NCBI RefSeq assembly: GCF_016803135.1
Contig: NZ_JAEVFE010000002.1
Location: 496,001 to 560,000, forward strand
Length of the DNA stretch: 64,000 bases
DNA from: Altererythrobacter sp. C41
GTDB taxonomy: Bacteria > Pseudomonadota > Alphaproteobacteria > Sphingomonadales > Sphingomonadaceae
Reading direction: 5' to 3'
Shown: positions 1-64,000 of the stretch, one piece after another
Position numbering within the stretch: position 1 is the stretch's first letter
How the letters are laid out: every line of letters starts with the position of its first letter
Made by a program: the position numbers and the translations under genes
The notes under the pieces: model-generated
The model's input: only the letters and a program-made list of their open reading frames with translations
What the model was told of the DNA's origin: nothing
Database searches by the model: none

Positions 1-1
1 G

Positions 2-1198
2 CTCAAGGCCGCCGGCGTGGCCGGGATCGCCACGCTCGCCGGCGGGCCGACTTCGCACCTGGCGATCCTTGCGGCATCGGCCGGCATTCCGATGGCGGTC
101 GCGTTCGGCGAACCGCTGTGCGGGGTCGAGGAAGGCGAACTCGTCTATCTCGATGGCGACGCGGGAACGCTGCGTCATGCCATGGCGGAAGGGGCAGCCG
201 AGGAGCTGCGGGAGCATCTGGCACGACGCGAGGCGAGCTACCGCGCGGCGCTGGCGACGGCGCAGCGCGAAGCCCGGCTTGCCAGCGGCGAGCGGATAGA
301 GGTCCTGGCCAATATCGGCAGCGTTGCCGATGCGGAGGAGGCCGTTCGGCTGGGCGCCGAAGGCTCCGGCCTCGTGCGCACCGAATTCCTGTTCCTCGAC
401 CGCACCGAGCCTCCCGGCGAGGCGGAGCAGGCTGAAGTCTACGCCGCGATCATCGAGCGCTTCGGCGACCGGCCGGTCATCATCCGCACGCTCGACATCG
501 GGGCCGACAAGCCCGCGCCCTACCTGCCGCTCGCGAAGGAAGACAACCCGGCGCTCGGCGTGCGCGGAATACGCGTGGGGCTGCGCTATCCCGAGCTGCT
601 CGCCGGGCAGATACGCGCGATCCTGCGCGCGTCGGGCGGGCGCACCGCGCACATCATGGCGCCGATGGTGTCCTCGGCCGGCGAGTTCGCGCGGTTGCGC
701 GCCATGCTCGATCGCGTTCTCGCGGAGACCGGGCATGCGGCGCCGGTCAGGCTGGGGGCTATGGTCGAAACGCCGGCCTCGGCGCTCATCGCCGGCACGC
801 TCGCGCGGGAGGCCGACTTCCTGTCGGTCGGCACCAACGACCTCACGCAATATACGCTCGCGGCGGACCGCACCAATTCCGACCTCGCGCGCGATCTCGA
901 CGCGCTGCATCCCGCCGTGACTCGTCTCGTCGGGCTCGCGGCCGAGGGCTGCCGGGCGCACGGCCGCATGCTCGGCATCTGCGGCGGCGCTGCCGGCGAC
1001 CCGCTGGCGGCGGCGGTGCTCGTCGGCCTCGGCGCGCGCGAGCTGTCGGTCAGCGCCGCGCGCGTGCCCGAAATCAAGCAGTGGCTCGCGGCACTTACGC
1101 TCGACCAGTGTCATGCCGCTGCCGAGGCAGCGCTGGTCGCCGCCTCGGCGGAAGAGGCGCGCGGCGAGCTTGGCCGGCTGTTGAAGGGGGCGGCATGA
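2..1198 (+). CDS. Phosphoenolpyruvate-protein phosphotransferase (PTS enzyme I), 3' part
   Basis: The gene enters from the left edge already in frame, so the N-terminus is missing and a fusion to HPr or EIIA domains upstream cannot be excluded. Enzyme I takes phosphate from PEP onto a histidine and passes it to HPr. The phospho-His motif GGPTSHLAI is present, with the His codon at 56-58. The PEP-binding barrel follows, with the signature DFLSVGTNDLTQYTLAADRTN split around the conserved NDL, and the C-terminal Cys motif LGICGGAAGD. The stop overlaps the next start (ATGA at 1195-1198), so it is translationally coupled to the EIICB permease. Family assignment is secure; the sugar served is inferred from the neighbour only. 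Confidence 0.95.
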   Translation, partial: LKAAGVAGIATLAGGPTSHLAILAASAGIPMAVAFGEPLCGVEEGELVYLDGDAGTLRHAMAEGAAEELREHLARREASYRAALATAQREARLASGERIEVLANIGSVADAEEAVRLGAEGSGLVRTEFLFLDRTEPPGEAEQAEVYAAIIERFGDRPVIIRTLDIGADKPAPYLPLAKEDNPALGVRGIRVGLRYPELLAGQIRAILRASGGRTAHIMAPMVSSAGEFARLRAMLDRVLAETGHAAPVRLGAMVETPASALIAGTLAREADFLSVGTNDLTQYTLAADRTNSDLARDLDALHPAVTRLVGLAAEGCRAHGRMLGICGGAAGDPLAAAVLVGLGARELSVSAARVPEIKQWLAALTLDQCHAAAEAALVAASAEEARGELGRLLKGAA

Positions 1199-2892
1199 GG
1201 CGGCTGTTCGCAGGCATCCAGCAGCTAGGGCGGTCGCTGATGCTGCCGATCGCGGTGCTGCCCATCGCCGGGCTGCTGCTGCGCCTCGGCCAGCCCGACT
1301 TGCTCGACATCGGCTTCATTTCCGCCGCCGGGGAGGCGATCTTCGCGCATCTGGGGATCATCTTCGCAGTTGGCGTCGCGATCGGTTTCGCGCGCGACAA
1401 CCACGGCGCCGCGGGGCTTGCCGGGCTGGTCGCCTTCCTCGTCGCCACCAACAGCGCGAAGATGCTGATCGACCTGCCGCCAGGGACGCTCGACGGAGGA
1501 ACGGCCGAGGAGGTCGCCCGCGCCCTCGCCGATTACCGCGACGCGGCCATGGCCAAGCTCGGCGTCCCCATCGGGATCCTGTGCGGCATCCTCTCGGGCG
1601 TGCTGTTCAACCGCTATGCCGACATCCGCCTGCCCGAATTCCTCGCCTTCTTCGGCGGCCGCCGCTTCGTTCCCATCGTCAGCGGCGCGGCCGGTCTCGC
1701 GCTCGGCTTCCTGTTCGGCGAATTCTGGCAGGAAACCGAAAGCGCGATGGACCATGCCAGCCGCGCGATCGTCGGCGCGGGCGAGATCGGCCTGTTCCTC
1801 TACGGTGCGCTCAACCGGCTGCTGATCGTCACCGGGCTGCACCACATCCTCAACAACGTCGCCTGGTTCGTGATCGGCGATTTCGAAGGCACGACCGGCG
1901 ATCTCAGGCGGTTCTTCGCCGGCGATCCCACTGCCGGCGGCTTCATGGCCGGGTTCTTCCCGGTGATGATGTTCGGCATGCCCGCCGCCTGCCTCGCGAT
2001 GTACCGCGCCGCCTTGCCGGTGCGGCGCAAGGAGGTCGCAGGCCTCTATTTCTCGATGGCGCTGACTTCCGCGCTGACCGGCATCACCGAGCCGATCGAG
2101 TTCACCTTCATCTTCCTCGCCCCGCTCCTCTACCTCGTCCACGCGGTGCTGACCGGGCTGTCGATGGTCGTGATGGACCTGCTCGAGGTCAAGCTCGGCT
2201 TCGGCTTCTCCGCCGGGCTGATCGACTATGTCCTCAACTACGGCATCGCCACCAACCCGCTGCTGCTCCTGCCGGTCGGGCTGGCCTATTTCGCGATCTA
2301 CTACTTCACCTTCAGCTTCGTGATCCGGCGCTTCGATCTGGCAACGCCGGGGCGCGGCACAGAGGGAGTTCCCGCGCAAGGGGACACGCAAGGCGGCGAG
2401 AGCGACAAGGGCGGCGCCTGGCTGGACGCGCTCGGCGGGGCCGGGAACATCGTTCAGCTCCGCGCGTGCACTACGCGCCTGCGGCTGATCCTCCGCGATC
2501 CCCAGCGCGTCGACGAAGCCGCGCTCACCGCGCTCGGGGCCAGAGGGACGATCCGGCCGACCGCCGACACGCTCCAGGTGATCGTCGGGCCGACAGCCGA
2601 ACTGCTCTGCGCCGAGATCGGCAGCGCGCGGCATCGCATCCCGGAGGATGCAGAGGCACCGTCGCCGGTACGTGCATCCCGTCCCGTCCCGCCGGATCTT
2701 TACGAGTTTCTCGGCGGGCCGGACAACGTCGTGAGCATGGCACAGGCTCCCGGGCGCGTCATGGTCCGCTTTGCCGAACCCGCCGCGATCGACCTCCCGG
2801 CGTTGCGCTCAAGGCCCGAGATCCGCCACGTCCACGACGCGGGCGACGGCCTGTTCCACATTCTCGTCGCCGAAGGCCCCCCGGCAACCTAG
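1195..2892 (+). CDS. PTS sugar permease EIICB, glucose/N-acetylglucosamine family
   Basis: Predicted 565-residue inner-membrane permease. An N-terminal EIIC domain (about residues 1-390, many hydrophobic helices) carries the conserved TGITEPIEF loop near residue 296. An EIIB domain follows, with the phosphorylatable cysteine in RACTTRLRL (Cys425). A second EIIB-like segment (about 501-563, LGGPDNVVSMAQAPGRV) aligns with the first but has no cysteine. No EIIA domain is present, so EIIA must lie elsewhere, perhaps fused to the upstream enzyme I. I chose the ATG at 1195, coupled to the enzyme I stop; longer ORF versions run through the enzyme I gene. Sugar specificity is uncertain; a TonB receptor next door suggests a carbohydrate such as GlcNAc or a chitin product. 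Confidence 0.9.
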   Translation: MRRLFAGIQQLGRSLMLPIAVLPIAGLLLRLGQPDLLDIGFISAAGEAIFAHLGIIFAVGVAIGFARDNHGAAGLAGLVAFLVATNSAKMLIDLPPGTLDGGTAEEVARALADYRDAAMAKLGVPIGILCGILSGVLFNRYADIRLPEFLAFFGGRRFVPIVSGAAGLALGFLFGEFWQETESAMDHASRAIVGAGEIGLFLYGALNRLLIVTGLHHILNNVAWFVIGDFEGTTGDLRRFFAGDPTAGGFMAGFFPVMMFGMPAACLAMYRAALPVRRKEVAGLYFSMALTSALTGITEPIEFTFIFLAPLLYLVHAVLTGLSMVVMDLLEVKLGFGFSAGLIDYVLNYGIATNPLLLLPVGLAYFAIYYFTFSFVIRRFDLATPGRGTEGVPAQGDTQGGESDKGGAWLDALGGAGNIVQLRACTTRLRLILRDPQRVDEAALTALGARGTIRPTADTLQVIVGPTAELLCAEIGSARHRIPEDAEAPSPVRASRPVPPDLYEFLGGPDNVVSMAQAPGRVMVRFAEPAAIDLPALRSRPEIRHVHDAGDGLFHILVAEGPPAT

Positions 2893-3104
2893 GGCGCCGC
2901 TTCGTCGCCGATGCGGCACCGTTTCCGACCCACTTTCCCTGACATGCCGGCCGCCCTGGCGTAAGTCCGCTGCGGGCATTGCAGAGCGCGTCCGCGATGC
3001 GGCGTCATCAGGGCGCACTGGGGATTCAGATCGCCGGGAAAGTCACACGCGAACGGACCACCACGGGCGGAATTGCCGCCGAAATGGATCAAGCTGCAGG
3101 TATG

Positions 3105-3145
3105 AATGTTCGTTAACATTGACATCAATGTCAGTTACGTTAGAA
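3105..3145 (+). promoter_or_regulatory. Operator-like palindromes upstream of the TonB receptor
   Basis: The 308-base gap 2893-3200 contains two adjoining inverted repeats: AATGTT-CGTT-AACATT (3105-3120) and TGACATCAATGTCA (3120-3133, perfect 14-bp palindrome, readable as TGACA-N4-TGTCA). The second overlaps a TTGACA hexamer at 3119-3124 that could be a -35 element, with a weak TTAGAA at 3140-3145 as a -10. A repressor bound here would block the promoter. TGACA-N4-TGTCA is the half-site layout I recall for GlcNAc-type repressors of other proteobacteria; that link is from memory and is an inference. A good Shine-Dalgarno, GGGGAGAGGG, sits at 3189-3198. The rest of the gap shows nothing recognisable. 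Confidence 0.5.
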
Positions 3146-3200
3146 GCGATCGAATTCGAGCGACGGGTCATCAAGATCCGCGACAAAAGGGGAGAGGGAA

Positions 3201-6200
3201 ATGGGGATCGCCCGTAGTTGTCTTTGCGCGTGCAGCACCTTGGCCTTGGTCGCAGCGGGCGTATCGCCGGCCCTGGCGCAGGATGTGGATGACGAAGGGG
3301 AGACCCCCGAGGCCGCGAGCGGGGTGACGGGCGACGGGGCAGTGATCATCGTCACCGCGCAGAAGCGCGAGGAATCGATCCAGGACGTGCCGATCGCCGT
3401 CACCGCGATCTCCGCCGAGGGGCTCGACGACTACAAGATCGAAACCGGCGGCGAACTCCTGCGCGCCGTGCCGAACGTGAACTTCTCCAAGAGCAATTTC
3501 AGCATGTACAACTTCTCGATCCGCGGGGTCGGGACCAAGGCGATTTCGGCGGCGAGCGACCCCGCGGTCGCGGTCAGCTTCAACAACACCGCCCTGGCCC
3601 GCAACCGCCTGTTCGAATCCGAATTCTTCGACATGGCGCGGATCGAGGTGCTGCGCGGACCGCAGGGCACGCTCTACGGCCGCAATGCCACGGCAGGCGT
3701 GGTCAACCTGATCCCCGCATTGCCGACCGACGAGTTCGAGGGATCGGTCAAGGCCGAGGTCGGAAGCTATTCCACGCGCCGCCTGAACGGCATGCTCAAC
3801 GTGCCGCTCGGCGACACCTTCGGCGTGCGTGTCGCCGGCCAGTGGACCAAGCGCGACGGGTTCGACTACAACACCTTCACCCAGAGCCGCGTGAACGGCC
3901 GCGACCTGTGGTCGACCCGCGCGATCGCGGAATGGGAACCGAGCGACCGCTTCCGCGCCAACGTGATCTGGCAGCATTTCGAGGAAGACGACAACCGCTC
4001 GCGCACCGGCAAACAGCTTTGCCACACCGATCCGGGGCCCGAGATGGTCGGCGACGTGGAGATCACCGACCCGCTGGTTCGCGGCCGCATGAGCCAGGGC
4101 TGCGTGCCCGGCTCGCTCTATGAGGATGCCGCGTTCGGCGTGCCGAACGGATACAGCCTGGCCTATACCTATGTTCCGCGACTGATCTCGATCGGCCGCG
4201 AACTGCTCCCCGATGGCAGCGCGGGCGAGACAGTCTATGTCACCAACACCGGAAATCCTTACGAGGGTCTGACGCAGTCGCGCGACCTGCGCGAGATCGC
4301 GACCAGCTACGATCCGAAGTTCCGCGCCAAGAACGACGTCGTGCAGCTCAATCTCGAGTTCGAGCCGGCGGACGGTCTGACGCTGGTGTCGCAGACGGCC
4401 TATTCGCGCGACCGCTACTTCTCGACGCAGGATTACGGCCGCTTCATCAGCAATCCGATCTTCAATGACTCCACCGGGGCGCTGGCCGACCGCCGCGGCA
4501 ATCCGCTCGATACCGTGACCTATCCCGGTCCGACGCCCGGGGGCATCTTCTGCGACCCGCAACTGGGCTGTTCGGACCGCATGGTCTCGGCGGACCTCAA
4601 CCGTTCGCGCAACCGCCAATGGTCGCAGGAAATACGCCTTCAATCGGATTTCGACGGCCCGGTGAATTTCAACGTCGGCGCCAACTACTTGGATTTCAAA
4701 TCCAAGGACGATTACTACGTGTTCAACAACACGTTCACGCTAATTGCGGAATGGTTCTACAGCGCGGTGCCCACCTTCGGGCATCCCGCCTCGGGGCAGA
4801 ACGCTACGCTTCCCTGCGAACTCGGCTTCGAAGAGCGGGAATGCGTCTATATCGACCCGAACCCGATCGGCAGCCTGAACGATCAGGGCCACAACTACTT
4901 CCTCAGCCAGAACGGGGTCCGCACCAAGAGCTGGGCCGCGTTCGGCGAGCTGTATTGGAACATTGCCGACGATCTCAAGCTGACGCTCGGTCTGCGCTAC
5001 ACGCGAGACAAGAAGGTTTCAGATCAGATCCCAAGCCAACTCCTGCTCGGCGGGGGCACCGAGACAGATTTCCCCGGAGGCAGCACTGGCGGGCAAGTGA
5101 ATAGCGGCTATCCCGCGCTGCCCGATATCGAGCAGAAGTGGGGCGAATTCACCGGGCGCGCGGTGCTCGATTGGCAGCCGGTGTTGGACTTCACCGATGA
5201 AACGCTTGTCTATCTCTCCGCCGCACGGGGCTACAAGGGTGGTGGGAGCAACCCTCCCCGCGTCGACTTCAACCCCGCCGTCGTCCAGTACCAGTTCCTG
5301 CCGCAGACGTTCCGGCCCGAATTCCTCAACGCGTTCGAGATCGGCATGAAGAACACCTTTGCCGATGGCCGCCTGATCCTCAATGCGGCGGCGTTCTACT
5401 ACGACTACGACGACTACCAAATCTCGCAGATCGTCGACCGGATCGCCTACAACGAGAACTTCGATGCGACGACCTGGGGGCTCGAGCTCGAAGCGGCCTG
5501 GCGCCCGTCGCGCAACTTCCGGGTCGATGCCAACTTTGGATATCTCCAGACCAAGCTCGCCGAGGGATCGCAGTCGATCGACGTGATGAACCGCACCCAG
5601 GGCGACGAGGACTGGATGGTGCTCCGCCCCTGGCTTCAGGTGCCGTCCAATTGCATCGCGCCGACCGACTTCGTGGAGCGGATCGTCGGAAGCCCCTTCG
5701 GTGAAGACATCCAATGGCTCGCGCTCTCGGCGCTCTGCCCGGGATCGAACCGCATCGGCACGTATAATCCGGATGCTCCCGGGCAAGTACCCTATTGGGC
5801 CCTCTTCGGGTTCACCTACGATCCCTTCGCCGCCTACAATCCGGATACGGTGGGCCTGAGTATCGCCGATGGCGGCAGCGGCGCCCCCAATGGCGGACGC
5901 GGGTTCTATGCCGATCTGTCCGGCAACGAGCTGCCCAACGCCCCGCGCTGGACGATGAATCTGGGCGCCCAGTACACCTTCTTCCTGGAAGACGACGACT
6001 GGGAGCTGACCTTCCGCGGCGATTACTACCGCCAGGCGAAGAGCTATGCCCGGATCTACAACACCGAATACGATCGGCTGAAGGCGTGGGACAACCTGAA
6101 CCTCGCAGTGACGCTCGAACGTCCCGAATCCCAGCTAGCTTTCCAGCTCTACGTGAAGAACGTGTTCAACGATGCGCCGATCACCGACTTCTTCACCAAC

Positions 6201-6281
6201 AGCGACGACACGGGGCTGACGAGCAACGTCTTCACCCTCGATCCGCGCATCATCGGCTTCAGCGTGACCAAGGGGTTCTGA
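3201..6281 (+). CDS. TonB-dependent outer-membrane receptor
   Basis: Predicted 1026-residue outer-membrane transporter energised by TonB. It has a signal peptide ending in SPALA-QDV (cleavage near residue 26), a TonB-box/plug start VIIVTAQKREESIQDVP near residue 50, the plug motif LRGPQGTLYGRNATAG near residue 151, and a long beta-barrel ending in FSVTKGF with the usual terminal aromatic residue. Several insertions containing paired cysteines (for example around 4016-4105 and 4550-4850) are probably extracellular loops. It follows the PTS genes but has its own promoter and operator. The substrate is unknown; location and operator suggest a sugar, but siderophore or other ligands are possible. 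Confidence 0.93.
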   Translation: MGIARSCLCACSTLALVAAGVSPALAQDVDDEGETPEAASGVTGDGAVIIVTAQKREESIQDVPIAVTAISAEGLDDYKIETGGELLRAVPNVNFSKSNFSMYNFSIRGVGTKAISAASDPAVAVSFNNTALARNRLFESEFFDMARIEVLRGPQGTLYGRNATAGVVNLIPALPTDEFEGSVKAEVGSYSTRRLNGMLNVPLGDTFGVRVAGQWTKRDGFDYNTFTQSRVNGRDLWSTRAIAEWEPSDRFRANVIWQHFEEDDNRSRTGKQLCHTDPGPEMVGDVEITDPLVRGRMSQGCVPGSLYEDAAFGVPNGYSLAYTYVPRLISIGRELLPDGSAGETVYVTNTGNPYEGLTQSRDLREIATSYDPKFRAKNDVVQLNLEFEPADGLTLVSQTAYSRDRYFSTQDYGRFISNPIFNDSTGALADRRGNPLDTVTYPGPTPGGIFCDPQLGCSDRMVSADLNRSRNRQWSQEIRLQSDFDGPVNFNVGANYLDFKSKDDYYVFNNTFTLIAEWFYSAVPTFGHPASGQNATLPCELGFEERECVYIDPNPIGSLNDQGHNYFLSQNGVRTKSWAAFGELYWNIADDLKLTLGLRYTRDKKVSDQIPSQLLLGGGTETDFPGGSTGGQVNSGYPALPDIEQKWGEFTGRAVLDWQPVLDFTDETLVYLSAARGYKGGGSNPPRVDFNPAVVQYQFLPQTFRPEFLNAFEIGMKNTFADGRLILNAAAFYYDYDDYQISQIVDRIAYNENFDATTWGLELEAAWRPSRNFRVDANFGYLQTKLAEGSQSIDVMNRTQGDEDWMVLRPWLQVPSNCIAPTDFVERIVGSPFGEDIQWLALSALCPGSNRIGTYNPDAPGQVPYWALFGFTYDPFAAYNPDTVGLSIADGGSGAPNGGRGFYADLSGNELPNAPRWTMNLGAQYTFFLEDDDWELTFRGDYYRQAKSYARIYNTEYDRLKAWDNLNLAVTLERPESQLAFQLYVKNVFNDAPITDFFTNSDDTGLTSNVFTLDPRIIGFSVTKGF

Positions 6282-6329
6282 GCCCCCTCTTATATGCAAG
6301 CCACGAGTTCGAATAAGGGAGAGTAGGCG

Positions 6330-6887
6330 ATGAGAAGGCCTGTGCTAAATATCGCGATTGCAGCGCTGCTCGCGGTTCCGCAAGCAGCTGCTGCGTCGGA
6401 AGACTACATCTCGCCTGAAGCGCCGTGGACCTTTGAAGGGGGCATCGACTATTCCAAAGGTCTGAATTTTTCCTGCGAAGGAGTGGTGGCAATAACTGGG
6501 CCCAACGATATGGCCGACGCGACCCCGCCGTTCGACCATTCTGATGTTTCCAACTTAAGCGCGACGATTACCCTCAGTGGGGGCGGCGGTTTTTGCCATG
6601 CAATAGTTTTCTCCCCAGTCCCCGCGGGCAGTATATCTTATGATTCCACCGGGCCTTCTACTGGGGTTTTCACCTTTCATGATGTCTTCGTCGACGCCCA
6701 TCTAGGCAGCTGCGGAGGCGATATGAACTTCATGTGGGATGAGGCGACTCAAACGTTTGATCTGTTTGGGGCGCTGCCGGGGATAAGCGGGCCCGAGTGC
6801 GGGTTCGCGGGGCGGCTGAACCTATCTTCACCATCTTCGGGAGATGCGAATGAAGCGGGCGATACTGATCATAGCCCAAGTCATTAG
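6330..6887 (+). CDS. Small secreted hypothetical protein, cysteine-containing
   Basis: Predicted 185-residue protein that I do not recognise. A signal peptide is clear (MRRPVLNIAIAALLAVPQAA, then AASEDY). The mature part contains cysteines in FSCEG, GGFCHA, GSCGGD and PECGF, compatible with two disulfides in the periplasm or outside the cell, and it is rich in Gly, Ser, Thr and Asp with alternating hydrophobic stretches suggesting a beta-sandwich. The C-terminus is polar (SSPSSGDANEAGDTDHSPSH). Base composition is visibly less GC-rich than its neighbours. It lies 48 bases after the TonB receptor, behind the start-proximal GGGAGAG at 6319-6325, and may be co-transcribed with it. Confidence 0.7.
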   Translation: MRRPVLNIAIAALLAVPQAAAASEDYISPEAPWTFEGGIDYSKGLNFSCEGVVAITGPNDMADATPPFDHSDVSNLSATITLSGGGGFCHAIVFSPVPAGSISYDSTGPSTGVFTFHDVFVDAHLGSCGGDMNFMWDEATQTFDLFGALPGISGPECGFAGRLNLSSPSSGDANEAGDTDHSPSH

Positions 6888-7035
6888 TGGCTCCGACTCG
6901 CAAACCACTGCTCATGGCGGTGCGAAGAATCGGCAACAGCGATCGGGCAGGTGAGATGTGGACGACGTCACAGATCGGCCAGATAGATTACGAGCAGGCC
7001 CTCGCGATCAGTCCGCTTACTCCTGATTGGTGCTT

Positions 7036-7063
7036 ATCGGCTTCAGCGTGCCAAGGGGTTCTA
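7036..7063 (+). pseudogene. Remnant of a TonB-receptor 3' end
   Basis: These 28 bases repeat the extreme 3' end of the intact receptor at 6254-6281 (coding IGFSVTKGF-stop). They differ by one deleted base after GTG and a TAA instead of TGA stop. No open frame leads into them, so this is a decayed tail of a duplicated or recombined receptor gene. The surrounding 6888-7228 gap (341 bases) otherwise holds only the hairpin at 7084-7123. Confidence 0.6.
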
Positions 7064-7083
7064 AGGGGGGGTACGCTGTCGGT

Positions 7084-7123
7084 GAAGCCTTCCGGGCCGG
7101 CTCACCCGGTCCCGGAAGGCTTC
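7084..7123. terminator. Strong hairpin, probable bidirectional terminator
   Basis: GAAGCCTTCCGGG (7084-7096) and CCCGGAAGGCTTC (7111-7123) form a perfect 13-bp stem, and CCGG/CCGG inside the loop may add four more pairs. It lies between genes that converge on it (receptor tail on +, thiolase-like gene on -). No T-run follows on either strand, so termination may be imperfect or factor-assisted. Confidence 0.65.
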
Positions 7124-7228
7124 AATACCAGCCCAATTACATGGGACGATTGCAGACGCGCCGTCCGCTCACTCCGTGCCTGGCGATCGGGTGCGGTGAC
7201 GCTCGCCAGGATCTCCGCGTCCTGCGTT

Positions 7229-8773
7229 CTACCCGTCGATCGCCTCGTGACGGGCCACGGATCGTCCGTCCGGCGCCACCGATAGCGCGAGCCGCGCGCC
7301 GAAGGGTTCGCCCGCCTCGAACATCGAACGTGTGGGCGCGTGGGCGAGATCGGCGTTCGCGGCCACGCGTTCACCCGCTTCGTTGCGCCCGAGCACCACG
7401 GCGGCCGGGCCCGATCGGCCCTCCATCAAGGTATAGGTTTCGACCGTCAGCCATGCGGCGGGCGCCTCCGCTTTCCGCACGGTTTCGGCCGCCGTTGGAA
7501 CCGCGACCCAGCGGTCGGCGCCGGACCAGTCGGCTGGCTCGGTCGAGTAGATGCCGGTCGAATACTTGCTCATGAACCCGCCGTTCGCGCCGACCAGTGC
7601 ATGGCTGCCCCGCCGTTCCCGCAGGCGCTGCACCGCCTCCGCAACGGCATGGGCCGAATAGTTGTTGCCCGCGCCGCCGAAGAACGGCAGCCCGCCGGTC
7701 AGCGTCAGCCCGCGCGGATCGTCGATCGCCAGTCCGAAGTGGTCGGTCACGTTGAACACCGGAATGGCGAAGCAGCTATAGAGGTCGAGCAGGGCCATGT
7801 CGCCGAGCGTGCGGCCGCTGCGTTCCAGCGCGGTCTCGATCGAGGCGATCGAGGCAGGGCTGCGCGCAAGATCGGGCCGCTCCATCACCGACAGCTCCTT
7901 CGCATCGGCGACAGCGTGGACATGAACCCATCGCTCCTCCGGAATCCCCAAGGCGCGCGCCTTGCCGGCCGATGCGATCACGATCGCGGCGGCCTGGTTC
8001 ACCTGGTCGCGTGCGACCGTCATCCGGGCGTAGGGCTCGGCCACGATCCGGTTGCGCGGGGTCACCCGCGCCAGTTCGGCAGCGCTATGCACCTCGCGCG
8101 AGGCAGCGTGTGGATTAGCCGCGGCCACTTCGGTGAACGGCGCGAAGAGCTCGCCGATCGCCGCCCGGTAGTCCGCGAGCGAGCATCCCAGCCGCGCGCG
8201 CCGGGCATTCTCGAACAGCGCGTAGTGCGCGATCGCGCTGGTCGCGCCGTGCCGGAGCAGTTCGGCATCGAACATGCCATCCAGCCCGAAGCCGCGATCC
8301 TCCAGTTCGCCGCCGACCTTCTCCGACCAGTCGCGCGTCTCGCCGGCGCCCAGCAGCGCGCGCACGGTCGAGATCGCCTCCGCGCCGACGATTGTCGCCA
8401 TCTCGCTCTCGCCGCGGGCGATGGCGGCGGCGAACTCGCCGAGCAGCTTCTGGTTGGTCTGCCCGCCGGTGGTTTCGAGAATCGCGCGCCGCGGGTCGGC
8501 ACCGACCCGGCGCCCGATCGCGCGCGGCGGATTGTCCGCCCGGCCGAACGGGGTCTTGGCGTCGGGACGCGAGATTTCGAATTGGCGAATTGCGCCGATC
8601 GTATCGATCGCGCGCGCGGCGTCGCCGGCCGCGTGGGTGTCGGCAAGCGCGGCTTTCAGCGCTTCTCCGGCCAGATCCATGTGGGACAGCGCGCGATAGC
8701 CCGGGTCCTGGGGACGTTCGGAGACTTGCCCGACCCCGACGATAACGGGCGTCAGCTCATGGATTTCGGACAT
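7229..8773 (-). CDS. Acetyl-CoA acetyltransferase-like (thiolase fold) protein
   Basis: Predicted 514 residues, starting MSEIHELTPVIVGVGQVSERP as in the SCP2-type thiolase-like acetyltransferases of actinobacteria and proteobacteria. The thiolase superfamily core is visible (ATIVGAEAISTVRALL, TLTGGLPFFGGAGNNYS, ALVGANGGFMSKYSTG). The position where thiolases carry the nucleophilic cysteine reads ETTGGQTNQKLL, with no cysteine, and the usual C-terminal Cys-Gly-His motif is also absent. A C-terminal extension of about 100 residues follows the fold. It may therefore act on acyl-CoA differently from a classical thiolase. It is transcribed divergently from the flavin reductase. Confidence 0.8.
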   Translation of the reverse strand: MSEIHELTPVIVGVGQVSERPQDPGYRALSHMDLAGEALKAALADTHAAGDAARAIDTIGAIRQFEISRPDAKTPFGRADNPPRAIGRRVGADPRRAILETTGGQTNQKLLGEFAAAIARGESEMATIVGAEAISTVRALLGAGETRDWSEKVGGELEDRGFGLDGMFDAELLRHGATSAIAHYALFENARRARLGCSLADYRAAIGELFAPFTEVAAANPHAASREVHSAAELARVTPRNRIVAEPYARMTVARDQVNQAAAIVIASAGKARALGIPEERWVHVHAVADAKELSVMERPDLARSPASIASIETALERSGRTLGDMALLDLYSCFAIPVFNVTDHFGLAIDDPRGLTLTGGLPFFGGAGNNYSAHAVAEAVQRLRERRGSHALVGANGGFMSKYSTGIYSTEPADWSGADRWVAVPTAAETVRKAEAPAAWLTVETYTLMEGRSGPAAVVLGRNEAGERVAANADLAHAPTRSMFEAGEPFGARLALSVAPDGRSVARHEAIDG

Positions 8774-8814
8774 CGCGGTTGCTCTTCCTCCCCAGCGAGA
8801 TTAGCGACGGACGC

Positions 8815-9435
8815 GTGTTCGACAAGGCCGCTTTCCGCAACGCGCTCGGCAGCTTCGTGACCGGCGTGACGATCGTCACCACCCGCGACGCGTCGGGGCA
8901 TCCGGTGGGCCTCACCGCCAACAGCTTCAACTCGGTCTCGCTCGACCCGCCGATGGTGCTGTGGAGCCTGTCGCTCGACAGCGGCAATCTCGCGGCCTTC
9001 CGCGACGCGCAGAGCTGGGCGGTCCATGTCCTCGCCTCGGGGCAGCAGGAAATGTCGGACCGGTTCGCGCGGCGGGGGGCGGACAAGTTCGCCGGCCTCG
9101 AGGTGACCGACGGGCCCGAGGGCGCGCCGCTGATCGAAGGCTGCGCGGCGCGCTTCGGCTGCTGCGCGCGCTTCGAGTACGAGGGCGGCGATCATGCGAT
9201 CTTCCTCGGCGAAGTGGTCGATTTCGACCGCAGCGAGGCCGATCCGCTGATCTATCACGGCGGCCGCTACGGCCGGGTCATGCCGCCCGCGCGGGCGGAA
9301 CTCGATCCGCAGGACCACGCGCAGCTCGTCGCCTCCGGCCTCCTGCGCGAGAGCGGCGGGAAATGGGTCCTGACCGGGCAGGGCGAAGCGCAGCTCGCGC
9401 TGCTGCAGCGGATCGCGCGCGACAGCCCTGCCTGA
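8815..9435 (+). CDS. Flavin reductase family protein (split-barrel FMN-binding)
   Basis: The protein has the flavin-reductase domain seen in short-chain NAD(P)H:flavin oxidoreductases: FDKAAFRNALGSFVTGVTIV, then LTANSFNSVSLDPPMVLWSL and FLGEVVDF, with the late YHGGRYGRV motif. Such enzymes supply reduced FMN/FAD to partner monooxygenases. A winged-helix-like tail (LVASGLLRESGGKWVLTGQGEAQL) extends past the usual domain. I place the start at GTG 8815, just before FDKAAF; TTG 8779 is also in frame but lies only 5 bases from the divergent gene start. No monooxygenase partner is adjacent. Confidence 0.8.
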   Translation: MFDKAAFRNALGSFVTGVTIVTTRDASGHPVGLTANSFNSVSLDPPMVLWSLSLDSGNLAAFRDAQSWAVHVLASGQQEMSDRFARRGADKFAGLEVTDGPEGAPLIEGCAARFGCCARFEYEGGDHAIFLGEVVDFDRSEADPLIYHGGRYGRVMPPARAELDPQDHAQLVASGLLRESGGKWVLTGQGEAQLALLQRIARDSPA

Positions 9436-9459
9436 GCCCCCGGATCTCTACCCGCTTGC

Positions 9460-9483
9460 ACATATAACAATATCTTTATATGT
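9460..9483 (+). promoter_or_regulatory. ArsR-type operator upstream of the methionine operon
   Basis: ACATATAA (9460-9467) and TTATATGT (9476-9483) form a perfect 8-bp inverted repeat with an 8-base spacer, in an AT-rich island that stands out from the GC-rich surroundings. It ends 8 bases before the start of the ArsR-type gene, so it probably covers the promoter or leader. AT-rich dyads like this are typical ArsR-family targets; autoregulation is inferred. Confidence 0.7.
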
Positions 9484-9491
9484 AGGTCCGC

Positions 9492-10475
9492 ATGCGGATC
9501 GAAACGATCATGCGGGCGCTTGCCGACCCCACCAGGCTGCGGATCATGCGGCTGCTCGCTGCCATGGAACTGGCGGTGGGCGAACTGGCGCAGGTCCTCG
9601 GGCAGAGTCAGCCGCGCGTCTCGCGCCATGTCGGCATCCTGTGCGACGCGGGTCTGGCCGAGCGGCACCGGGAGGGGAGCTGGGTGTTCCTGCGCGCGAG
9701 CATCGGCAAGGAGCGCGGCACGCCGGTCGGCGAAGCGGTCGCGCGTCTGCTCGCCACCGCCGAGCGCGAGGATGCGGATTTCGCCGCCGCCTGCGCCGAG
9801 GACCGGCGCCAGCTCGCCGCGATCCGCGCCGCACGCGAAAGCAGCGCGGAGACCTATTTCGCACGCCACGCCGAAGTCTGGGACGAGCTGCGCCAGCTCC
9901 ACAGCCCCGACGAGCAGGTCGAGGCGAAGCTCGCCGAGGCGCTGGGCGACGAGCCGCTCGGCCACGTGCTCGACATCGGCACCGGCACCGGCCGCATGGC
10001 CGAACTCTTCGCCGCCCGCGCCGAGCGCGTCGTCGCCCTCGACAAGAGCCTCGACATGCTACGCTTCGCACGTGCGAAATTGCAGAACTTGCCGTCGGGC
10101 GCAGTAGAACTCGTCCAGGGCGATTTTGCCGCGCTGCCCTTCCCGGCGCGCGGGTTCGACACGGTGCTGCTGCATCAGGTGCTCCACTTCGCGCAGGACC
10201 CGGCTGCTCCGCTGGCAGAGGCGGCGCGGGTCACGCGGCCGGGCGGGCGGATTGCGATCGTCGATTTCGACGCGCATCAGCGCGAGGAGCTTCGCGACCG
10301 CCATGCGCATGCGCGGCTCGGCTTTACCGACGCCGCTATCGCGGGCCTGCTGACGGAGGCCGGGTTCACCCCCGCACCGCCGATCGCGCTCGAAGGCGGC
10401 GAGCTGGTGGTCAAGATCTGGCTCGGCACGCGGCAGGGTGCTCCCGCCAGGGCGGGAAGGAAAGCAACGCGATGA
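9492..10475 (+). CDS. ArsR-family regulator fused to a SAM-dependent methyltransferase domain
   Basis: Predicted 327 residues. An N-terminal winged helix-turn-helix (about 1-85: MRALADPTRLRIMRLL, then VGELAQVLGQSQPRVSRHVGIL) is of ArsR type without the metal-binding cysteine motif. A class I methyltransferase domain follows (about 125-300) with the SAM-binding loop VLDIGTGTGRM near residue 159 and LDKSLDML. Such fusions regulate methionine-cycle genes in several proteobacteria, presumably by sensing SAM or SAH (family knowledge). Here it heads the operon with metF and metH, overlapping metF by ATGA, and carries a dyad operator just upstream. Confidence 0.88.
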   Translation: MRIETIMRALADPTRLRIMRLLAAMELAVGELAQVLGQSQPRVSRHVGILCDAGLAERHREGSWVFLRASIGKERGTPVGEAVARLLATAEREDADFAAACAEDRRQLAAIRAARESSAETYFARHAEVWDELRQLHSPDEQVEAKLAEALGDEPLGHVLDIGTGTGRMAELFAARAERVVALDKSLDMLRFARAKLQNLPSGAVELVQGDFAALPFPARGFDTVLLHQVLHFAQDPAAPLAEAARVTRPGGRIAIVDFDAHQREELRDRHAHARLGFTDAAIAGLLTEAGFTPAPPIALEGGELVVKIWLGTRQGAPARAGRKATR

Positions 10476-11401
10476 GCCCGACGTTCGATCAGATGCAGGA
10501 AGCGCGCACCGCGCTCGACGCGCCGCTGTTCTCCGGCCTGCCGGGAGACATTGACGTATCGTTCGAGTTCTTCCCGCCGCGGACCGAGAAGATGGCGCAG
10601 ACGCTGTGGGAAAGCGTGAAGACGCTCGAACCGCTGGGCCCGCGCTTCGTCTCGGTGACCTACGGCGCGGGCGGTTCGACGCGCGAGCGTACACACGAGC
10701 AGGTCGTCCGGATCAACCGCGAGACGAACATCCCGGCCGCCGCGCACCTCACCTGCGTCCAGGCCACGCGCGAGGAGATCGACGAGATCGCGCGGCATTA
10801 CTGGGACAGCGGCATCCGCCATGTCGTCGCCCTGCGCGGCGATCCGCCGGACGGGCAATCGCGCTACACGCCGCATCCCGGCGGCTATGCCAATGCGGCT
10901 GAGCTGATCGCCGGGCTGAAGGCGGTGGCGCCGTTCGAGATTTCGGTCGCCGCCTATCCCGAGGTTCACCCCGATGCGGCGGATGCCCAGGCCGACCTCG
11001 ACAACCTGAAGCGCAAGTTCGACGCGGGCGCCACTCGGGCGATCACGCAGTTCTTCTTCGAGCCCGAATGCTTCTTCCGCTTCCGCGACAAGGTGGCCGC
11101 CGCGGGGATCGAGGGAGAGATCGTGCCCGGGATCATGCCGGTGATGAGCTTCGCCAGCGTGCAGCGCATGGCCGGGCTGTGCGGCACTGCGATCCCGGCA
11201 TGGATGGAGGGCCTGTTCGCCGGCCTCGACGAGCACCCCGCCGCGCGCCAGCTCGTTTCCGCGACGATCGCGGCCGAGCTGTCGCGCCGCCTCTACGCCG
11301 GCGGCGTGCGGCAGTTCCACTTCTACACACTCAACCGCGCGGAGCTGAGCTACGCTATCTGCCACATGCTCGGCGTGCGGCCCAGGGGAGACGCAAGATG
11401 A
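10472..11401 (+). CDS. metF: Methylenetetrahydrofolate reductase
   Basis: 309 residues, the normal size of bacterial MetF. It is a FAD enzyme that reduces 5,10-methylene-THF to 5-methyl-THF, the methyl donor for methionine synthase. Diagnostic stretches are VSFEFFPPRTEKM near the N-terminus, FVSVTYGAGGSTRERT, HVVALRGDPP, and the QFFFEP motif with PGIMPVMSF. The start ATG 10472 overlaps the regulator stop, and its own stop overlaps the next start (ATGA, 11398-11401), so translation is coupled along the operon. Confidence 0.97.
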   Translation: MSPTFDQMQEARTALDAPLFSGLPGDIDVSFEFFPPRTEKMAQTLWESVKTLEPLGPRFVSVTYGAGGSTRERTHEQVVRINRETNIPAAAHLTCVQATREEIDEIARHYWDSGIRHVVALRGDPPDGQSRYTPHPGGYANAAELIAGLKAVAPFEISVAAYPEVHPDAADAQADLDNLKRKFDAGATRAITQFFFEPECFFRFRDKVAAAGIEGEIVPGIMPVMSFASVQRMAGLCGTAIPAWMEGLFAGLDEHPAARQLVSATIAAELSRRLYAGGVRQFHFYTLNRAELSYAICHMLGVRPRGDAR

Positions 11402-12444
11402 ACGCCCGCGAACGCCTGCGGGCCGAGGCTTCGAAACGCATTCTGATCAAGGACGGGCCTTATGGTACGGCGATCCAGGCGGCGAAGCTTTCGGCGGCCG
11501 AGTACGCGGGCGATACCGGATTGCCGCAGGATCAGAAGGGCAACAACGACCTCGTCAACCTGACGCAGCCGGGCGTGATCCGCCGCATCTGCGACAGCTA
11601 TATCGAGGCGGGCGCACATGTCCTCGCGACCAATACCTTCAACGCCAATCGCATCAGCCAGGCCGATTACGGCGCGCAGAATCTCGTGCGTGACATCAAC
11701 CTCGCCGCCGCGCGCGTCATCCGCGAGGCGATCGACGAGGCGACCGCGCGTGATGGAATCGTCCGCTTCGTCGCGGGGGCGGTCGGGCCGACGAACAAGA
11801 CCCTGTCGCTCAGCCCCGATGTCGAAGATCCGGGCTATCGCGAAGTCACGTTCGATGAAGTGAAGGACGTTTATCGCGAACAGGCGGCTGCGCTGGTCGA
11901 AGGCGGGGTCGACTTCATCCTCGTCGAAACCGTGTTCGACACGCTCAACTGCAAGGCCGCGATCATGGCGGTGAAGGAGCTGGAGCGCGAGCTGGGCCGC
12001 GAGGTGCCGCTGATGCTCTCGCTCACGCTGACCGACCTGTCGGGTCGCAACCTGTCCGGGCACACGGTCGATGCGTTCTGGTACACGGTGCGCCATGCCC
12101 GCCCGGTCACCATCGGGCTGAACTGCAGCTTCGGTGCGGAGCAGCTTCGCCCACACGTGCAACTGCTGTCGGGCATCGCCGATACTTTGCTGATGGCCTA
12201 CCCCAACGCGGGCCTGCCTAACGAGCTTGGCGAGTACGACGAGGCGCCGGAAGAGACGGCGGCACTGGTCAAGACCTGGGCGGAAAGCGGCCGCGCCAAT
12301 ATCCTCGGCGGCTGCTGCGGCTCGACCCCCGCGCATATCGCCGCCATTGCCCAGGCGGTCGAAGGCGTGGCACCGCGCGCCATTCCCAAGGCGCCCGAAG
12401 GCACGCGGCTCGCGGGGCTCGAACCGTTCACGATGGCGGCCTGA
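11398..12444 (+). CDS. metH: Methionine synthase, homocysteine-binding module (split MetH, part 1)
   Basis: 348 residues, matching only the first of the four modules of cobalamin-dependent methionine synthase. This module is the zinc barrel that activates homocysteine. The zinc-ligand cysteines are visible in GLNCSFGAEQL and GGCCGSTPAHI. It starts DGPYGTAIQ-like near residue 20, as in MetH. It ends after the barrel with a genuine stop, and the remaining modules are encoded from 12996. Together the two parts (348 + 872 residues) match the length of a single-chain MetH of about 1230 residues. Confidence 0.93.
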   Translation: MNARERLRAEASKRILIKDGPYGTAIQAAKLSAAEYAGDTGLPQDQKGNNDLVNLTQPGVIRRICDSYIEAGAHVLATNTFNANRISQADYGAQNLVRDINLAAARVIREAIDEATARDGIVRFVAGAVGPTNKTLSLSPDVEDPGYREVTFDEVKDVYREQAAALVEGGVDFILVETVFDTLNCKAAIMAVKELERELGREVPLMLSLTLTDLSGRNLSGHTVDAFWYTVRHARPVTIGLNCSFGAEQLRPHVQLLSGIADTLLMAYPNAGLPNELGEYDEAPEETAALVKTWAESGRANILGGCCGSTPAHIAAIAQAVEGVAPRAIPKAPEGTRLAGLEPFTMAA

Positions 12445-12448
12445 GGCC

Positions 12449-12970
12449 GTGGCTACCGACGTTTCATGGCGCATCCGCCAGGCGACGCGCGAGGATGCCG
12501 GCGCACTCGCGCTGATCGGCGCGGCAACCTTTCTGGAGACCTTTGCCGACGTGCTGGATGGCGCGGCGATCGTCGCGCACTGCGAGCAGGCGCACAGCCG
12601 CGCGACCTATGAAGCCTATCTCGACGCCGGCGCACAGGCCTGGCTCGCCGAAGTCGAGCCTGGCCAGGCTCCGGTCGGCTATGCGCTTTCGGCCGAGCCC
12701 GATCTGCCTGGTGCGCGTGAGGGCGACCGGGAGCTGAAGCGCATCTATTCGCTGTCGCGCTTCCACGGCAGCGGGCTCGGGGCAGCGCTGATGGCAGCGG
12801 CGGTCGAGGCAGCAACGGGCCACGAACGGCTCCTGCTCGGCGTCTATGCCCGCAACGCGCGCGCCATCGCCTTCTATCGCAAACAGGGCTTCGAACCGAT
12901 CGGCGAACGCCGCTTCGACGTGGGCGGCAAGCTCTACGACGACGCCGTGCTCGCGCGCCCTCTGCGCTGA
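12449..12970 (+). CDS. GNAT-family N-acetyltransferase
   Basis: 173 residues beginning at GTG 12449 ([20 protein letters not shown]), four bases after the metH part 1 stop. The GNAT acetyl-CoA-binding region is seen as [20 protein letters not shown] (motif A, Q/R-x-x-G-x-G/A type), followed by [21 protein letters not shown] and an [13 protein letters not shown] ending. The target is unknown; it could be an amino acid, a metabolite or a protein N-terminus. It is unusual in sitting between the two halves of methionine synthase in the same operon. Confidence 0.85.
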
Positions 12971-12995
12971 GCCACCGGCAAAAACGGACCCCTCG

Positions 12996-15614
<2,619 letters not shown>

Positions 15615-15650
15615 CCGGGCGCAAGTAATCGCGCAGGAATTCGCATGTCA

Positions 15651-15672
15651 TCCGGAGGAGCGATTCTCCGGA
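15651..15672 (+). terminator. Hairpin after metH, possible terminator
   Basis: TCCGGAG (15651-15657) pairs with CTCCGGA (15666-15672) across an 8-base loop. It lies 36 bases after the metH stop and just before the riboswitch, where an operon boundary is expected. There is no T-run, so it could equally be the first helix of the riboswitch leader. Confidence 0.35.
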
Positions 15673-15680
15673 AGCGTCGC

Positions 15681-15876
15681 GCGGGAGAGATCGCGGGCTT
15701 TCGGGCTCGCGGCGCCGAAGGAGCAACCGCCCCGGAAACTCTCAGGCCACCGGACCGCGCGGTGAAGACACTCTGGAAAGCGTCGGGGCTTCGGCCCGGA
15801 CCACCGAAGGGGTAAGCCCAAGCCTTCGCGCATGCGGGGTGCGGACCAAGCTCTCAGGTTTCCCGACAGAGGGGGC
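15681..15876 (+). ncRNA. Tandem glycine riboswitch (gcvT leader)
   Basis: Two glycine aptamers in series fill most of the 313-base gap before gcvT. Aptamer 1 (about 15681-15780) shows GGGAGAGA, GCCGAAGGAGCAA, AAACTCTCAGGC and GGACC; aptamer 2 (about 15781-15876) shows ACCGAAGGGGTAAGCC, AAGCTCTCAGGT and GACAGAGGGGG. These are the conserved blocks of the class. When glycine is bound, the leader of cleavage-system operons generally permits expression. About 50 bases remain between the second aptamer and the gcvT start, where the expression platform would act, probably on ribosome access. Confidence 0.95.
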
Positions 15877-15927
15877 AGGTGGAACGGCGCTTCATGGCGA
15901 AGCGTTGCCGGCCAGTCGGGACAATTG

Positions 15928-17061
15928 ATGAGCGACGATCACGAAACCGCGGAACTGCAAACACTCCCGCTCGATGCATGGCATCGCGCCCAGGGCGCAC
16001 GCATGGTGCCCTTTGCGGGCTACTGGATGCCGATCCAGTACGAGGGGATCGTCGCCGAGCACGAGTGGACGCGCACCCACGCCGGGCTGTTCGACGTCAG
16101 CCATATGGGCCAGCTCCTCGTCTCGGGAGAAGGTGCGGCCGAGGCGCTGGAGGCGCTGCTGCCCGGCGACATCCTATCACTGAAGCCGGGGCGCATCCGC
16201 TATTCCATGCTGCTCGACGAGAACGGCGGCATTCTCGACGACCTGATGGTCACCAACGTCACGCCCGAGGGGGGCACGCCCACCTATTATATCGTGGTCA
16301 ACGGCGCGACCAAGTGGGACGACATCGCCCATCTGCGCGAGTATCTGCCGGACGAGATCACGCTGACCCATCTCGAGGATCAGGCGCTGCTCGCCGTGCA
16401 GGGGCCCGAAGCGGCGAACGCGCTGCGCCGGGTGTTCCGCGACGCGATGGGCGACCTCAAGTTCATGCAGGGCACCGCGTTCCGCTTCGGCGAGATCGAG
16501 ATCGGCATCGGCCGCTCGGGCTATACTGGCGAGGACGGGTTCGAGCTTTCGGTTCCGGCCGAGCACGCGGAGACGATCGCCGGTCGCCTCTGTGCCGAGA
16601 TCGAGATCAAGCCGATCGGCCTCGGCGCGCGCGATTCGTTGCGGCTGGAGGCGGGGCTGCCGCTTTACGGGCACGATCTTTCGCCCGACACCGACCCGAT
16701 CTCCGCCGGCCTGGGCTTCGCGATCGGCAAGCGTCGCCGCGCCGATGGCGGCTTTCCGGGCGCCGAGCGCATCCTCGGCCTGATCGAAAGCGGGACCGAG
16801 ACGAAGCGCGTCGGCCTCACGCTCGACGGCCGCCTGCCCGCGCGCGAGGGCGCACTGGTCTATGCTGGCGACGAGGAAGTCGGCCGCGTCACCAGCGGCG
16901 GCTTCGCGCCGACGCTCGGCCACCCGATCGCGATGGCCTACGTCGCCAGCGGGCATGCCGCCGAGGGCACCGAACTGGAAATCGAAGTCAGGGGCAAGCG
17001 TCTTCCCGCCCGGGTCGCGCCGATGCCTTTCGTCCCCCATCGCTACTACCGAGGAAACTGA
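15928..17061 (+). CDS. gcvT: Aminomethyltransferase, glycine cleavage T-protein
   Basis: 377 residues. It releases ammonia from the aminomethyl group on lipoyl-GcvH and gives methylene-THF. Characteristic stretches are [15 protein letters not shown] near the N-terminus, [27 protein letters not shown] and [20 protein letters not shown]. The start ATG 15928 follows the riboswitch and a TCGGGA ribosome-binding site. It is first in the riboswitch-controlled operon, which also links to the folate chemistry of the methionine operon upstream. Confidence 0.97.
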
Positions 17062-17063
17062 AC

Positions 17064-17435
17064 ATGGCCCGCTATTTCACCGAGGAACACGAATGGATCG
17101 ATGTCGAGGGCGAGACCGCCACCGTCGGCATCACCGATTATGCGCAAAGCCAGCTCGGCGACATCGTCTTCGTCGAGCTGCCCGGCGTCGGCAGTGCGGT
17201 CGAGAAGGGCAAGGATGCCGCGGTGGTCGAGAGCGTCAAGGCCGCCAGCGATGTCTACGCCCCGATCAGCGGGGAAGTGACCGACGCCAACGCGGCGCTC
17301 GAGGACGATCCGGCCCTCGTCAATTCCAGCGCCGAGGAAGACGGCTGGTTTTTCAAGCTGACCATCGCCGACAAGACGCAGCTCGAAGGGCTGATGGACG
17401 AAGCGGGCTACAAGAGCTTCGTCGACGGCCTTTGA
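17064..17435 (+). CDS. gcvH: Glycine cleavage H-protein (lipoyl carrier)
   Basis: 123 residues, the usual size. It begins with [21 protein letters not shown]; the lipoylated lysine lies in ESVKAASD (Lys59). It shuttles the aminomethyl intermediate between P- and T-proteins. Its start is two bases after the gcvT stop. Confidence 0.97.
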
Positions 17436-17440
17436 CGTGA

Positions 17441-17514
17441 GTCCCCGCGCAGGCGGGGACCGCAGGCCACCGGCGCTCTGCCCAAAGGCATGAGGCCCCC
17501 GCCTTCGCGGGGGC
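17441..17514. repeat. Pair of small palindromic repeats between gcvH and gcvPA
   Basis: GTCCCCGCGCAGGCGGGGAC (17441-17460) and GCCCCCGCCTTCGCGGGGGC (17495-17514) each form an 8-bp stem with a four-base loop, 34 bases apart. They look like a REP-type extragenic pair inserted inside the operon. They could stabilise or attenuate the downstream P-protein message. Confidence 0.65.
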
Positions 17515-17530
17515 GCAGGAAAGCAAGACT

Positions 17531-18892
17531 ATGCGCTACCTACCCCTGACCGATGCCGACCGCGGCGCGATGCTCGCGAAGATCGGTGCCTCGTCGATCG
17601 ACGACCTGTTCGTGGACGTTCCGCAAGAAGCGCGGCTGTCCGGCCCGATCGAGGGCCTGCCGCTCCACGCCAGCGAAATGGCGGTCGAGCAGCACATGCG
17701 GCGGCTTTCCAAGAAGAACCTCGCCGCGGCCGATGCGCCGTTCTTCCTCGGCGCGGGGGCCTATCGTCATCACGTCCCCGCTTCGGTCGACCATGTGATC
17801 CAGCGCGGCGAGTTTCTGACCGCCTACACGCCCTACCAGCCCGAAATCGCGCAGGGTACGCTGCAGATGCTGTTTGAGTTCCAGAGCCAGGTCGCGCGGC
17901 TCTACGGCTGCGCGGTGGCGAACGCCTCGATGTACGACGGCTCGACCGCCTGCTGGGAAGCGGTGGCGATGGCCGGGCGGGTCACCCGGCGCAAGCGAGC
18001 GGTCCTCTCCGGCGCGCTGCACCCGCACTACGCCGAAGTCGTGCGGACGATGGCCAAGTTCACCGAGGACGAGATCGCCGACGCGCTTCCCTCGCTACAG
18101 GGCACGCCCGATAACGCGGGCCTGATCGCCCGGATCGACGACGAGACGAGCTGCGTGGTCGTGCAGTATCCCGACATTCTCGGCCGCATCCCCGATCTCG
18201 CCGTGATCGCCGAGGCGGCGCATGCCAAGGGTGCGCTGCTGATCGCGGTGAACACCGAGCCTGTGGCGCTCGGCGCGATCAAGGCGCCGGGCGAGCTGGG
18301 CGCGGACATCGTGGTCGGCGAGGGTCAGGCGATCGGCGTCGGCCTGCAGTTCGGCGGGCCCTACCTTGGCCTGTTCGCGGTGCGCGATCCCAAGCATGTG
18401 CGCCAGATGCCGGGCCGCCTCTGCGGCGAGACCGTCGATGCCGAGGGCAAGCGGGGCTTCGTGCTCACGCTCTCGACCCGCGAGCAGCACATCCGCCGCG
18501 AGAAGGCGACCAGCAACATCTGCACCAATTCGGGGCTCTGCGCGCTGGCCTTCTCGGTCCATATGACCCTGCTCGGGGAAGAGGGGCTGCGCCGGCTTGC
18601 GGCCTGGAACCATGCGCTCGCCTGCAAGGCGGCGGATCGACTGGCGCAGGTGCCGGGCGTGCGGGTGCTCAACGACAGCTTCTTCAACGAATTCACGCTC
18701 GTGATCGATGGCGACGCGCGCGAGATCGTGCGCAAGCTTGCCGACGGCGGGATCCTCGCCGGCGTCTCGCTGGGTCGTCTCTATCCCGCGGAAGACGCGC
18801 TCAAGGGCGGCCTGCTCGTCGCGGTCACCGAAACCACCACGGAGGAGGACGTCGAAACGCTTGCCTCCGCCCTGCAGGAGGCGCTGGCATGA
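17531..18892 (+). CDS. gcvPA: Glycine dehydrogenase (decarboxylating) subunit 1
   Basis: 453 residues, corresponding to the N-terminal half of the large single-chain P-protein. It starts [19 protein letters not shown] and includes [38 protein letters not shown], and [15 protein letters not shown] near the end. With subunit 2 it decarboxylates glycine using PLP and loads the aminomethyl group on GcvH. The stop overlaps the gcvPB start (ATGA, 18889-18892), ensuring equal synthesis of the two halves. Confidence 0.97.
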
Positions 18893-20460
18893 ACGCCCCC
18901 AACAAGTCCGGCTGGAAGCCCGAGATGACCGCTGCCGACGATGGCATGCACAGCGGCCCGCAGACCGTCACCGGCAACCGCGCGCTGATGCTCGAAGAGC
19001 CGCTGATATTCGAACTGGCGGGCACCGACACCACCGGCGTCGACCTGCCGGAGATCGAAAATGGCGCGAACCGCCTCGGCGGGATGGAACGAACGGCGCC
19101 GGTCGGCTTGCCCGGCCTTTCGGAGCCCGAGACGGTGCGCCACTACACCCGCCTCAGCCGCCAGAACTACGCGATCGACCTCGGCCTCTTTCCGCTCGGC
19201 AGTTGCACGATGAAGCACAATCCGCGGCTCAACGAGAAAGTCGCGCGCATGCCCGGCTTCGCCGACGTGCACCCGTTGCAGCCGGTCTCGACCGTGCGCG
19301 GGGCGCTGGAGGTGATCAACGAACTGGCGTTCTGGCTGATCGATCTCACCGGTATGCACGGCGTCGCGATGAGCCCCAAGGCGGGCGCGCACGGCGAGCT
19401 CTGCGGCATCCTGTGCATCCGCGCCGCGCTCGAGGCGCGCGGCGACCCGCGTGAGGTGATCCTCGTGCCCGAAAGCGCGCACGGCACCAATCCCGCGACC
19501 GCAGCCTTTGCCGGCTACCGTGTCGAGAACATCCCCGCCAATGCCGACGGCCGGGTCGATCTTGAGGCGCTCAAGGCCCGCCTCGGGCCCGACGTGGCGG
19601 CGGTGATGATCACCAATCCGAACACCTGCGGTTTGTTCGAGCGCGACATGAAGGCGATCTCCGACGCGGTCCATGCCGCCGGCGGCTTCGTCTATTGCGA
19701 CGGGGCGAACTTCAACGCCATCGTCGGCAAGGTCCGTCCTGGCGACCTCGGCGTCGATGCGATGCACATCAACCTGCACAAGACCTTCTCCACCCCGCAC
19801 GGCGGCGGCGGACCGGGCTCCGGGCCGGTAGTGCTGAGCGAGGCGCTGAGCCCCTACGGCCCGCTGCCGTTCACCGCGCGCACCGCCGACGGCGTGGTCC
19901 ATCTCGTCGAGGAGGAGAACGCGGCGGAGTTCGACCACACGCGGGCGTTCGGCCGCATGACTGCATTCCACGGGCAGATGGGCATGTTCACCCGCGCGCT
20001 CGCCTATATCCTCAGTCACGGCGCGGACGGGCTTCGTCAGGTGGCGGAGGATGCGGTGCTCAATGCCAACTACATTCTGCGTAGTCTTGATGACCTGCTC
20101 GAAGCGCCGTTCGGCGAGAGCGGCCCGTGCATGCACGAGGCGCTGTTCGGCGATCGCGGCTTCGGCGAAGGGCTGTCGACGCTCGATCTCGCCAAGTCGC
20201 TGATCGACGAGGGCTATCATCCGATGACGATGTATTTTCCGCTGGTCGTCCACGGCGCCATGCTGATCGAACCGACCGAGACCGAGAGCAAGGCGGGCCT
20301 CGATCAGTTCATCGCCGCGCTGCGCAACGTGGCCGAGCGTGCCAGGGCGAGCGATGCGTCGATGAAGCAGGCGCCCTACTACGCACCGCGCCGCCGCCTC
20401 GACGAAACGCTAGCGGCGAGGAAGCCGGTGCTGGCCTGGAGCGATCCCAACTCCGCCTGA
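18889..20460 (+). CDS. gcvPB: Glycine dehydrogenase (decarboxylating) subunit 2
   Basis: 523 residues, the C-terminal half of the P-protein. The PLP lysine is Lys298 in [19 protein letters not shown]. Other family stretches are [28 protein letters not shown] and [16 protein letters not shown]. The start is coupled to gcvPA and the stop overlaps the following Nmad3-type gene by one base. Confidence 0.97.
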
Positions 20461-21194
20461 TGCGGATCGTCCTGAGCAGGAAAGGCTTCGACAGCACTTC
20501 GGGTGGCGGCCCGTCGCCGATCGTCGACGGAAGGCCGCTCAGCTTGCCGATTCCGGCAGCCGGGCATTCGCGCACGACTTACGGTGCGCTGGGCTTGGGC
20601 GAACATGCCGCGTGCGCCAGCAAGGGCCGGTTGGGCGCCGACGATCTGTGCCATCACGATCCGATGTTCCTGGCGAACGGCACCTGCCTGTTCGGCCAGT
20701 GCGGCGCGGCGCAGACGCATCTGGCCAACCGCGGCGTCAGGGCGGGTGATGTATTCCTGTTCTTCGGCTTGTTCCGCGAGGACGACACGGGCGAGCCGCA
20801 TCACCGGATCTTCGGCTATCTCGAGGTCGAACGGCGGATCGATCTCACGGGTTGCGACGCGGCCGCGCTCGCCGGCTTGCGCGATCAGGGGCATCCCCAC
20901 GCCATCGCCATGCACGGGCGCAACGATGCGATCTACCGCGGCCGCGGAAGGGAGGCGACTGGCGCGCCCGATGCGCTGCGGCTGACCGTTCCGGGCGGCC
21001 CGCCGAGCCTTTGGCGGCGGCCCGCATGGCTGCGGCGAGGCGGACTCTCCTATCATGACCGGGCGGACCGCTGGCTCCGCGGCGGCCGACTTCGCGCCGT
21101 TGCGCGCGGTCAGGAGTTCGTCGCCGAGATCGGCCGCCGAAAGGCTCCGCGCGAATGGCTCGCGCGGGTGATCGCGGCTATCGAAGCGTCTTGA
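20460..21194 (+). CDS. Nmad3-family (nucleotide modification associated domain 3) protein
   Basis: 244 residues. The start [20 protein letters not shown] with DGRPLSLPIP is the hallmark of the Nmad3 family, which comparative genomics has linked to modified-nucleotide systems; no activity has been demonstrated that I know of. Other visible motifs are HHDPMFLANG, FGQCGAAQTHLANRGV and GDVFLFFGLFR, then a basic C-terminus. Its ATG shares a base with the gcvPB stop, so it is probably co-expressed with glycine cleavage, for which there is no obvious reason. The 3' end overlaps the convergent mmsB end by 17 bases. Confidence 0.75.
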   Translation: MRIVLSRKGFDSTSGGGPSPIVDGRPLSLPIPAAGHSRTTYGALGLGEHAACASKGRLGADDLCHHDPMFLANGTCLFGQCGAAQTHLANRGVRAGDVFLFFGLFREDDTGEPHHRIFGYLEVERRIDLTGCDAAALAGLRDQGHPHAIAMHGRNDAIYRGRGREATGAPDALRLTVPGGPPSLWRRPAWLRRGGLSYHDRADRWLRGGRLRAVARGQEFVAEIGRRKAPREWLARVIAAIEAS

Positions 21195-22047
21195 TGATCG
21201 CGGAGAAGTCGAGGCCGCCGTTCTCGGTAGCGAAGGCCTCGTAAAGCTCTTTTGCGTGGGCGCCGAGCGGAGTAGGGCTGCCTGCCGTCTCTGCCGCTTC
21301 CATCGCGAGCCGCAAATCCTTGAGCATCAGTGCAGTGGCGAAGCCGCCCTGGTAGCCGTTGTCGGACGGGCTCTGCGGCCCGACGCCGGGCACTGGGCAG
21401 TAGCTTGTCATCGACCAGCATTGGCCCGAGGAAACCGAGGAAATGTCGTAGAAGGTTTGCGGATCGAGCCCAAGCTTCTGCGCCATCGTGAAAGCTTCGC
21501 AGGTGCCGATCATCTGGATGGCGAGCAGCATGTTGTTGCAGATCTTCGCCGCCTGGCCATTGCCCGCGTCGCCGGCATGAATCACGGCCTTGCCCATCGC
21601 CTGAAGGATCGGCTCGGCGCGCTGGAACGCCTGCTCGCTGCCGCCGACCATGAAGGTCAGCGTGCCGCCCGCGGCCGCCGCGATGCCGCCGGAAACGGGC
21701 GCGTCGACCATGGCATAGCCCGCTTCTTCAGCCGCCGCGATCACCTCGCGCGCGGTGGCGACATCGATGGTCGAGCAGTCGAGCAGGATCGCGCCTTCAG
21801 GGGCGTGGCCGATCACGTCGTTCTCGAACACCACCTTCACGATTCCGCCGTTGGGCAGCATCGAGACGACGGCCTCGGCGCCAGCGACCGCTTCCTTCGC
21901 GTCGGTGAAAGTCTCGCACCCGTTCTCGCGCGCCGCGGCAAGTGCCGGTTCGGCCAGATCGAAGGCGCGGACTTCATGCCCCGCCTTGACGAGGTTCGTG
22001 GCCATCCCGCCACCCATGTTGCCGAGGCCGATGAAGGCGATTTTCAT
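21178..22047 (-). CDS. mmsB: 3-hydroxyisobutyrate dehydrogenase
   Basis: 289 residues. The N-terminal NAD-binding motif is FIGLGNMGGGMATNLVKAGH; the DAPVSGGIAAAAGGTLTFMVGG substrate motif is interrupted by nothing, and the catalytic lysine region reads NGQAAKICNNMLLAIQ. It oxidises 3-hydroxyisobutyrate to methylmalonate semialdehyde in valine degradation, feeding mmsA. It is the last gene of the leftward valine group, downstream of the hydratase and hydrolase genes, behind a GGAGAGAGAC ribosome-binding site. Confidence 0.95.
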   Translation of the reverse strand: MKIAFIGLGNMGGGMATNLVKAGHEVRAFDLAEPALAAARENGCETFTDAKEAVAGAEAVVSMLPNGGIVKVVFENDVIGHAPEGAILLDCSTIDVATAREVIAAAEEAGYAMVDAPVSGGIAAAAGGTLTFMVGGSEQAFQRAEPILQAMGKAVIHAGDAGNGQAAKICNNMLLAIQMIGTCEAFTMAQKLGLDPQTFYDISSVSSGQCWSMTSYCPVPGVGPQSPSDNGYQGGFATALMLKDLRLAMEAAETAGSPTPLGAHAKELYEAFATENGGLDFSAIIKTLR

Positions 22048-22064
22048 GTCTCTCTCCGATTCTT

Positions 22065-22145
22065 CGTCATCCCAGCGAAAGCTGGGATCGCTATCCGCGT
22101 AGTCGGGCCTAGCCGCACCCGATCCCAGCTTTCGCTGGGATGACG
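22065..22145. repeat. Mirrored pair of 26-bp palindromic repeats
   Basis: Two exact reverse-complement copies of a 26-bp element (22065-22090 and 22120-22145) flank 29 bases. Each copy contains the hairpin TCCCAGC-GAAA-GCTGGGA or its complement. The arrangement, two REP-like units in opposite orientation, is typical of mobile palindrome pairs, and this one fills almost the whole gap between mmsB and the hydratase gene; its right end nearly touches the hydratase stop. Confidence 0.8.
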
Positions 22146-22146
22146 G

Positions 22147-22932
22147 TTACCTGCCCTTCCACTCACCCTCACGCTTCTCGATGAAGGCTGCCATGCCTTC
22201 GGCCTTGTCCTCGGTCGCGGCGAGGATCTGGAACAGGCGCCGTTCGTGGAGCAGGCCCTGGTCGAGCGTCATCTCGTAGGCCGCGTTGACCATTTCCTTG
22301 TTCACGATCGCGGCCATCGGGGGCATTCCCGCGATCGTGGCGGCGGTTTTCAGCGCCTCGTCGAGCAGGCTGTCATGCGGCACGACGCGCGCGACGAGGC
22401 CGCTGCGCTCCGCCTCTTCGGCGTCCATCATCCGGCCGGTCAGACACATCTCCATCGCCTTGGCCTTGCCGACCGCGCGGGTCAGGCGCTGGCTGCCGCC
22501 CATGCCGGGCGCGACGCCGAGTTTGATCTCGGGCTGGCCGAACTTCGCCTTGTCGCTCGCGATGATGAAGTCCGCCATCATCGCGAGCTCGCACCCGCCG
22601 CCGAGCGCGAAGCCGTTGACCGCGGCGATCCACGGCTTGCGGGTCGCCTTGACCAGATGGCTGGTCCAGCGGGCGAAGAAATCCTGAAGGAAGAAATCGG
22701 CCGCGGGCTTGTCGGCCATTTCCTTGATGTCGGCGCCTGCGGCGAAGGCCTTGTCCCCCGCGCCGGTCAGCACCGCGCAGCGCTGGCTGTCGTCGGTCTC
22801 GAACGCGGTGAAGGCCGCGATCAGGTCCTCGAGCACCTGCGAGTTGAGCGCGTTCAGCGCCTGCGGGCGGTTGAGCGTGATCAGCGTGACGGCGCCGCGC
22901 TGTTCGACGGTGATCGTTTCGTAATCGGCCAT
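22147..22932 (-). CDS. Enoyl-CoA hydratase
   Basis: 261 residues of the crotonase family. Oxyanion-hole and catalytic stretches are [25 protein letters not shown] (first catalytic Glu) and [22 protein letters not shown] (second catalytic Glu). In this gene group it would hydrate methacrylyl-CoA to 3-hydroxyisobutyryl-CoA, though general short-chain activity is equally likely. I prefer ATG 22932 (MADYETI), which has a strong GGAGGGAGG just upstream, over the GTG at 22953. Confidence 0.93.
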
Positions 22933-22948
22933 GGGCCTCCCTCCAATC

Positions 22949-23036
22949 GTCACCCTGAACTCGTTTCAGGGTCCATTTCTAGAATCCCACCTCCATCGCC
23001 GGTGGCGCGACGGGTGCTGAAACAAGTTCAGCATGA
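22949..23036. repeat. Second mirrored palindrome pair
   Basis: ACCCTGAA-CTCGT-TTCAGGGT (22952-22972) and TGCTGAA-ACAAG-TTCAGCA (23015-23033) are two related hairpins in opposite orientation, each flanked outward by GTCA/TGAC. They belong to a family different from the TCCCAGC repeats but have the same two-unit layout. They occupy the gap between the hydratase and hydrolase genes. Confidence 0.7.
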
Positions 23037-23045
23037 CGGTGCCGG

Positions 23046-24116
23046 TTAGATCCGGGTTCGCGGCATCCACTCTTCCCCTTCGGGGAGGGGCGCGAAGATG
23101 CTGTCGAGCAGATCCTCGGTCACACCCTCGGGAGTCGCCGGGTCCCACTTGGGATCGCCGGTCTTGTCGATGATCACCGCGCGCACGCCTTCGGCGAAGT
23201 CGGGACGGACGATGACGCGGCTGGCGATCCGGTATTCGTTGCGCATGTTGTCGGCGAAGTCGGTGAAGTCCTTCGCCTCGGCGAGCTGGCGCAATGCGAC
23301 TTTGCAGGTCTGCGGACTCTTGGCGCGCAGCGTGTCGAGTTCCTTCTGCGCCCATTCGCCGCCATCTTTCTCCAGGCTGGCCAGGATGTCCTCGAACTGG
23401 TCGGAGGCGAAATGCTTGGCGATCCGGTCGGCATTCTCCGCCACGCGCGCGGCGGGCGGGGTGATCGAAAGTTCGGCGAGAATCCCTGCGATCCGGTCGG
23501 GATGCTCCGCGATGCGCGCCTTGGCTTCGGGCAACTTCGCGGCCGGGAGATAGTGCGTCGCAAGCCCGGCCCAAAGGCATTCCGCGCCGTCGAGCCGCGC
23601 GCCCGTCAGCGCGAGAAACTGGCCGAGCCGCCCGCCGAGGCGCGCAAGATACCAGCCCCCTCCCACATCGGGGAACAGGCCGATCCCGGTCTCCGGCATG
23701 GCGAAACGCGTGTTCTCCGTCGCGACGCGGTACTTCGCAGGCTGGCTGATACCGACGCCGCCGCCCATCGTGATGCCGTCCATGAAGGCGACGATGGGCT
23801 TCGGGTAGGTGAACATCTGGTGGTTGAGCTGATATTCGTCGTGGAAGAACTTCCGTCCGCTCACGCCATGATCGTTCAGCGCCGAGTTGCGCAGGAAGGC
23901 GATATCGCCGCCCGCGCAGAACCCGCGCCCTTCGGCATGATCGACGATCACCGCCGCGATCGCATCGTCATTTTCCCACTTGCCGAGCGCGTCGCTCATC
24001 GCATGGCACATCTCCAGCGTCAGCGCGTGGAGCGCCTTTGGCCGGTTGAGCGAGATGTGGCCGGCCTTGCCATGGGTGTGGATGTTCACGTCTTCGGTCA
24101 TCGGTTCGCTACTCAC
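23046..24116 (-). CDS. 3-hydroxyisobutyryl-CoA hydrolase
   Basis: 356 residues of the HIBCH branch of the crotonase family, longer than ordinary hydratases. The hallmarks are GRGFCAGGDIAFL, MDGITMGGGVGIS and AMPETGIGLFPDVGGGWYLARL. It releases 3-hydroxyisobutyrate from its CoA ester in valine degradation. The GTG at 24116 overlaps the acyl-CoA dehydrogenase stop (GTGA), which argues for coupling; ATG 24101 (MTEDVNIHTHG) is an alternative start. Confidence 0.94.
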   Translation of the reverse strand: MSSEPMTEDVNIHTHGKAGHISLNRPKALHALTLEMCHAMSDALGKWENDDAIAAVIVDHAEGRGFCAGGDIAFLRNSALNDHGVSGRKFFHDEYQLNHQMFTYPKPIVAFMDGITMGGGVGISQPAKYRVATENTRFAMPETGIGLFPDVGGGWYLARLGGRLGQFLALTGARLDGAECLWAGLATHYLPAAKLPEAKARIAEHPDRIAGILAELSITPPAARVAENADRIAKHFASDQFEDILASLEKDGGEWAQKELDTLRAKSPQTCKVALRQLAEAKDFTDFADNMRNEYRIASRVIVRPDFAEGVRAVIIDKTGDPKWDPATPEGVTEDLLDSIFAPLPEGEEWMPRTRI

Positions 24117-25258
24117 TGGCGCAACAGGTCCCGGCCGACGATCATGCGCATGACCTGGTTCGTGCCTTCGAGGATCGAATGCACCCGCAGGTCACGCCAG
24201 AAGCGCTCGATCGGATAGTCCTTCAGATAGCCATAGCCGCCGAAGAGCTGCAGTGCGTTGTTGACCACATTGCTCCCGCTGTCGGTCGCGAGACGCTTGG
24301 CCATGGCGGAAAAGCGCGTCTTGTCGGGCGCGTTGTCGGTCACCTTGACCGCCGCGAGATAGAGCAGCGCGCGCGCCGCCTCGAGCTCGGTCGCCATGTC
24401 CGCGAGCATGAACTGCGTGTTCTGGAAATCGGCGATCGGCTGGTCGAACTGCTGGCGGTCCTTGGTGTAGGCGATAGCCTCGTCGAGACAGCGCTGCGCG
24501 CCGCCCAGCGAGCAGGCGCCGATATTGAGGCGTCCGCCGTCGAGCCCGGCCATGGCGAAGCGAAACCCGTCGCCTTCCGCGCCGACGCGGTTTTCGACCG
24601 GCACGCGCGCATCCTCGAAGATCACCTGTGCGGTCGGCGAAGCGTTCCAGCCGAGCTTCTTCTCCGGTGCGCCGAAGCTGACGCCGGGGGTGTCCTTCTC
24701 GACCACCAGGCAGGTAATGCCGCGGCTCTTGTGCTCGCCGGTGCGGACCATGCAGACGTAGATGTCGTTGAACCCGCCGCCGGAGATGAACTGCTTTGTG
24801 CCGTTGAGCACGTAGTGGTCGCCGTCGAGCCGCGCGGTCGTCTTCAGTCCCGCCGCGTCGGACCCGCTGCCCGGCTCGGTGAGGGCGTAGCTGGCGATGT
24901 GTTCCATCGTCACCATTCGCGGCAGAAACTTCGCCTTGACCTCGTCCCCGCCGAACCGGTCGATCATCCACGCGGCCATGTTGTGGATCGAGACATAGGC
25001 GCTGGTCGCGGGGCAGCCATAGGCCATCGCTTCCATGATCAGCGCCGCTTCCAGCCGGCCGAGCGCGATCCCGCCGCTTTCCTCCGAGACGTAGATCGCG
25101 CCGAAGCCGAGCTCGCCCGTCTTCTGGATCACCTCCCGCGGAAAGTGGTGCTTCTCGTCCCACTCGGCGGCGAAAGGCGTGATGTGGTCGGCCGTGAAGC
25201 GCCGCGCCATCTCCTGGATCGCGAGCTGATCATCGGTAAGCTGGAATTGTCCTGTCAT
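24113..25258 (-). CDS. Isobutyryl-CoA dehydrogenase (acyl-CoA dehydrogenase family)
   Basis: 381 residues. FAD-dependent acyl-CoA dehydrogenase with YALTEPGSGSDAAGLKTTA, LFGGYGYLKDYPIERFWRDL and the catalytic glutamate in ILEGTNQVMRMIVGR. In the context of hydrolase, hydratase, mmsB and mmsA it most likely oxidises isobutyryl-CoA to methacrylyl-CoA; a short/branched-chain relative is the alternative. A 9-base gap separates it from the preceding lipoprotein gene. Confidence 0.92.
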   Translation of the reverse strand: MTGQFQLTDDQLAIQEMARRFTADHITPFAAEWDEKHHFPREVIQKTGELGFGAIYVSEESGGIALGRLEAALIMEAMAYGCPATSAYVSIHNMAAWMIDRFGGDEVKAKFLPRMVTMEHIASYALTEPGSGSDAAGLKTTARLDGDHYVLNGTKQFISGGGFNDIYVCMVRTGEHKSRGITCLVVEKDTPGVSFGAPEKKLGWNASPTAQVIFEDARVPVENRVGAEGDGFRFAMAGLDGGRLNIGACSLGGAQRCLDEAIAYTKDRQQFDQPIADFQNTQFMLADMATELEAARALLYLAAVKVTDNAPDKTRFSAMAKRLATDSGSNVVNNALQLFGGYGYLKDYPIERFWRDLRVHSILEGTNQVMRMIVGRDLLRQ

Positions 25259-25267
25259 TGGCCCTGT

Positions 25268-25723
25268 TCAGTCTGTGGCAGTTTCGATCCGTGTGTTCTG
25301 GTCGTGCACCAGTCGCCACTGGCCGTCCTCGAGCTGGAAGCCAAGCGAGAGATAGGCGGGGCGTCCGGCCGTCGGCCCCGCGCCATCGGGGTCGTAGCTG
25401 GTGCGATAGAGCGCGTAGCCGTAGTCGCGCCCCTCCCGCACCCTCACCGGCGCCAGCACCATCACCCACGCGGGATCGGCAAACCATTCGCGGTGAAAGG
25501 CGAGGAATTGTTCGCGCGTGTCGTAGCGCTCACCGTTCGGGAAGATCAGTACGAGCGTGTCGCCCTTGGTGATCGTGTCGACGATCCCCTGATAATCGCG
25601 CGACTGGATCGCGGCGACGTGGCGAGCCAGCGTTTCACGGAAGCTTTCCGATGCGGGGGCGGGCACGCTCTGGCATGCACCGAGCGCGAACGGGGCGAGA
25701 AGGAAGGGCAGCGCGTATCTCAC
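25268..25723 (-). CDS. SnoaL/NTF2-like lipoprotein
   Basis: 151 residues. A lipoprotein signal is clear: MRYALPFLLAPFALGACQSV, with lipobox LGAC. The mature part begins with an NTF2-like helix (RETLARHVAAIQSRDYQGIVDTI) and ends with QLEDGQWRLVHDQNTRIE, typical of the SnoaL-like/DUF4440 fold. The function is unknown; it is probably periplasmic and anchored to the inner leaflet of the outer membrane. It starts at GTG 25723 after GGAGGGGT. It lies between mmsA and the dehydrogenase in the valine group without any evident metabolic link. Confidence 0.72.
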   Translation of the reverse strand: MRYALPFLLAPFALGACQSVPAPASESFRETLARHVAAIQSRDYQGIVDTITKGDTLVLIFPNGERYDTREQFLAFHREWFADPAWVMVLAPVRVREGRDYGYALYRTSYDPDGAGPTAGRPAYLSLGFQLEDGQWRLVHDQNTRIETATD

Positions 25724-25767
25724 GCGTCACCCCTCCGCTCGAGCCTGGCCCCCGACCTGCGCATCGT

Positions 25768-26085
25768 TCACCCGCAGGTGATCTGGGTGATGGTCATCGC
25801 ATCGTCGTACATGACGTTGACCCGGTCCTGCCGGAAATCCATCGTGAAGGCGGCGCGGGGCGGGCCCCAGCGAAGCTGGCGTGCGCCGGTCGCGTCGAGG
25901 ATCTGCTCGCCGACCTGCGCGGTTGCCTTCTGGCCGACATAGGACTGCGCGGCTGCCGGATCGCACATGGCGGTCTCCCCATTTCCGGTGTCGGGCGTGC
26001 CGGGCTCATTGGCGGACGTCGTGGCGCATGCCGCAAGCGCAGCGGCAGGCAAGAGGGCGAACAGCTTTCCAGTGTGAATCATCAT
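25768..26085 (-). CDS. Peptidase inhibitor I78 family lipoprotein
   Basis: About 105 residues. Lipobox LAAC follows a short hydrophobic stretch. The mature part matches the I78 inhibitor family: MCDPAAAQSYVGQKAT, then ILDATGARQLRWGPP, TMDFRQDRVNVMYDD and a terminal ITCG cysteine. The two cysteines could form a disulfide in the envelope. The start at 26085 is chosen because AAGGAG lies five bases before it; this ATG overlaps the upstream lipoprotein stop. Confidence 0.8.
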   Translation of the reverse strand: MMIHTGKLFALLPAAALAACATTSANEPGTPDTGNGETAMCDPAAAQSYVGQKATAQVGEQILDATGARQLRWGPPRAAFTMDFRQDRVNVMYDDAMTITQITCG

Positions 26086-26582
26086 GCGTCTCCTTGGGAG
26101 CACCGGCCATAGCGCAGTGGATCGGCCATGGCGTCCTCGCCGTATTCGGTGCGGACGAGCTCCTCGCCGCCGTCCTGTGCGGCGAGCGCCATGTCGCGGG
26201 TCCAGGTCATGCCTTCCCCGGTAAACGAGAAAATGGCGCGGATGCTGTCGTCGCTGCGCTCGGCGATGTCGCCCAGCGTGGCGCGCGATTCGTAGAACGT
26301 GATCGTATCGCCGGTGATCTCGATCAGCCCCTTGGCGTCCCCCCGCGTGGAGGTGCAGTCGGCCGCGACGAGGCCCCAGCGGCCCTGTAGCGCGGCCGGA
26401 ATCGAGGCTGTGTCGCCATCGGGGCCGGCGGCCCCGTCGTCGGCCGGCGCCGTGCTGTCCGGTTCGACCGGCGCGGGCGTTTCGGTGGTATCGGCATCGG
26501 TCGCGGTATCGTCGGTCGGCGCCGCATCGCAGGCCGCCAGCGCGAGCGCCGGAAGGGCGGCAAGAGCAATCGTCAGTCGCAA
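26082..26582 (-). CDS. Hypothetical lipoprotein
   Basis: 166 residues. Signal and lipobox MRLTIALAALPALALAACDA are followed by a low-complexity linker rich in Asp, Thr, Pro and Ala (about 20-60), then a compact domain starting IPAALQGRWGLVAADCTSTR and ending LRYGRCSQGDA with two cysteines. I do not recognise a function. The start is TTG 26582, supported by a perfect AGGAGG five bases upstream. The last bases overlap the I78 inhibitor start, so these two lipoproteins are coupled. Confidence 0.72.
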   Translation of the reverse strand: MRLTIALAALPALALAACDAAPTDDTATDADTTETPAPVEPDSTAPADDGAAGPDGDTASIPAALQGRWGLVAADCTSTRGDAKGLIEITGDTITFYESRATLGDIAERSDDSIRAIFSFTGEGMTWTRDMALAAQDGGEELVRTEYGEDAMADPLRYGRCSQGDA

Positions 26583-26641
26583 GGAATCCTCCTGTCTTCG
26601 CTGCGCACCCTAAACTCGCGAACCGCGCGGATTATCCCGCA

Positions 26642-28138
26642 TCACCCCATCGTCGGGATGAGGAAGGCGTTCGAACCGTCACCGCCGCCGTCGGGCCAGC
26701 GCTGGGTGACGGTCTTGACCTTGGTCCAGAACTTGAGCCCCTCGGTGCCGTACTGGTTGGTATCGCCGAAGCCGGACCGCTTCCAGCCGCCGAACGAGTG
26801 ATAGCTGACGGGCACCGGGATCGGGACGTTCACGCCGACCATGCCGACATTGACCCGGCTGGCGAATTCCCGCGCGGCATGGCCGTTGCGGGTGAAAATG
26901 GCGACGCCGTTGCCGTACTGGTGCTCGCTCGGCAGGCGCACGGCTTCCTCGAAGTCCGCAGCACGCACGATCTGGAGCACCGGGCCGAAGATCTCCTCCT
27001 GATAGGACTTCATCTTCGGCGTCACGCGGTCGATCAGCGTGGGGCCGACGAAGAATCCTTTCTCGTGCCCCTGCAGGCTGAACCCGCGTCCGTCGATCAC
27101 GATCTCGGCACCTTCCTGCTCGGCGGTATCGATCCACTGCTCGATCCGCGCCTTGTGCTCGGGGGTGACGACCGGGCCGTAATGCGCGTCGGGATCCGTC
27201 GAGACGCCGACGCGCAAGGCGTTGATGGCCGGGATCAGCTTCTCCTTGAGCCGCTCGGCGGTGTCCTCGCCCACGGGGACGACGACGGGCAGGGCCATGC
27301 AGCGCTCGCCCGCCGACCCGAAGGCAGCGCCGGCCAGATCGTTCACCACCTGATCGAGGTCGGCGTCGGGCATGACGATGCCGTGGTTCTTCGCGCCGCC
27401 CATGGCCTGGACGCGCTTTCCGTTCTCCACCCCGCGCTTGTAGACGTAGTGCGCGATATCGCTGCTGCCGACGAAGCTCACGCCCGCGATGTCGGGATGA
27501 TCGAGGATCGCGTCGACCATCTCCTTGTCGCCGTGAACGACCTGCAGGAGCCCTTCTGGCGCGCCGGCCTCGAGGAACAGCTCGGCGAGGCGCACGGGCA
27601 CGCTCGGATCGCGCTCGCTCGGCTTGAGGATGAAGGCATTGCCCGCCGCGATCGCCATGCCGAACATCCACATCGGGATCATCGCGGGGAAGTTGAACGG
27701 CGTGATGCCCGCGCCGATGCCGATCGGCTGGCGCATCGAGTAGACGTCGATGCCAGGGCCGGCGCCGAGCGTGTACTCACCCTTCAGCACCTGCGGGATG
27801 CCGCAGGCGTATTCGATCACTTCCAGTCCGCGCTGGACGTCGCCTTTCGCGTCGTCGACCACCTTGCCGTGCTCACTCGCCAGCAGTTCGGCGAGTTCCT
27901 GCCTGTTCGCCTCGACCAGTTCCTTGAACGCGAACATGACGCGCGCCCGGCGCTGCGGATTGGTCGCCGCCCAATCGGGCTGAACCTTCTTTGCCGCCTC
28001 GATCGCGCGGTCGAGCAGCGCGGCGTCGCCCAGCGCGACTTCGGCCTGGACTTCGCCGGTCGAGGGATTCCACACCTTGTGCGTGCGCCCGGTGCTGCCG
28101 CCTGCGCCCCCTGCGATGAAATGATCGACCTGGCGCAT
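26642..28138 (-). CDS. mmsA: CoA-acylating methylmalonate-semialdehyde dehydrogenase
   Basis: 498 residues of the aldehyde dehydrogenase superfamily. The N-terminus (RQVDHFIAGG, VWNPSTGEVQAEV) and the catalytic region FGSAGERCMALPVVVPVG with its cysteine are as in MmsA. The enzyme turns methylmalonate semialdehyde into propionyl-CoA with NAD+ and CoA, completing the valine route served by mmsB. It is first in the leftward group and is read divergently from a LysR regulator across an 89-base gap with two dyads. Confidence 0.96.
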   Translation of the reverse strand: MRQVDHFIAGGAGGSTGRTHKVWNPSTGEVQAEVALGDAALLDRAIEAAKKVQPDWAATNPQRRARVMFAFKELVEANRQELAELLASEHGKVVDDAKGDVQRGLEVIEYACGIPQVLKGEYTLGAGPGIDVYSMRQPIGIGAGITPFNFPAMIPMWMFGMAIAAGNAFILKPSERDPSVPVRLAELFLEAGAPEGLLQVVHGDKEMVDAILDHPDIAGVSFVGSSDIAHYVYKRGVENGKRVQAMGGAKNHGIVMPDADLDQVVNDLAGAAFGSAGERCMALPVVVPVGEDTAERLKEKLIPAINALRVGVSTDPDAHYGPVVTPEHKARIEQWIDTAEQEGAEIVIDGRGFSLQGHEKGFFVGPTLIDRVTPKMKSYQEEIFGPVLQIVRAADFEEAVRLPSEHQYGNGVAIFTRNGHAAREFASRVNVGMVGVNVPIPVPVSYHSFGGWKRSGFGDTNQYGTEGLKFWTKVKTVTQRWPDGGGDGSNAFLIPTMG

Positions 28139-28180
28139 GACGTATCTCCTCTACCAACGGTGAGCGCGGATCGTGCCGAT

Positions 28181-28226
28181 TGCAAGCTTGCAGACAACTG
28201 CCAACTTTGCAGGTAGTGACTGCAAA
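28181..28226. promoter_or_regulatory. Two dyads in the mmsA-lysR divergent gap
   Basis: TGCAAGCTTGCA (28181-28192) is a perfect 12-bp palindrome. TTTGCAG-N7-CTGCAAA (28206-28226) is a perfect 7-bp inverted repeat ending one base before the regulator ATG. The second has the T-N11-A style spacing expected of LysR-family sites (TGCAG-N7-CTGCA). Binding by the adjacent LysR protein, controlling mmsA and itself, is inferred. Confidence 0.6.
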
Positions 28227-28227
28227 T

Positions 28228-29124
28228 ATGCAGGATCTGAACTGGAACGACATCCGCGTGTTCCTCGCGGTGGCGGAAGCGGGCCAGATCGGCCGTGCCG
28301 CGCGTGCGCTCCGGCTCGATCCGACCACCCTCGGCCGCCGGTTGCGGAGGCTGGAACGACAGCTCGAGATCACGCTGTTCGAACGCACACGCGAAGGCCA
28401 GACGCTGACCGAAGCCGGCGAGGGCCTGCTCGCCAAGGCCGAGGCCATGGCCCAGGCCGCACGCTCGATCGATGCGGTGCAGAGCCGCCAGACGGGCCTC
28501 GGAGGAAACCTGCGTCTCAGCGTTTCGGAAGGTTTCGGCAGCCAGTTCCTGACTCTCTATCTTGCCGAATTCGCCCGCGCCCATCCGAACCTTTCGATCG
28601 AACTGGTCGCCAACAGCGGGTTCCTGAGTCCCTCGAAGCGCGAAGCGGACATCGCCGTCATGCTCTCGCGGCCCAAGGCCGGGCCGGTCATCTGCCGCAA
28701 GCTCTCGGACTACAGCCTGATGCTCTACGCCAGTCGCCGCTACCTGGCCGTGCACGGGACGCCGCAACGCCCGCGCGATCTCGCGCAGGGACATACGCTG
28801 GTGAGCTACATCCCCGACCTGCTCTACGCGCCGGAACTCAACTACCTCGACGACTTCCACGCCGGGCTTACCGCGCACATCCGCTCGTCCAGCATCAATG
28901 CGCAGAACCGCCTGATCGAGGAGGGCGTGGGGATCGGCGTCCTGCCGCGCTTCATCGGCGAGCGCGGCGCGGACCTCGTCCCCGTCTGCCCGGACCGCTC
29001 GATCCGCCGCAGCTTCTGGATCGTAACCCACCGCGACACCCAGAACCTCGCCCGCGTACGCCTCGCCAAGGAATGGCTGCTCGACTGCGTACGGATGGGC
29101 CGCAAGGTGCTGATGCCCGATTGA
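28228..29124 (+). CDS. LysR-family transcriptional regulator
   Basis: 298 residues from ATG 28228 (MQDLNWNDIRVFLAVAEAG). The winged helix-turn-helix is clear (RAARALRLDPTTLGRRLRRL, QLEITLFERTREGQTLT), followed by a periplasmic-binding-like effector domain. The start has no Shine-Dalgarno and directly abuts a dyad, so the message may be leaderless or weakly translated; longer starts read nonsense-like sequence through the dyads. Divergent placement suggests control of mmsA and the valine group; the effector is unknown. Confidence 0.88.
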   Translation: MQDLNWNDIRVFLAVAEAGQIGRAARALRLDPTTLGRRLRRLERQLEITLFERTREGQTLTEAGEGLLAKAEAMAQAARSIDAVQSRQTGLGGNLRLSVSEGFGSQFLTLYLAEFARAHPNLSIELVANSGFLSPSKREADIAVMLSRPKAGPVICRKLSDYSLMLYASRRYLAVHGTPQRPRDLAQGHTLVSYIPDLLYAPELNYLDDFHAGLTAHIRSSSINAQNRLIEEGVGIGVLPRFIGERGADLVPVCPDRSIRRSFWIVTHRDTQNLARVRLAKEWLLDCVRMGRKVLMPD

Positions 29125-29181
29125 GGCCTCGCGGCTTCGACAATCATTCGATGGCGCGCTCGGTCGTCAGCGCCCGCGCGA

Positions 29182-30909
29182 TCAGGTCTTGATATTGGCG
29201 TAGTACGGGATCGGCACGTCGTCCTCTCCGGCGCTGTCGCCGACCATCATCTTCGTACGCGGGTGCATGACCGCCGGATCGGTTATGATATTGAGGCAAT
29301 ACGGCTTGCCCGAGGCAAACGCCTCTTCGATGGCGCTGGTGATGTCTTCGTACCGGTCGATCCGCCGGGCCTCGACGCCGAAGCCGCCGGCGACGAGATC
29401 GTAGCGCGTATCCTCGAGCGCGACGATCACTTCGCGATCCTTGCCGTACAGGAGGTTCTGCGCGTTACGCGACATGCCCCATTCGGAGTTGTTCAGGACC
29501 ACGGTGACGATCGGCAGTCCGTGCCGGACCATCGTATCGAACTCCTGTATGTTGAAGCCGACCCCGCCGTCGCCGGCAAAGCAGACCACCGGGCGGTCCG
29601 GATTGGCACGCGCTGCGCCTATTGCAAAGCCGGGCGAGATGCCGAGGCAGCCGAGATAGCCGCACCGCAGATGCTGCCCCGCGCCCGGAGAGCGGACGAG
29701 GTCCCCGACCCAGTTGCCGGCTTCACCGCCGTCGGCGATCACCGCGGTTCCTTCGGGCAAGGCATCCATGATCGCGGCAACGGCGTGGCCCGGATGAATC
29801 TTGCCGGGGCTCGACTCCTTCGGTGCACTGGCAAAGCCGTTGCGTGCCATGGAGCGGAAGCTGCGCAGCTTTTCGGCCCAGTTTGTCCGTTCGGGCCAGC
29901 TCCCGCCTTGCCCGGCTTCGATGAGTGCATCGATCGTGGTGCCTGCGTCGGCGACGATGGGCAGGTCTGCCATTCGGACACGGCCGATTTCTTCCGGATT
30001 GACCTCGACCTGCGCAACATAGGCGTCTTGCGGAATGATCGCGCCCATTGCGCCGCCGAGAAACATGCCCATGCGGGCGCCGATCAGCAGAACGGCGTCA
30101 GCCGCTGTGCCCGAAGCGGCTGCCGCAGCCAGCCCGGCCGCGGCGCCGGCGTAGAGCGGGTGATCGTCGGGAAGGACGCCGAGTGCCTTCTGGCTGGCGA
30201 TAACGGGAACGCCGACGAGTTCGGCCAGCCGGCGCAGGCGCTCGCCTGAATCGGTCAGCATCACACCGCCGCCTGCGATGATCACCGGCCGTTCGGCCTT
30301 GCGAAGCATGTCGAGAACCTTGGCGACGGCGTCGGGCCGGGGGGCCGGAGGTACGGGCCGCTCCCATGAGTCGGTCTCGGGCGGCGCCTGGTCGGTTGGC
30401 CAGAACATGACGTCGATCGGGATTTCGAGAAAGACGGGTCCTGGAGGACCGCTGAGCGCGATCTCGCCGGCGCGGCGGACGAACTCGACGATGCGTTCGG
30501 GTTCGGCGATGCGCTGCGCCCATTTGGTGACCGGGCGGGCCATGGCCACGGCGTCGAAGCCGCCCTGCAGCGTATTGGCCTCGGCCTCGCGCAGCGGCGC
30601 GGCACCGGCGATGAAGAGGGTCGGGATCCGGTCGAGATGCGCATTCGCCATAGCGGTCAGCGCGTTGGTGAAACCCGGGCCGGCCGTGACAGCGCAGACA
30701 CCCAGCTTTCCGTTGGAAGAACGCGCGTAGGCGTCGGCGGCATGCCCGGCCGAGGCTTCGTGACGCGTGTCGGTGAGCCTGATGCCGAATTCTTCGCAAG
30801 CCATGTAAAGCGGATCGAGATGGCTGCCGTGCAGAGCAAAGATCTCGCTCACGCCCAGGCCGGCCAAAGTTGCAGCGACCAGCTCGCCGGCAGCGCGCTT
30901 CTTCGTCAT
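29182..30909 (-). CDS. Thiamine-diphosphate enzyme, benzaldehyde-lyase-like
   Basis: 575 residues with the three-domain ThDP fold. The N-terminal domain strongly recalls Pseudomonas benzaldehyde lyase: FALHGSHLDPLY, TRHEASAGHAADAYAR (catalytic Glu and supporting His), VTAGPGFTNALTAMANA, TLQGGFDAVAMARPVTKWA. The C-terminal ThDP motif is GDGGVGFNIQEFDTMVRHGLP ending in NNSEWG. Benzaldehyde lyase makes or splits acyloins (2-hydroxyketones); acetolactate synthase and oxalyl-CoA decarboxylase are more distant relatives. It is read divergently from a flavin monooxygenase and shares its operator region. Acyloin cleavage within this catabolic island is inferred. Confidence 0.8.
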   Translation of the reverse strand: MTKKRAAGELVAATLAGLGVSEIFALHGSHLDPLYMACEEFGIRLTDTRHEASAGHAADAYARSSNGKLGVCAVTAGPGFTNALTAMANAHLDRIPTLFIAGAAPLREAEANTLQGGFDAVAMARPVTKWAQRIAEPERIVEFVRRAGEIALSGPPGPVFLEIPIDVMFWPTDQAPPETDSWERPVPPAPRPDAVAKVLDMLRKAERPVIIAGGGVMLTDSGERLRRLAELVGVPVIASQKALGVLPDDHPLYAGAAAGLAAAAASGTAADAVLLIGARMGMFLGGAMGAIIPQDAYVAQVEVNPEEIGRVRMADLPIVADAGTTIDALIEAGQGGSWPERTNWAEKLRSFRSMARNGFASAPKESSPGKIHPGHAVAAIMDALPEGTAVIADGGEAGNWVGDLVRSPGAGQHLRCGYLGCLGISPGFAIGAARANPDRPVVCFAGDGGVGFNIQEFDTMVRHGLPIVTVVLNNSEWGMSRNAQNLLYGKDREVIVALEDTRYDLVAGGFGVEARRIDRYEDITSAIEEAFASGKPYCLNIITDPAVMHPRTKMMVGDSAGEDDVPIPYYANIKT

Positions 30910-30976
30910 CGGATTCTCCCAAAAGCCGTCATGCTTATGGGCGTGCCTATGTCAGTACTCTCACCAATACAAGGCA

Positions 30977-30988
30977 ATTGTATGCAAT
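30977..30988. promoter_or_regulatory. Island palindrome site 1 (ATTGTATGCAAT)
   Basis: One mismatch to the palindrome ATTGCATGCAAT. It lies 67 bases upstream of the ThDP lyase start in the divergent gap 30910-31211, and overlaps a second dyad, ATACAA-N5-TTGTAT (30967-30983). Apart from this and site 2, the 302-base gap shows nothing else recognisable. Confidence 0.65.
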
Positions 30989-31134
30989 GGGCGGCCGGCC
31001 TGCAGAGTCGACAGGCAGTCTTATGGGGAGGTCTTCTGGCCCAATCAGTCCCTTCCCAAGACAAGATGCCGTGTAGCAAATCATCGGGCCGCCAATCGTG
31101 ACCGCTGCAAAAATTATCGGTTGAACGGGTAATG

Positions 31135-31146
31135 ATTGGATGCAAT
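31135..31146. promoter_or_regulatory. Island palindrome site 2 (ATTGGATGCAAT)
   Basis: One mismatch to ATTGCATGCAAT, 65 bases before the monooxygenase start at 31212. It covers an alternative ATG at 31140, which is one reason to reject that start. Confidence 0.65.
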
Positions 31147-31211
31147 ATCACGCCAAAGACGGTGCCGACACGGACGGACCCGTTCGAGAATCAGGAGTCT
31201 TGGAAGAGTCG

Positions 31212-32702
31212 ATGGCCGAAAGCGAGCAGCACCGAACAGGTCCAGACGGGCGCCGCGGACGTCCATTGCTGCGCGTGGCGGTGATCGGTGCGGGTATGGC
31301 CGGTATCCTGGCTGCGATCAAGCTGCAGGACCGCGGCATCGAATGCGATGTCTTCGAGAAGGGCGACAGCGTCGGCGGCACTTGGCGGGAGAATACCTAT
31401 CCGGGCCTCGCTTGCGACGTGTCGGCGCACTGGTACACCTACACCTTCGCCCGTAACCCGGAATGGGACTCGCTGATGGCCGAAGGCAAGGACATTCGCG
31501 CCTACTTCGAGCGTGTCGCGCGGGACTTCGGCGTGCTCGAACGCACGCGCTTCAACAGCGAGGTCACGCAGCTCCGCTATCGCGAGGGTGCCTGGGACCT
31601 CAAGTGCGCGGATGGGCACGAAGGCAGGTACGATTTCGTCATCGCCGCCACCGGCGTGCTGCATCACGTGAACGTCCCCCGGTTCGAGGGTATCGAGACG
31701 TTCGAAGGTGCCGTCTTCCACTCGGCCCGCTGGGATCACGGCGTCGCGCTCGACGGCAAGCGCATCGGCGTCATCGGCACGGGATCGACCGCGGCGCAGC
31801 TTGCGTCCGCGCTGGTGCCGCGCGCGGAACGATTCGACCTGTTCCAGCGCACTGCGCAATGGGTCCTGCCGCGCGACAACGTGCCATACAGCGAAGAAGA
31901 AAAGGCCCGTTTCCGCGAGGATCCGGAAGCGCTCGAGCAACTGATCGCCGAGCTGCGGGCCAAGACGCTGGAAGGATACGCTACCGCGGTGATCGACGCC
32001 GACTCGCCTGAACTGGCCGCGATCGCACGGATTTGTCACGAGAATCTGGAGACCGTGAAAGACCCCGAGCTGCGGCGCAAGCTGACGCCGGACTATCGCG
32101 TCGGTTGCAAGCGGCTGGTCATCTCCAGCACGTTCTACGACGCCATCCAGCAGCCCAATGCCGAACTCGTCACATCGCCGATCCAGCGGATCGAGCCGGA
32201 GGGGGTGCGCACCGCCGACGGTGTGCTGCACGACCTCGATGTCCTCGTGCTTGCCACCGGTTTCCTGGTCGACCGGTTCATTCGTCCGACGCGAGTGATC
32301 GGGCGCGACGGGATCGACCTCGACGAAGTCTGGGCGGACGGACCACTGGCCTATCTGTCGATGAGCGTCGCGGACTTTCCCAACTTCTTCCTGCTCAACG
32401 GGCCCAACAGTCCGGTCGGCAACTTCTCGCTGGTCGAGGTCGCGCAGCACCAGATCGAATATATCATGCAGCTCGTGGAGGGCATCTGCCGCGGCGACTA
32501 TTCCGAAGTGAGCGCAACGCCGGGGGCGATGCGCAGGTTCGAAGCCGAACGCTGCGAAGCCGCGCGCAAGACGATCTGGGTGACCGGCTGCGATAGCTGG
32601 TATCTCGACAAGAACGGCGTGCCGGCATCGTGGACCTTTTCCTACGACCGCTTCGTCGACGAAACCGCCGCACCGCGGATGGAGGACTTCGAGGTCCGAT
32701 GA
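31212..32702 (+). CDS. Flavin-containing monooxygenase, Baeyer-Villiger type
   Basis: 496 residues. The FAD motif VIGAGMAG lies near residue 25 and the NADPH motif GVIGTGSTAAQ near 185. Between them is the Baeyer-Villiger fingerprint FEGAVFHSARWD (about 164-175; consensus FxGxxxHxxxW then P or D). Enzymes of this type insert oxygen next to a ketone, giving an ester or lactone. ATG 31212 is chosen because GGAAG precedes it by five bases; an in-frame ATG at 31140 lacks one and lies in an operator. It heads a nine-gene run to 38766. Confidence 0.9.
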   Translation: MAESEQHRTGPDGRRGRPLLRVAVIGAGMAGILAAIKLQDRGIECDVFEKGDSVGGTWRENTYPGLACDVSAHWYTYTFARNPEWDSLMAEGKDIRAYFERVARDFGVLERTRFNSEVTQLRYREGAWDLKCADGHEGRYDFVIAATGVLHHVNVPRFEGIETFEGAVFHSARWDHGVALDGKRIGVIGTGSTAAQLASALVPRAERFDLFQRTAQWVLPRDNVPYSEEEKARFREDPEALEQLIAELRAKTLEGYATAVIDADSPELAAIARICHENLETVKDPELRRKLTPDYRVGCKRLVISSTFYDAIQQPNAELVTSPIQRIEPEGVRTADGVLHDLDVLVLATGFLVDRFIRPTRVIGRDGIDLDEVWADGPLAYLSMSVADFPNFFLLNGPNSPVGNFSLVEVAQHQIEYIMQLVEGICRGDYSEVSATPGAMRRFEAERCEAARKTIWVTGCDSWYLDKNGVPASWTFSYDRFVDETAAPRMEDFEVR

Positions 32703-32765
32703 ACGGCCATGCAACGGCTCGGACGCCAGACCGGTCCGCGCCAACCACCGCATAAGGAGAGCGAC

Positions 32766-33164
32766 ATGATCACCCGTGAGGCCATTGCGAAGGCGCTTCG
32801 CGCTTTGAACGAGACCGAGAACGCCCGGCCGCATACCAGCGTCGAGGAAGTAAGCGCCGGTATCGACAAGATCATGGCGCCCGATGTCGAAGGCTGGCGC
32901 AACGGAGCCCACGTGCCCGACCGCGCAGGTGAGCGCGAAGTGGAACGCCGGGCTTTCGGCGCTCTTGCCGACTATCACCGCGTGGTCGAGCGGACGATCA
33001 TCGACCCACCCTTCGCCGCCACCGGCTGGACGATCCACGGATCGTTCGACGGACAGCCGGTGAGCGCGCCCGGCTCCTCTCAATTCGAGTTCAATGAGGA
33101 AGGACGGGTCAAACGCTACTGGATGAACTTCAATCCCGAGGATTTCTTCTACCGGAAGGGCTGA
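32766..33164 (+). CDS. NTF2/SnoaL-like small protein
   Basis: 132 residues after a strong AAGGAG. The C-terminal half (RVVERTIIDPPFAATGWTIH, FEFNEEGRVKRYWMNFNPED) has the alternating pattern of a SnoaL-like cone fold, found in isomerases, dehydratases and lactone hydrolases as well as in non-catalytic proteins. The function is not assignable. Its place after the monooxygenase suggests that it handles the oxidised product. Confidence 0.7.
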   Translation: MITREAIAKALRALNETENARPHTSVEEVSAGIDKIMAPDVEGWRNGAHVPDRAGEREVERRAFGALADYHRVVERTIIDPPFAATGWTIHGSFDGQPVSAPGSSQFEFNEEGRVKRYWMNFNPEDFFYRKG

Positions 33165-33201
33165 CCCTTCCAGGCGCACATTGATAACGGAGACGAATTG
33201 C

Positions 33202-33441
33202 ATGGCAGTCAGCGTTGAGCTTCCCAGCATCAGCATGGGCGTGACGGAAGCGACGATCGTCAGTTGGCTCAAGAACGTCGGCGACCGGGTCGAGGCCGGC
33301 GAGGTCATCGCCGAAGTCGAGACGGCGAAGTCGACGGTGGAAGTCGAATCCCCCGCGTCCGGCACTTTGGCGTCGATCGTGGTGCAGGTCGACGAGACCG
33401 TCGACGTCGGCACCGAGATCGCCACGATCGAGGAAGGCTGA
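33202..33441 (+). CDS. Free-standing lipoyl (biotinyl-lipoyl) domain protein
   Basis: Only 79 residues, consisting of one lipoyl domain: VELPSISMGVTEATIVSWL, GDRVEAGEVIAEVETAKSTV (acceptor lysine in ETAKS), ESPASGTLASIVV. No peripheral-subunit-binding or catalytic E2 domain follows; the next gene starts two bases after the stop. It would carry an acyl or aldehyde group from the E1 encoded next. Biotinylation is a less likely alternative, since the motif is ETAKS and not AMKM. Confidence 0.88.
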   Translation: MAVSVELPSISMGVTEATIVSWLKNVGDRVEAGEVIAEVETAKSTVEVESPASGTLASIVVQVDETVDVGTEIATIEEG

Positions 33442-33442
33442 C

Positions 33443-34423
33443 ATGTCACTGGACCGTGCCCGGCAGCTCGAGATGTTCCGGCGGATGCTGCGCATTCGCC
33501 TGTTCGAGGAAGCGCTGATCGCGCACTACCCCGTCGGCCACCTGAGCATCGGGCAGGAAGGTGCGATCGCCGGTGCGTGCATGGCGCTGCGCGACGACGA
33601 CTACGTCACCGGCACGCACCGTTCGCACGGCCATCCGATCGGCAAGGGCGCAGAGATCGCGCCGTTGATGGCGGAGATCTTCGGCAAGCGGACCGGCATC
33701 TGCAAGGGACTCGGCGGGTCGATGCACCTGACCGACACCAAGCTGGGTCTGATCTGTGAATCCGCGATCGTCGGCGGCGGTTTCCCGCTCGCAACCGGCG
33801 CGGGGCTGAGCGCGCAGGTGCGCGGCAGCGACCAGGTCAGCCTGTGCTTCTTCGGCGACGGCGCGGTCAACCAGGGCACCTTCAGCGAGAGCGTGAATAT
33901 GGGTGCGGTGTGGAAGCTGCCGGTCATCTATTTCTGCGAGAACAACGGCTATGCCGTGACCACGCCGGTTGAGAAGTCGCACGGTCAGCCGGAGATCGCC
34001 CGCCGCGCCGACGGATACGGAATTCCGGGTGTGGTCGTCGACGGACAGGACGCCGAAGCCGTCCACGCCGTGACGCTGGAAGCGGTCGAACGTGCCCGTG
34101 CCGGCGAAGGGCCGACGCTGATCGAGGCCAAGACCTATCGGTTCGACGAACACTCGAACCGCCTCGCCATTCCCATCGAATACCGCAGCAAGGAAGAGAT
34201 CGAGCACCATCGCAAGGAGCGCGATCCCATCACCCTCTACCGCGCCGTGCTGCAAGCGCGCGACCTGCTCTCCGAAGTCGAAGCGATCGAGGAGGAAGTG
34301 CGCAAGACTATCGACGATGCGGTGGAATTCGCCAAGGCCAGCCCCGAGCCCGAGATGAGCGATCTGTGGGACAGCATGTACGTCAACCCGATCGGCGCGC
34401 CGGTCGGGGGGGAGGGGTTATGA
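33443..34423 (+). CDS. ThDP-dependent dehydrogenase E1 alpha subunit
   Basis: 326 residues of the acetoin/pyruvate/branched-chain E1 alpha family. The ThDP motif runs FFGDGAVNQGTFSESVNMG then CENNGYAV; the earlier GKRTGICKGLGGSMHLTD stretch is typical of acetoin- and pyruvate-type E1. It decarboxylates a 2-oxoacid or cleaves an acyloin/diketone and passes the fragment to a lipoyl arm. Coupled to the lipoyl-domain gene upstream and overlapping the beta gene (ATGA 34420-34423). Confidence 0.92.
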   Translation: MSLDRARQLEMFRRMLRIRLFEEALIAHYPVGHLSIGQEGAIAGACMALRDDDYVTGTHRSHGHPIGKGAEIAPLMAEIFGKRTGICKGLGGSMHLTDTKLGLICESAIVGGGFPLATGAGLSAQVRGSDQVSLCFFGDGAVNQGTFSESVNMGAVWKLPVIYFCENNGYAVTTPVEKSHGQPEIARRADGYGIPGVVVDGQDAEAVHAVTLEAVERARAGEGPTLIEAKTYRFDEHSNRLAIPIEYRSKEEIEHHRKERDPITLYRAVLQARDLLSEVEAIEEEVRKTIDDAVEFAKASPEPEMSDLWDSMYVNPIGAPVGGEGL

Positions 34424-35397
34424 CCATGCGCAACGCCACCCAGAAACTGTCCTATCTCCAGGCCATCGTCGAAGCGCAGCGCGAGGAGATGCGCCGCGAC
34501 GAACGCGTGATCCTGATGGGTGAGGACATCGCCGTTTATGGCGCCCAGACGCTGTTCGACGAATTCGACGAGAAGCGGCTGCGCAACACGCCGATCTCTG
34601 AAAACAGCTTCGTCGGCGTCGGTGTCGGCGCCGCGCTGACGGGCCTGCGCCCCATCGTCGATCTGACCATTGCGAGCTTCTGCTATCTCGCCTCGGATCA
34701 GATCATCAACCAGGCGGCGAAGCTGCGATTCATGACCGGCGCGCAGCTGGCCGTGCCGCTCGTGGTGCGCACAAGCACGTTCTACAACAACCGCACTGCC
34801 GCCCAGCACGCCGACCGCCCCTATCCGCTGTTCATGAACACGCCAGGGCTGAAGGTTCTGGCGCCGTCGAATGCGACCGATGCCAAAGGCCTGCTCAAGT
34901 CGGCGATCCGCGACGACGACCCAGTGGTGGTGTTCGAGGACATCAACCTCTGGGGAAAGAAGGAGGAGGTCCCGACCGACGAGGATTTCCTCGTACCGAT
35001 CGGCAAGGCCGCAGTCCGGCGCGAAGGCGGAGATGTCACGATCGTCTCGATCGCCGGCTGTCTGCCGCATGCCCTGTCGGCGGCGGACGCGCTGGCGAAG
35101 GACGGCGTTGAGGCCGAAGTGATCGACCTGCGCACGATCGTCCCGCTCGACAAGGAGACGATCCTCGCGTCCGTCGCCAAGACTGGCCGGCTCGTCGTCG
35201 CGGATAACTCGCACAAAGTGGGCAGCGTCGCGTCGGAGATCGCGGCTGTCGTGTCGGAGGAGGGCTTCGAGAGCCTGAAGAAGCCGATCCAGCGCGTTGC
35301 CGCGCCGCAAGTCCACGTTCCTTACAACGCCGCGCTCGAAAAACAGCTTTTCGTCAGCAAGGACCGCATCATCGAGGCCGTCCGCGCAATCGCCTGA
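34420..35397 (+). CDS. ThDP-dependent dehydrogenase E1 beta subunit
   Basis: 325 residues: LSYLQAIVEAQREEMRRDER, GEDIAVYGAQTLFDEFDEKR, NTPISENSFVGVGVGAALTG and the C-terminal VIDLRTIVPLDKETI are family hallmarks. It forms the heterotetrameric E1 with the alpha subunit. No E2 acyltransferase or E3 dihydrolipoamide dehydrogenase is encoded in the window, so these must be borrowed from another complex or replaced. ATG 34420 follows GGGAGGG and overlaps the alpha stop. Confidence 0.92.
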   Translation: MTMRNATQKLSYLQAIVEAQREEMRRDERVILMGEDIAVYGAQTLFDEFDEKRLRNTPISENSFVGVGVGAALTGLRPIVDLTIASFCYLASDQIINQAAKLRFMTGAQLAVPLVVRTSTFYNNRTAAQHADRPYPLFMNTPGLKVLAPSNATDAKGLLKSAIRDDDPVVVFEDINLWGKKEEVPTDEDFLVPIGKAAVRREGGDVTIVSIAGCLPHALSAADALAKDGVEAEVIDLRTIVPLDKETILASVAKTGRLVVADNSHKVGSVASEIAAVVSEEGFESLKKPIQRVAAPQVHVPYNAALEKQLFVSKDRIIEAVRAIA

Positions 35398-35446
35398 CCC
35401 CACACGATCCTTTTGCATTCCAATCAAATCTCAACGGAGAATCCTC

Positions 35447-35869
35447 ATGGCCAACAGCATCGAAAAACGCTCCATCACGCAGGAAGCCAGCGACAAGCTG
35501 ATCGCCGCCGCGACCGCCAAGGCGGAAGAGATGGGAGTGCCGATGTGCATCTCGATCGTCGACGAGTCGGGCAACCTCAAGGCTTTTCGCCGGATGGACG
35601 GCGCGGCGCTGCTCTCGGTCGATATCGCGACCAACAAGGCGTACACGGCGATCAGCTTCGGCATGCCGAGCCATGGCTGGCACGAATTCATCAAGAACGA
35701 TCCGCCGCTGCTCCACGGCATTGTCCATACTCCGCGCCTGGTCGTGTTCGGCGGCGGCTATCCGGTGAAAGAAGGTGGTCACATCATCGGCGGAATCGGC
35801 GTCAGCGGCGGCCATTACGAGCAGGACATGGCGGTTGCGGAAGCCGGCCTTGCCGCACTCGCCGACTGA
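35447..35869 (+). CDS. GlcG/HbpS-family protein
   Basis: 140 residues. IVDESGNLKAFRRMDGAALLSVDIATNKAYTA (here cited by its ends, IVDESGNL and NKAYTA), then GGYPVKEGGHIIGGIGVSGG, define the GlcG/HbpS fold. Members accompany glycolate oxidase, diol dehydratase and other catabolic operons, and some bind heme or corrinoids; the role is not established. It follows the E1 genes by 49 bases with its own CGGAGA site. Confidence 0.82.
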   Translation: MANSIEKRSITQEASDKLIAAATAKAEEMGVPMCISIVDESGNLKAFRRMDGAALLSVDIATNKAYTAISFGMPSHGWHEFIKNDPPLLHGIVHTPRLVVFGGGYPVKEGGHIIGGIGVSGGHYEQDMAVAEAGLAALAD

Positions 35870-35919
35870 ATCTGCCTTGACCCCACCGGCAGCGCTGCGG
35901 CCTGGCTCGGATACGTCGC

Positions 35920-36726
35920 ATGGATGACATCTCTTCGATACTCTACGAGTCCGCGCAGCGCTTGCTGGGCGATCTGTCGGAACGCGTCCTGGCGGGACAG
36001 GCGCTGACCGACAAGGACCGCGCGGATGGCTGGCGGCGGATCGAGGAGATGGGCCTGCCCGTCGCGCTCGTGAGCGAGGAGGCAGGAGGGTTCGGCTTTT
36101 CCGATGCCGATGCCTTCGGGCTGGTGCGTATCTGCGGGCGCCACATCGTGGCCTGGCCGCTGGTGGAAACGATGCTGGCCAATCGCTTCGCGGTGGAGAA
36201 CGGCTCCGAGCCGCTCGAAGGCCCGGTCGAGACGCTGGGCGAGTTGACGCCCGAACAACGCGAGGCTGCGGCGCTGACGCGGGCCGTGCAGATGGCGGGC
36301 GCACTCGATGCGATCCTCGCCATGACCATTTCCCATGTGCAGGAACGCCAGCAATTCGGCCGTGCATTGGCGAAGTTCCAGGCCGTCCAGCACTCGCTTG
36401 CCATCCTCGCGAGCGAGGTCGCTGCCGGGCAGGCCGCCGCCGACCACGCGGTCGCCCGGCGGGCACAAGGCGGAGACGGGGCGACCCTCGCCATCGGCAT
36501 CGCCCGCGCCCGTATCGGGGAGGCGTGCTCGAAAGCTGCCGCCATCGCCCATCAGTTGCACGGAGCCATCGGCTATGCGCAGGAGCATCGGCTGCATCTT
36601 TATACGACCTCGCTCTGGAAATGGCGCGACGAGTTCGGGACTCAGGCCTGGTGGACCCAGCAGGTCGGCCGCGAGGTTCTCGCCTCCGGTCGCGATGCGT
36701 TCTGGCCGATGGTGACGGCAGCATGA
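35920..36726 (+). CDS. Half-size acyl-CoA dehydrogenase subunit lacking the middle domain
   Basis: 268 residues against 370-400 for the family. The N-terminal helical part (1-100, with MGLPVALVSEEAGGFGFSDAD) runs almost directly into the C-terminal helical domain (AVQMAGALDAILAMTISHVQERQQFGRALAKF, cited by ends; then AHQLHGAIGYAQEHRLHLYT). The beta-barrel domain that normally holds part of the flavin is missing. It is coupled (ATGA) to a full-length paralogue, so a heteromer like the FadE pairs of steroid catabolism is likely, with this chain structural or carrying only part of an active site. Confidence 0.82.
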   Translation: MDDISSILYESAQRLLGDLSERVLAGQALTDKDRADGWRRIEEMGLPVALVSEEAGGFGFSDADAFGLVRICGRHIVAWPLVETMLANRFAVENGSEPLEGPVETLGELTPEQREAAALTRAVQMAGALDAILAMTISHVQERQQFGRALAKFQAVQHSLAILASEVAAGQAAADHAVARRAQGGDGATLAIGIARARIGEACSKAAAIAHQLHGAIGYAQEHRLHLYTTSLWKWRDEFGTQAWWTQQVGREVLASGRDAFWPMVTAA

Positions 36727-37877
36727 CTCTCCTGACCTTTCCTCCTCCGGTCGAGAACGAGGCGACGGAGGCCCTGCGCACGGAGGTACGCGCCTTTCTC
36801 GCCGAAGCCATTGCGACGCGAACGCCGCTCGAGCGCGCCGAGAGCTGGAACGGGTTCGACCGGGAATTCAGCCGTGCAATGGGTGCGCGCGGCTGGCTCG
36901 GCATGACCTGGCCGAAGGAATACGGCGGGCACGAGCGCAGCGCCTTCGAACGCTACGTGGTGGTCGAGGAGACGCTTGCGGCCGGCGCGCCCGTCGCCGC
37001 GCACTGGATCGCCGACCGGCAGAGCGGCCCCTCCCTTTTACGCTATGGCACCGAGGCGCAGAAGCGCACGATCCTGCCGCGCATCGCGGCGGGGGACTGC
37101 GTGTTCTGCATCGGCATGAGCGAACCCGATTCCGGCTCCGACCTCGCCGCGACGCGCACCCGCGCGGAACGGCAGGTTGACGGATCGTGGACGGTCAACG
37201 GCACCAAGCTGTGGACCACCTACGGCCACGAAGCCGATTACATGATCCTCTTCTGCCGCACCTCGGGCACACCGGCGGACCGCCACAAGGGAACAAGCCA
37301 GTTGCTCGTCGACATGAAGGCGACTCCGGGCGTCACGGTCCGGCCGATCTACGACGTGATGGGCCAGCACCACTTCAACGAGGTCCATTTCGAAGACGCC
37401 GTGCTGCCGCCTGACGCGATTCTCGGCACGGAGGGCCAGGGATGGGCGCAGGTCATGGGCGAACTGGCCTATGAACGATCCGGGCCCGAGCGATTCCTGT
37501 CGTCGATCCAGCTCCTGCTCGAACTGATCGGCACGCTGCAGGGGAGCGAGAGCGTCGCGGCGCAAACGGCGGTAGGACGCCTGTTCTCGCACCTCGTCAC
37601 CTTGCGGCATATGTCGCGCGGCGTCGCCGCCTTGCTCGAGGCGGGCGAGGACCCGACGGTCCATGCCGCGATCGTGAAGGATCTCGGCGCCACCTTCGAA
37701 CAGGATCTGCCCGATATCGCGCGCAGCCTTGTCGACGAGGAGCCGGACCTGCAGAGCACAAGCGATTTCGCCGCCGTGCTCGCCTATACCACGATGGCCG
37801 CGCCGGCCTTTTCCCTGCGGGGCGGCACGCGCGAGATCCTGCGTGGTATCATCGCGCGGCAACTGGGCCTGCGCTGA
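36723..37877 (+). CDS. Acyl-CoA dehydrogenase, partner subunit
   Basis: 384 residues with all three domains: EYGGHERSAFERYVVVEE, IGMSEPDSGSDLAATRTRA, MGQHHFNEVHFEDAVLP, AYERSGPERFLSS and a C-terminal FSLRGGTREILRGIIARQLG. At the place where short-chain enzymes have a catalytic Glu (EGT) this protein has GGT, as in many FadE-type subunits, so the base must lie elsewhere. It probably oxidises a bulky or branched acyl-CoA together with the half-size subunit. Confidence 0.9.
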   Translation: MTLLTFPPPVENEATEALRTEVRAFLAEAIATRTPLERAESWNGFDREFSRAMGARGWLGMTWPKEYGGHERSAFERYVVVEETLAAGAPVAAHWIADRQSGPSLLRYGTEAQKRTILPRIAAGDCVFCIGMSEPDSGSDLAATRTRAERQVDGSWTVNGTKLWTTYGHEADYMILFCRTSGTPADRHKGTSQLLVDMKATPGVTVRPIYDVMGQHHFNEVHFEDAVLPPDAILGTEGQGWAQVMGELAYERSGPERFLSSIQLLLELIGTLQGSESVAAQTAVGRLFSHLVTLRHMSRGVAALLEAGEDPTVHAAIVKDLGATFEQDLPDIARSLVDEEPDLQSTSDFAAVLAYTTMAAPAFSLRGGTREILRGIIARQLGLR

Positions 37878-37887
37878 GGAGATCGCG

Positions 37888-38766
37888 ATGATCGAACTGG
37901 TCGAGGTTTCGCCCCGGGACGGCCTGCAGAACGAGCCGACGATCCTGCCGGTCGATACCAAAGTCGCGCTGATCGAGCGCGCCATCGCCGCCGGCGCGCG
38001 CCGGCTCGAGGTCGTCAGCTTCGTGCGGCCCGATGCGGTGCCGCAAATGGCGGGCGCGGAGGAAGTCGTCGCACGGCTGCGGCCCGGCGCGGCGCGCTAT
38101 ATCGGTCTCGTGCTGAACAAGCGGGGCGCCTTGCGGGCGCTCGAAACGAACGTCGACGAGATCGGATTCGTCTGTATCGCGAGCGACACCTTCGGGATGC
38201 GCAATCAGCGTCAGACCAGCGAGCAGTCGCTTGCCGAAGCGCGCGACGTGCTGAGTCTGGCGCGATCGGAGAAGCGCGACGCGCAGGCGATGATCGCCGC
38301 CGCATGGGGCTGCCCTTTCGAGGGGCCGACGCCGCAGGACAGGGTCGTCGCCATGGCCAGCGCCTTGGCGGAAGCGGGAAGTCTCGAGATCGGCCTCGCC
38401 GACACCATCGGGATCGCCCGGCCCAGCGAAGTCGAAGCGCTGACACGCCGCGTCAAGGAAGCGGTGGCGCCGCTGCCTGTTCGCGTGCACCTGCACGACA
38501 CGCGCGGAATGGGCGTTGCCAACGCGCTCGCCGCGATCCGCGCCGGAGCCAGTACGATCGATGCCGCGATCGGAGGGACCGGTGGCTGTCCTTTCGCCCC
38601 CGGGGCCGCCGGGAACCTCGCCACCGAAGACCTCGCCTATGCGCTCGGCGCGGATCTGGAGGTCGACCTGGACGCGCTGATCGACACTGCGATCTGGTTG
38701 AACGGTGAGCTATCGCGCGATCGGGTCAGCGCCCTCGTCCGGGCGCACACGTCGGGCGGCTGCTGA
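37888..38766 (+). CDS. Hydroxymethylglutaryl-CoA lyase-like enzyme
   Basis: 292 residues, TIM-barrel of the HMG-CoA lyase family: EVSPRDGLQNE at the start, HLHDTRGMGVANALAA, and the catalytic cysteine motif IGGTGGCPFAPGAAGN. Such lyases split 3-hydroxy-3-methyl-acyl-CoA esters retro-aldol fashion. HMG-CoA itself arises in leucine and acyclic terpene degradation. Last of the rightward run from 31212; it converges on the CoA transferase. Confidence 0.92.
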   Translation: MIELVEVSPRDGLQNEPTILPVDTKVALIERAIAAGARRLEVVSFVRPDAVPQMAGAEEVVARLRPGAARYIGLVLNKRGALRALETNVDEIGFVCIASDTFGMRNQRQTSEQSLAEARDVLSLARSEKRDAQAMIAAAWGCPFEGPTPQDRVVAMASALAEAGSLEIGLADTIGIARPSEVEALTRRVKEAVAPLPVRVHLHDTRGMGVANALAAIRAGASTIDAAIGGTGGCPFAPGAAGNLATEDLAYALGADLEVDLDALIDTAIWLNGELSRDRVSALVRAHTSGGC

Positions 38767-38816
38767 ACCGGTAGCCCACCGAGTACCGCCGGATGCGGCG
38801 AGCCGGCGAGCCGCAT

Positions 38817-39977
38817 TCATTCGCCCAGCCAGCGCCGCCTGATCTCGTCGGTATCCTGTCCGACTTCGCGCGGGGCGCTGCGGCGCACGCCGGAAGGGGT
38901 GCGCGACAGTTTGGGGAAGGCGCTTTGCATCGGGGTCGGGCCGAGCTCGGGATCGTCCACCGTCACGATCGCCTCGCGCGCGGCAAAATGCGGGTCGGAG
39001 AGCATGTCCTCTGCATCGAGGATGCGCCCGGCGGGCACGCCGTGTTCGATCATCTTGGCTTCAAGATCATCGACCGTGAGCTGCTCGGTCCACGCGTTGA
39101 CCAGTTCGTCGAGCTCCTCCTGATGACGGCCGCGCGCGACATGGTCGGCATAGCGCGGATCCTTCGCCAACTCGGGCCGTCCCATCGCTTCGCACAGGCG
39201 GGCGAACACGCCATCGTGGTTCGCGCCGATCAGGAACTCGCCGTCGCTGCAGCGATAGACGTTCGACGGTGCAATGCCGGGCAGCCGAGAGCCCGTACGC
39301 TCGCGTTTGTGTCCAGCGACCGCCCACTCGGGGATCAGCCCCTCCATGACTTGCAGCACCGATTCATACAGCGCCACGTCGACGATCTGGCCCTTCCCGC
39401 TCGTTTCACGCTCGTGCAGCGCGGCGAGCGCACCCAGGCAGCCGTTGGTCGCCGCAAGGCTGTCGCCGATGGAGATGCCCATGCGCGAGGGAGCGCGATC
39501 GGGCTCACCGACGATCTTGCGCCAGCCGCCCATCGCCTCGGCAATGCCGCCGAAGCCCGCGCGCTGGGCGTAAGGGCCGGTCTGGCCGTATCCCGAAACC
39601 CGGACGACGATCAGCCGTTCGTTGAGCTTGATCAACTCCTGGGGATCGAGCGACCAGCGCTCGAGCGTGCCCGGCCTGAAATTCTCGATCAGGATGTCTG
39701 CCTTCAGGATCAGCTTGCGAACGAACTCCTGCCCCTCGGGTGTCCTGAGATCGGCGGCGACCGAATACTTGTTGCGCCCGATCACGCGCCACCACGTCGG
39801 TCTGTGCCCTTGGCCCCATGCGCGCATGGGATCGCCCGTTTCGGGCGGTTCGATCTTCACCACCTCGGCACCCATGTCGCCAAGCAACTGCCCGCAGAAG
39901 GGCCCGGCGATGAGTTGCCCGACTTCGACGACCCTGATGCCGCCGAGCGCGCCCTGCTTTTCCGTCTGTTCCGTCAA
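38817..39977 (-). CDS. Class III CoA transferase (CaiB/BaiF family)
   Basis: 386 residues. GIRVVEVGQLIAGPFCGQLLGDMGAEVVKIE (cited by its ends, GIRVVEVG and GAEVVKIE), DILIENFRPGTLERW, and GISIGDSLAATNGCLGALAAL with the catalytic Asp in GDSLA define the family. It moves CoA between acids, for example from succinyl-CoA. The only plausible start is TTG 39977, with no clear ribosome-binding site. The 417-base gap 39978-40394 upstream holds one island palindrome at 40312 and otherwise nothing I recognise. Confidence 0.9.
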   Translation of the reverse strand: MTEQTEKQGALGGIRVVEVGQLIAGPFCGQLLGDMGAEVVKIEPPETGDPMRAWGQGHRPTWWRVIGRNKYSVAADLRTPEGQEFVRKLILKADILIENFRPGTLERWSLDPQELIKLNERLIVVRVSGYGQTGPYAQRAGFGGIAEAMGGWRKIVGEPDRAPSRMGISIGDSLAATNGCLGALAALHERETSGKGQIVDVALYESVLQVMEGLIPEWAVAGHKRERTGSRLPGIAPSNVYRCSDGEFLIGANHDGVFARLCEAMGRPELAKDPRYADHVARGRHQEELDELVNAWTEQLTVDDLEAKMIEHGVPAGRILDAEDMLSDPHFAAREAIVTVDDPELGPTPMQSAFPKLSRTPSGVRRSAPREVGQDTDEIRRRWLGE

Positions 39978-40311
39978 TTTCTATGTACCGCCTTTATCAC
40001 CATGTACGCCGGTGCCGCGGGCACGCCGGCTCGATCATCAGCTTGCCAAATCGCATGCGCCGCCGTGGCTACCATCGGTTTCATTCAAAATCGGATGCAG
40101 TTTCATGCGAGAGGCCCTCGCGCATAGGCGTGATCCCAAGGCCCACAGGAGTTCGTAACCATTCCCGTTCTCCTCGCGCGGCCATCGGGCAACTTGGGGA
40201 GATGAGGCCATTTTTGCAGAACCAGACAAGGCATCCCCCTTCATCGTGGCCGCACCCAATCCAGGCACCTGCGAACTCGCGACCATCATCGATGCATAGA
40301 AGCTTTGACTA

Positions 40312-40323
40312 GATTGCATGCAA
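40312..40323. promoter_or_regulatory. Island palindrome site 3 (ATTGCATGCAAA)
   Basis: Contains the perfect core TTGCATGCAA (40313-40322). It lies 71 bases upstream of the phosphotransferase start in the divergent gap shared with the CoA transferase gene. Confidence 0.7.
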
Positions 40324-40394
40324 ATGGCAAGAGTGTTCTTCGTCCATGAGGTTGAACGCGACCCAGTCCGAGGTTTGCCGGAGAGAGGAAATGC

Positions 40395-41465
40395 ATGTCA
40401 TCGAATCCTGCTGATGCGCAGCCGGTCTCGCGAATAGGCGACATCGACTCCCAGGCTGCGAGCCACCTGGAACAATGGATGGCACGGCACATCGATGACC
40501 ATGAGGGGCCGATTACAGTCGAGAGGTTCGCCGGGGGGCAGTCGAATCCGACCTTTCGTGTCGGCACGTCACTGCGGGACTACGTGCTCCGCCGCAAACC
40601 TCCCGGCGTGCTCCTGCGCTCCGCACATGCGATAGAGCGGGAGTATACCGTGATGTCGGCACTCGGCCCGCATGGATTTCCAGTGCCGCGGACCTTTGGG
40701 CTCTGCGAAGACGAGTCGATCATCGGATCGGCGTTCTTCCTGATGGAACTGGTGGAGGGTCGGATATTGTGGGATCCCAAACTCCCCGGCGAACATCCTG
40801 CGGATCGACGGGCGATCTACGACGCGCAGATCGACGCATTGGCGGCGCTGCACGAATTCGATCCGGCCGCCATCGGCCTGGCCGCCTTCGGCAAGCCGGG
40901 GAACTATTTCGCCCGTCAACTCGCCCGCTGGACAAAACAGTATCGTGCCTCCGATGCGCCGCACGATGAGCACATGGAAAAGCTGATCAACTGGCTTCCG
41001 GAGACTGTGCCGCCGGAGGCGCCCGCGCGAATCGTGCATGGCGACTATCGCATCGACAACATGGTGCTGAAGCCGGATCGCCCGGAAATTTCCGCACTGC
41101 TCGACTGGGAGCTGTGTACGCTCGGCGATCCCGTTGCCGACCTGACTTACTATCTGATGATGTGGCGCATGCCGCCGGGCGAGCGCATCGCCATGGACAC
41201 GGTCGATTTCGCGGCGACGGGCATTCCAACGATGGAAGAAGCGCTCGACCGCTATCTCGCCGTGAGCGGGCGAGTACTCGACCGGCCGATCGACTGGTAC
41301 ATCGCATTCAACCTCTTCCGCCTTGCCGCTATCTTGCAGGGCGTTGCGGGGCGCGCTGCGCGGGGGCAGGCCAACAACGACAGGGCGCTCTCGGCGCAGG
41401 GCCGCGTTGCGCCGCTGGCTCGCGCAGGCTGGGAGAACGCTCGTCGGGCAGGAGCTCCGGCGTGA
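40395..41465 (+). CDS. APH-family phosphotransferase, LvaA/ACAD10-11 kinase type
   Basis: 356 residues of the aminoglycoside-phosphotransferase-like fold: VERFAGGQSNPTFRVGT, YVLRRKPPG (ATP-binding lysine region), catalytic loop VHGDYRIDNMVLKPD and metal-binding LLDWELCTLGDP. This branch resembles the kinase domain of mammalian ACAD10/11 and LvaA of levulinate catabolism, which phosphorylate the 4-hydroxyl of 4-hydroxyacyl-CoA so that it can be eliminated. It is not expected to be an antibiotic kinase. It is coupled (GTGA) to an acyl-CoA ligase, and a matching ACAD11-like dehydrogenase lies at 50200-51453. Confidence 0.85.
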   Translation: MSSNPADAQPVSRIGDIDSQAASHLEQWMARHIDDHEGPITVERFAGGQSNPTFRVGTSLRDYVLRRKPPGVLLRSAHAIEREYTVMSALGPHGFPVPRTFGLCEDESIIGSAFFLMELVEGRILWDPKLPGEHPADRRAIYDAQIDALAALHEFDPAAIGLAAFGKPGNYFARQLARWTKQYRASDAPHDEHMEKLINWLPETVPPEAPARIVHGDYRIDNMVLKPDRPEISALLDWELCTLGDPVADLTYYLMMWRMPPGERIAMDTVDFAATGIPTMEEALDRYLAVSGRVLDRPIDWYIAFNLFRLAAILQGVAGRAARGQANNDRALSAQGRVAPLARAGWENARRAGAPA

Positions 41466-43165
41466 GCTGGCCTGTATGCTCGGTCGACGAGGCGCGCGCG
41501 GCTCTCACGGCGCCTGGTGCGCCGTTTGAAATGCGTGCGGAAACGATCGCCGGTCGAACGGTACGGACGTACGTAAACGCGCCTGCAGACATGCGACAGG
41601 TCCTGGACGACAGCCGCCGCTTCGGCGATGCCGAGTTTCTCGTCTACGAGGGGGAGCGCATCAGCTTCGAAGCGCACTGGCGCGCCGCGAGTGCGTTCGG
41701 CAGGGCCCTTGCCGAACGCTACGGGATCGAAAAAGGCGACCGTGTGGCCGTTGCCATGCGCAACTTTCCCGAATGGTCCGTCTGCGCTTTCGCGACAATG
41801 GCGATCGGCGCGGTCTTCGTGCCGCTGAATGCCTGGGAAACCGCCGAAAATCTCGCACGCATGATCCGCAAGAGCGGTGCAAAAGTCACCGTGGTTGATG
41901 GTGAGCGGTGGGAGCGCCTGTCGGACGCGGATCACGGATCGGTGCTCGTCACCGCTCGTCGGGGTGGGGGGGCGGACACGTTCGAGGCGTTGATCGGAAC
42001 AACCGAAAGCTGGTCCGCGCTGCCCGATCGCCCCGCTCCCGACCGCCGTCTCGCGCCCGACGATCTGGCCATGATCTCGTTCACCTCCGGAACCACGGGT
42101 GACGCAAAAGGCGCGCTCGGCACGCATCGCGCTGCCCTGACCAATCTCGTCAACACGCAGTATCGCGCGGCGCGCGCTGCCTTGCGTCGCGGAGAGGATT
42201 GGCCTCCGCCGCCTGCTGCCGTGCAGCAGGTCGTCCTGCTGCCCCTGCCGCTGTTTCACGCAACGGGCATGCATTCGGCGCTGGTCCCGGCCCTGGCGCG
42301 AGGCAATCGGCTGCTCTTGATGTATCGCTGGGACATCGAGCAGGCGCTCCGCTTGATCGAGCAGGAAGGGGCGCATGTTCTCATCCTGGTTCCGACTCTG
42401 GTCGTGCAGCTTCTGGAGCGGCTGCCCGATGGAGGAATGCCGGACCTCGAGACGGTGCACACGGTCACCTACGGCGGTTCGCCTGCTCCGCGAGATCTCG
42501 CGGCGGGCGTGCAGTCCCGTTTCCCCGGTGCGGTGCCGGCACAAGGTTACGGCGCGACCGAGACATCCTCGCTCGTCGCCTCGAACAGTCATGAGGACTT
42601 GCTTTCCCGGCCGGGGAGCGTCGGAACCGCGGTGCCGTGCTGCGATGTCCGCATAGTCGACGACGACGGCAACGACGTATCACAGGGCGAACCGGGCGAA
42701 CTATGGGTTCACGGGCCGCAAGTGTTTCGGGGCTATTGGGACAACGACGAGGCCACCGATGCGGTGCTTCGCAACGGCTGGTACCGGACGGGCGACGTCG
42801 TGACCATGGACGAAGAGGGGTTTCTCTACGTCATGGACCGGAAGAAGGACATGGTGATCCGCGGCGGCGAGAACGTCTACTGCGCCGAAGTGGAAGAGGC
42901 GATCGCGCGGATTCCGGGGGTCGCCGAATGTGCGGTTTTCGGCCTGCCCGATCGCGTCATGGGCGAGATCGTCGCATCAGTGATCGTGGAGCAGGCGGGA
43001 GCCACTCTCGCCGCCGAGACAGTGCGCGAGCGGCTTGCGGCCGATCTTCCCCCCTTCAAGGTGCCGGAACGGATCGAAGTGCGGAGCATCCCGCTGCCGC
43101 GCAACGCAGCCGGCAAGGTGGTCAAACGCCAACTGCGCGAAGCGATGACGGCAATATCGGACTGA
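41462..43165 (+). CDS. Acyl-CoA ligase (AMP-binding family)
   Basis: 567 residues from GTG 41462, which overlaps the phosphotransferase stop. Adenylation motifs are in order: MISFTSGTTGDAKGALGTHR, QGYGATETSSLV, GYWDNDEATDAVL, YRTGDVVTMDEEGFLYVMDR, and the C-terminal PRNAAGKVVKRQL with the catalytic lysine. It activates a carboxylic acid to its CoA ester, presumably the entry of the hydroxy- or keto-acid produced earlier in the pathway. Confidence 0.92.
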   Translation: MSWPVCSVDEARAALTAPGAPFEMRAETIAGRTVRTYVNAPADMRQVLDDSRRFGDAEFLVYEGERISFEAHWRAASAFGRALAERYGIEKGDRVAVAMRNFPEWSVCAFATMAIGAVFVPLNAWETAENLARMIRKSGAKVTVVDGERWERLSDADHGSVLVTARRGGGADTFEALIGTTESWSALPDRPAPDRRLAPDDLAMISFTSGTTGDAKGALGTHRAALTNLVNTQYRAARAALRRGEDWPPPPAAVQQVVLLPLPLFHATGMHSALVPALARGNRLLLMYRWDIEQALRLIEQEGAHVLILVPTLVVQLLERLPDGGMPDLETVHTVTYGGSPAPRDLAAGVQSRFPGAVPAQGYGATETSSLVASNSHEDLLSRPGSVGTAVPCCDVRIVDDDGNDVSQGEPGELWVHGPQVFRGYWDNDEATDAVLRNGWYRTGDVVTMDEEGFLYVMDRKKDMVIRGGENVYCAEVEEAIARIPGVAECAVFGLPDRVMGEIVASVIVEQAGATLAAETVRERLAADLPPFKVPERIEVRSIPLPRNAAGKVVKRQLREAMTAISD

Positions 43166-43202
43166 CCGCCGCCAGATGCAGCTATGAAGACGGAGAATCG
43201 CC

Positions 43203-43604
43203 ATGGTTGAGAATGATGCCGCGCTCGCGGCGGGGCAACGTCTGTTCGAGACCGTCGAACATGGCGATCTGGAAACGCTGTTCGAGATCTTCGCGCCCGG
43301 CGCGCTCGTGTGGCACAACACCGACGACGCATTCACCGATATTCCGACCACCGTCCGCAATCTCGATGCGATCCGAACCAGCGCTGCAGAGTTCCGCTAT
43401 GTGGATATCCGCCGGAGCCCGACACCCGAGGGATTCGTGCAGCAGCATACGCTGATCGTGGTCATGCCCGACGGGCGGTCGATTCGCGATATGTGCTGCT
43501 GCATCTGCACCGTCGCAGACGGCCGCATCACGCGAATGGATGCCTATCACGATTCCGCTGCGACCGGAGCGATGGCGCACAAGAGCGGCAATCCGGAGGG
43601 TTGA
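43203..43604 (+). CDS. NTF2/SnoaL-like small protein
   Basis: 133 residues: AGQRLFETVEHGDLETLFEIFAPGALVWHN (cited by its ends), then EFRYVDIRRSP, FVQQHTLIV and RITRMDAYHDS, the SnoaL-like pattern of a ketosteroid-isomerase fold with a helix, curved sheet and late Asp. It could be an isomerase or dehydratase for a pathway intermediate. Levulinate operons also contain a small partner of the kinase, but I cannot show that this is its equivalent. Converges on the GntR gene with three bases between stops. Confidence 0.75.
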   Translation: MVENDAALAAGQRLFETVEHGDLETLFEIFAPGALVWHNTDDAFTDIPTTVRNLDAIRTSAAEFRYVDIRRSPTPEGFVQQHTLIVVMPDGRSIRDMCCCICTVADGRITRMDAYHDSAATGAMAHKSGNPEG

Positions 43605-43607
43605 GCC

Positions 43608-44306
43608 TTAGCCCTCGTCGTCCTCATCGGGCGCGTTCTCGTCCGCCGGTGAAGGCGGATATTCGCTCGCATCCGTCTTCGACATGAGCGTTTGACGCGC
43701 CGAGCGAATGTGCGCGGTCATGATCGCGGCCGCCCAATCCGGCTCGCGCGCCGCGAAGGCATCCGTGAGTTCGAGGTGCTGGGCTGACGAGCGTCGGATC
43801 TGCCCGAGCGAATACGACCGGAACGTGTTGAGGACGAGCGGGATCTCCACGATGCTGCCGAGCAGATTGCGCAACCGTACGTTTCCGCTCGCATCGAGCA
43901 CGAGCTTGTGAAACTCGTCGTTCAGTTCGGTCACTTTCTCGACGTCGGGCGTGTTCTTCTGTGTGATCGCCTGCATCTGTTGGGCGATTTCCCGCAGGCG
44001 TGCGAGCTGCTCGTCTGAAATGTGCAGCGCCGCCTCGCGCGCGGCGAAGCTCTCGAGCAGGATGCGCAGGTCGTAGATCTGCTCGATCTCGCGCCTGCTC
44101 CAGGTCGCGACGAATGCACCGCGGTTGGGGATGAACTGGATGAGCGCTTCGGCATGGAGCCGGCGCATTGCCTCGCGCACCGGCGTTCGGCTGAAGCCGG
44201 ACGCCTCGGCCAGCGCTTGCGCGGTAAGGTGCGATCCGGGAGGATAGGTGCCGTTCCGGATTCCGTCACGGATGGTTTCGTAGGCGATGTCGACCGCTTT
44301 GACCAA
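43608..44306 (-). CDS. GntR-family transcriptional regulator, FCD type
   Basis: 232 residues. The winged helix (about 5-70) reads YETIRDGIRNGTYPPGSHL, TAQALAEASGFSRTPVREAM and IPNRGAFVATW. The FCD effector domain (about 80-220) keeps likely metal ligands in NDEFHKLVL, SSAQHLEL and MTAHIRSA. FCD regulators usually bind short palindromes such as TTGTATACAA and respond to an acid or other metabolite. It is the only DNA-binding protein within the island, and it is the last gene of the leftward operon whose upstream gap carries three TTGCATGCAA-like sites, so I infer it is their ligand and autoregulated. The start appears to be TTG 44306 after AAGGAC. Confidence 0.9.
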   Translation of the reverse strand: MVKAVDIAYETIRDGIRNGTYPPGSHLTAQALAEASGFSRTPVREAMRRLHAEALIQFIPNRGAFVATWSRREIEQIYDLRILLESFAAREAALHISDEQLARLREIAQQMQAITQKNTPDVEKVTELNDEFHKLVLDASGNVRLRNLLGSIVEIPLVLNTFRSYSLGQIRRSSAQHLELTDAFAAREPDWAAAIMTAHIRSARQTLMSKTDASEYPPSPADENAPDEDDEG

Positions 44307-44361
44307 AAACTGCGTCCTTACCCTGTTGTACCGGCGCTGCGACGATGCCGCCCAGACCCCC

Positions 44362-45123
44362 TCAGTCGACCCACCAGTCGTGCCTGCCTGGCGGAACGCG
44401 ATAGGCGCCGTCCAGCCGGATCACTGTTCCGTTCAGCATCCGATTGCGTCCGATATGCGCTACCATTTCTGCGAATTCAACAGCGTCGCCGGGGCGATCC
44501 GGATAGACCACTTGATCGCGCAGCCAATCCACCATGGGGCCACGCGCCTGCGAGAACATCGGCGTCTCGAAAATTCCGGGGGCGATGGTGACTACTCTGA
44601 TCCCGTACCGTCCGAACTCGCGGGCGAGGGGCAAGGTCATCGCATTGATGCCGCCTTTCGCCGCGGCGTATGCGGCAGTGCCGATCTGCCCCTCGAATGC
44701 CACGATTGAGGAGGTGTTGATGATGACGCCCCGTTCGCCGTGCTCGTCCGGTTCGGATGCGATCATGCGCTCGGCCGCCGCCTGCGCCAGGATAAAGCTG
44801 CCGAGCGTATTGACGTCGAGCACGCGGCGGAAACCATCGGCGGTCACCTTGCGGCCCGGGCCGGCGGACAGGCCGGAATGCCCGATGCCTGTGGTGTTGA
44901 GAAGGCCGCGAAGCTGACCAATTTCGCTCACAAGCGCATCTAGCGCCTGCTCAACCCCGGCTTCGTCGGCGACGTCGGCATTTGCGAACGCTCCGTCCCA
45001 CTCGCCTTGTTTCAGATCGAGCACTCCCACGCGGGCGCCCGCGTCCCGCAAGCTGCGGGCGGTTGTCAGTCCCAGTCCCGATCCGCCTCCGGCGACGACG
45101 AAGCCGCTTCCCTCGATCCTCAT
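44362..45123 (-). CDS. Short-chain dehydrogenase, 3-hydroxyacyl-CoA dehydrogenase type
   Basis: 253 residues. The NAD motif is VVAGGGSGLGLTTARSL; the acidic residue VGVLDLKQG indicates NAD preference. The catalytic Ser and YxxxK lie in NTSSIVAFEGQIG and AYAAAKGG. The ending (GTVIRLDGAYRVPP) is that of HSD10-like type II 3-hydroxyacyl-CoA dehydrogenases. It likely oxidises a hydroxyacyl-CoA or interconverts a 4-keto/4-hydroxy group. Start overlaps the MFS stop (ATGA 45120-45123). Confidence 0.9.
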   Translation of the reverse strand: MRIEGSGFVVAGGGSGLGLTTARSLRDAGARVGVLDLKQGEWDGAFANADVADEAGVEQALDALVSEIGQLRGLLNTTGIGHSGLSAGPGRKVTADGFRRVLDVNTLGSFILAQAAAERMIASEPDEHGERGVIINTSSIVAFEGQIGTAAYAAAKGGINAMTLPLAREFGRYGIRVVTIAPGIFETPMFSQARGPMVDWLRDQVVYPDRPGDAVEFAEMVAHIGRNRMLNGTVIRLDGAYRVPPGRHDWWVD

Positions 45124-46463
45124 TCCGTGACTCCCTCGACATCTGCGATCTCTGCGGCGATCGAGCGGCTTGCCAGCCAATAGAGCACGCCCGATGCCAG
45201 GCCGGCGACCAGCCCGAGGAGGATGCCAGCGCGAAGCCCTTCGCCTTCGCCCATGCTGGGGGTGAGCAGGTCGCTCGCGAATCCGATCAGCAAGGGGCCG
45301 AAACTCAGCCCGACGGCACTGTTGATGAACAAGGCTACCGCAAGAGCAGTGGCCTTTGCGTCTGCGCCTGCCAGCCGCTGCATCGCCAGCGTACCCGGAC
45401 CGTACCAAACGCTCGTGAAGAATGCGGCGATGGCGAATACCGCCAGCGACATGGCTGCGCTGGGTACGGTGAACATCGCCGCATAGCTGATCGTGCCGAG
45501 TATGGAGCCGGCGGCCGGGATCAGCACCAGAGCGCGCAGATTGCCGGCACCGAACCGGTCGCCCAGCCGGCCGCCGACCAATGCGCCGAGCGCGCCGCCG
45601 GTGGCCCCGAAGATCCCGAGTCCCAGCCCGATTACGCCGAGCGGTTCCTGCCCCACCAGTGCGCCGATTTCGGCGAGCTCCGGTGAATGGAGGCGAAGAT
45701 AGTAGGAACCGGCGAACGCCATCGCACCGTAATTGCAGAAGCTCAGCAGTGCGCTCGCGAACGCGATGAGCGTGAACGTCCGACGCGAAAGCAACAGCTT
45801 CAGCGCGGCGACGAGACTCGGTGTCTCCGCAGCCGCCTTCGCCCTGCCGCCGCCGGCTGCACGGGTGTCGCGTAACGTCAACAGGACAAGTGCGCCGATG
45901 ATGAGCCCCGGGACCCCGGCGCACACCATGGTCCAACGCCACCCGATCACACCTTCGAGAAGTCCGCCGCCGATCAGACCGATGGCGGCGCCCACCGGGG
46001 CCCCAAGGGCGAAGACCGCAAGCGCGCCCGAACGCCGGTTGGGCGGGAAGCGATCGGCTATTAGCGACTGGGAAGGCGGGGCCCCGCCGGCTTCCCCTAC
46101 GCCCACGCCCAGCCGAAAGAGCAGCATTTGCACGAAGCTGCCGGCCATGGCCGTCGCGGCAGTGAAGAAGCTCCACGTCAGGATCGCCAGGCCGACCACG
46201 CGGACCCTGTTGGACCTGTCCGCGTAGCGGGCAATGGGCAGCGCGGCCACGCTGTAGAGCAGAGCAAAGGACAGGCCGCTCAGAGCCCCGAGCTGCCAGT
46301 CGGCCAGGCCGAGATCGCGCTTGATCGGTTCCGACAGGATGTTGATGATCTGCCGGTCGAGCAGGTTGAGCCCGTAGCCCGTCGTCAGCAGGCCCAGCAT
46401 CCATCCGGCGCTGCGCCTTGCCGTATCACCGGCCGTTCCGGTGTGCGGAACGGCCGGCGGCAC
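45120..46463 (-). CDS. Major facilitator superfamily transporter
   Basis: 447 residues with about 12 hydrophobic helices. N-terminal GYGLNLLDRQIINILSEPIK and the loop motifs ARYADRSNRVR and LADRFPPNRRSGALAV-like IADRFPPNRRSG mark the sphingomonad MFS group related to hexuronate/aromatic acid permeases. It would move the substrate or an acid intermediate across the inner membrane, following the TonB receptor encoded just upstream. The start is taken as GTG 46463, eight bases after the receptor stop; longer frames run antisense into the receptor gene. Confidence 0.88.
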   Translation of the reverse strand: MPPAVPHTGTAGDTARRSAGWMLGLLTTGYGLNLLDRQIINILSEPIKRDLGLADWQLGALSGLSFALLYSVAALPIARYADRSNRVRVVGLAILTWSFFTAATAMAGSFVQMLLFRLGVGVGEAGGAPPSQSLIADRFPPNRRSGALAVFALGAPVGAAIGLIGGGLLEGVIGWRWTMVCAGVPGLIIGALVLLTLRDTRAAGGGRAKAAAETPSLVAALKLLLSRRTFTLIAFASALLSFCNYGAMAFAGSYYLRLHSPELAEIGALVGQEPLGVIGLGLGIFGATGGALGALVGGRLGDRFGAGNLRALVLIPAAGSILGTISYAAMFTVPSAAMSLAVFAIAAFFTSVWYGPGTLAMQRLAGADAKATALAVALFINSAVGLSFGPLLIGFASDLLTPSMGEGEGLRAGILLGLVAGLASGVLYWLASRSIAAEIADVEGVTE

Positions 46464-46470
46464 TCTCGCT

Positions 46471-48882
46471 TCAATTCCCAAAGGAATAGCTGAACTTGAT
46501 GCCCACGGTCCGGCTCGAATCCAGCGCCGGAATGTTGGCGTATCCGATCGTCGAGAGCGGCGTCGAACCGCTCGTCCCGGAATCGAGCGGCGTACGGTAG
46601 ATTCCGGCGACGAAGTACTTGTCGAGAAGGTTACGCGCGAACAGCGCCACCTCCCAGCGGTCATCCGCGTCGCCGATGCTCAACTGGCCGTTCAGCAGGC
46701 CGTAGCCGGGATTGATGCTGTTCGGGTCGGCGACGGCGCCATAGGCGCTGCTCCGGTAGTTGTACGATGCACTGGCATTGAAGATCAGATCGTCGCCGAC
46801 GGGCGTCTCGTAATTGCCCCGTACCCCCCAGGTCCACTTCGGCGAGTAGATCAGCGGATAGCCGGCAGCGTTGAACTGCGCCGGCGATCCCTCCGGCATT
46901 CCCGGCTGGACGTAGTTGCATTCGCCCGGCGTCGTCGCGGGATTGGTGTAGAGATCGTAGCATTGCACCGCGAACTCGGTGAACTTCGTCGGGATGTACG
47001 CGACGTTGCCAGCCAATGTCAGGCCTGGGGCCGCGCGCCAGGTCAGATCGGCTTCCACGCCCTTGGTCTGCAGACCGCCCGCATTCGTGGTGGTGTAGAA
47101 ATATGTGGTCTCGTCGACGACGACACGCTGCTGGCCCTGGAAGTCGTCGTAATCGACCTTGAACAGCGCCAGGTTGAAAGCGAGCGCCCTCGCGAACAGC
47201 TCTGCCTTGAGCCCGACCTCGTAGGACTTCGAAAGCTCTGGGCGAAGCAGCAGTTGCGGCTGGTTCGCGGGGTGCGAGATCATCGGCCCCTTATAGCCCG
47301 TTGCGTAGGAGGCATAGATGTTGACCGACGGCGTGATGTCGTACTTCGCAGTGAACTTGTAGGTGAACTTGTCCGCTTTCACCCGCGCCTCGCCGGACGA
47401 AAGCGGCAGATCCATGCCATGGCACGATTGGCCCGCAGCATAGGCCGCGCGGCACAGCCATGGCACATCGAAATAGTCGATCGTCTGGCGGACATCGTCC
47501 TTGGTATAGCGGCCGCCGGCAATCAGGGTCAGGCCGGGGACGACCTCGGCCTCGAGCTGCCCGAACAGCGCATAGCTCTTGAGCTTCGCCTTGACCCACG
47601 ATGCGTATCCCTGCGAGGCGTAGGGGCCGATCGCAACGAAGGAGAGGAGCTTTTCGGAGTCCTCCGGGATACGGCCCATCGTGCCGCCGTTCATGCCCTT
47701 CTGATACGGGCGCGCGTCATAATAGAAGCCGCCGAGGGTATAGTTGAGAATGCCCGCCTCTCCGTTGAGCCGCAGTTCCTGGGTGAACTGCGTACCGCCC
47801 GAGATATTCTCGTTCCGCGAGTAGACCTTGGCAGGGGAGGTATCCGTATCGAGCGCAATGGGCTGCAGGAGATCGCGATAGGCGGTGATCGACGTCAGCG
47901 TGGCGTTGCCGATATCGTAATCGATGCGGCCGCTGAACGAATAGACCTTCTGCTTGGTGCTGCTCCTGCCGTCGGTCGCGACCTGGAGGTTCTCCGGCCC
48001 CGGCTCGATGCCGTAGGGCGCAACGGCCTCGCAGGGGTTGAACGCCCCGAAGCCGCTGCCGCAAACCCGGAAAGTCCCGATGCCGTTCGCGTTGTCGGTC
48101 AGGTGACGATATTCGCCGTTCAGGAGGATGCTGAGATCATCCGTCGGCTCCCACAGGAGCTTGCCGCGCAGCGAGTAGCGCTCGTAGGCCCAGCGGTCCG
48201 TGCCGCTGTAAAGATCGGGCACGAAGCCGTCGCGGCGCTGAAGCCCGCCGGCGATGCGCAGAGCCGCTGTGTTGCCGAGCGGCAGATTCAGGACCTGCTC
48301 CGCATTCAGCTCGTTCTTCGTGCCGTAGGACAGCGAGCCTTCGAGCGAGCGTACGCCGATCTCCGGATTCGCAGTGATGATCTGGATGACGCCCGCCGAG
48401 CTGTTCTTCCCGAACAGAGTGCCCTGCGGCCCCTTGAGAACCTCGATCCGCTCAATGTCGACCAGGGACTGATAGCTCGGGCCCGCAAAGGACACTTCGG
48501 GGAGGCCCTGGATCACATCATCGATGACGAGGGCCACCGATTGCTCCGCCGACATCAGCAGCGATTGGGTGCCCACGCCGCGAATGTTGAACCCGCCGCC
48601 GAAGTTGGCGTTGTAGTTCACCCCGGGTGCAAGGAACTGGACGTCCGCGATGGTGGTGAGGTTGCTCTGTTCGAGAGCTTGCGAGGAGACGACCGAGATC
48701 GAGATCGGCACGTCCTGCTGCGACTGTTCGCGGCGCTGGGCGGTGACGATGATCTCGCCGGGAATGGGATCGGCGGCTTCGGTCGTCGCCGGTCCGGTAT
48801 CGGCATCCTGCGCCAGTGCCGGCGCCGAGATGCCCGCCAGACTCACTCCGACCAGAAGGGTGCCGTAAAATCCTGTTTTCAT
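46471..48882 (-). CDS. TonB-dependent outer-membrane receptor
   Basis: 803 residues. Signal peptide MKTGFYGTLLVGVSLAGISA with APALA cleavage, TonB-box/plug start EIIVTAQRREQSQQDVP, plug motif LKGPQGTLFGKNSSAG, barrel ending GIKFSYSFGN. ATG 48882 has GGGAGG upstream; the frame is open further but without a good start. It stands in one operon with a dehydrogenase upstream and the MFS transporter downstream, so it is probably the outer-membrane port for the island substrate. The last residue is Asn and not aromatic, which is slightly unusual. Confidence 0.93.
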   Translation of the reverse strand: MKTGFYGTLLVGVSLAGISAPALAQDADTGPATTEAADPIPGEIIVTAQRREQSQQDVPISISVVSSQALEQSNLTTIADVQFLAPGVNYNANFGGGFNIRGVGTQSLLMSAEQSVALVIDDVIQGLPEVSFAGPSYQSLVDIERIEVLKGPQGTLFGKNSSAGVIQIITANPEIGVRSLEGSLSYGTKNELNAEQVLNLPLGNTAALRIAGGLQRRDGFVPDLYSGTDRWAYERYSLRGKLLWEPTDDLSILLNGEYRHLTDNANGIGTFRVCGSGFGAFNPCEAVAPYGIEPGPENLQVATDGRSSTKQKVYSFSGRIDYDIGNATLTSITAYRDLLQPIALDTDTSPAKVYSRNENISGGTQFTQELRLNGEAGILNYTLGGFYYDARPYQKGMNGGTMGRIPEDSEKLLSFVAIGPYASQGYASWVKAKLKSYALFGQLEAEVVPGLTLIAGGRYTKDDVRQTIDYFDVPWLCRAAYAAGQSCHGMDLPLSSGEARVKADKFTYKFTAKYDITPSVNIYASYATGYKGPMISHPANQPQLLLRPELSKSYEVGLKAELFARALAFNLALFKVDYDDFQGQQRVVVDETTYFYTTTNAGGLQTKGVEADLTWRAAPGLTLAGNVAYIPTKFTEFAVQCYDLYTNPATTPGECNYVQPGMPEGSPAQFNAAGYPLIYSPKWTWGVRGNYETPVGDDLIFNASASYNYRSSAYGAVADPNSINPGYGLLNGQLSIGDADDRWEVALFARNLLDKYFVAGIYRTPLDSGTSGSTPLSTIGYANIPALDSSRTVGIKFSYSFGN

Positions 48883-48949
48883 TTTCAATCCTCCCATCCT
48901 TGAAGGCATTGCCGTTACCTCCGATGAACTCGAAAAATGTTCGCTGCGC

Positions 48950-49795
48950 TCAAACCCGCATGCCGCCGTCGACGAACAGGGTCTGACCGGTCATGAAGCT
49001 TGCGTCGGCGCTGCCCAGGAAGGCTGCGACCGATGCCATCTCCATCGGCTCGGCCGCGCGGCCCAGAGGGATGCGGGACGATACGAAACGGTCCATCATC
49101 TCTTCCGGAGTCGTTCCCGGATTCTGCGCCGCGATCGCTTCGTAACGCTGGCGCACGTACGGGGTCAGCGTGATGCCCGGTGCGAACGCGTTGACGCGAA
49201 TCCCGTCGCCGGCCAGTTCGAGCGCAAGATCGCGGGTGAGGGCGGTCACCGCGTATTTCGCGGATGCATAGGCGGAGAGGCCGGGAACGCCGTGATAGGC
49301 GCTGATCGAGGTGGTGCTGACGATCGCGCCACCGCCGCGTTCGCGAATGGCCGGGATCGCGTGCTTCGCGCACAGGAAGACCGACGTCAGGCTGATCTCG
49401 ACCGTATAGTCCCAGGCGGACCGGTCCAGTTCGCTAACCGGTGTCTGATCGACCGGTCCCGCTCCCGTCCCGCCGCCGGCATTCGCAAAGAGCAGGTCGA
49501 TGCCGCCGAGCACGTCGCGTATCTGCGACATCGCATCCGCGACCTGATTTTCATCGGTGACATCGCAGCGCACTGCGAACCCCTTCTCGCCGACTTCGCC
49601 AAGCGAGCCGGCAACCGATTGAAGAGATTCGAAGCTGCCGAAGCTCTCCCGGGGCACCTCGGGCTTGTCGCGGCATAGATCGAGAACAGCTACGCGGCCG
49701 CCTTCGCCGGCGACCCGGCGCGCGATAGCCTCGCCAATGCCTCCGGGGCGCCCGGCACCGGTGACGACGGCTACCTTTCCTTCGTAGCGGCGCAT
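48950..49795 (-). CDS. Short-chain dehydrogenase/reductase
   Basis: 281 residues: nucleotide motif AVVTGAGRPGGIGEAIARR, AVLDLCRDKP (NAD-type Asp), LFANAGGG, catalytic VSTTSISAYHG with YASAKYAVTA, and a terminal MTGQTLFVDGGMRV as in classical SDRs. The substrate is unknown; an alcohol of the pathway is likely. I place the start at ATG 49795 (MRRYEGKVAV), where family similarity begins; the frame is open to TTG 49903. First gene of the operon that ends with the GntR regulator. Confidence 0.88.
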   Translation of the reverse strand: MRRYEGKVAVVTGAGRPGGIGEAIARRVAGEGGRVAVLDLCRDKPEVPRESFGSFESLQSVAGSLGEVGEKGFAVRCDVTDENQVADAMSQIRDVLGGIDLLFANAGGGTGAGPVDQTPVSELDRSAWDYTVEISLTSVFLCAKHAIPAIRERGGGAIVSTTSISAYHGVPGLSAYASAKYAVTALTRDLALELAGDGIRVNAFAPGITLTPYVRQRYEAIAAQNPGTTPEEMMDRFVSSRIPLGRAAEPMEMASVAAFLGSADASFMTGQTLFVDGGMRV

Positions 49796-49980
49796 CAGGC
49801 CCGCATTCCGGAGAAGAAGGGCACATGCACTCTCACCGGGCTTCGGCTGGGAGAAGCGAGCGAGCGCGAGCCCATCGCGAAGGTGGATGCCCGTAGTTGC
49901 CAAAAGAACATCTTAGACTCATCCCAATTCGCCCGCCGCTCTTTTGACGGCCATATCTGCGCAACCTATCTCACGGATAG

Positions 49981-50008
49981 ATTGCATGCAAGATAGTTTG
50001 CATGCATT
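49981..50008. promoter_or_regulatory. Island palindrome sites 4 and 5 (tandem)
   Basis: ATTGCATGCAAG (49981-49992, perfect core) and TTTGCATGCATT (49997-50008, one core mismatch) lie 16 bases apart, about one and a half helical turns. They sit at the promoter end of the 404-base gap 49796-50199, next to an AT-rich tract (50028-50053) unlike the rest of the window. They probably control the leftward operon that ends with the GntR gene. Confidence 0.75.
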
Positions 50009-50108
50009 TCCCGCCACCAGATATTTCATATAAAAATCAAATAAAATCATATGTTAGATGACGGGGCGGTGGAATTTGGAGCGCAAAGGCACTCTTCCGA
50101 CTGTGAAT

Positions 50109-50120
50109 ATCGCATGCAAT
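50109..50120. promoter_or_regulatory. Island palindrome site 6 (ATCGCATGCAAT)
   Basis: One mismatch to ATTGCATGCAAT. It is a third copy in the same gap, about 115 bases to the right of the tandem pair, a spacing that would allow looping. The neighbouring gene on the right ends here, so the site can serve only the leftward promoter. Confidence 0.6.
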
Positions 50121-50199
50121 AAAATGACGTCTGGAGGAATCCCGCGACGTGCAGCGTTGCAGACGCTGACGCCCTCCCTTCGTGGGGGGCGCTTTTAAT

Positions 50200-51453
50200 T
50201 CAAACGGGACCCTTGCGGCGGTAAGGCTTCAGTTCGGCGCGCGCGATGACGCGTGTGTGCACCTCGTCCGGGCCGTCCACGATTCGCATCGTTCGGGTCT
50301 TGGCGTAGAGCCGCGCCAGGTCGAAATCGCTGCAAACGCCGCCTCCGCCATGCGCCTGGATCGCGTCGTCGATCACTTTCAATGCGGCGCGCGGCACGGC
50401 CAGTTTGATCTTGGAAATGTCCGCGCGCACGTTCCTGGCGTCGTTTTCGTCGAGCAGTTGCGCGGTCCGCAGCGTGAGGAGACGCGCCATGTCGATTTCC
50501 GTCCGAGCCCAGGCGATCCGCTCCTGCCAGACCGAGCGTTCCGCCAATGTCTTGCCGAAGGTCGTCCGCCCGCTCAGCCGCGCGCACATCAGGTCCAGCG
50601 CTTCTTCGGCCGCGCCGATCGTGCGCATGCAGTGATGGATGCGCCCCGGGCCGAGTCGCCCCTGCGCGATCTCGAAACCGCGCCCTTCGCCGAGGATCAG
50701 ATTTTCTGCGGGAACGCGCACGTTCTCCAGCAGAACTTCGCCATGACCGGCGGGCCGGTCTTCGTAGCCAAAGACTCCGAGCATGCGTTTGACGGTCACC
50801 CCGGGTGTGTCGATCGGTACCAGGATCTGGCTTTGCTGGGCGTGGGTCGGCGCATCGGGAGCGGACTTGCCCATTACGATCAGGACCTTGCAATCGGCGT
50901 CACCGGTGCCTGTCGACCACCATTTGCGGCCGTTGATGATCCAGTGATCGCCGTCGCGTTCGATCCGGGTCTCTATATTCGTGGCGTCGGAACTGGCGAC
51001 GTCCGGTTCGGTCATCAGGAAGGCCGATCGTATCGTTCCCTCCATTAGCGGCACCAGCCACCGCTCCTGCTGTTCCGCAGAACCGTAGCGCAGCAGCAGT
51101 TCCATGTTGCCGGTATCGGGCGGCGAGCAGTTGAAGATGCGCGAGGCGAATTCGTATCGCCCCATCATCTCGGCAAGGGGGGCGTAGACGAGATTGCTCA
51201 GGCCGGGGCTATCGAACGCGAAGCCGTTCGCCGCATGCGCCTGTGCGGCGGGGGGCAGGAACAGGTTCCACAGGCCCGCCGCCTTGGCCTTGGCTTGGAG
51301 CTCGGCGAGGACCGGCGGACTTTTCCACGGCCAATCGGACCCCGTCTCGCCGGTGTGGGCGAAGGCCTCCTTCGCGGGCAACACATGGTCTGCGAAGAAG
51401 GTCGCGAGGCGGTCGAGCCAATGGCGCTGCTCGGCGGAGTAATTGAAGTCCAT
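50200..51453 (-). CDS. Acyl-CoA dehydrogenase, ACAD10/11-like
   Basis: 417 residues. DFNYSAEQRHWLDRLATFF, LMTEPDVASSDATNIETRI, INGRKWWSTG, MLGVFGYEDRPAGHGEVLLE (cited as family block) and the diagnostic C-terminus QAHGGGGVCSDFDLARLYA with TMRIVDGPDEVH. The DGPDEVH ending in place of EGTxQ is typical of ACAD10/11 and LvaC relatives, which act on 4-phosphoacyl-CoA. Together with the kinase at 40395 it would remove a 4-hydroxyl. Downstream of a hydratase gene in a two-gene leftward operon. Confidence 0.88.
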   Translation of the reverse strand: MDFNYSAEQRHWLDRLATFFADHVLPAKEAFAHTGETGSDWPWKSPPVLAELQAKAKAAGLWNLFLPPAAQAHAANGFAFDSPGLSNLVYAPLAEMMGRYEFASRIFNCSPPDTGNMELLLRYGSAEQQERWLVPLMEGTIRSAFLMTEPDVASSDATNIETRIERDGDHWIINGRKWWSTGTGDADCKVLIVMGKSAPDAPTHAQQSQILVPIDTPGVTVKRMLGVFGYEDRPAGHGEVLLENVRVPAENLILGEGRGFEIAQGRLGPGRIHHCMRTIGAAEEALDLMCARLSGRTTFGKTLAERSVWQERIAWARTEIDMARLLTLRTAQLLDENDARNVRADISKIKLAVPRAALKVIDDAIQAHGGGGVCSDFDLARLYAKTRTMRIVDGPDEVHTRVIARAELKPYRRKGPV

Positions 51454-51483
51454 GATGGATCCGTGTTTTTTCGGGAGAGAGGA

Positions 51484-52350
51484 TCAGTAGAATTTCGGGT
51501 GGGCGCCGTCGGACCAGATGTCCGGCAGATCGTCCGACACTTTGCCTTTGAAGTTGGCTTGGCGCTTCTCGAGAAACGCGGCGACCGCCTCCATCGTATC
51601 GGGCGAGGCCCGCAGCGCGGCGATCGCACGGCTGTCGACGCGGTGCGCCTCCATCGGATGGGCTGCGCCGGCCATGCGCCACATCATCTGCCGGGTCAGG
51701 GCCGCCGCGACGCGCGAGCCGGACAGGAAACGTCCGGCGATCTCGTGAGCGCGGGGGACGAGTTCGTCACGCGCGCAGATCTCGCGAACCAGACCCGCTT
51801 CCAGCGCCTCCTCTGCGGACACCATGCAGGCGCCCATCGTCCATTCGAGCGCGCGTGAAAGGCCGACGATGCGCGGCAGGAACCACGACGAGGCGGCCTC
51901 CGGCACCAGCCCGCGCTGCGTGAAGACATAGCCGAAGCGCGCCGTGTCGCTGGCAATCCGCACGTCGCAGGCGAGAATCATCGTCGCGCCCACGCCGATT
52001 GCCGGGCCGTTGATCGCCGCAACCACCGGCTTCAAGCTCTCGAAAATGCGCAAGGAAGCGACGCCGCCGCCGTCACGCCACAAATCCCCATGACGTAGAG
52101 CGGCCCGTTCGGGATCGTCCCTGAGCTGCGCAAAGGTGCCGGCGCCGCCCGAGAGATCGGCACCGGCGCAGAACACGTCGCCGCTGGCGGTGAGGATGAC
52201 CGCGCCGACATCGTCGTCCGCATCCGACCTGTCGAACGCGGCGACCAGCTCGTTCATCATCCGGGTGTTGTAGGCGTTCCTCTTTTCAGGCCGGTTCAAC
52301 CGGATCGTCGCGATGCCGCCACTCGCTTCGTATTCGATCGTTTCGAACAC
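51484..52350 (-). CDS. Enoyl-CoA hydratase/isomerase family protein
   Basis: 288 residues. IATIRLNRPEKRNAYNTRMM, FCAGADLSGGAG, INGPAIGVGATMILACDVRI and QRGLVPEAASSWFLPRIVGL mark a crotonase; only the second catalytic position (VPEAAS) has a Glu. The start is decided by regulation: ATG 52380 lies inside the palindrome at 52366-52377, whereas GTG 52350 has GTGGAG six bases upstream, so I use the latter. It hydrates or isomerises an enoyl-CoA of the island pathway. Confidence 0.88.
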   Translation of the reverse strand: MFETIEYEASGGIATIRLNRPEKRNAYNTRMMNELVAAFDRSDADDDVGAVILTASGDVFCAGADLSGGAGTFAQLRDDPERAALRHGDLWRDGGGVASLRIFESLKPVVAAINGPAIGVGATMILACDVRIASDTARFGYVFTQRGLVPEAASSWFLPRIVGLSRALEWTMGACMVSAEEALEAGLVREICARDELVPRAHEIAGRFLSGSRVAAALTRQMMWRMAGAAHPMEAHRVDSRAIAALRASPDTMEAVAAFLEKRQANFKGKVSDDLPDIWSDGAHPKFY

Positions 52351-52365
52351 GTCAGTCTCCACGTA

Positions 52366-52377
52366 ATTGCATGCAAA
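52366..52377. promoter_or_regulatory. Island palindrome site 7 (ATTGCATGCAAA)
   Basis: Perfect core TTGCATGCAA (52367-52376), 16 bases upstream of the leftward hydratase GTG, close enough to occlude the ribosome-binding region of the DNA template or the promoter start. The divergent gap 52351-52570 also holds site 8. Confidence 0.72.
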
Positions 52378-52521
52378 CATATGCTGTGCGCGAGCCGGCT
52401 TGTCGAGTCAGGTGTGCATCGATCCCCGACATATGCGCGGCCATAGCTACAATTTCCTTGATATACCTCGCCATTTCGCACCCTGAAGTGTAACTTGTCC
52501 GCGTCTCTCTTGCCTTGGCTA

Positions 52522-52533
52522 TTTGCATGCAAT
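52522..52533. promoter_or_regulatory. Island palindrome site 8 (TTTGCATGCAAT)
   Basis: Perfect core TTGCATGCAA (52523-52532), 37 bases before the rightward hydratase ATG at 52571. It faces the five-gene rightward operon 52571-58252. Confidence 0.72.
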
Positions 52534-52570
52534 AGACGATAGGAAACGATCGGACGAGGAAAGTACCGGG

Positions 52571-53371
52571 ATGTCGAAGCAACTACTCACGGAGCGGGAT
52601 GGTGCGGTCGTGACCATCACGCTCAATCTGCCGGAGGCGCGCAATCCGATCTCCGACAACACGATGGTCGACGCTCTCGTCGATGCGCTGCAGGCCGCGG
52701 ATGGCGATCCTTCGGTTCGCGCCGTCATTCTGACCGGTGCCGGCTCGGCCTTCTCCTCGGGCGGAGATCTGTCCAAGATGAAGCCGGGCCTCGGCTTACG
52801 CGGGGAGCAGCCGGTCGCCACCGTGCGCAACTATCGCGACGGCATCCAGCGCCTGCCGCTCGCCTTTCAGCAGCTCGAAGTGCCGGTCATCGCCGCCGTC
52901 AACGGTCCGGCGGTCGGAGCGGGCTGCGACCTCGCTTGCATGTGCGACATCCGCATTGCGTCCCAGACGGCGCGCTTTGCGGAAAGCTTCGTGCGGGTCG
53001 GCCTCGTCCCCGGCGACGGCGGGGCCTGGCTCCTGCCGCGGGTGATCGGCTGGCCCCGCGCCACCGAACTCGCACTGACCGGGCGGATGATCGATGCGGC
53101 GGCCGCGCTCGACTGGGGGCTGGTGACCAAGGTGGTCGAGCCCGACGAACTGATGCCCGCCGCGCGCGCGCTGGCCGACGAAATCGCGGCCAATCCGCCG
53201 CGTGCCGTGCGCCTGACCAAGCGACTGCTGCGCGAGGCGCAGGACGCGTCGCTAGGTACCGTGCTCAACCTCTCGGCTGCGCTGCAGGCCGTGGTCCACG
53301 AGACGCGGGATCACGAGGAGGCGGTCGATGCCTTCCTCGAACGGCGCAAGCCGAACTTCACCGGCAACTGA
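52571..53371 (+). CDS. Enoyl-CoA hydratase/isomerase family protein
   Basis: 266 residues: VVTITLNLPEARNPISDNTM, GAGSAFSSGGDLSKMK, VNGPAVGAGCDLACMCDI, FVRVGLVPGDGGAWLLPRVI. The second catalytic position is GD where classical hydratases have a Glu, so isomerase or other crotonase chemistry is possible. ATG 52571 follows GAGGAAAG; the upstream in-frame TTG lies in the operator. First gene of a rightward operon with an SDR, an HMGS-like protein, a thiolase and a CoA transferase. Confidence 0.88.
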   Translation: MSKQLLTERDGAVVTITLNLPEARNPISDNTMVDALVDALQAADGDPSVRAVILTGAGSAFSSGGDLSKMKPGLGLRGEQPVATVRNYRDGIQRLPLAFQQLEVPVIAAVNGPAVGAGCDLACMCDIRIASQTARFAESFVRVGLVPGDGGAWLLPRVIGWPRATELALTGRMIDAAAALDWGLVTKVVEPDELMPAARALADEIAANPPRAVRLTKRLLREAQDASLGTVLNLSAALQAVVHETRDHEEAVDAFLERRKPNFTGN

Positions 53372-53393
53372 TTTCACGAACGGGAAAGCGATA

Positions 53394-54305
53394 ATGGGAA
53401 TTCTGGAAGGCCGCGTCGTCGCGGTGACCGGCGCGGGGCGCGGGATCGGGCGCGAGCTGGCCCTGCTCTGCGCGCGCGAGGGCGCGAGTGTGATCGTCAA
53501 CGACTACGGCGTCTCCGCCGCGGGCGAAGGCAACGACGAGGGGCCGGCATCCGAAGTCGTGGACGAAATCGCGAAGGCCGGCGGAACCGCCTATGCCAAC
53601 CTCGCCAGCGTGACCGATCCGGCCGGTGCCACCAGCATCGTAGAGGATGCCGTGCAGAAATTCGGCCGTATCGACGCGGTGGTCAACAACGCCGGCTTCC
53701 TGCGCGACCGGATCTGGCACAAGATGAGCCTCGAGGATTGGCGCGCCGTCGTCGATGTGCATCTCAACGGGGCGTTCAACGTGTCGAAAGCGGCGACGCC
53801 TTATTTCCGCGAGCAGGGTTCGGGCAGCTTCATCCACTTCACCTCGACCTCCGGCCTGATCGGCAATCTGGGGCAGGCGAACTATTCGGCGGCCAAGATG
53901 GCGATCGTCGGCCTGTCGCAGTCGATCGCGCTCGACATGCAGCGCTTCGGCGTGCGGTCGAACTGCATCGCGCCGTTCGCGTGGAGCCGGATGATCGCGA
54001 CGATTCCGTCCGACAATCCCGACGAGCAGAAGCGCTTGGAGCGCATGCAGGCGATGAGCGCGGACAAGATCGCGCCGCTGGTGGCGTTCCTCGCGTCCGA
54101 CCTGTCGAAGGATGTGACCAACCAGATATTCGCCGTCCGCAAGAACGAGATCTTCCTGTTCTCGAAACCGCGCCCCGTCCGCGCCATGCACCGGTCGGAT
54201 GGGTGGACGGCGCAGTCGATCGCCGACGAGTTCATACCCGCCGTCCGCTCCGACTTCGCGTCGATGATCCGCTCGCCCGAGCTGTTCAGCTGGGACCCGG
54301 TCTGA
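53394..54305 (+). CDS. Short-chain dehydrogenase, MFE-2-type 3-hydroxyacyl-CoA dehydrogenase
   Basis: 303 residues. VVAVTGAGRGIGRELALLCA, IVNDYGVSAAGEGNDEGPAS (the NDYG/EG insert typical of MFE-2-type enzymes), VNNAGFLRDR, HFTSTSGLIGN and ANYSAAKMA. These dehydrogenases oxidise 3-hydroxyacyl-CoA in beta-oxidation of bulky or branched chains. Its distal part (AVRKNEIFLFSKPRPVRAMH) matches that subgroup. Start ATG 53394 after GGGAAAG, 22 bases past the hydratase. Confidence 0.9.
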   Translation: MGILEGRVVAVTGAGRGIGRELALLCAREGASVIVNDYGVSAAGEGNDEGPASEVVDEIAKAGGTAYANLASVTDPAGATSIVEDAVQKFGRIDAVVNNAGFLRDRIWHKMSLEDWRAVVDVHLNGAFNVSKAATPYFREQGSGSFIHFTSTSGLIGNLGQANYSAAKMAIVGLSQSIALDMQRFGVRSNCIAPFAWSRMIATIPSDNPDEQKRLERMQAMSADKIAPLVAFLASDLSKDVTNQIFAVRKNEIFLFSKPRPVRAMHRSDGWTAQSIADEFIPAVRSDFASMIRSPELFSWDPV

Positions 54306-54327
54306 CCATGGCGGGGGCGGAATTCGA

Positions 54328-55779
54328 ATGAGCGATTTCGGCATCCTGTCGTGCGGCGTCTACCTGCCGCGCGGCCGCCTCGATCGGTCCGCGATCTATA
54401 ACGCGAACCGATGGTTTGCGCCGGGTCTAAAGAGCCTGGCGCGAGGGCATCGCGCCATCGCCAACTGGGACGAGGATGCCGTGACCATGGCGGTCGAGGC
54501 CGCACGCACTTGCCTCGACGGACGCGATCGCGCGGCAGTCGAGGGGCTGACGCTGGCCAGTGTGACCCATCCTTTCGCCGACAGGGCGAATGCCGGCATC
54601 GTCAAGGAAGCGCTGAACCTGTCCGACGGGATCGTCGCGCTCGATGCGGGCGGCAGCATGCGGGCGGCGACGAGCGCCTTGCGCGATGCGTTGGAAGGAT
54701 CGCGCACGCGGCTGTGCATCGGATCGGACTTGCGCAAGGCCCGCCCGGCGTCCGAAGCGGAACTGGTTCAGGGCGACGGCGCGGCGGCGATCCTCGTCGG
54801 CCGCGGCACGCCCATTGCCAGACTGGTGGCCAGCCATTCGGTGACGGTCGATTTCGTCGATCACTTCCGCGCCAGCGGCGAGAGCTTCGATTACCAATGG
54901 GAAAGCCGCTGGGTGCGCGAGGAAGGCCATCTCGCTATCCTGGCCGATGCGGTGCAGGCCCTGCTAGCGGAGGGCAAGGTCGCGGCGGGTGATATCGACC
55001 ATGTCGTCCTGCCGATCGCGGCCGGCGGAACGGTCAAGGCGATCGCCCGCAAACTGGGGTTGAAGGACGGGGCCGTGGTCGACACCCTGTCCGCCGAGAT
55101 CGGAGACACCGGCACAGGGCATCCCCTGCTGCTGCTGGCCAGCGCGCTCGAACGCGCTTCGCTGGGCGAGCGAATTCTGGTTACCGGGTTCGGGCAGGGC
55201 GCGGACGTTCTGCTGTTCGAGGCCACGGAGGCCATCGCGGACCACAGGCCCCAACGCACGGTCGCCGCCTGCGTCGAAGACGGTGTGGCCGACGACAACT
55301 ACATGCGTTTCCTGTTCCACCGCGGGCTGATCGATCTCGAGCGCGGCATTCGCGCCGAGCTGGACCAGAAGCAGCCGGGCACGACACTCTACCGCAAGCG
55401 CACGGCGGTACTCGGCCTGGTCGGCTCTCGCTGTACCGTGACCGGCACCGTCCAGTTCCCGCCGAGCGCGATCTCGGTCGATCCCAATGGGCGCAAGCAG
55501 GGGACGCAGGAGGATTATCCGCTGGCGGACCGCACCGCGCGGATCGTCTCCTACACCGCCGACGCGCTCGGCTATTCGCCCGATCCGCCGACATATTACG
55601 GCACGCTCGATTTCGATGGCGGCGGGCGGCTCGTCACCGAATTCGCCGAAGTCGGGCCCGACGATGTCGAGGTTGGCCGCGCGATGCGCATGGTTTTCCG
55701 CATCAAGGCCGAGGACGAGCAGCGCCATTTCACCAAATACTTCTGGAAGGCCGTGCCGCTGAACGAGGGAGAAGCCTGA
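54328..55779 (+). CDS. HMG-CoA-synthase-like protein fused to a DUF35/OB-fold domain
   Basis: 483 residues. The N-terminal part (1-320) has the thiolase/HMG-CoA synthase fold: GILSCGVYLPRGRLDRS, then EDAVTMAVEAAR, SVTHPFADRANAG and RILVTGFGQGADVLLFE. At the place of the nucleophilic cysteine it reads LDAGGSMRAATSAL, so the usual catalysis is lost. The C-terminal part (about 340-483) is the OB-fold of acyl-CoA-associated DUF35 proteins, with a degraded zinc ribbon (VGSRCTVTG). Its stop overlaps the thiolase start, so it probably forms a complex with that thiolase, as DUF35 proteins do. Confidence 0.82.
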   Translation: MSDFGILSCGVYLPRGRLDRSAIYNANRWFAPGLKSLARGHRAIANWDEDAVTMAVEAARTCLDGRDRAAVEGLTLASVTHPFADRANAGIVKEALNLSDGIVALDAGGSMRAATSALRDALEGSRTRLCIGSDLRKARPASEAELVQGDGAAAILVGRGTPIARLVASHSVTVDFVDHFRASGESFDYQWESRWVREEGHLAILADAVQALLAEGKVAAGDIDHVVLPIAAGGTVKAIARKLGLKDGAVVDTLSAEIGDTGTGHPLLLLASALERASLGERILVTGFGQGADVLLFEATEAIADHRPQRTVAACVEDGVADDNYMRFLFHRGLIDLERGIRAELDQKQPGTTLYRKRTAVLGLVGSRCTVTGTVQFPPSAISVDPNGRKQGTQEDYPLADRTARIVSYTADALGYSPDPPTYYGTLDFDGGGRLVTEFAEVGPDDVEVGRAMRMVFRIKAEDEQRHFTKYFWKAVPLNEGEA

Positions 55780-56987
55780 TGGCCCGCGGAATCAAGGACA
55801 GGGTCGCGATCGTCGGCATGGGCTGCTCGCGGTTCGGCGAACGGTGGAACGACGATGCCGAAACGCTGATGGTCGAGGCGTTCGACGAATGTATCGCCGA
55901 TGCCGGGATCGACGTCTCGCGGATCGACGCGGCCTGGCTCGGCGTCGGGTTCGAGGCGCAGAACATCGGCCCTTCGGGCATTCCGCTGGCAACGGCGCTG
56001 CGGCTCCCGGACATCGGCGTGACCAAGGTCGAGAACTATTGCGCGACCGGCACCGACTCGTTCCGCGGCGCGGTCTATGCGGTGGCCTCCGGCGCGGCGG
56101 ACATCGCGCTGGCCATGGGCGTCGAGAAGCTGAAGGACACCGGCTACGGCGGCCTCCCGGCACGCAGCCGCGGGCTCAACTTCGACATGTACGGCGTCAC
56201 CGGGTCGGCCCCCGGCAACTTCGCGCAGATCGCCGCGCCCTATCGCGCCAAGCACGGGGTTTCGCGCGACGACCTCAAGCGGGCGATGGCGCACGTCTCG
56301 GTCAAGAGCCACGCCAACGGGGCCAGGAACCCCAAGGCGCATCTGCGCAAGGCGATCGATATCGAGACGGTGCTGAATGCCCCGATGATCGCCGAGCCGC
56401 TCGGCCTGTTCGACTGCTGCGGCGTGTCCGACGGCGCGGCCTGCGCGATCGTCACCACGCCGGAAATCGCGCGCGAGCTCGGCAGGACCGATCCGGTCCT
56501 GGTCAAGTCGATCCAGCTCGTCACCTCCAACGGCTGGGAGCTGCAGCACGCCGGCGGCTGGGACGGGACGTACTTTCACACCACCCGCAAGGCCGCGGCC
56601 CGCGCCTATGCCGAGGCCGGCGTCACCGATCCCCGCGCGGAGATCGACCTCCTCGAAGTGCACGACTGCTTCTCGATCACCGAACTGGTCACGATGGAAG
56701 ACCTCTTCATTTCCAAAGAGGGCCAGGCCTGGAAGGACATTCTCGACGGTTTCTACGATGCGGACGGCCACACGCCCTGCCAGATCGACGGCGGCCTGAA
56801 GTGTTTCGGTCATCCCATCGGCGCGTCGGGACTGCGCATGATCTACGAGAACTATCTGCAATTGCAGGGCCGCGCCGGCGAGCGCCAGCGCGCGGACGGG
56901 CCGAAGCTCGCGCTGAGCCACAATCTCGGCGGCGCGCCGATCCAGAATGTCTCGGCGATCACGATCGTCGGACTTGAAGGTGCGTGA
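55779..56987 (+). CDS. Thiolase (SCP2-type acetyl-CoA acetyltransferase)
   Basis: 402 residues. DRVAIVGMGCSRFGERW, nucleophilic cysteine in VENYCATGTDSFRGA, second acid-base region EVHDCFSITELVTMED, and GGLKCFGHPIGASGLRM. The HDCF and C-FGHPIGASG motifs mark the SCP2 thiolase group. It would release acetyl- or propionyl-CoA from a 3-ketoacyl-CoA at the end of each cycle, with the upstream HMGS-like/OB-fold protein as partner. ATG shares a base with the preceding stop. Confidence 0.92.
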   Translation: MARGIKDRVAIVGMGCSRFGERWNDDAETLMVEAFDECIADAGIDVSRIDAAWLGVGFEAQNIGPSGIPLATALRLPDIGVTKVENYCATGTDSFRGAVYAVASGAADIALAMGVEKLKDTGYGGLPARSRGLNFDMYGVTGSAPGNFAQIAAPYRAKHGVSRDDLKRAMAHVSVKSHANGARNPKAHLRKAIDIETVLNAPMIAEPLGLFDCCGVSDGAACAIVTTPEIARELGRTDPVLVKSIQLVTSNGWELQHAGGWDGTYFHTTRKAAARAYAEAGVTDPRAEIDLLEVHDCFSITELVTMEDLFISKEGQAWKDILDGFYDADGHTPCQIDGGLKCFGHPIGASGLRMIYENYLQLQGRAGERQRADGPKLALSHNLGGAPIQNVSAITIVGLEGA

Positions 56988-57031
56988 CGCACCGGCGATG
57001 CAGTTCCGGAACGCTCGAAGGATGAGAACCG

Positions 57032-58252
57032 ATGTATACGCTGCTTGACGGACTGCGGGTGGTGGAGGCGTCCTCGTTCGTCGCTTGTCCGACGGCTGGC
57101 CTCTATCTTGCTCAGATGGGCGCGGAGGTCATTCGCGTCGATCAGATCGGCGGCGGGCCGGACTTCCGCCGCTGGCCGCAGGCGGAGAATGGCGACAGCT
57201 TCTATTGGGAAGGGCTGAACAAGGGCAAGCTCTCCGTTGCGCTCGACCTGTCCAGCGGGGAAGGGCGCGAGCTTCTGGCGGAAATCGCAGCCGCGCCGGG
57301 AGAGAAAGCGGGAGTCTTCCTCACCAACTTCCCGGTCGGCGGGTTCCTTTCCTGGGAGCGGCTGTCGGCTCGCCGCGAGGATCTGATCCTGACGCGCATC
57401 ATGGGCCGCGCGGACGGCAGCCCGGCGCTCGACTATACCGTGGCGTCCGCCCTCGGCATTCCGTTCATCACCGGGCCGGAAAGCCTTGGCGATGAGCCGG
57501 TGAACGCCGTTCTGCCCGCATGGGATCTGCTGACCGGGGCCTATGCCGCTTTCGCCACGATGGCGGCGCTCCACCACCGGTCGGAAACTGGCGAGGGGCA
57601 GGAGATCCGGATTCCGCTGGCCGACGTCGGCATCGCCACGATCGCGAACCTGGGCCAGTTGGCCGAAACGCTCCACGGCGGCGATCGCAAGCGCTACGGC
57701 AACGACGTCTTCGGCGCATTCGGCCGCGATTTCAAAACGCGCGACGGCGAACGCATCATGCTCATGGCGATCACCCCGCGGCAGTGGCGCGGGCTCGTCG
57801 CGGTGCTGGGTATCGCGGACGAGGTGGCGCGCATCGAGGAGGAGCGCGGGACATCGTTCGCACGCGACGAAAGCGAACGGTTCGTGCACCGCGATGCGCT
57901 CTATCCTCTGGTAGAACGGGCCGTGGCTGCACGCGAGAGCGGCGAGCTGGGGGCGGCGCTCGACAGTGAAGGATGCTGCTGGGGGCCTTACCAACGGATG
58001 GAGCAGGCCGTGCGCGACCCGGCTCTGGTGACCGGCAATCCGCTATTCTCCGCCATCACGCACCCAAGCGGCGCGCACTACGCAGCGCCCGGCGCCATGG
58101 CGACTCTGCCTTCTCAGGCGCGGGTTCCCGTGCGTCCGGCGCGACGTCTCGGCAGCGACACCGAGAAGGTGCTGACCGAGATCGTCGGCCTTGGCGCGGG
58201 ACAGTTTGGCGCGCTGATGGACAAAGGCATTGTAGGCGTCCCGAAGCCATAG
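57032..58252 (+). CDS. Class III CoA transferase (CaiB/BaiF family)
   Basis: 406 residues: LDGLRVVEASSFVACPTAGL, GAEVIRVDQIGGGPDFRRWP, YWEGLNKGKLSVALDL, and AVLPAWDLLTGAYAAF with the catalytic Asp. It is a second member in the island, distinct from the one at 38817. It follows the thiolase after 44 bases and a GAAGGATGAGAA site and closes the rightward operon. It may activate the primary acid with CoA from a pathway ester. Confidence 0.9.
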   Translation: MYTLLDGLRVVEASSFVACPTAGLYLAQMGAEVIRVDQIGGGPDFRRWPQAENGDSFYWEGLNKGKLSVALDLSSGEGRELLAEIAAAPGEKAGVFLTNFPVGGFLSWERLSARREDLILTRIMGRADGSPALDYTVASALGIPFITGPESLGDEPVNAVLPAWDLLTGAYAAFATMAALHHRSETGEGQEIRIPLADVGIATIANLGQLAETLHGGDRKRYGNDVFGAFGRDFKTRDGERIMLMAITPRQWRGLVAVLGIADEVARIEEERGTSFARDESERFVHRDALYPLVERAVAARESGELGAALDSEGCCWGPYQRMEQAVRDPALVTGNPLFSAITHPSGAHYAAPGAMATLPSQARVPVRPARRLGSDTEKVLTEIVGLGAGQFGALMDKGIVGVPKP

Positions 58253-58352
58253 AGTGCATACAAAGCATCGCTCAAACCCGTTGCAGCGATACGTCCTTGG
58301 TCCGATTTCTGCGAAATCTCGGAATTGCGTCTGGACGCCGTACGAATCGTCA

Positions 58353-58376
58353 GCCATTATTGCATGCAATAATGGC
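58353..58376. promoter_or_regulatory. Island palindrome site 9, perfect 24-bp palindrome
   Basis: The half-site GCCATTATTGCA is followed exactly by its reverse complement, giving 24 bp of perfect dyad centred on TTGCATGCAA. It is the most symmetrical copy in the window and may be the closest to the true consensus. It lies 116 bases before the decarboxylase-family gene at 58493; the rest of the gap 58253-58492 shows nothing else clear. Confidence 0.8.
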
Positions 58377-58492
58377 GAGGTAGAACCTCGGCAAAACCAT
58401 TGGGAGAATGGCGTGTCGATGCTTCAATGGGCAAGCCTGCAGAACGCAGGTGTAGGTTCGCTAATGGAAGGCTTCTGGGCGGCGGAAGGCTG

Positions 58493-59143
58493 ATGCCGCG
58501 CCTTCCGCTCGTCAGCCGCGCCGATATCGACGATCCGCTCGTCCAGTTCATGTACGACCGCAAGTTCCCGGGCCGCGATCCGGCGACACAACCGGGTCAG
58601 ACCGCATCGGGCGCGCCGGGCAACTACGAGGCGGTGCTCGCCCATTCGCCCGACGTGCTCGAGCACGCGGTGCGCGGATTTTATCTGAAGCAGACGAAAA
58701 AGCGGAAGCTGCCGCTCCAATACATGGAGCTTGCCATTGCCCGCATCGGTTGGGCCTGTTCGTGCCGCTGGATGTATTCCGAACACAGCAAGATCCTGCG
58801 CGGCCTCGGCTATTCGGAGGAGGCGCTGGCCGACATACCCGCCTGGCAGACCAGCGACCGGTTCGACCATGCGGAGCGCGCGGTGCTCGCCTACGCGGAC
58901 TGCATCGCGCTCGATCACGGGCGGGTGCCGGACGTGCTCTTCGCCCGTCTGGAAGCGCAATTCGATGCCGAGCAGATCATCGAACTGACCTATGTCGCGA
59001 GCATGTTCATGATGAACGCCGGCATGATCCGCGCGCTCCGGCTTGAGCACGACGACTACGACGAACGCGTGCGCGAAATGCCGTCGCCGCCCGAGTATCG
59101 TTTCGTCGACGTCGAGCCTGCACCGCTCCCAAGCAGGGACTGA
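58493..59143 (+). CDS. Carboxymuconolactone decarboxylase/AhpD-family protein
   Basis: 216 residues. The CMD helix reads YMELAIARIGWACSCRWMYS followed by EHSKILRGLG: cysteines spaced CxC, then a histidine, in place of the CxxC of peroxide-reducing AhpD. The N-terminal part (PRLPLVSRADIDDPLVQFMY) is typical of the long CMD-like proteins found in aromatic and alicyclic degradation clusters. Function is not assignable; redox or lactone chemistry are the options. ATG 58493 follows GGAAGG. Confidence 0.8.
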   Translation: MPRLPLVSRADIDDPLVQFMYDRKFPGRDPATQPGQTASGAPGNYEAVLAHSPDVLEHAVRGFYLKQTKKRKLPLQYMELAIARIGWACSCRWMYSEHSKILRGLGYSEEALADIPAWQTSDRFDHAERAVLAYADCIALDHGRVPDVLFARLEAQFDAEQIIELTYVASMFMMNAGMIRALRLEHDDYDERVREMPSPPEYRFVDVEPAPLPSRD

Positions 59144-59150
59144 CCTTCCC

Positions 59151-60473
59151 ATGTCGATGCGCGCCGCCTATCCCTATTACGTCGTCTTCTGCCTGATGGT
59201 GGCGAGCGCCCTGTCGTTCCTCGATCGGCTCGCGCTCAGCATGCTGATCGAGCCGATCAAGGCCGATCTCGCGCTTAGCGATACCGAGGTCAGCATTCTC
59301 GCCGGTGCCGCCTTCGCCGGTTCCTACGTGATCTTCGCGTTCGTTTTCGGCCGGTGGGTCGATACGCACGGGCGGCGGAACGCCATGGTCCTCGGCATAT
59401 CGTTGTGGAGCCTCGCCACTGCAGCGGGCGGCCTTGCCCGCAATTTCGGCAGCCTGTTCGCTGCGCGCTCGTTGATCGGCGTGGGCGAGGCGAGCCTCAA
59501 TCCCGCCGCCTATTCGATGATCGCCGATTACTTCCGGCCGTCGCGGCGCGGCATCGCAACCGCCATTTTCGCCTGCGGCGCCACGGTCGGCGGCGGTCTC
59601 GCCATCATGCTGGGCGGTCAGCTCGTGGACTGGGTCTACGCGACCGGGGCTACGCTGCCGCTGATGCCCGACGCGGCCCCGTGGCAGATCGTCTTCGTCG
59701 TGATCGGTCTGCCAGGCCTGCTCGTGGCCCTGCTCATCGCGCTGACCGTGCGCGAGCCGGAGCGGCAACTGGCGGGCGGCGAGACACAGGACATCCCGGG
59801 CATCCGCGACGCGCTCGTGTTCATCGGCAGCAATGCCCGCGCGCTGGTGCCGCTCTTTGCCGGCTATTCGTGCATTGCGATCATCGGCTACTCCTTCATG
59901 GTCTGGGGGCCGGTCCATTTCATGCGATTGCATGGCCTCGGTGCGGGCGACGTCGGCCTTCTCCTCGGCCTCGGTTACGGCATCGGCGGCACGATCGGGC
60001 TGCTCGCGGGCGGTGTCGTCTCGGACATGCTCGTCGCGCGCGGCCGGATCGAGGCGCCCGTGCTCGTCTCACTTGCGGCCGTCGCGATCGACACGCCGCT
60101 TTTCATCGGAGCCTATCTGGCCGGGGACTTCATGACCGCGGCGGTGCTGTTCTGCCTGGGCATGGCGGCGGCCAGTGTCGTCGGCGGACTGCAGATCTCG
60201 ATGGTGCAATCGCTTGCGCCCAATCGCCTGCGCGGAATCATGGCTGCCGTCTTCGGCGCATGCGTGAACCTGGCAGGTTTCGGCATCGCGCCGACGATCA
60301 CCGCCATGCTGGCCGAGAACCTGTTCGGAGGCGAAATGGGCATCGGCAAGGCGCTTGCGACGATGACGGCCCTCGCCGGGATTGGTGCGGCGGTGCTCAT
60401 CCTGATCGGGATGAAGCCCGGGCGCCTCCTCGCGCAGCGGTTGGCCGGAGAAGGTGCGCAACCGGCCGCGTGA
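59151..60473 (+). CDS. Major facilitator superfamily transporter
   Basis: 440 residues with 12 predicted helices. FLDRLALSMLIEPIKADLAL near the N-terminus, FGRWVDTHGRRNAMVLG (loop 2-3 motif) and DYFRPSRRGIATAIFACG are of the same MFS group as the transporter at 45120. It lies between the CMD-family gene and a TonB receptor, seven bases after the former, and is probably a second inner-membrane carrier of the island. Confidence 0.9.
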   Translation: MSMRAAYPYYVVFCLMVASALSFLDRLALSMLIEPIKADLALSDTEVSILAGAAFAGSYVIFAFVFGRWVDTHGRRNAMVLGISLWSLATAAGGLARNFGSLFAARSLIGVGEASLNPAAYSMIADYFRPSRRGIATAIFACGATVGGGLAIMLGGQLVDWVYATGATLPLMPDAAPWQIVFVVIGLPGLLVALLIALTVREPERQLAGGETQDIPGIRDALVFIGSNARALVPLFAGYSCIAIIGYSFMVWGPVHFMRLHGLGAGDVGLLLGLGYGIGGTIGLLAGGVVSDMLVARGRIEAPVLVSLAAVAIDTPLFIGAYLAGDFMTAAVLFCLGMAAASVVGGLQISMVQSLAPNRLRGIMAAVFGACVNLAGFGIAPTITAMLAENLFGGEMGIGKALATMTALAGIGAAVLILIGMKPGRLLAQRLAGEGAQPAA

Positions 60474-60516
60474 CCCCGGTCGCCCCAAGTCGCAGAACAA
60501 TGTGCAATCATGCGTC

Positions 60517-60528
60517 ATTGCATCCAAA
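60517..60528. promoter_or_regulatory. Island palindrome site 10 (ATTGCATCCAAA)
   Basis: Nine of ten core positions of TTGCATGCAA. It lies 132 bases upstream of the receptor start in the gap 60474-60660; weaker than site 11. Confidence 0.45.
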
Positions 60529-60600
60529 CTTAGCGGAGTTCACGTCAAGCTTCCCAGTTCTTGACGTAATTGCGCTTGCGCAGAGCCGCAAAATTGATAA

Positions 60601-60612
60601 ACTGCATGCAAT
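60601..60612. promoter_or_regulatory. Island palindrome site 11 (ACTGCATGCAAT)
   Basis: Nine of ten core positions, followed by AATA as in site 9. It lies 48 bases before the receptor ATG at 60661, near the expected transcription start. Confidence 0.62.
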
Positions 60613-60660
60613 AATAGCGAGCAGGCCGCATCGGCGGCGATGTCGAAAGAGGAGGGGATT

Positions 60661-62937
60661 ATGAAGAGTTCGGCTCATCTGAAAGCCGCGGCAGCCCGCG
60701 CTGCCGTCGCTGCGGCATTGCTGTCCGGCGCCGCCGCACAAGCGCAGGATCAGGACGCCCCGGCGCCAACCGCCCCGACTACCGACAATCGCCCGCGGTC
60801 GATCGGCGAAATCGTCGTTACCGCGCAGAAACGTGAGCAGAGGCTACAGGACGTTCCGGTTTCGATCACCGCGGTCACCGGTGAGGCGATCGAGGATCTC
60901 AAGATCACCGATCTGCGCAGCGTGCAGAGCTACGTGCCCAACATGGCGGTGCTCAACTCCGGCGTGAACCCGGTTGTCTTCATCCGCGGGTTTGGGTCGG
61001 GTCCGAACAACGTCGCCTTCGATCAGGAAGTGTCGGTCTATCTCGACGGCATCTACGGCGGCCGCGGCGCGCAGTTCAGCGCCCCGTTCTTCGACCTCGA
61101 ACGCATGGAAGTCCTGCGCGGGCCGCAAGGCGCGCTGTTCGGACGCAACACCGCCGCCGGTGCGATCAGCCTGATCTCCGCGAAGCCGGGTCCGGCGTTC
61201 GAAGGCTATGTTTCTGCCGGTTACGATTTCGAGCGTCAGGGCGTCGACCTGACCGGCGTCGTCAGTGCGCCGCTTTCCGATACGCTCGGCGTGCGCATCG
61301 CGGGCAAGCTCGTCCATCAGGACGGCTATATCCGCAATCTCTACAACGACCGCGACGAGCCGCTTCTGCGCGACGAGATGGCGCGCGTCACGCTGCGCTG
61401 GCAGCCTTCGGCCGATATCGACGTCTCGCTCAAGAACGAATACGGCAGCCACGCCCTCAAAGGGGGCGTGACGGTGACCGGTTCGCTGACCGAGGACGTC
61501 TACGACAACGATTTCGGCGACGAGCGCTACATCTCCGACAACTACGCCGGCGCCGGCCTCGACGAGGGGAGCGGCATCAAGACCTGGAACACTGCGCTCA
61601 ACGCCGACATCAGCCTCGGCGATCACACATTGACGCTGATTGGCGGCTATTCGCACTATAAGACGAGCCGGTTCACGGCTTACGACGAGATCGCACCGGA
61701 CGGCAGCATTCCGGCCAACGGCGGCAATGCGCGGTTCGGCAACGGCTTTCCTGAGGACTTCGACCAATGGTCGGTGGAGGCGCGCATTGCTTCACCTCTC
61801 GGCCAGTTCCTCGAATATGTCCTGGGCGTCTATTACGACACCTCGGAATATCACCTGCACCAGGATACCTACTATCGGGACATACCCGGCCTGACCGGCC
61901 ATCAGACGACCGACTTCTACCAGGATAGCGACGCCTGGTCGGCCTATGGCCAGGGCACTTTCAACTTCACGCCGGACCTGCGTCTGATTGCAGGTCTGCG
62001 GTATTCGGAAGTGAAGAAGTCGGCCGAGTTCACGCAGCGCTCGGTATCGGGCGTGATTGGCCCGGATCGGGAGGGTCGCCTCTCGGAAGACTACTTCGAC
62101 CCCTCGGGTACTCTGCAGTTCGACGTCACGCCGGACGTGATGGTCTATGCCACCGTCGCGCGCGGCTCGAAGTCCGGCGGCTTCGTGTCGAACACCTTCA
62201 ACGTCTCCGAAGACGGGTTCCAGTTCGCTGCCGAACGGTCGATGAATTACGAGTTCGGCATGAAGTCGACTTTGGGCAACGGCCTCGCCACCGTGAACCT
62301 GGCGATATTCCGCATGGACTTCGAGGATCTGCAACAGTCCGCCTACGATCCGGATCTCCGCACATTCTTCACCCGCAACGCAGCCAGCGCGCGGTCGGAA
62401 GGCGTGGAACTGGAAGTGCAGATCATCCCGACCGACAGCCTCTCGCTCAACGCCAACGTCGCCTATCTCGATGCGAGGTTCGAAGACTATCCGGGCGCGC
62501 CGTGCCTCGTCTACGAAACGATCGAGCAGTGCGATTCCTCTGATCCCGACAGCCTTGAGCAGCACAACATCGCCGGTCTGCCGCTGATGTTCGCGCCGAA
62601 GTGGAGCGGCAACGTCGGCTTCCAGCACGAGGCGGACCTCGGCTCGCTCAAGCTGACGACCGGAGGCAATGCCCAGTTCCGCTCGAAATACTACATTGCC
62701 GATGGTTACAGCCCGATCTGGGGGCTTCAGGACGGCTGGGCCAAGTTCGACGCGCGCATCGAGCTCGGCGCTCAGGACGATAGCTGGAGCATCGCGCTGG
62801 TCGGCCGCAACCTGACGGACGTGCATTCCCGCGGCGCCGCGATCCGCCTGCCTGGCTCGATCACCGCGACCCAGCGCACGCTGAACTGGATGGACGAGTA
62901 TCGTTCGATCTCGCTCAACGGTACCGTGCGCTTCTGA
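60661..62937 (+). CDS. TonB-dependent outer-membrane receptor
   Basis: 758 residues. Signal peptide MKSSAHLKAAAARAAVAAAL ending AAQA-QDQ, TonB-box/plug start GEIVVTAQKREQRLQDVPVS, plug motif LRGPQGALFGRNTAAG, barrel ending ISLNGTVRF with the terminal Phe. ATG 60661 follows GAGGAGGGG. It carries its own operator sites and is followed by a Baeyer-Villiger-type monooxygenase, so it probably imports the ketone or its precursor. It is clearly distinct from the receptor at 46471, so the island encodes two outer-membrane ports. Confidence 0.93.
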   Translation: MKSSAHLKAAAARAAVAAALLSGAAAQAQDQDAPAPTAPTTDNRPRSIGEIVVTAQKREQRLQDVPVSITAVTGEAIEDLKITDLRSVQSYVPNMAVLNSGVNPVVFIRGFGSGPNNVAFDQEVSVYLDGIYGGRGAQFSAPFFDLERMEVLRGPQGALFGRNTAAGAISLISAKPGPAFEGYVSAGYDFERQGVDLTGVVSAPLSDTLGVRIAGKLVHQDGYIRNLYNDRDEPLLRDEMARVTLRWQPSADIDVSLKNEYGSHALKGGVTVTGSLTEDVYDNDFGDERYISDNYAGAGLDEGSGIKTWNTALNADISLGDHTLTLIGGYSHYKTSRFTAYDEIAPDGSIPANGGNARFGNGFPEDFDQWSVEARIASPLGQFLEYVLGVYYDTSEYHLHQDTYYRDIPGLTGHQTTDFYQDSDAWSAYGQGTFNFTPDLRLIAGLRYSEVKKSAEFTQRSVSGVIGPDREGRLSEDYFDPSGTLQFDVTPDVMVYATVARGSKSGGFVSNTFNVSEDGFQFAAERSMNYEFGMKSTLGNGLATVNLAIFRMDFEDLQQSAYDPDLRTFFTRNAASARSEGVELEVQIIPTDSLSLNANVAYLDARFEDYPGAPCLVYETIEQCDSSDPDSLEQHNIAGLPLMFAPKWSGNVGFQHEADLGSLKLTTGGNAQFRSKYYIADGYSPIWGLQDGWAKFDARIELGAQDDSWSIALVGRNLTDVHSRGAAIRLPGSITATQRTLNWMDEYRSISLNGTVRF

Positions 62938-62997
62938 GGCTGGGAAAGGGGCGGCCGGGCGCTCGCCCTGAAGGTGCGATGGAAAGAGGATGAATTG

Positions 62998-64000
62998 ATG
63001 AGCAACAATGGCGGCGGCGAGGCGGACCTCGATGTCGAGGCGCTGGCCCGCCGCTACGCAGAGGAACGCGAGAAGCGCCTTCGGGCCGATGCCGTAACGC
63101 AGTACCAGTCGCTCAAGGGCAGATTCGCGGCCTTTGACGTCGATCCAAACTCCGTCCCGGATTTCCAACGCGAGCGGGTAGAGCGCGAAGCCGACGTGGT
63201 CATAATCGGCGGCGGCTTCGGCGGATTGCTGACCGCGGTGCAATTGCGCAAGCGCGGCGTCGAGAACATCGTCATCATCGAAAAAGGCGCCGACTTCGGC
63301 GGGACCTGGTACTGGAATCGCTATCCGGGCATCCGCTGCGACGTCGAATCCTATATCTACCTGCCGCTGCTGGAAGAGACCGGGTACGTCCCGAGCGAAA
63401 AGTACGCCAAAGGCGCGGAAATTTACGAGCAGTGCCGCCTGATCGCGGAGAAGTTCGGCCTCTATGCCGACGCCTTGTTCCAAACTCTCGCAGAGACATT
63501 GACCTGGGATAATGACGTTCAGCGCTGGATCGTCACCACCAACCGCGGCGATCGAATTTCTGCGCGTTTCACCGTGGCTGCCACTGGTCTCTACAGCAGT
63601 CCCAAGCTGCCTGGCATCCCCGGTATTGAAACTTTTGAGGGCCCGAGCTTTCATACCAGCCGCTGGGACTATGCTTTCACCGGCGGGGATGCGGATGGCA
63701 ACCTGACGGGCTTGCAGGGTAAGACGGTCGGCATCATCGGCACGGGATCGACCGGCATCCAATGTGTGCCGCCCGTCGCGCAATGGGCCCAGCAGCTTTA
63801 CCTGTTCCAGCGAACCCCGGCGTCGGTCGACGTGCGCGGCAACGGTCCTACCGACGTCGAATGGTTTCGCTCGCTCGAACCGGGCTGGCAGCGCGAGCGC
63901 ATGCTCAACTTTACCCAGTGGACGTCGGGTCTGCCCCAGGCGATCGATATGGTCGGTGACAGCATGACCGACCTCTTCCGTGAGAAGACGACCTCGGCGG
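62998..64000 (+). CDS. Flavin-containing monooxygenase, Baeyer-Villiger type (5' part)
   Basis: 334 codons are visible before the window ends. The N-terminal extension (SNNGGGEADLDVEALARRYA) is that of the cyclohexanone/phenylacetone monooxygenase group. FAD motif VIIGGGFGGLLTAVQL near residue 69, GTWYWNRYPGIRCDVESYIY, the Baeyer-Villiger fingerprint FEGPSFHTSRWDY (about 213-225) and the NADPH motif GIIGTGSTGIQ. The start ATG follows GAGGA. It is a longer type than the enzyme at 31212 and is probably co-transcribed with the receptor before it. Confidence 0.93.
   Translation, partial: MSNNGGGEADLDVEALARRYAEEREKRLRADAVTQYQSLKGRFAAFDVDPNSVPDFQRERVEREADVVIIGGGFGGLLTAVQLRKRGVENIVIIEKGADFGGTWYWNRYPGIRCDVESYIYLPLLEETGYVPSEKYAKGAEIYEQCRLIAEKFGLYADALFQTLAETLTWDNDVQRWIVTTNRGDRISARFTVAATGLYSSPKLPGIPGIETFEGPSFHTSRWDYAFTGGDADGNLTGLQGKTVGIIGTGSTGIQCVPPVAQWAQQLYLFQRTPASVDVRGNGPTDVEWFRSLEPGWQRERMLNFTQWTSGLPQAIDMVGDSMTDLFREKTTSA

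Follow-up and report, generated by a model that had tools for sequence, protein, structure and literature searches.

Which protein, if any, reads the short palindromes that recur through the promoter gaps of a 29-gene catabolic island, and what would it do there? The original prediction had counted eleven copies of a palindrome with a TTGC..GCAA core, and all 11 are present in the window, by which we mean the whole stretch of 64,000 nt that was analysed; at two mismatches or fewer, 12 matches were found against a shuffled mean of 1.27, none of 100 shuffles reached 12, and the twelfth match (59917) lies inside a called gene. The predicted positions held overall, except that two of the 12-mers start at 40313 rather than 40312 and at 58359, inside the longer palindrome at 58353-58376 (Table 1). 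As had been counted, the core TTGCATGCAA is perfect in five of the 11 copies and differs at one core position in the other six. Every one of the 11 ranked 11th or better among 63,987 window positions in leave-one-out matrix scans. All are intergenic and are spread over six promoter gaps, as proposed; a coding reading of the site at 52366, which fell within the initial gene call, was rejected, the upstream frame being unconserved and the conserved start being the GTG at 52350. There was likewise no match at two mismatches or fewer before 30977, in keeping with the claimed absence of sites from the first 29 kb. Two sites were added from the matrix scan and the relatives, of which that at 40090, next to the divergent CoA-transferase, is degenerate and that at 58253 is weak. 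With 40090 included, each of the nine runs into which the 29 genes fall has a putative operator at its head.

Table 1. Genes and putative operators of the island (window positions). Conservation is the number of invariant columns of the 12 in each operator in Pelagerythrobacter alignments (five genomes; three only for gaps 4 and 5).
Feature	Positions	Strand	Remarks	Conservation
TPP enzyme, benzaldehyde-lyase-like	29182-30909	-		
Operator ATTGTATGCAAT	30977-30988		TPP-enzyme promoter side	11/12, five genomes
Operator ATTGGATGCAAT	31135-31146		BVMO operon side	11/12
Nine-gene run	31275-38766	+	BVMO-like, SnoaL, lipoyl, E1 alpha, E1 beta, HbpS, two acyl-CoA-dehydrogenase parts, HMGL-like	
CoA-transferase family III	38817-39977	-		
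Degenerate operator ATCGGATGCAGT	40090-40101		Near CoA-transferase 38817-39977; best score after the 11	11/12, five genomes
Operator ATTGCATGCAAA	40313-40324		APH operon	12/12
APH-type kinase, acyl-CoA ligase, SnoaL	40479-43604	+		
Run of SDR, TonB receptor, MFS, SDR, GntR	43608-49795	-		
GntR/FCD regulator	43608-44306	-	PF00392, 60.2 bits (cut-off 27); PF07729, 93.7 bits (cut-off 24.3)	
Operator ATTGCATGCAAG	49981-49992		SDR-TonB-MFS-SDR-GntR run (minus strand)	12/12
Tandem second copy TTTGCATGCATT	49997-50008		16 bp on from 49981	0/12, not conserved
Operator ATCGCATGCAAT	50109-50120			8/12
Enoyl-CoA hydratase, acyl-CoA dehydrogenase	50200-52350	-		
Operator ATTGCATGCAAA	52366-52377		Directly upstream of GTG start 52350, minus-strand hydratase	11/12, three genomes
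Operator TTTGCATGCAAT	52522-52533		Plus-strand hydratase promoter	12/12, three genomes
Hydratase, SDR, KASIII-OB fusion, thiolase, CoA-transferase	52571-58252	+		
Weak additional site AGTGCATACAAA	58253-58264			8/12, three genomes
Perfect 24-bp palindrome	58353-58376		Contains operator 58359-58370	10/12, three genomes
CMD-family protein, MFS transporter	58493-60473	+		
Operator ATTGCATCCAAA	60517-60528		Upstream of second TonB receptor	8/12
Operator ACTGCATGCAAT	60601-60612		Upstream of second TonB receptor	8/12
TonB-dependent receptor (second)	60661-62937	+		

The motif is far from equally common elsewhere in the genome. At one mismatch or fewer, ATTGCATGCAAT occurs at 10 places in the 3.2-Mb genome, nine of them in the island stretch (binomial P of about 5e-18) and the tenth inside an open reading frame, whereas a reversed-pattern control found no place in the whole genome at that threshold; at two mismatches or fewer there were 30 places against 3 for the control. 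An off-island candidate at C10:19935 (ATTGCCTGCAAT) was set aside as probably coding because an open frame of 184 codons encloses it and identical strings turn up in other genomes. Among relatives, the operators are the best conserved bases of their gaps: in the Pelagerythrobacter alignments (three genomes at gaps 4 and 5, five elsewhere), invariant columns made up 103 of the 132 in operators, as against 311 of the 1,761 in other noncoding DNA, and operators were retained while the flanking sequence changed. Comparison of the same gaps thus bore out the operators as a set but not the tandem copy at 49997, of which no column is invariant, and only partly the copies at 50109, 60517, and 60601. 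Since the palindromes are repeated and contain GCATGC, they might be thought to be repeats of another kind, for instance modification or restriction sites or mobile repeats, but this is very improbable given that nine of the ten genomic places fall in gaps of one 30-kb stretch, that the flanks of different copies do not align with one another, and that the sites persist while those flanks change. The island itself recurs in synteny across several genera of Alphaproteobacteria. A single island-wide regulon, which had been put at some 30 genes, is therefore supported, because the sites are confined to the island, are conserved in relatives, and head all nine runs.

The protein encoded at 43608-44306 carries both an N-terminal GntR winged helix-turn-helix and a C-terminal FCD domain, which place it in the FadR (FCD) subfamily of the GntR family. 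The FCD pocket consists of an Asn or Asp and three His residues; the corresponding N129, H133, H177, and H199 are present and are conserved in 62, 70, 70, and 67 of 70 rows, respectively. A scan of all 29 island genes found no other regulator, and the gene closes its minus-strand run and is therefore probably autoregulated. The GntR ortholog and the clustered motif were found together in five of seven Pelagerythrobacter genomes and both were missing from the other two, a pattern in which presence of the GntR gene is confounded with presence of the island. Eight relatives were found in named genomes; all six with at least 75% identity had sites at one mismatch or fewer in the DNA examined, and the two with 25% identity had none at that threshold. 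Both a 57 to 60% identical GntR protein and the sites are kept in G012, where the island is rearranged, and in G319, where it holds mostly other genes. At least three exact sites occurred in 5 of 397 family genomes, with an FCD gene near the sites in all five, one of them just 29% identical. In addition, a sister palindrome, TTGTATACAA, lies within about 1.5 kb of related FCD genes at 17 of 22 loci; TTGCATGCAA was found within that distance at none of the 22.

Some other regulator might bind the palindromes, either the LysR-type protein encoded at 28228-29124 beside the island, whose gene adjoins the TPP gene, or one encoded elsewhere. One motif cluster (G011) does not single out the FCD protein, because a MarR gene with sites directly upstream shares the cluster with the FCD gene. 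We regard such a binder as unlikely: the gap of the LysR gene has no site, a LysR match was found in only one of four Pelagerythrobacter relatives (G282) in stretches that end 5 to 9 kb beyond the TPP gene, the sister palindrome adjoins FCD homologs, and an FCD protein is reported to bind the same core in passages of PMC4609117. The island GntR/FCD protein, which had been named as the natural candidate, remains the best one, because it is the sole regulator in the 29 genes, is present with the motif cluster, and has relatives that carry sister palindromes. On sequence grounds, the palindromes are well-supported candidate binding sites of this single regulator.

The sites overlap promoter-like boxes at some of the promoters. 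The operator falls in the predicted spacer at the APH, ECHb, and BVMO promoters and contains the predicted -35 box at the SDRb promoter, with p at about 0.003 in all four cases, the lowest value that 300 shuffles allow; overlap was not significant at the ECHa (p = 0.10), CMD (p = 0.29), and TonBb (p = 0.22) promoters. A TTGAC box lies directly upstream of the operator at 40313 in eight of eight genomes, TTGCAT of the operator at 49981 can act as the -35 box of the minus-strand run that ends in the GntR gene (seven of seven genomes), and the operator at 52522 sits between a TTG box and the TA of the plus-strand hydratase promoter (four of four). At the TPP promoter, the best-scoring -10 box is inside the operator (p = 0.01), and a TTG box just downstream of the operator, seen by eye in the alignment, would place the operator upstream of the -35 box.

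The likeliest mode of action is repression that a metabolite of the pathway lifts, because several operators overlap conserved promoter-like boxes. We infer GntR as the binder and repression as its effect: a GntR dimer would bind WTTGCATGCAAW within or beside the promoters and block transcription until a pathway metabolite, probably a carboxylate or an acid like it, lodges in the FCD pocket and frees the dimer from the DNA. About 29 genes, the regulator's own run among them, would then be switched on, and a single organic compound would be taken up and degraded. We put the probability that the palindromes are operators through which the FCD protein represses these genes at roughly 80%. The same protein could instead activate, or activate and repress according to the promoter, and the position of the TPP box, the three promoters without significant overlap, and the activator role that passages of PMC4609117 report for Ms0535, an FCD protein that binds this core, all point that way. 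We consider this improbable, as the operator lies in the predicted spacer or over the predicted -35 box at four promoters and, according to the same passages, GntR members usually repress. If the repressor circuit is as we propose, a single FCD regulator acting through about a dozen operators on some 29 genes would make an unusually clean regulon, new in itself but a local gene-control circuit of an ordinary, already known kind, and the island substrate could be sought via whatever induces one promoter.

The sister regulators suggest, tentatively, how operator classes may be told apart. Wing residue 62 is R in the GC-type regulator and Q, K, or L in the TTGTATACAA sisters, and it is possible, if doubtful, that the C:G step by which WTTGCATGCAAW differs from WTTGTATACAAW is dictated, within this FCD branch, by Arg62 of the wing (IPNRGAFV). 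In a comparison whose rows are related and whose switches are few, the 11 GC-type rows were told apart from the 21 TA-type rows by 6 of the first 75 columns, of which column 62 alone did not vary among the GC rows; L021 and L051 to L053 had been dropped as copies of other rows, the operator class of L022 to L026 was taken from their island rather than from the 3.6-kb locus, and of the 22 homolog loci, the 5 that lacked a site were excluded. The plasmid rows, 10 of the 20 hits listed (114 records), comprised four of TA type, three mixed, and three without a site. L028 and L088 combine R62 with mixed operators. Among 18 new class-level loci, seven rows without R62 had a site, none of it GC/GC, six without R62 had no site, and none of the five with R62 had TTGCATGCAA within about 1.5 kb, one having TTGAATGCAA; these counts are therefore neither a counterexample to nor a confirmation of a wing code. 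If true, the code would be simple, with the regulator and a dozen operators changing together, and it would shield large catabolic islands from cross-talk with sister regulons. The natural GC, TA, and mixed cores, with their regulator variants, offer a way to test DNA reading by VanR-like FCD proteins, and the variants fall at the position where the GT/AC consensus, as given in the published passages, does not apply.

A literature search that paired TTGCATGCAA with GntR matched PMC4609117, and those pairing ATTGTATACAAT or TTGTATACAA with GntR returned no match. According to passages of that paper, Ms0535 of Mycobacterium smegmatis, a VanR-like member of the FadR subfamily, was footprinted on two copies of a TTGCATGCA core; it is thus an FCD-type GntR protein on the same core as the island palindromes, a likeness of operators in which protein sequences were not compared. 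The two copies are 12 bp apart there and 16 bp apart at 49981 and 49997, and Ms0535 is a reported activator with a two-gene operon, in contrast to the island of about 29 genes with its proposed repressor. Passages of PMC4494728 give TKGT/ACMA boxes as the common FadR-subfamily operator consensus and name members outside it; the island operators, like that of Ms0535, lie outside this consensus, and because the trait is common rather than defining, subfamily membership rests on the domains. FadR-subfamily regulons with a 2-nt GT-AC spacing, such as that of MdcY, are described there with a short palindrome in the same frame as that of the island and with sites that stand singly or in pairs between divergent genes, but their core is GT/AC where that of the island is GC/GC. 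Also comparable are the TTGTATACAA sister FCD regulators of the same bacterial family, which share 39 to 45% identity, the palindrome frame, and a site near the gene, and which differ from the island in having T/A rather than C/G at the center.

The original prediction had placed 11 copies of a short palindrome in the window, and this observation was confirmed by shuffles, genome-wide confinement, and matrix ranks. Twelve matches to ATTGCATGCAAT with at most two mismatches were present in the window (shuffled mean, 1.27; 12 reached in 0 of 100 shuffles), and these included all 11 predicted copies, although two of the 12-mers begin at slightly different positions from those first assigned (see the table). 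The core is perfect in five copies and off at one position in six. Across the genome (3,204,785 bases), 9 of the 10 places with at most one mismatch fall in the 30-kb stretch from 30977 to 60612, which makes up 0.92% of the total (P of ~5e-18), and the reversed-pattern control gave 0 places genome-wide at that threshold; with at most two mismatches, there were 30 places versus 3 in the control. In leave-one-out matrix scans, every site ranked 11th or better among 63,987 positions, and the best match in the first 29 kb scored 11.9 versus 17.8 for the weakest site. The amount of noncoding DNA was similar before 29182 (2,496 bases) and within the island (2,635 bases) under our gene call, which may miss genes, as one 947-base stretch was left uncalled.

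Positions of features in the window
Feature	Position	Strand	Remark
Uncalled stretch	6282-7228		947 bases
Two tandem glycine riboswitch aptamers	15672-15879		67 and 36.7 bits; directly upstream of gene called at 15928; ordinary
Island	29182-62937		29 genes
Free 79-aa lipoyl-domain protein adjoining E1 alpha and E1 beta	33202-35397
Additional site near first CoA-transferase	40090		ATCGGATGCAGT; 11/12 columns invariant, five genomes
Predicted site	40313		first assigned to 40312
GntR/FCD protein	43608-44306	minus
Predicted site	49997		0/12 columns invariant
Predicted site	58359		first assigned to 58353
Twelfth match	59917		within called gene

According to gene calls with NCBIfam and Pfam, the island encodes a benzaldehyde-lyase-like TPP enzyme, a BVMO-like flavoprotein, E1 alpha/beta with the free lipoyl protein, acyl-CoA dehydrogenases, enoyl-CoA hydratases, an acyl-CoA ligase, SDRs, a thiolase adjoining a KASIII-OB fusion, an HMGL-like enzyme, two CoA-transferases, two MFS transporters, and two TonB-dependent receptors, a set that reads as a system for taking up and breaking down a single organic compound. 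No match to an E2 catalytic domain or E3 was found among the 29 island proteins scanned. Sites head nine gene runs, as drawn from strand and spacing rather than transcripts: TPP, CoA-transferase, and TonB (one gene each); BVMO to HMGL (9 genes); APH, ligase, and SnoaL; SDR, TonB, MFS, SDR, and GntR; hydratase and dehydrogenase; hydratase to CoA-transferase (5 genes); and CMD and MFS. The first CoA-transferase, which had no nearby site among the 11 predicted, has an additional one close by.

The prediction that a single regulon is controlled by the GntR/FCD protein, the sole regulator among the island genes, is supported by our computations. A GntR ortholog at least 86% identical occurs in five of seven genus genomes, each with 6 to 10 places with at most one mismatch (9, 7, 8, 5, and 5 in G000 [the window's genome], G282, G160, G209, and G004, respectively, once places far from GntR are excluded); the other two have neither a GntR match nor any such place. 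Gene order in the island is mostly shared, and sites occupy the corresponding gaps, in the four Pelagerythrobacter relatives and, over the sequence compared, in Hyphomonas johnsonii, a Marinicaulis MAG, and a Bacteroidetes-binned MAG contig. The last carries part of the island and a GntR protein 75% identical, and is most likely alphaproteobacterial DNA that was misbinned. In Pelagerythrobacter alignments (gaps 4 and 5 from three genomes only), 103 of 132 operator columns were invariant versus 311 of 1,761 other noncoding columns, with conservation not uniform across sites (see the table). Sites are also present in two other family genomes, G012 (GntR 57 to 60% identical, island rearranged) and G319 (58 to 60%, mostly other genes). 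In the 40 kb compared from each of G209 and G004, there was no match for ACDc, ECHa, SDRc, KASIII-OB, and thiolase, yet sites persist in the gap where the genes flanking these five now meet.

Of 397 family genomes, 81 have at least one exact WTTGCATGCAAW, and only five have three or more: G000, G160, G282, and G012, in which a GntR homolog was found, and G011, which has no GntR match at an E value of 1e-30 and therefore offered a free test of the association between FCD proteins and the motif. All 11 of its exact sites, or 25 sites when near matches are counted, fall in a single cluster of ~70 kb that differs from the island (within G011:C36:262001-352000). The cluster is rich in P450 and SDR genes, alongside thiolase and others, and contains an FCD gene whose product is 29% identical to the island GntR and which has sites on both sides. 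This cluster supports an FCD protein as the reader of the motif, but not exclusively, because a MarR protein with sites directly upstream was the one other regulator among the 40 proteins, part of the genes, scanned with Pfam. The window's genome encodes four other FCD proteins (25 to 29% identical to GntR), with no TTGNATNCAA sites within ~1.5 kb of their genes; near one (29%) is a perfect 14-bp palindrome, TTTGGCATGCCAAA (L018, ~1348-1361), perhaps that gene's own operator with wider spacing.

The spacing between the operator and a TTG box is constant at the SDRb (7/7 genomes), APH (8/8), ECHb (4/4), and BVMO (5/5) promoters, each with a P value of ~0.003, the floor of 300 flank shuffles; spacing was not significant at ECHa (0.10), CMD (0.29), and TonBb (0.22; wrong site used in G160). 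At SDRb the operator itself supplies TTGCAT, and at TPP the chosen -10, one of a set of boxes that match the consensus weakly, forms part of the operator. Occlusion is the simplest reading of this overlap: an operator-bound repressor would block these promoters, and GntR, whose gene ends the SDRb run, would restrict its own production. In FCD proteins generally, conserved pocket residues point to an acid effector; those of GntR are conserved, which suggests that its effector may be an acid. Less probably, GntR may instead be an activator at island promoters, as Ms0535, a VanR-like FCD protein, is reported to be (PMC4609117).

Among more distant FCD homologs (22 loci drawn from 30 fetched; the parent search matched 106 genomes), TTGTATACAA was found within ~1.5 kb at 17, and TTGCATGCAA at none. 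Two Caballeronia plasmid FCD loci carry two half-C half-T sites (e.g., ATTGCATACAAT), 62 bp apart, directly upstream of the matched gene. When FCD proteins were sorted by the central bases of the nearby palindrome (11 GC-type versus 21 TA-type rows), residue 62, the wing Arg62 of GntR, stood alone among the first 75 columns in being fixed throughout the GC group (always R) and never shared with the TA group (Q, K, or L); four mixed-operator rows had R, R, H, and Y. The idea that this residue sets the core bases rests on few independent changes, and 18 new loci yielded neither counterexample nor confirmation. The operator core of this putative regulon is already in print once in the literature searched. 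Ms0535 protects two copies of TTGCATGCA (PMC4609117), and the FadR-subfamily consensus has GT/AC at the core, whereas the island operators have GC/GC (PMC4494728).
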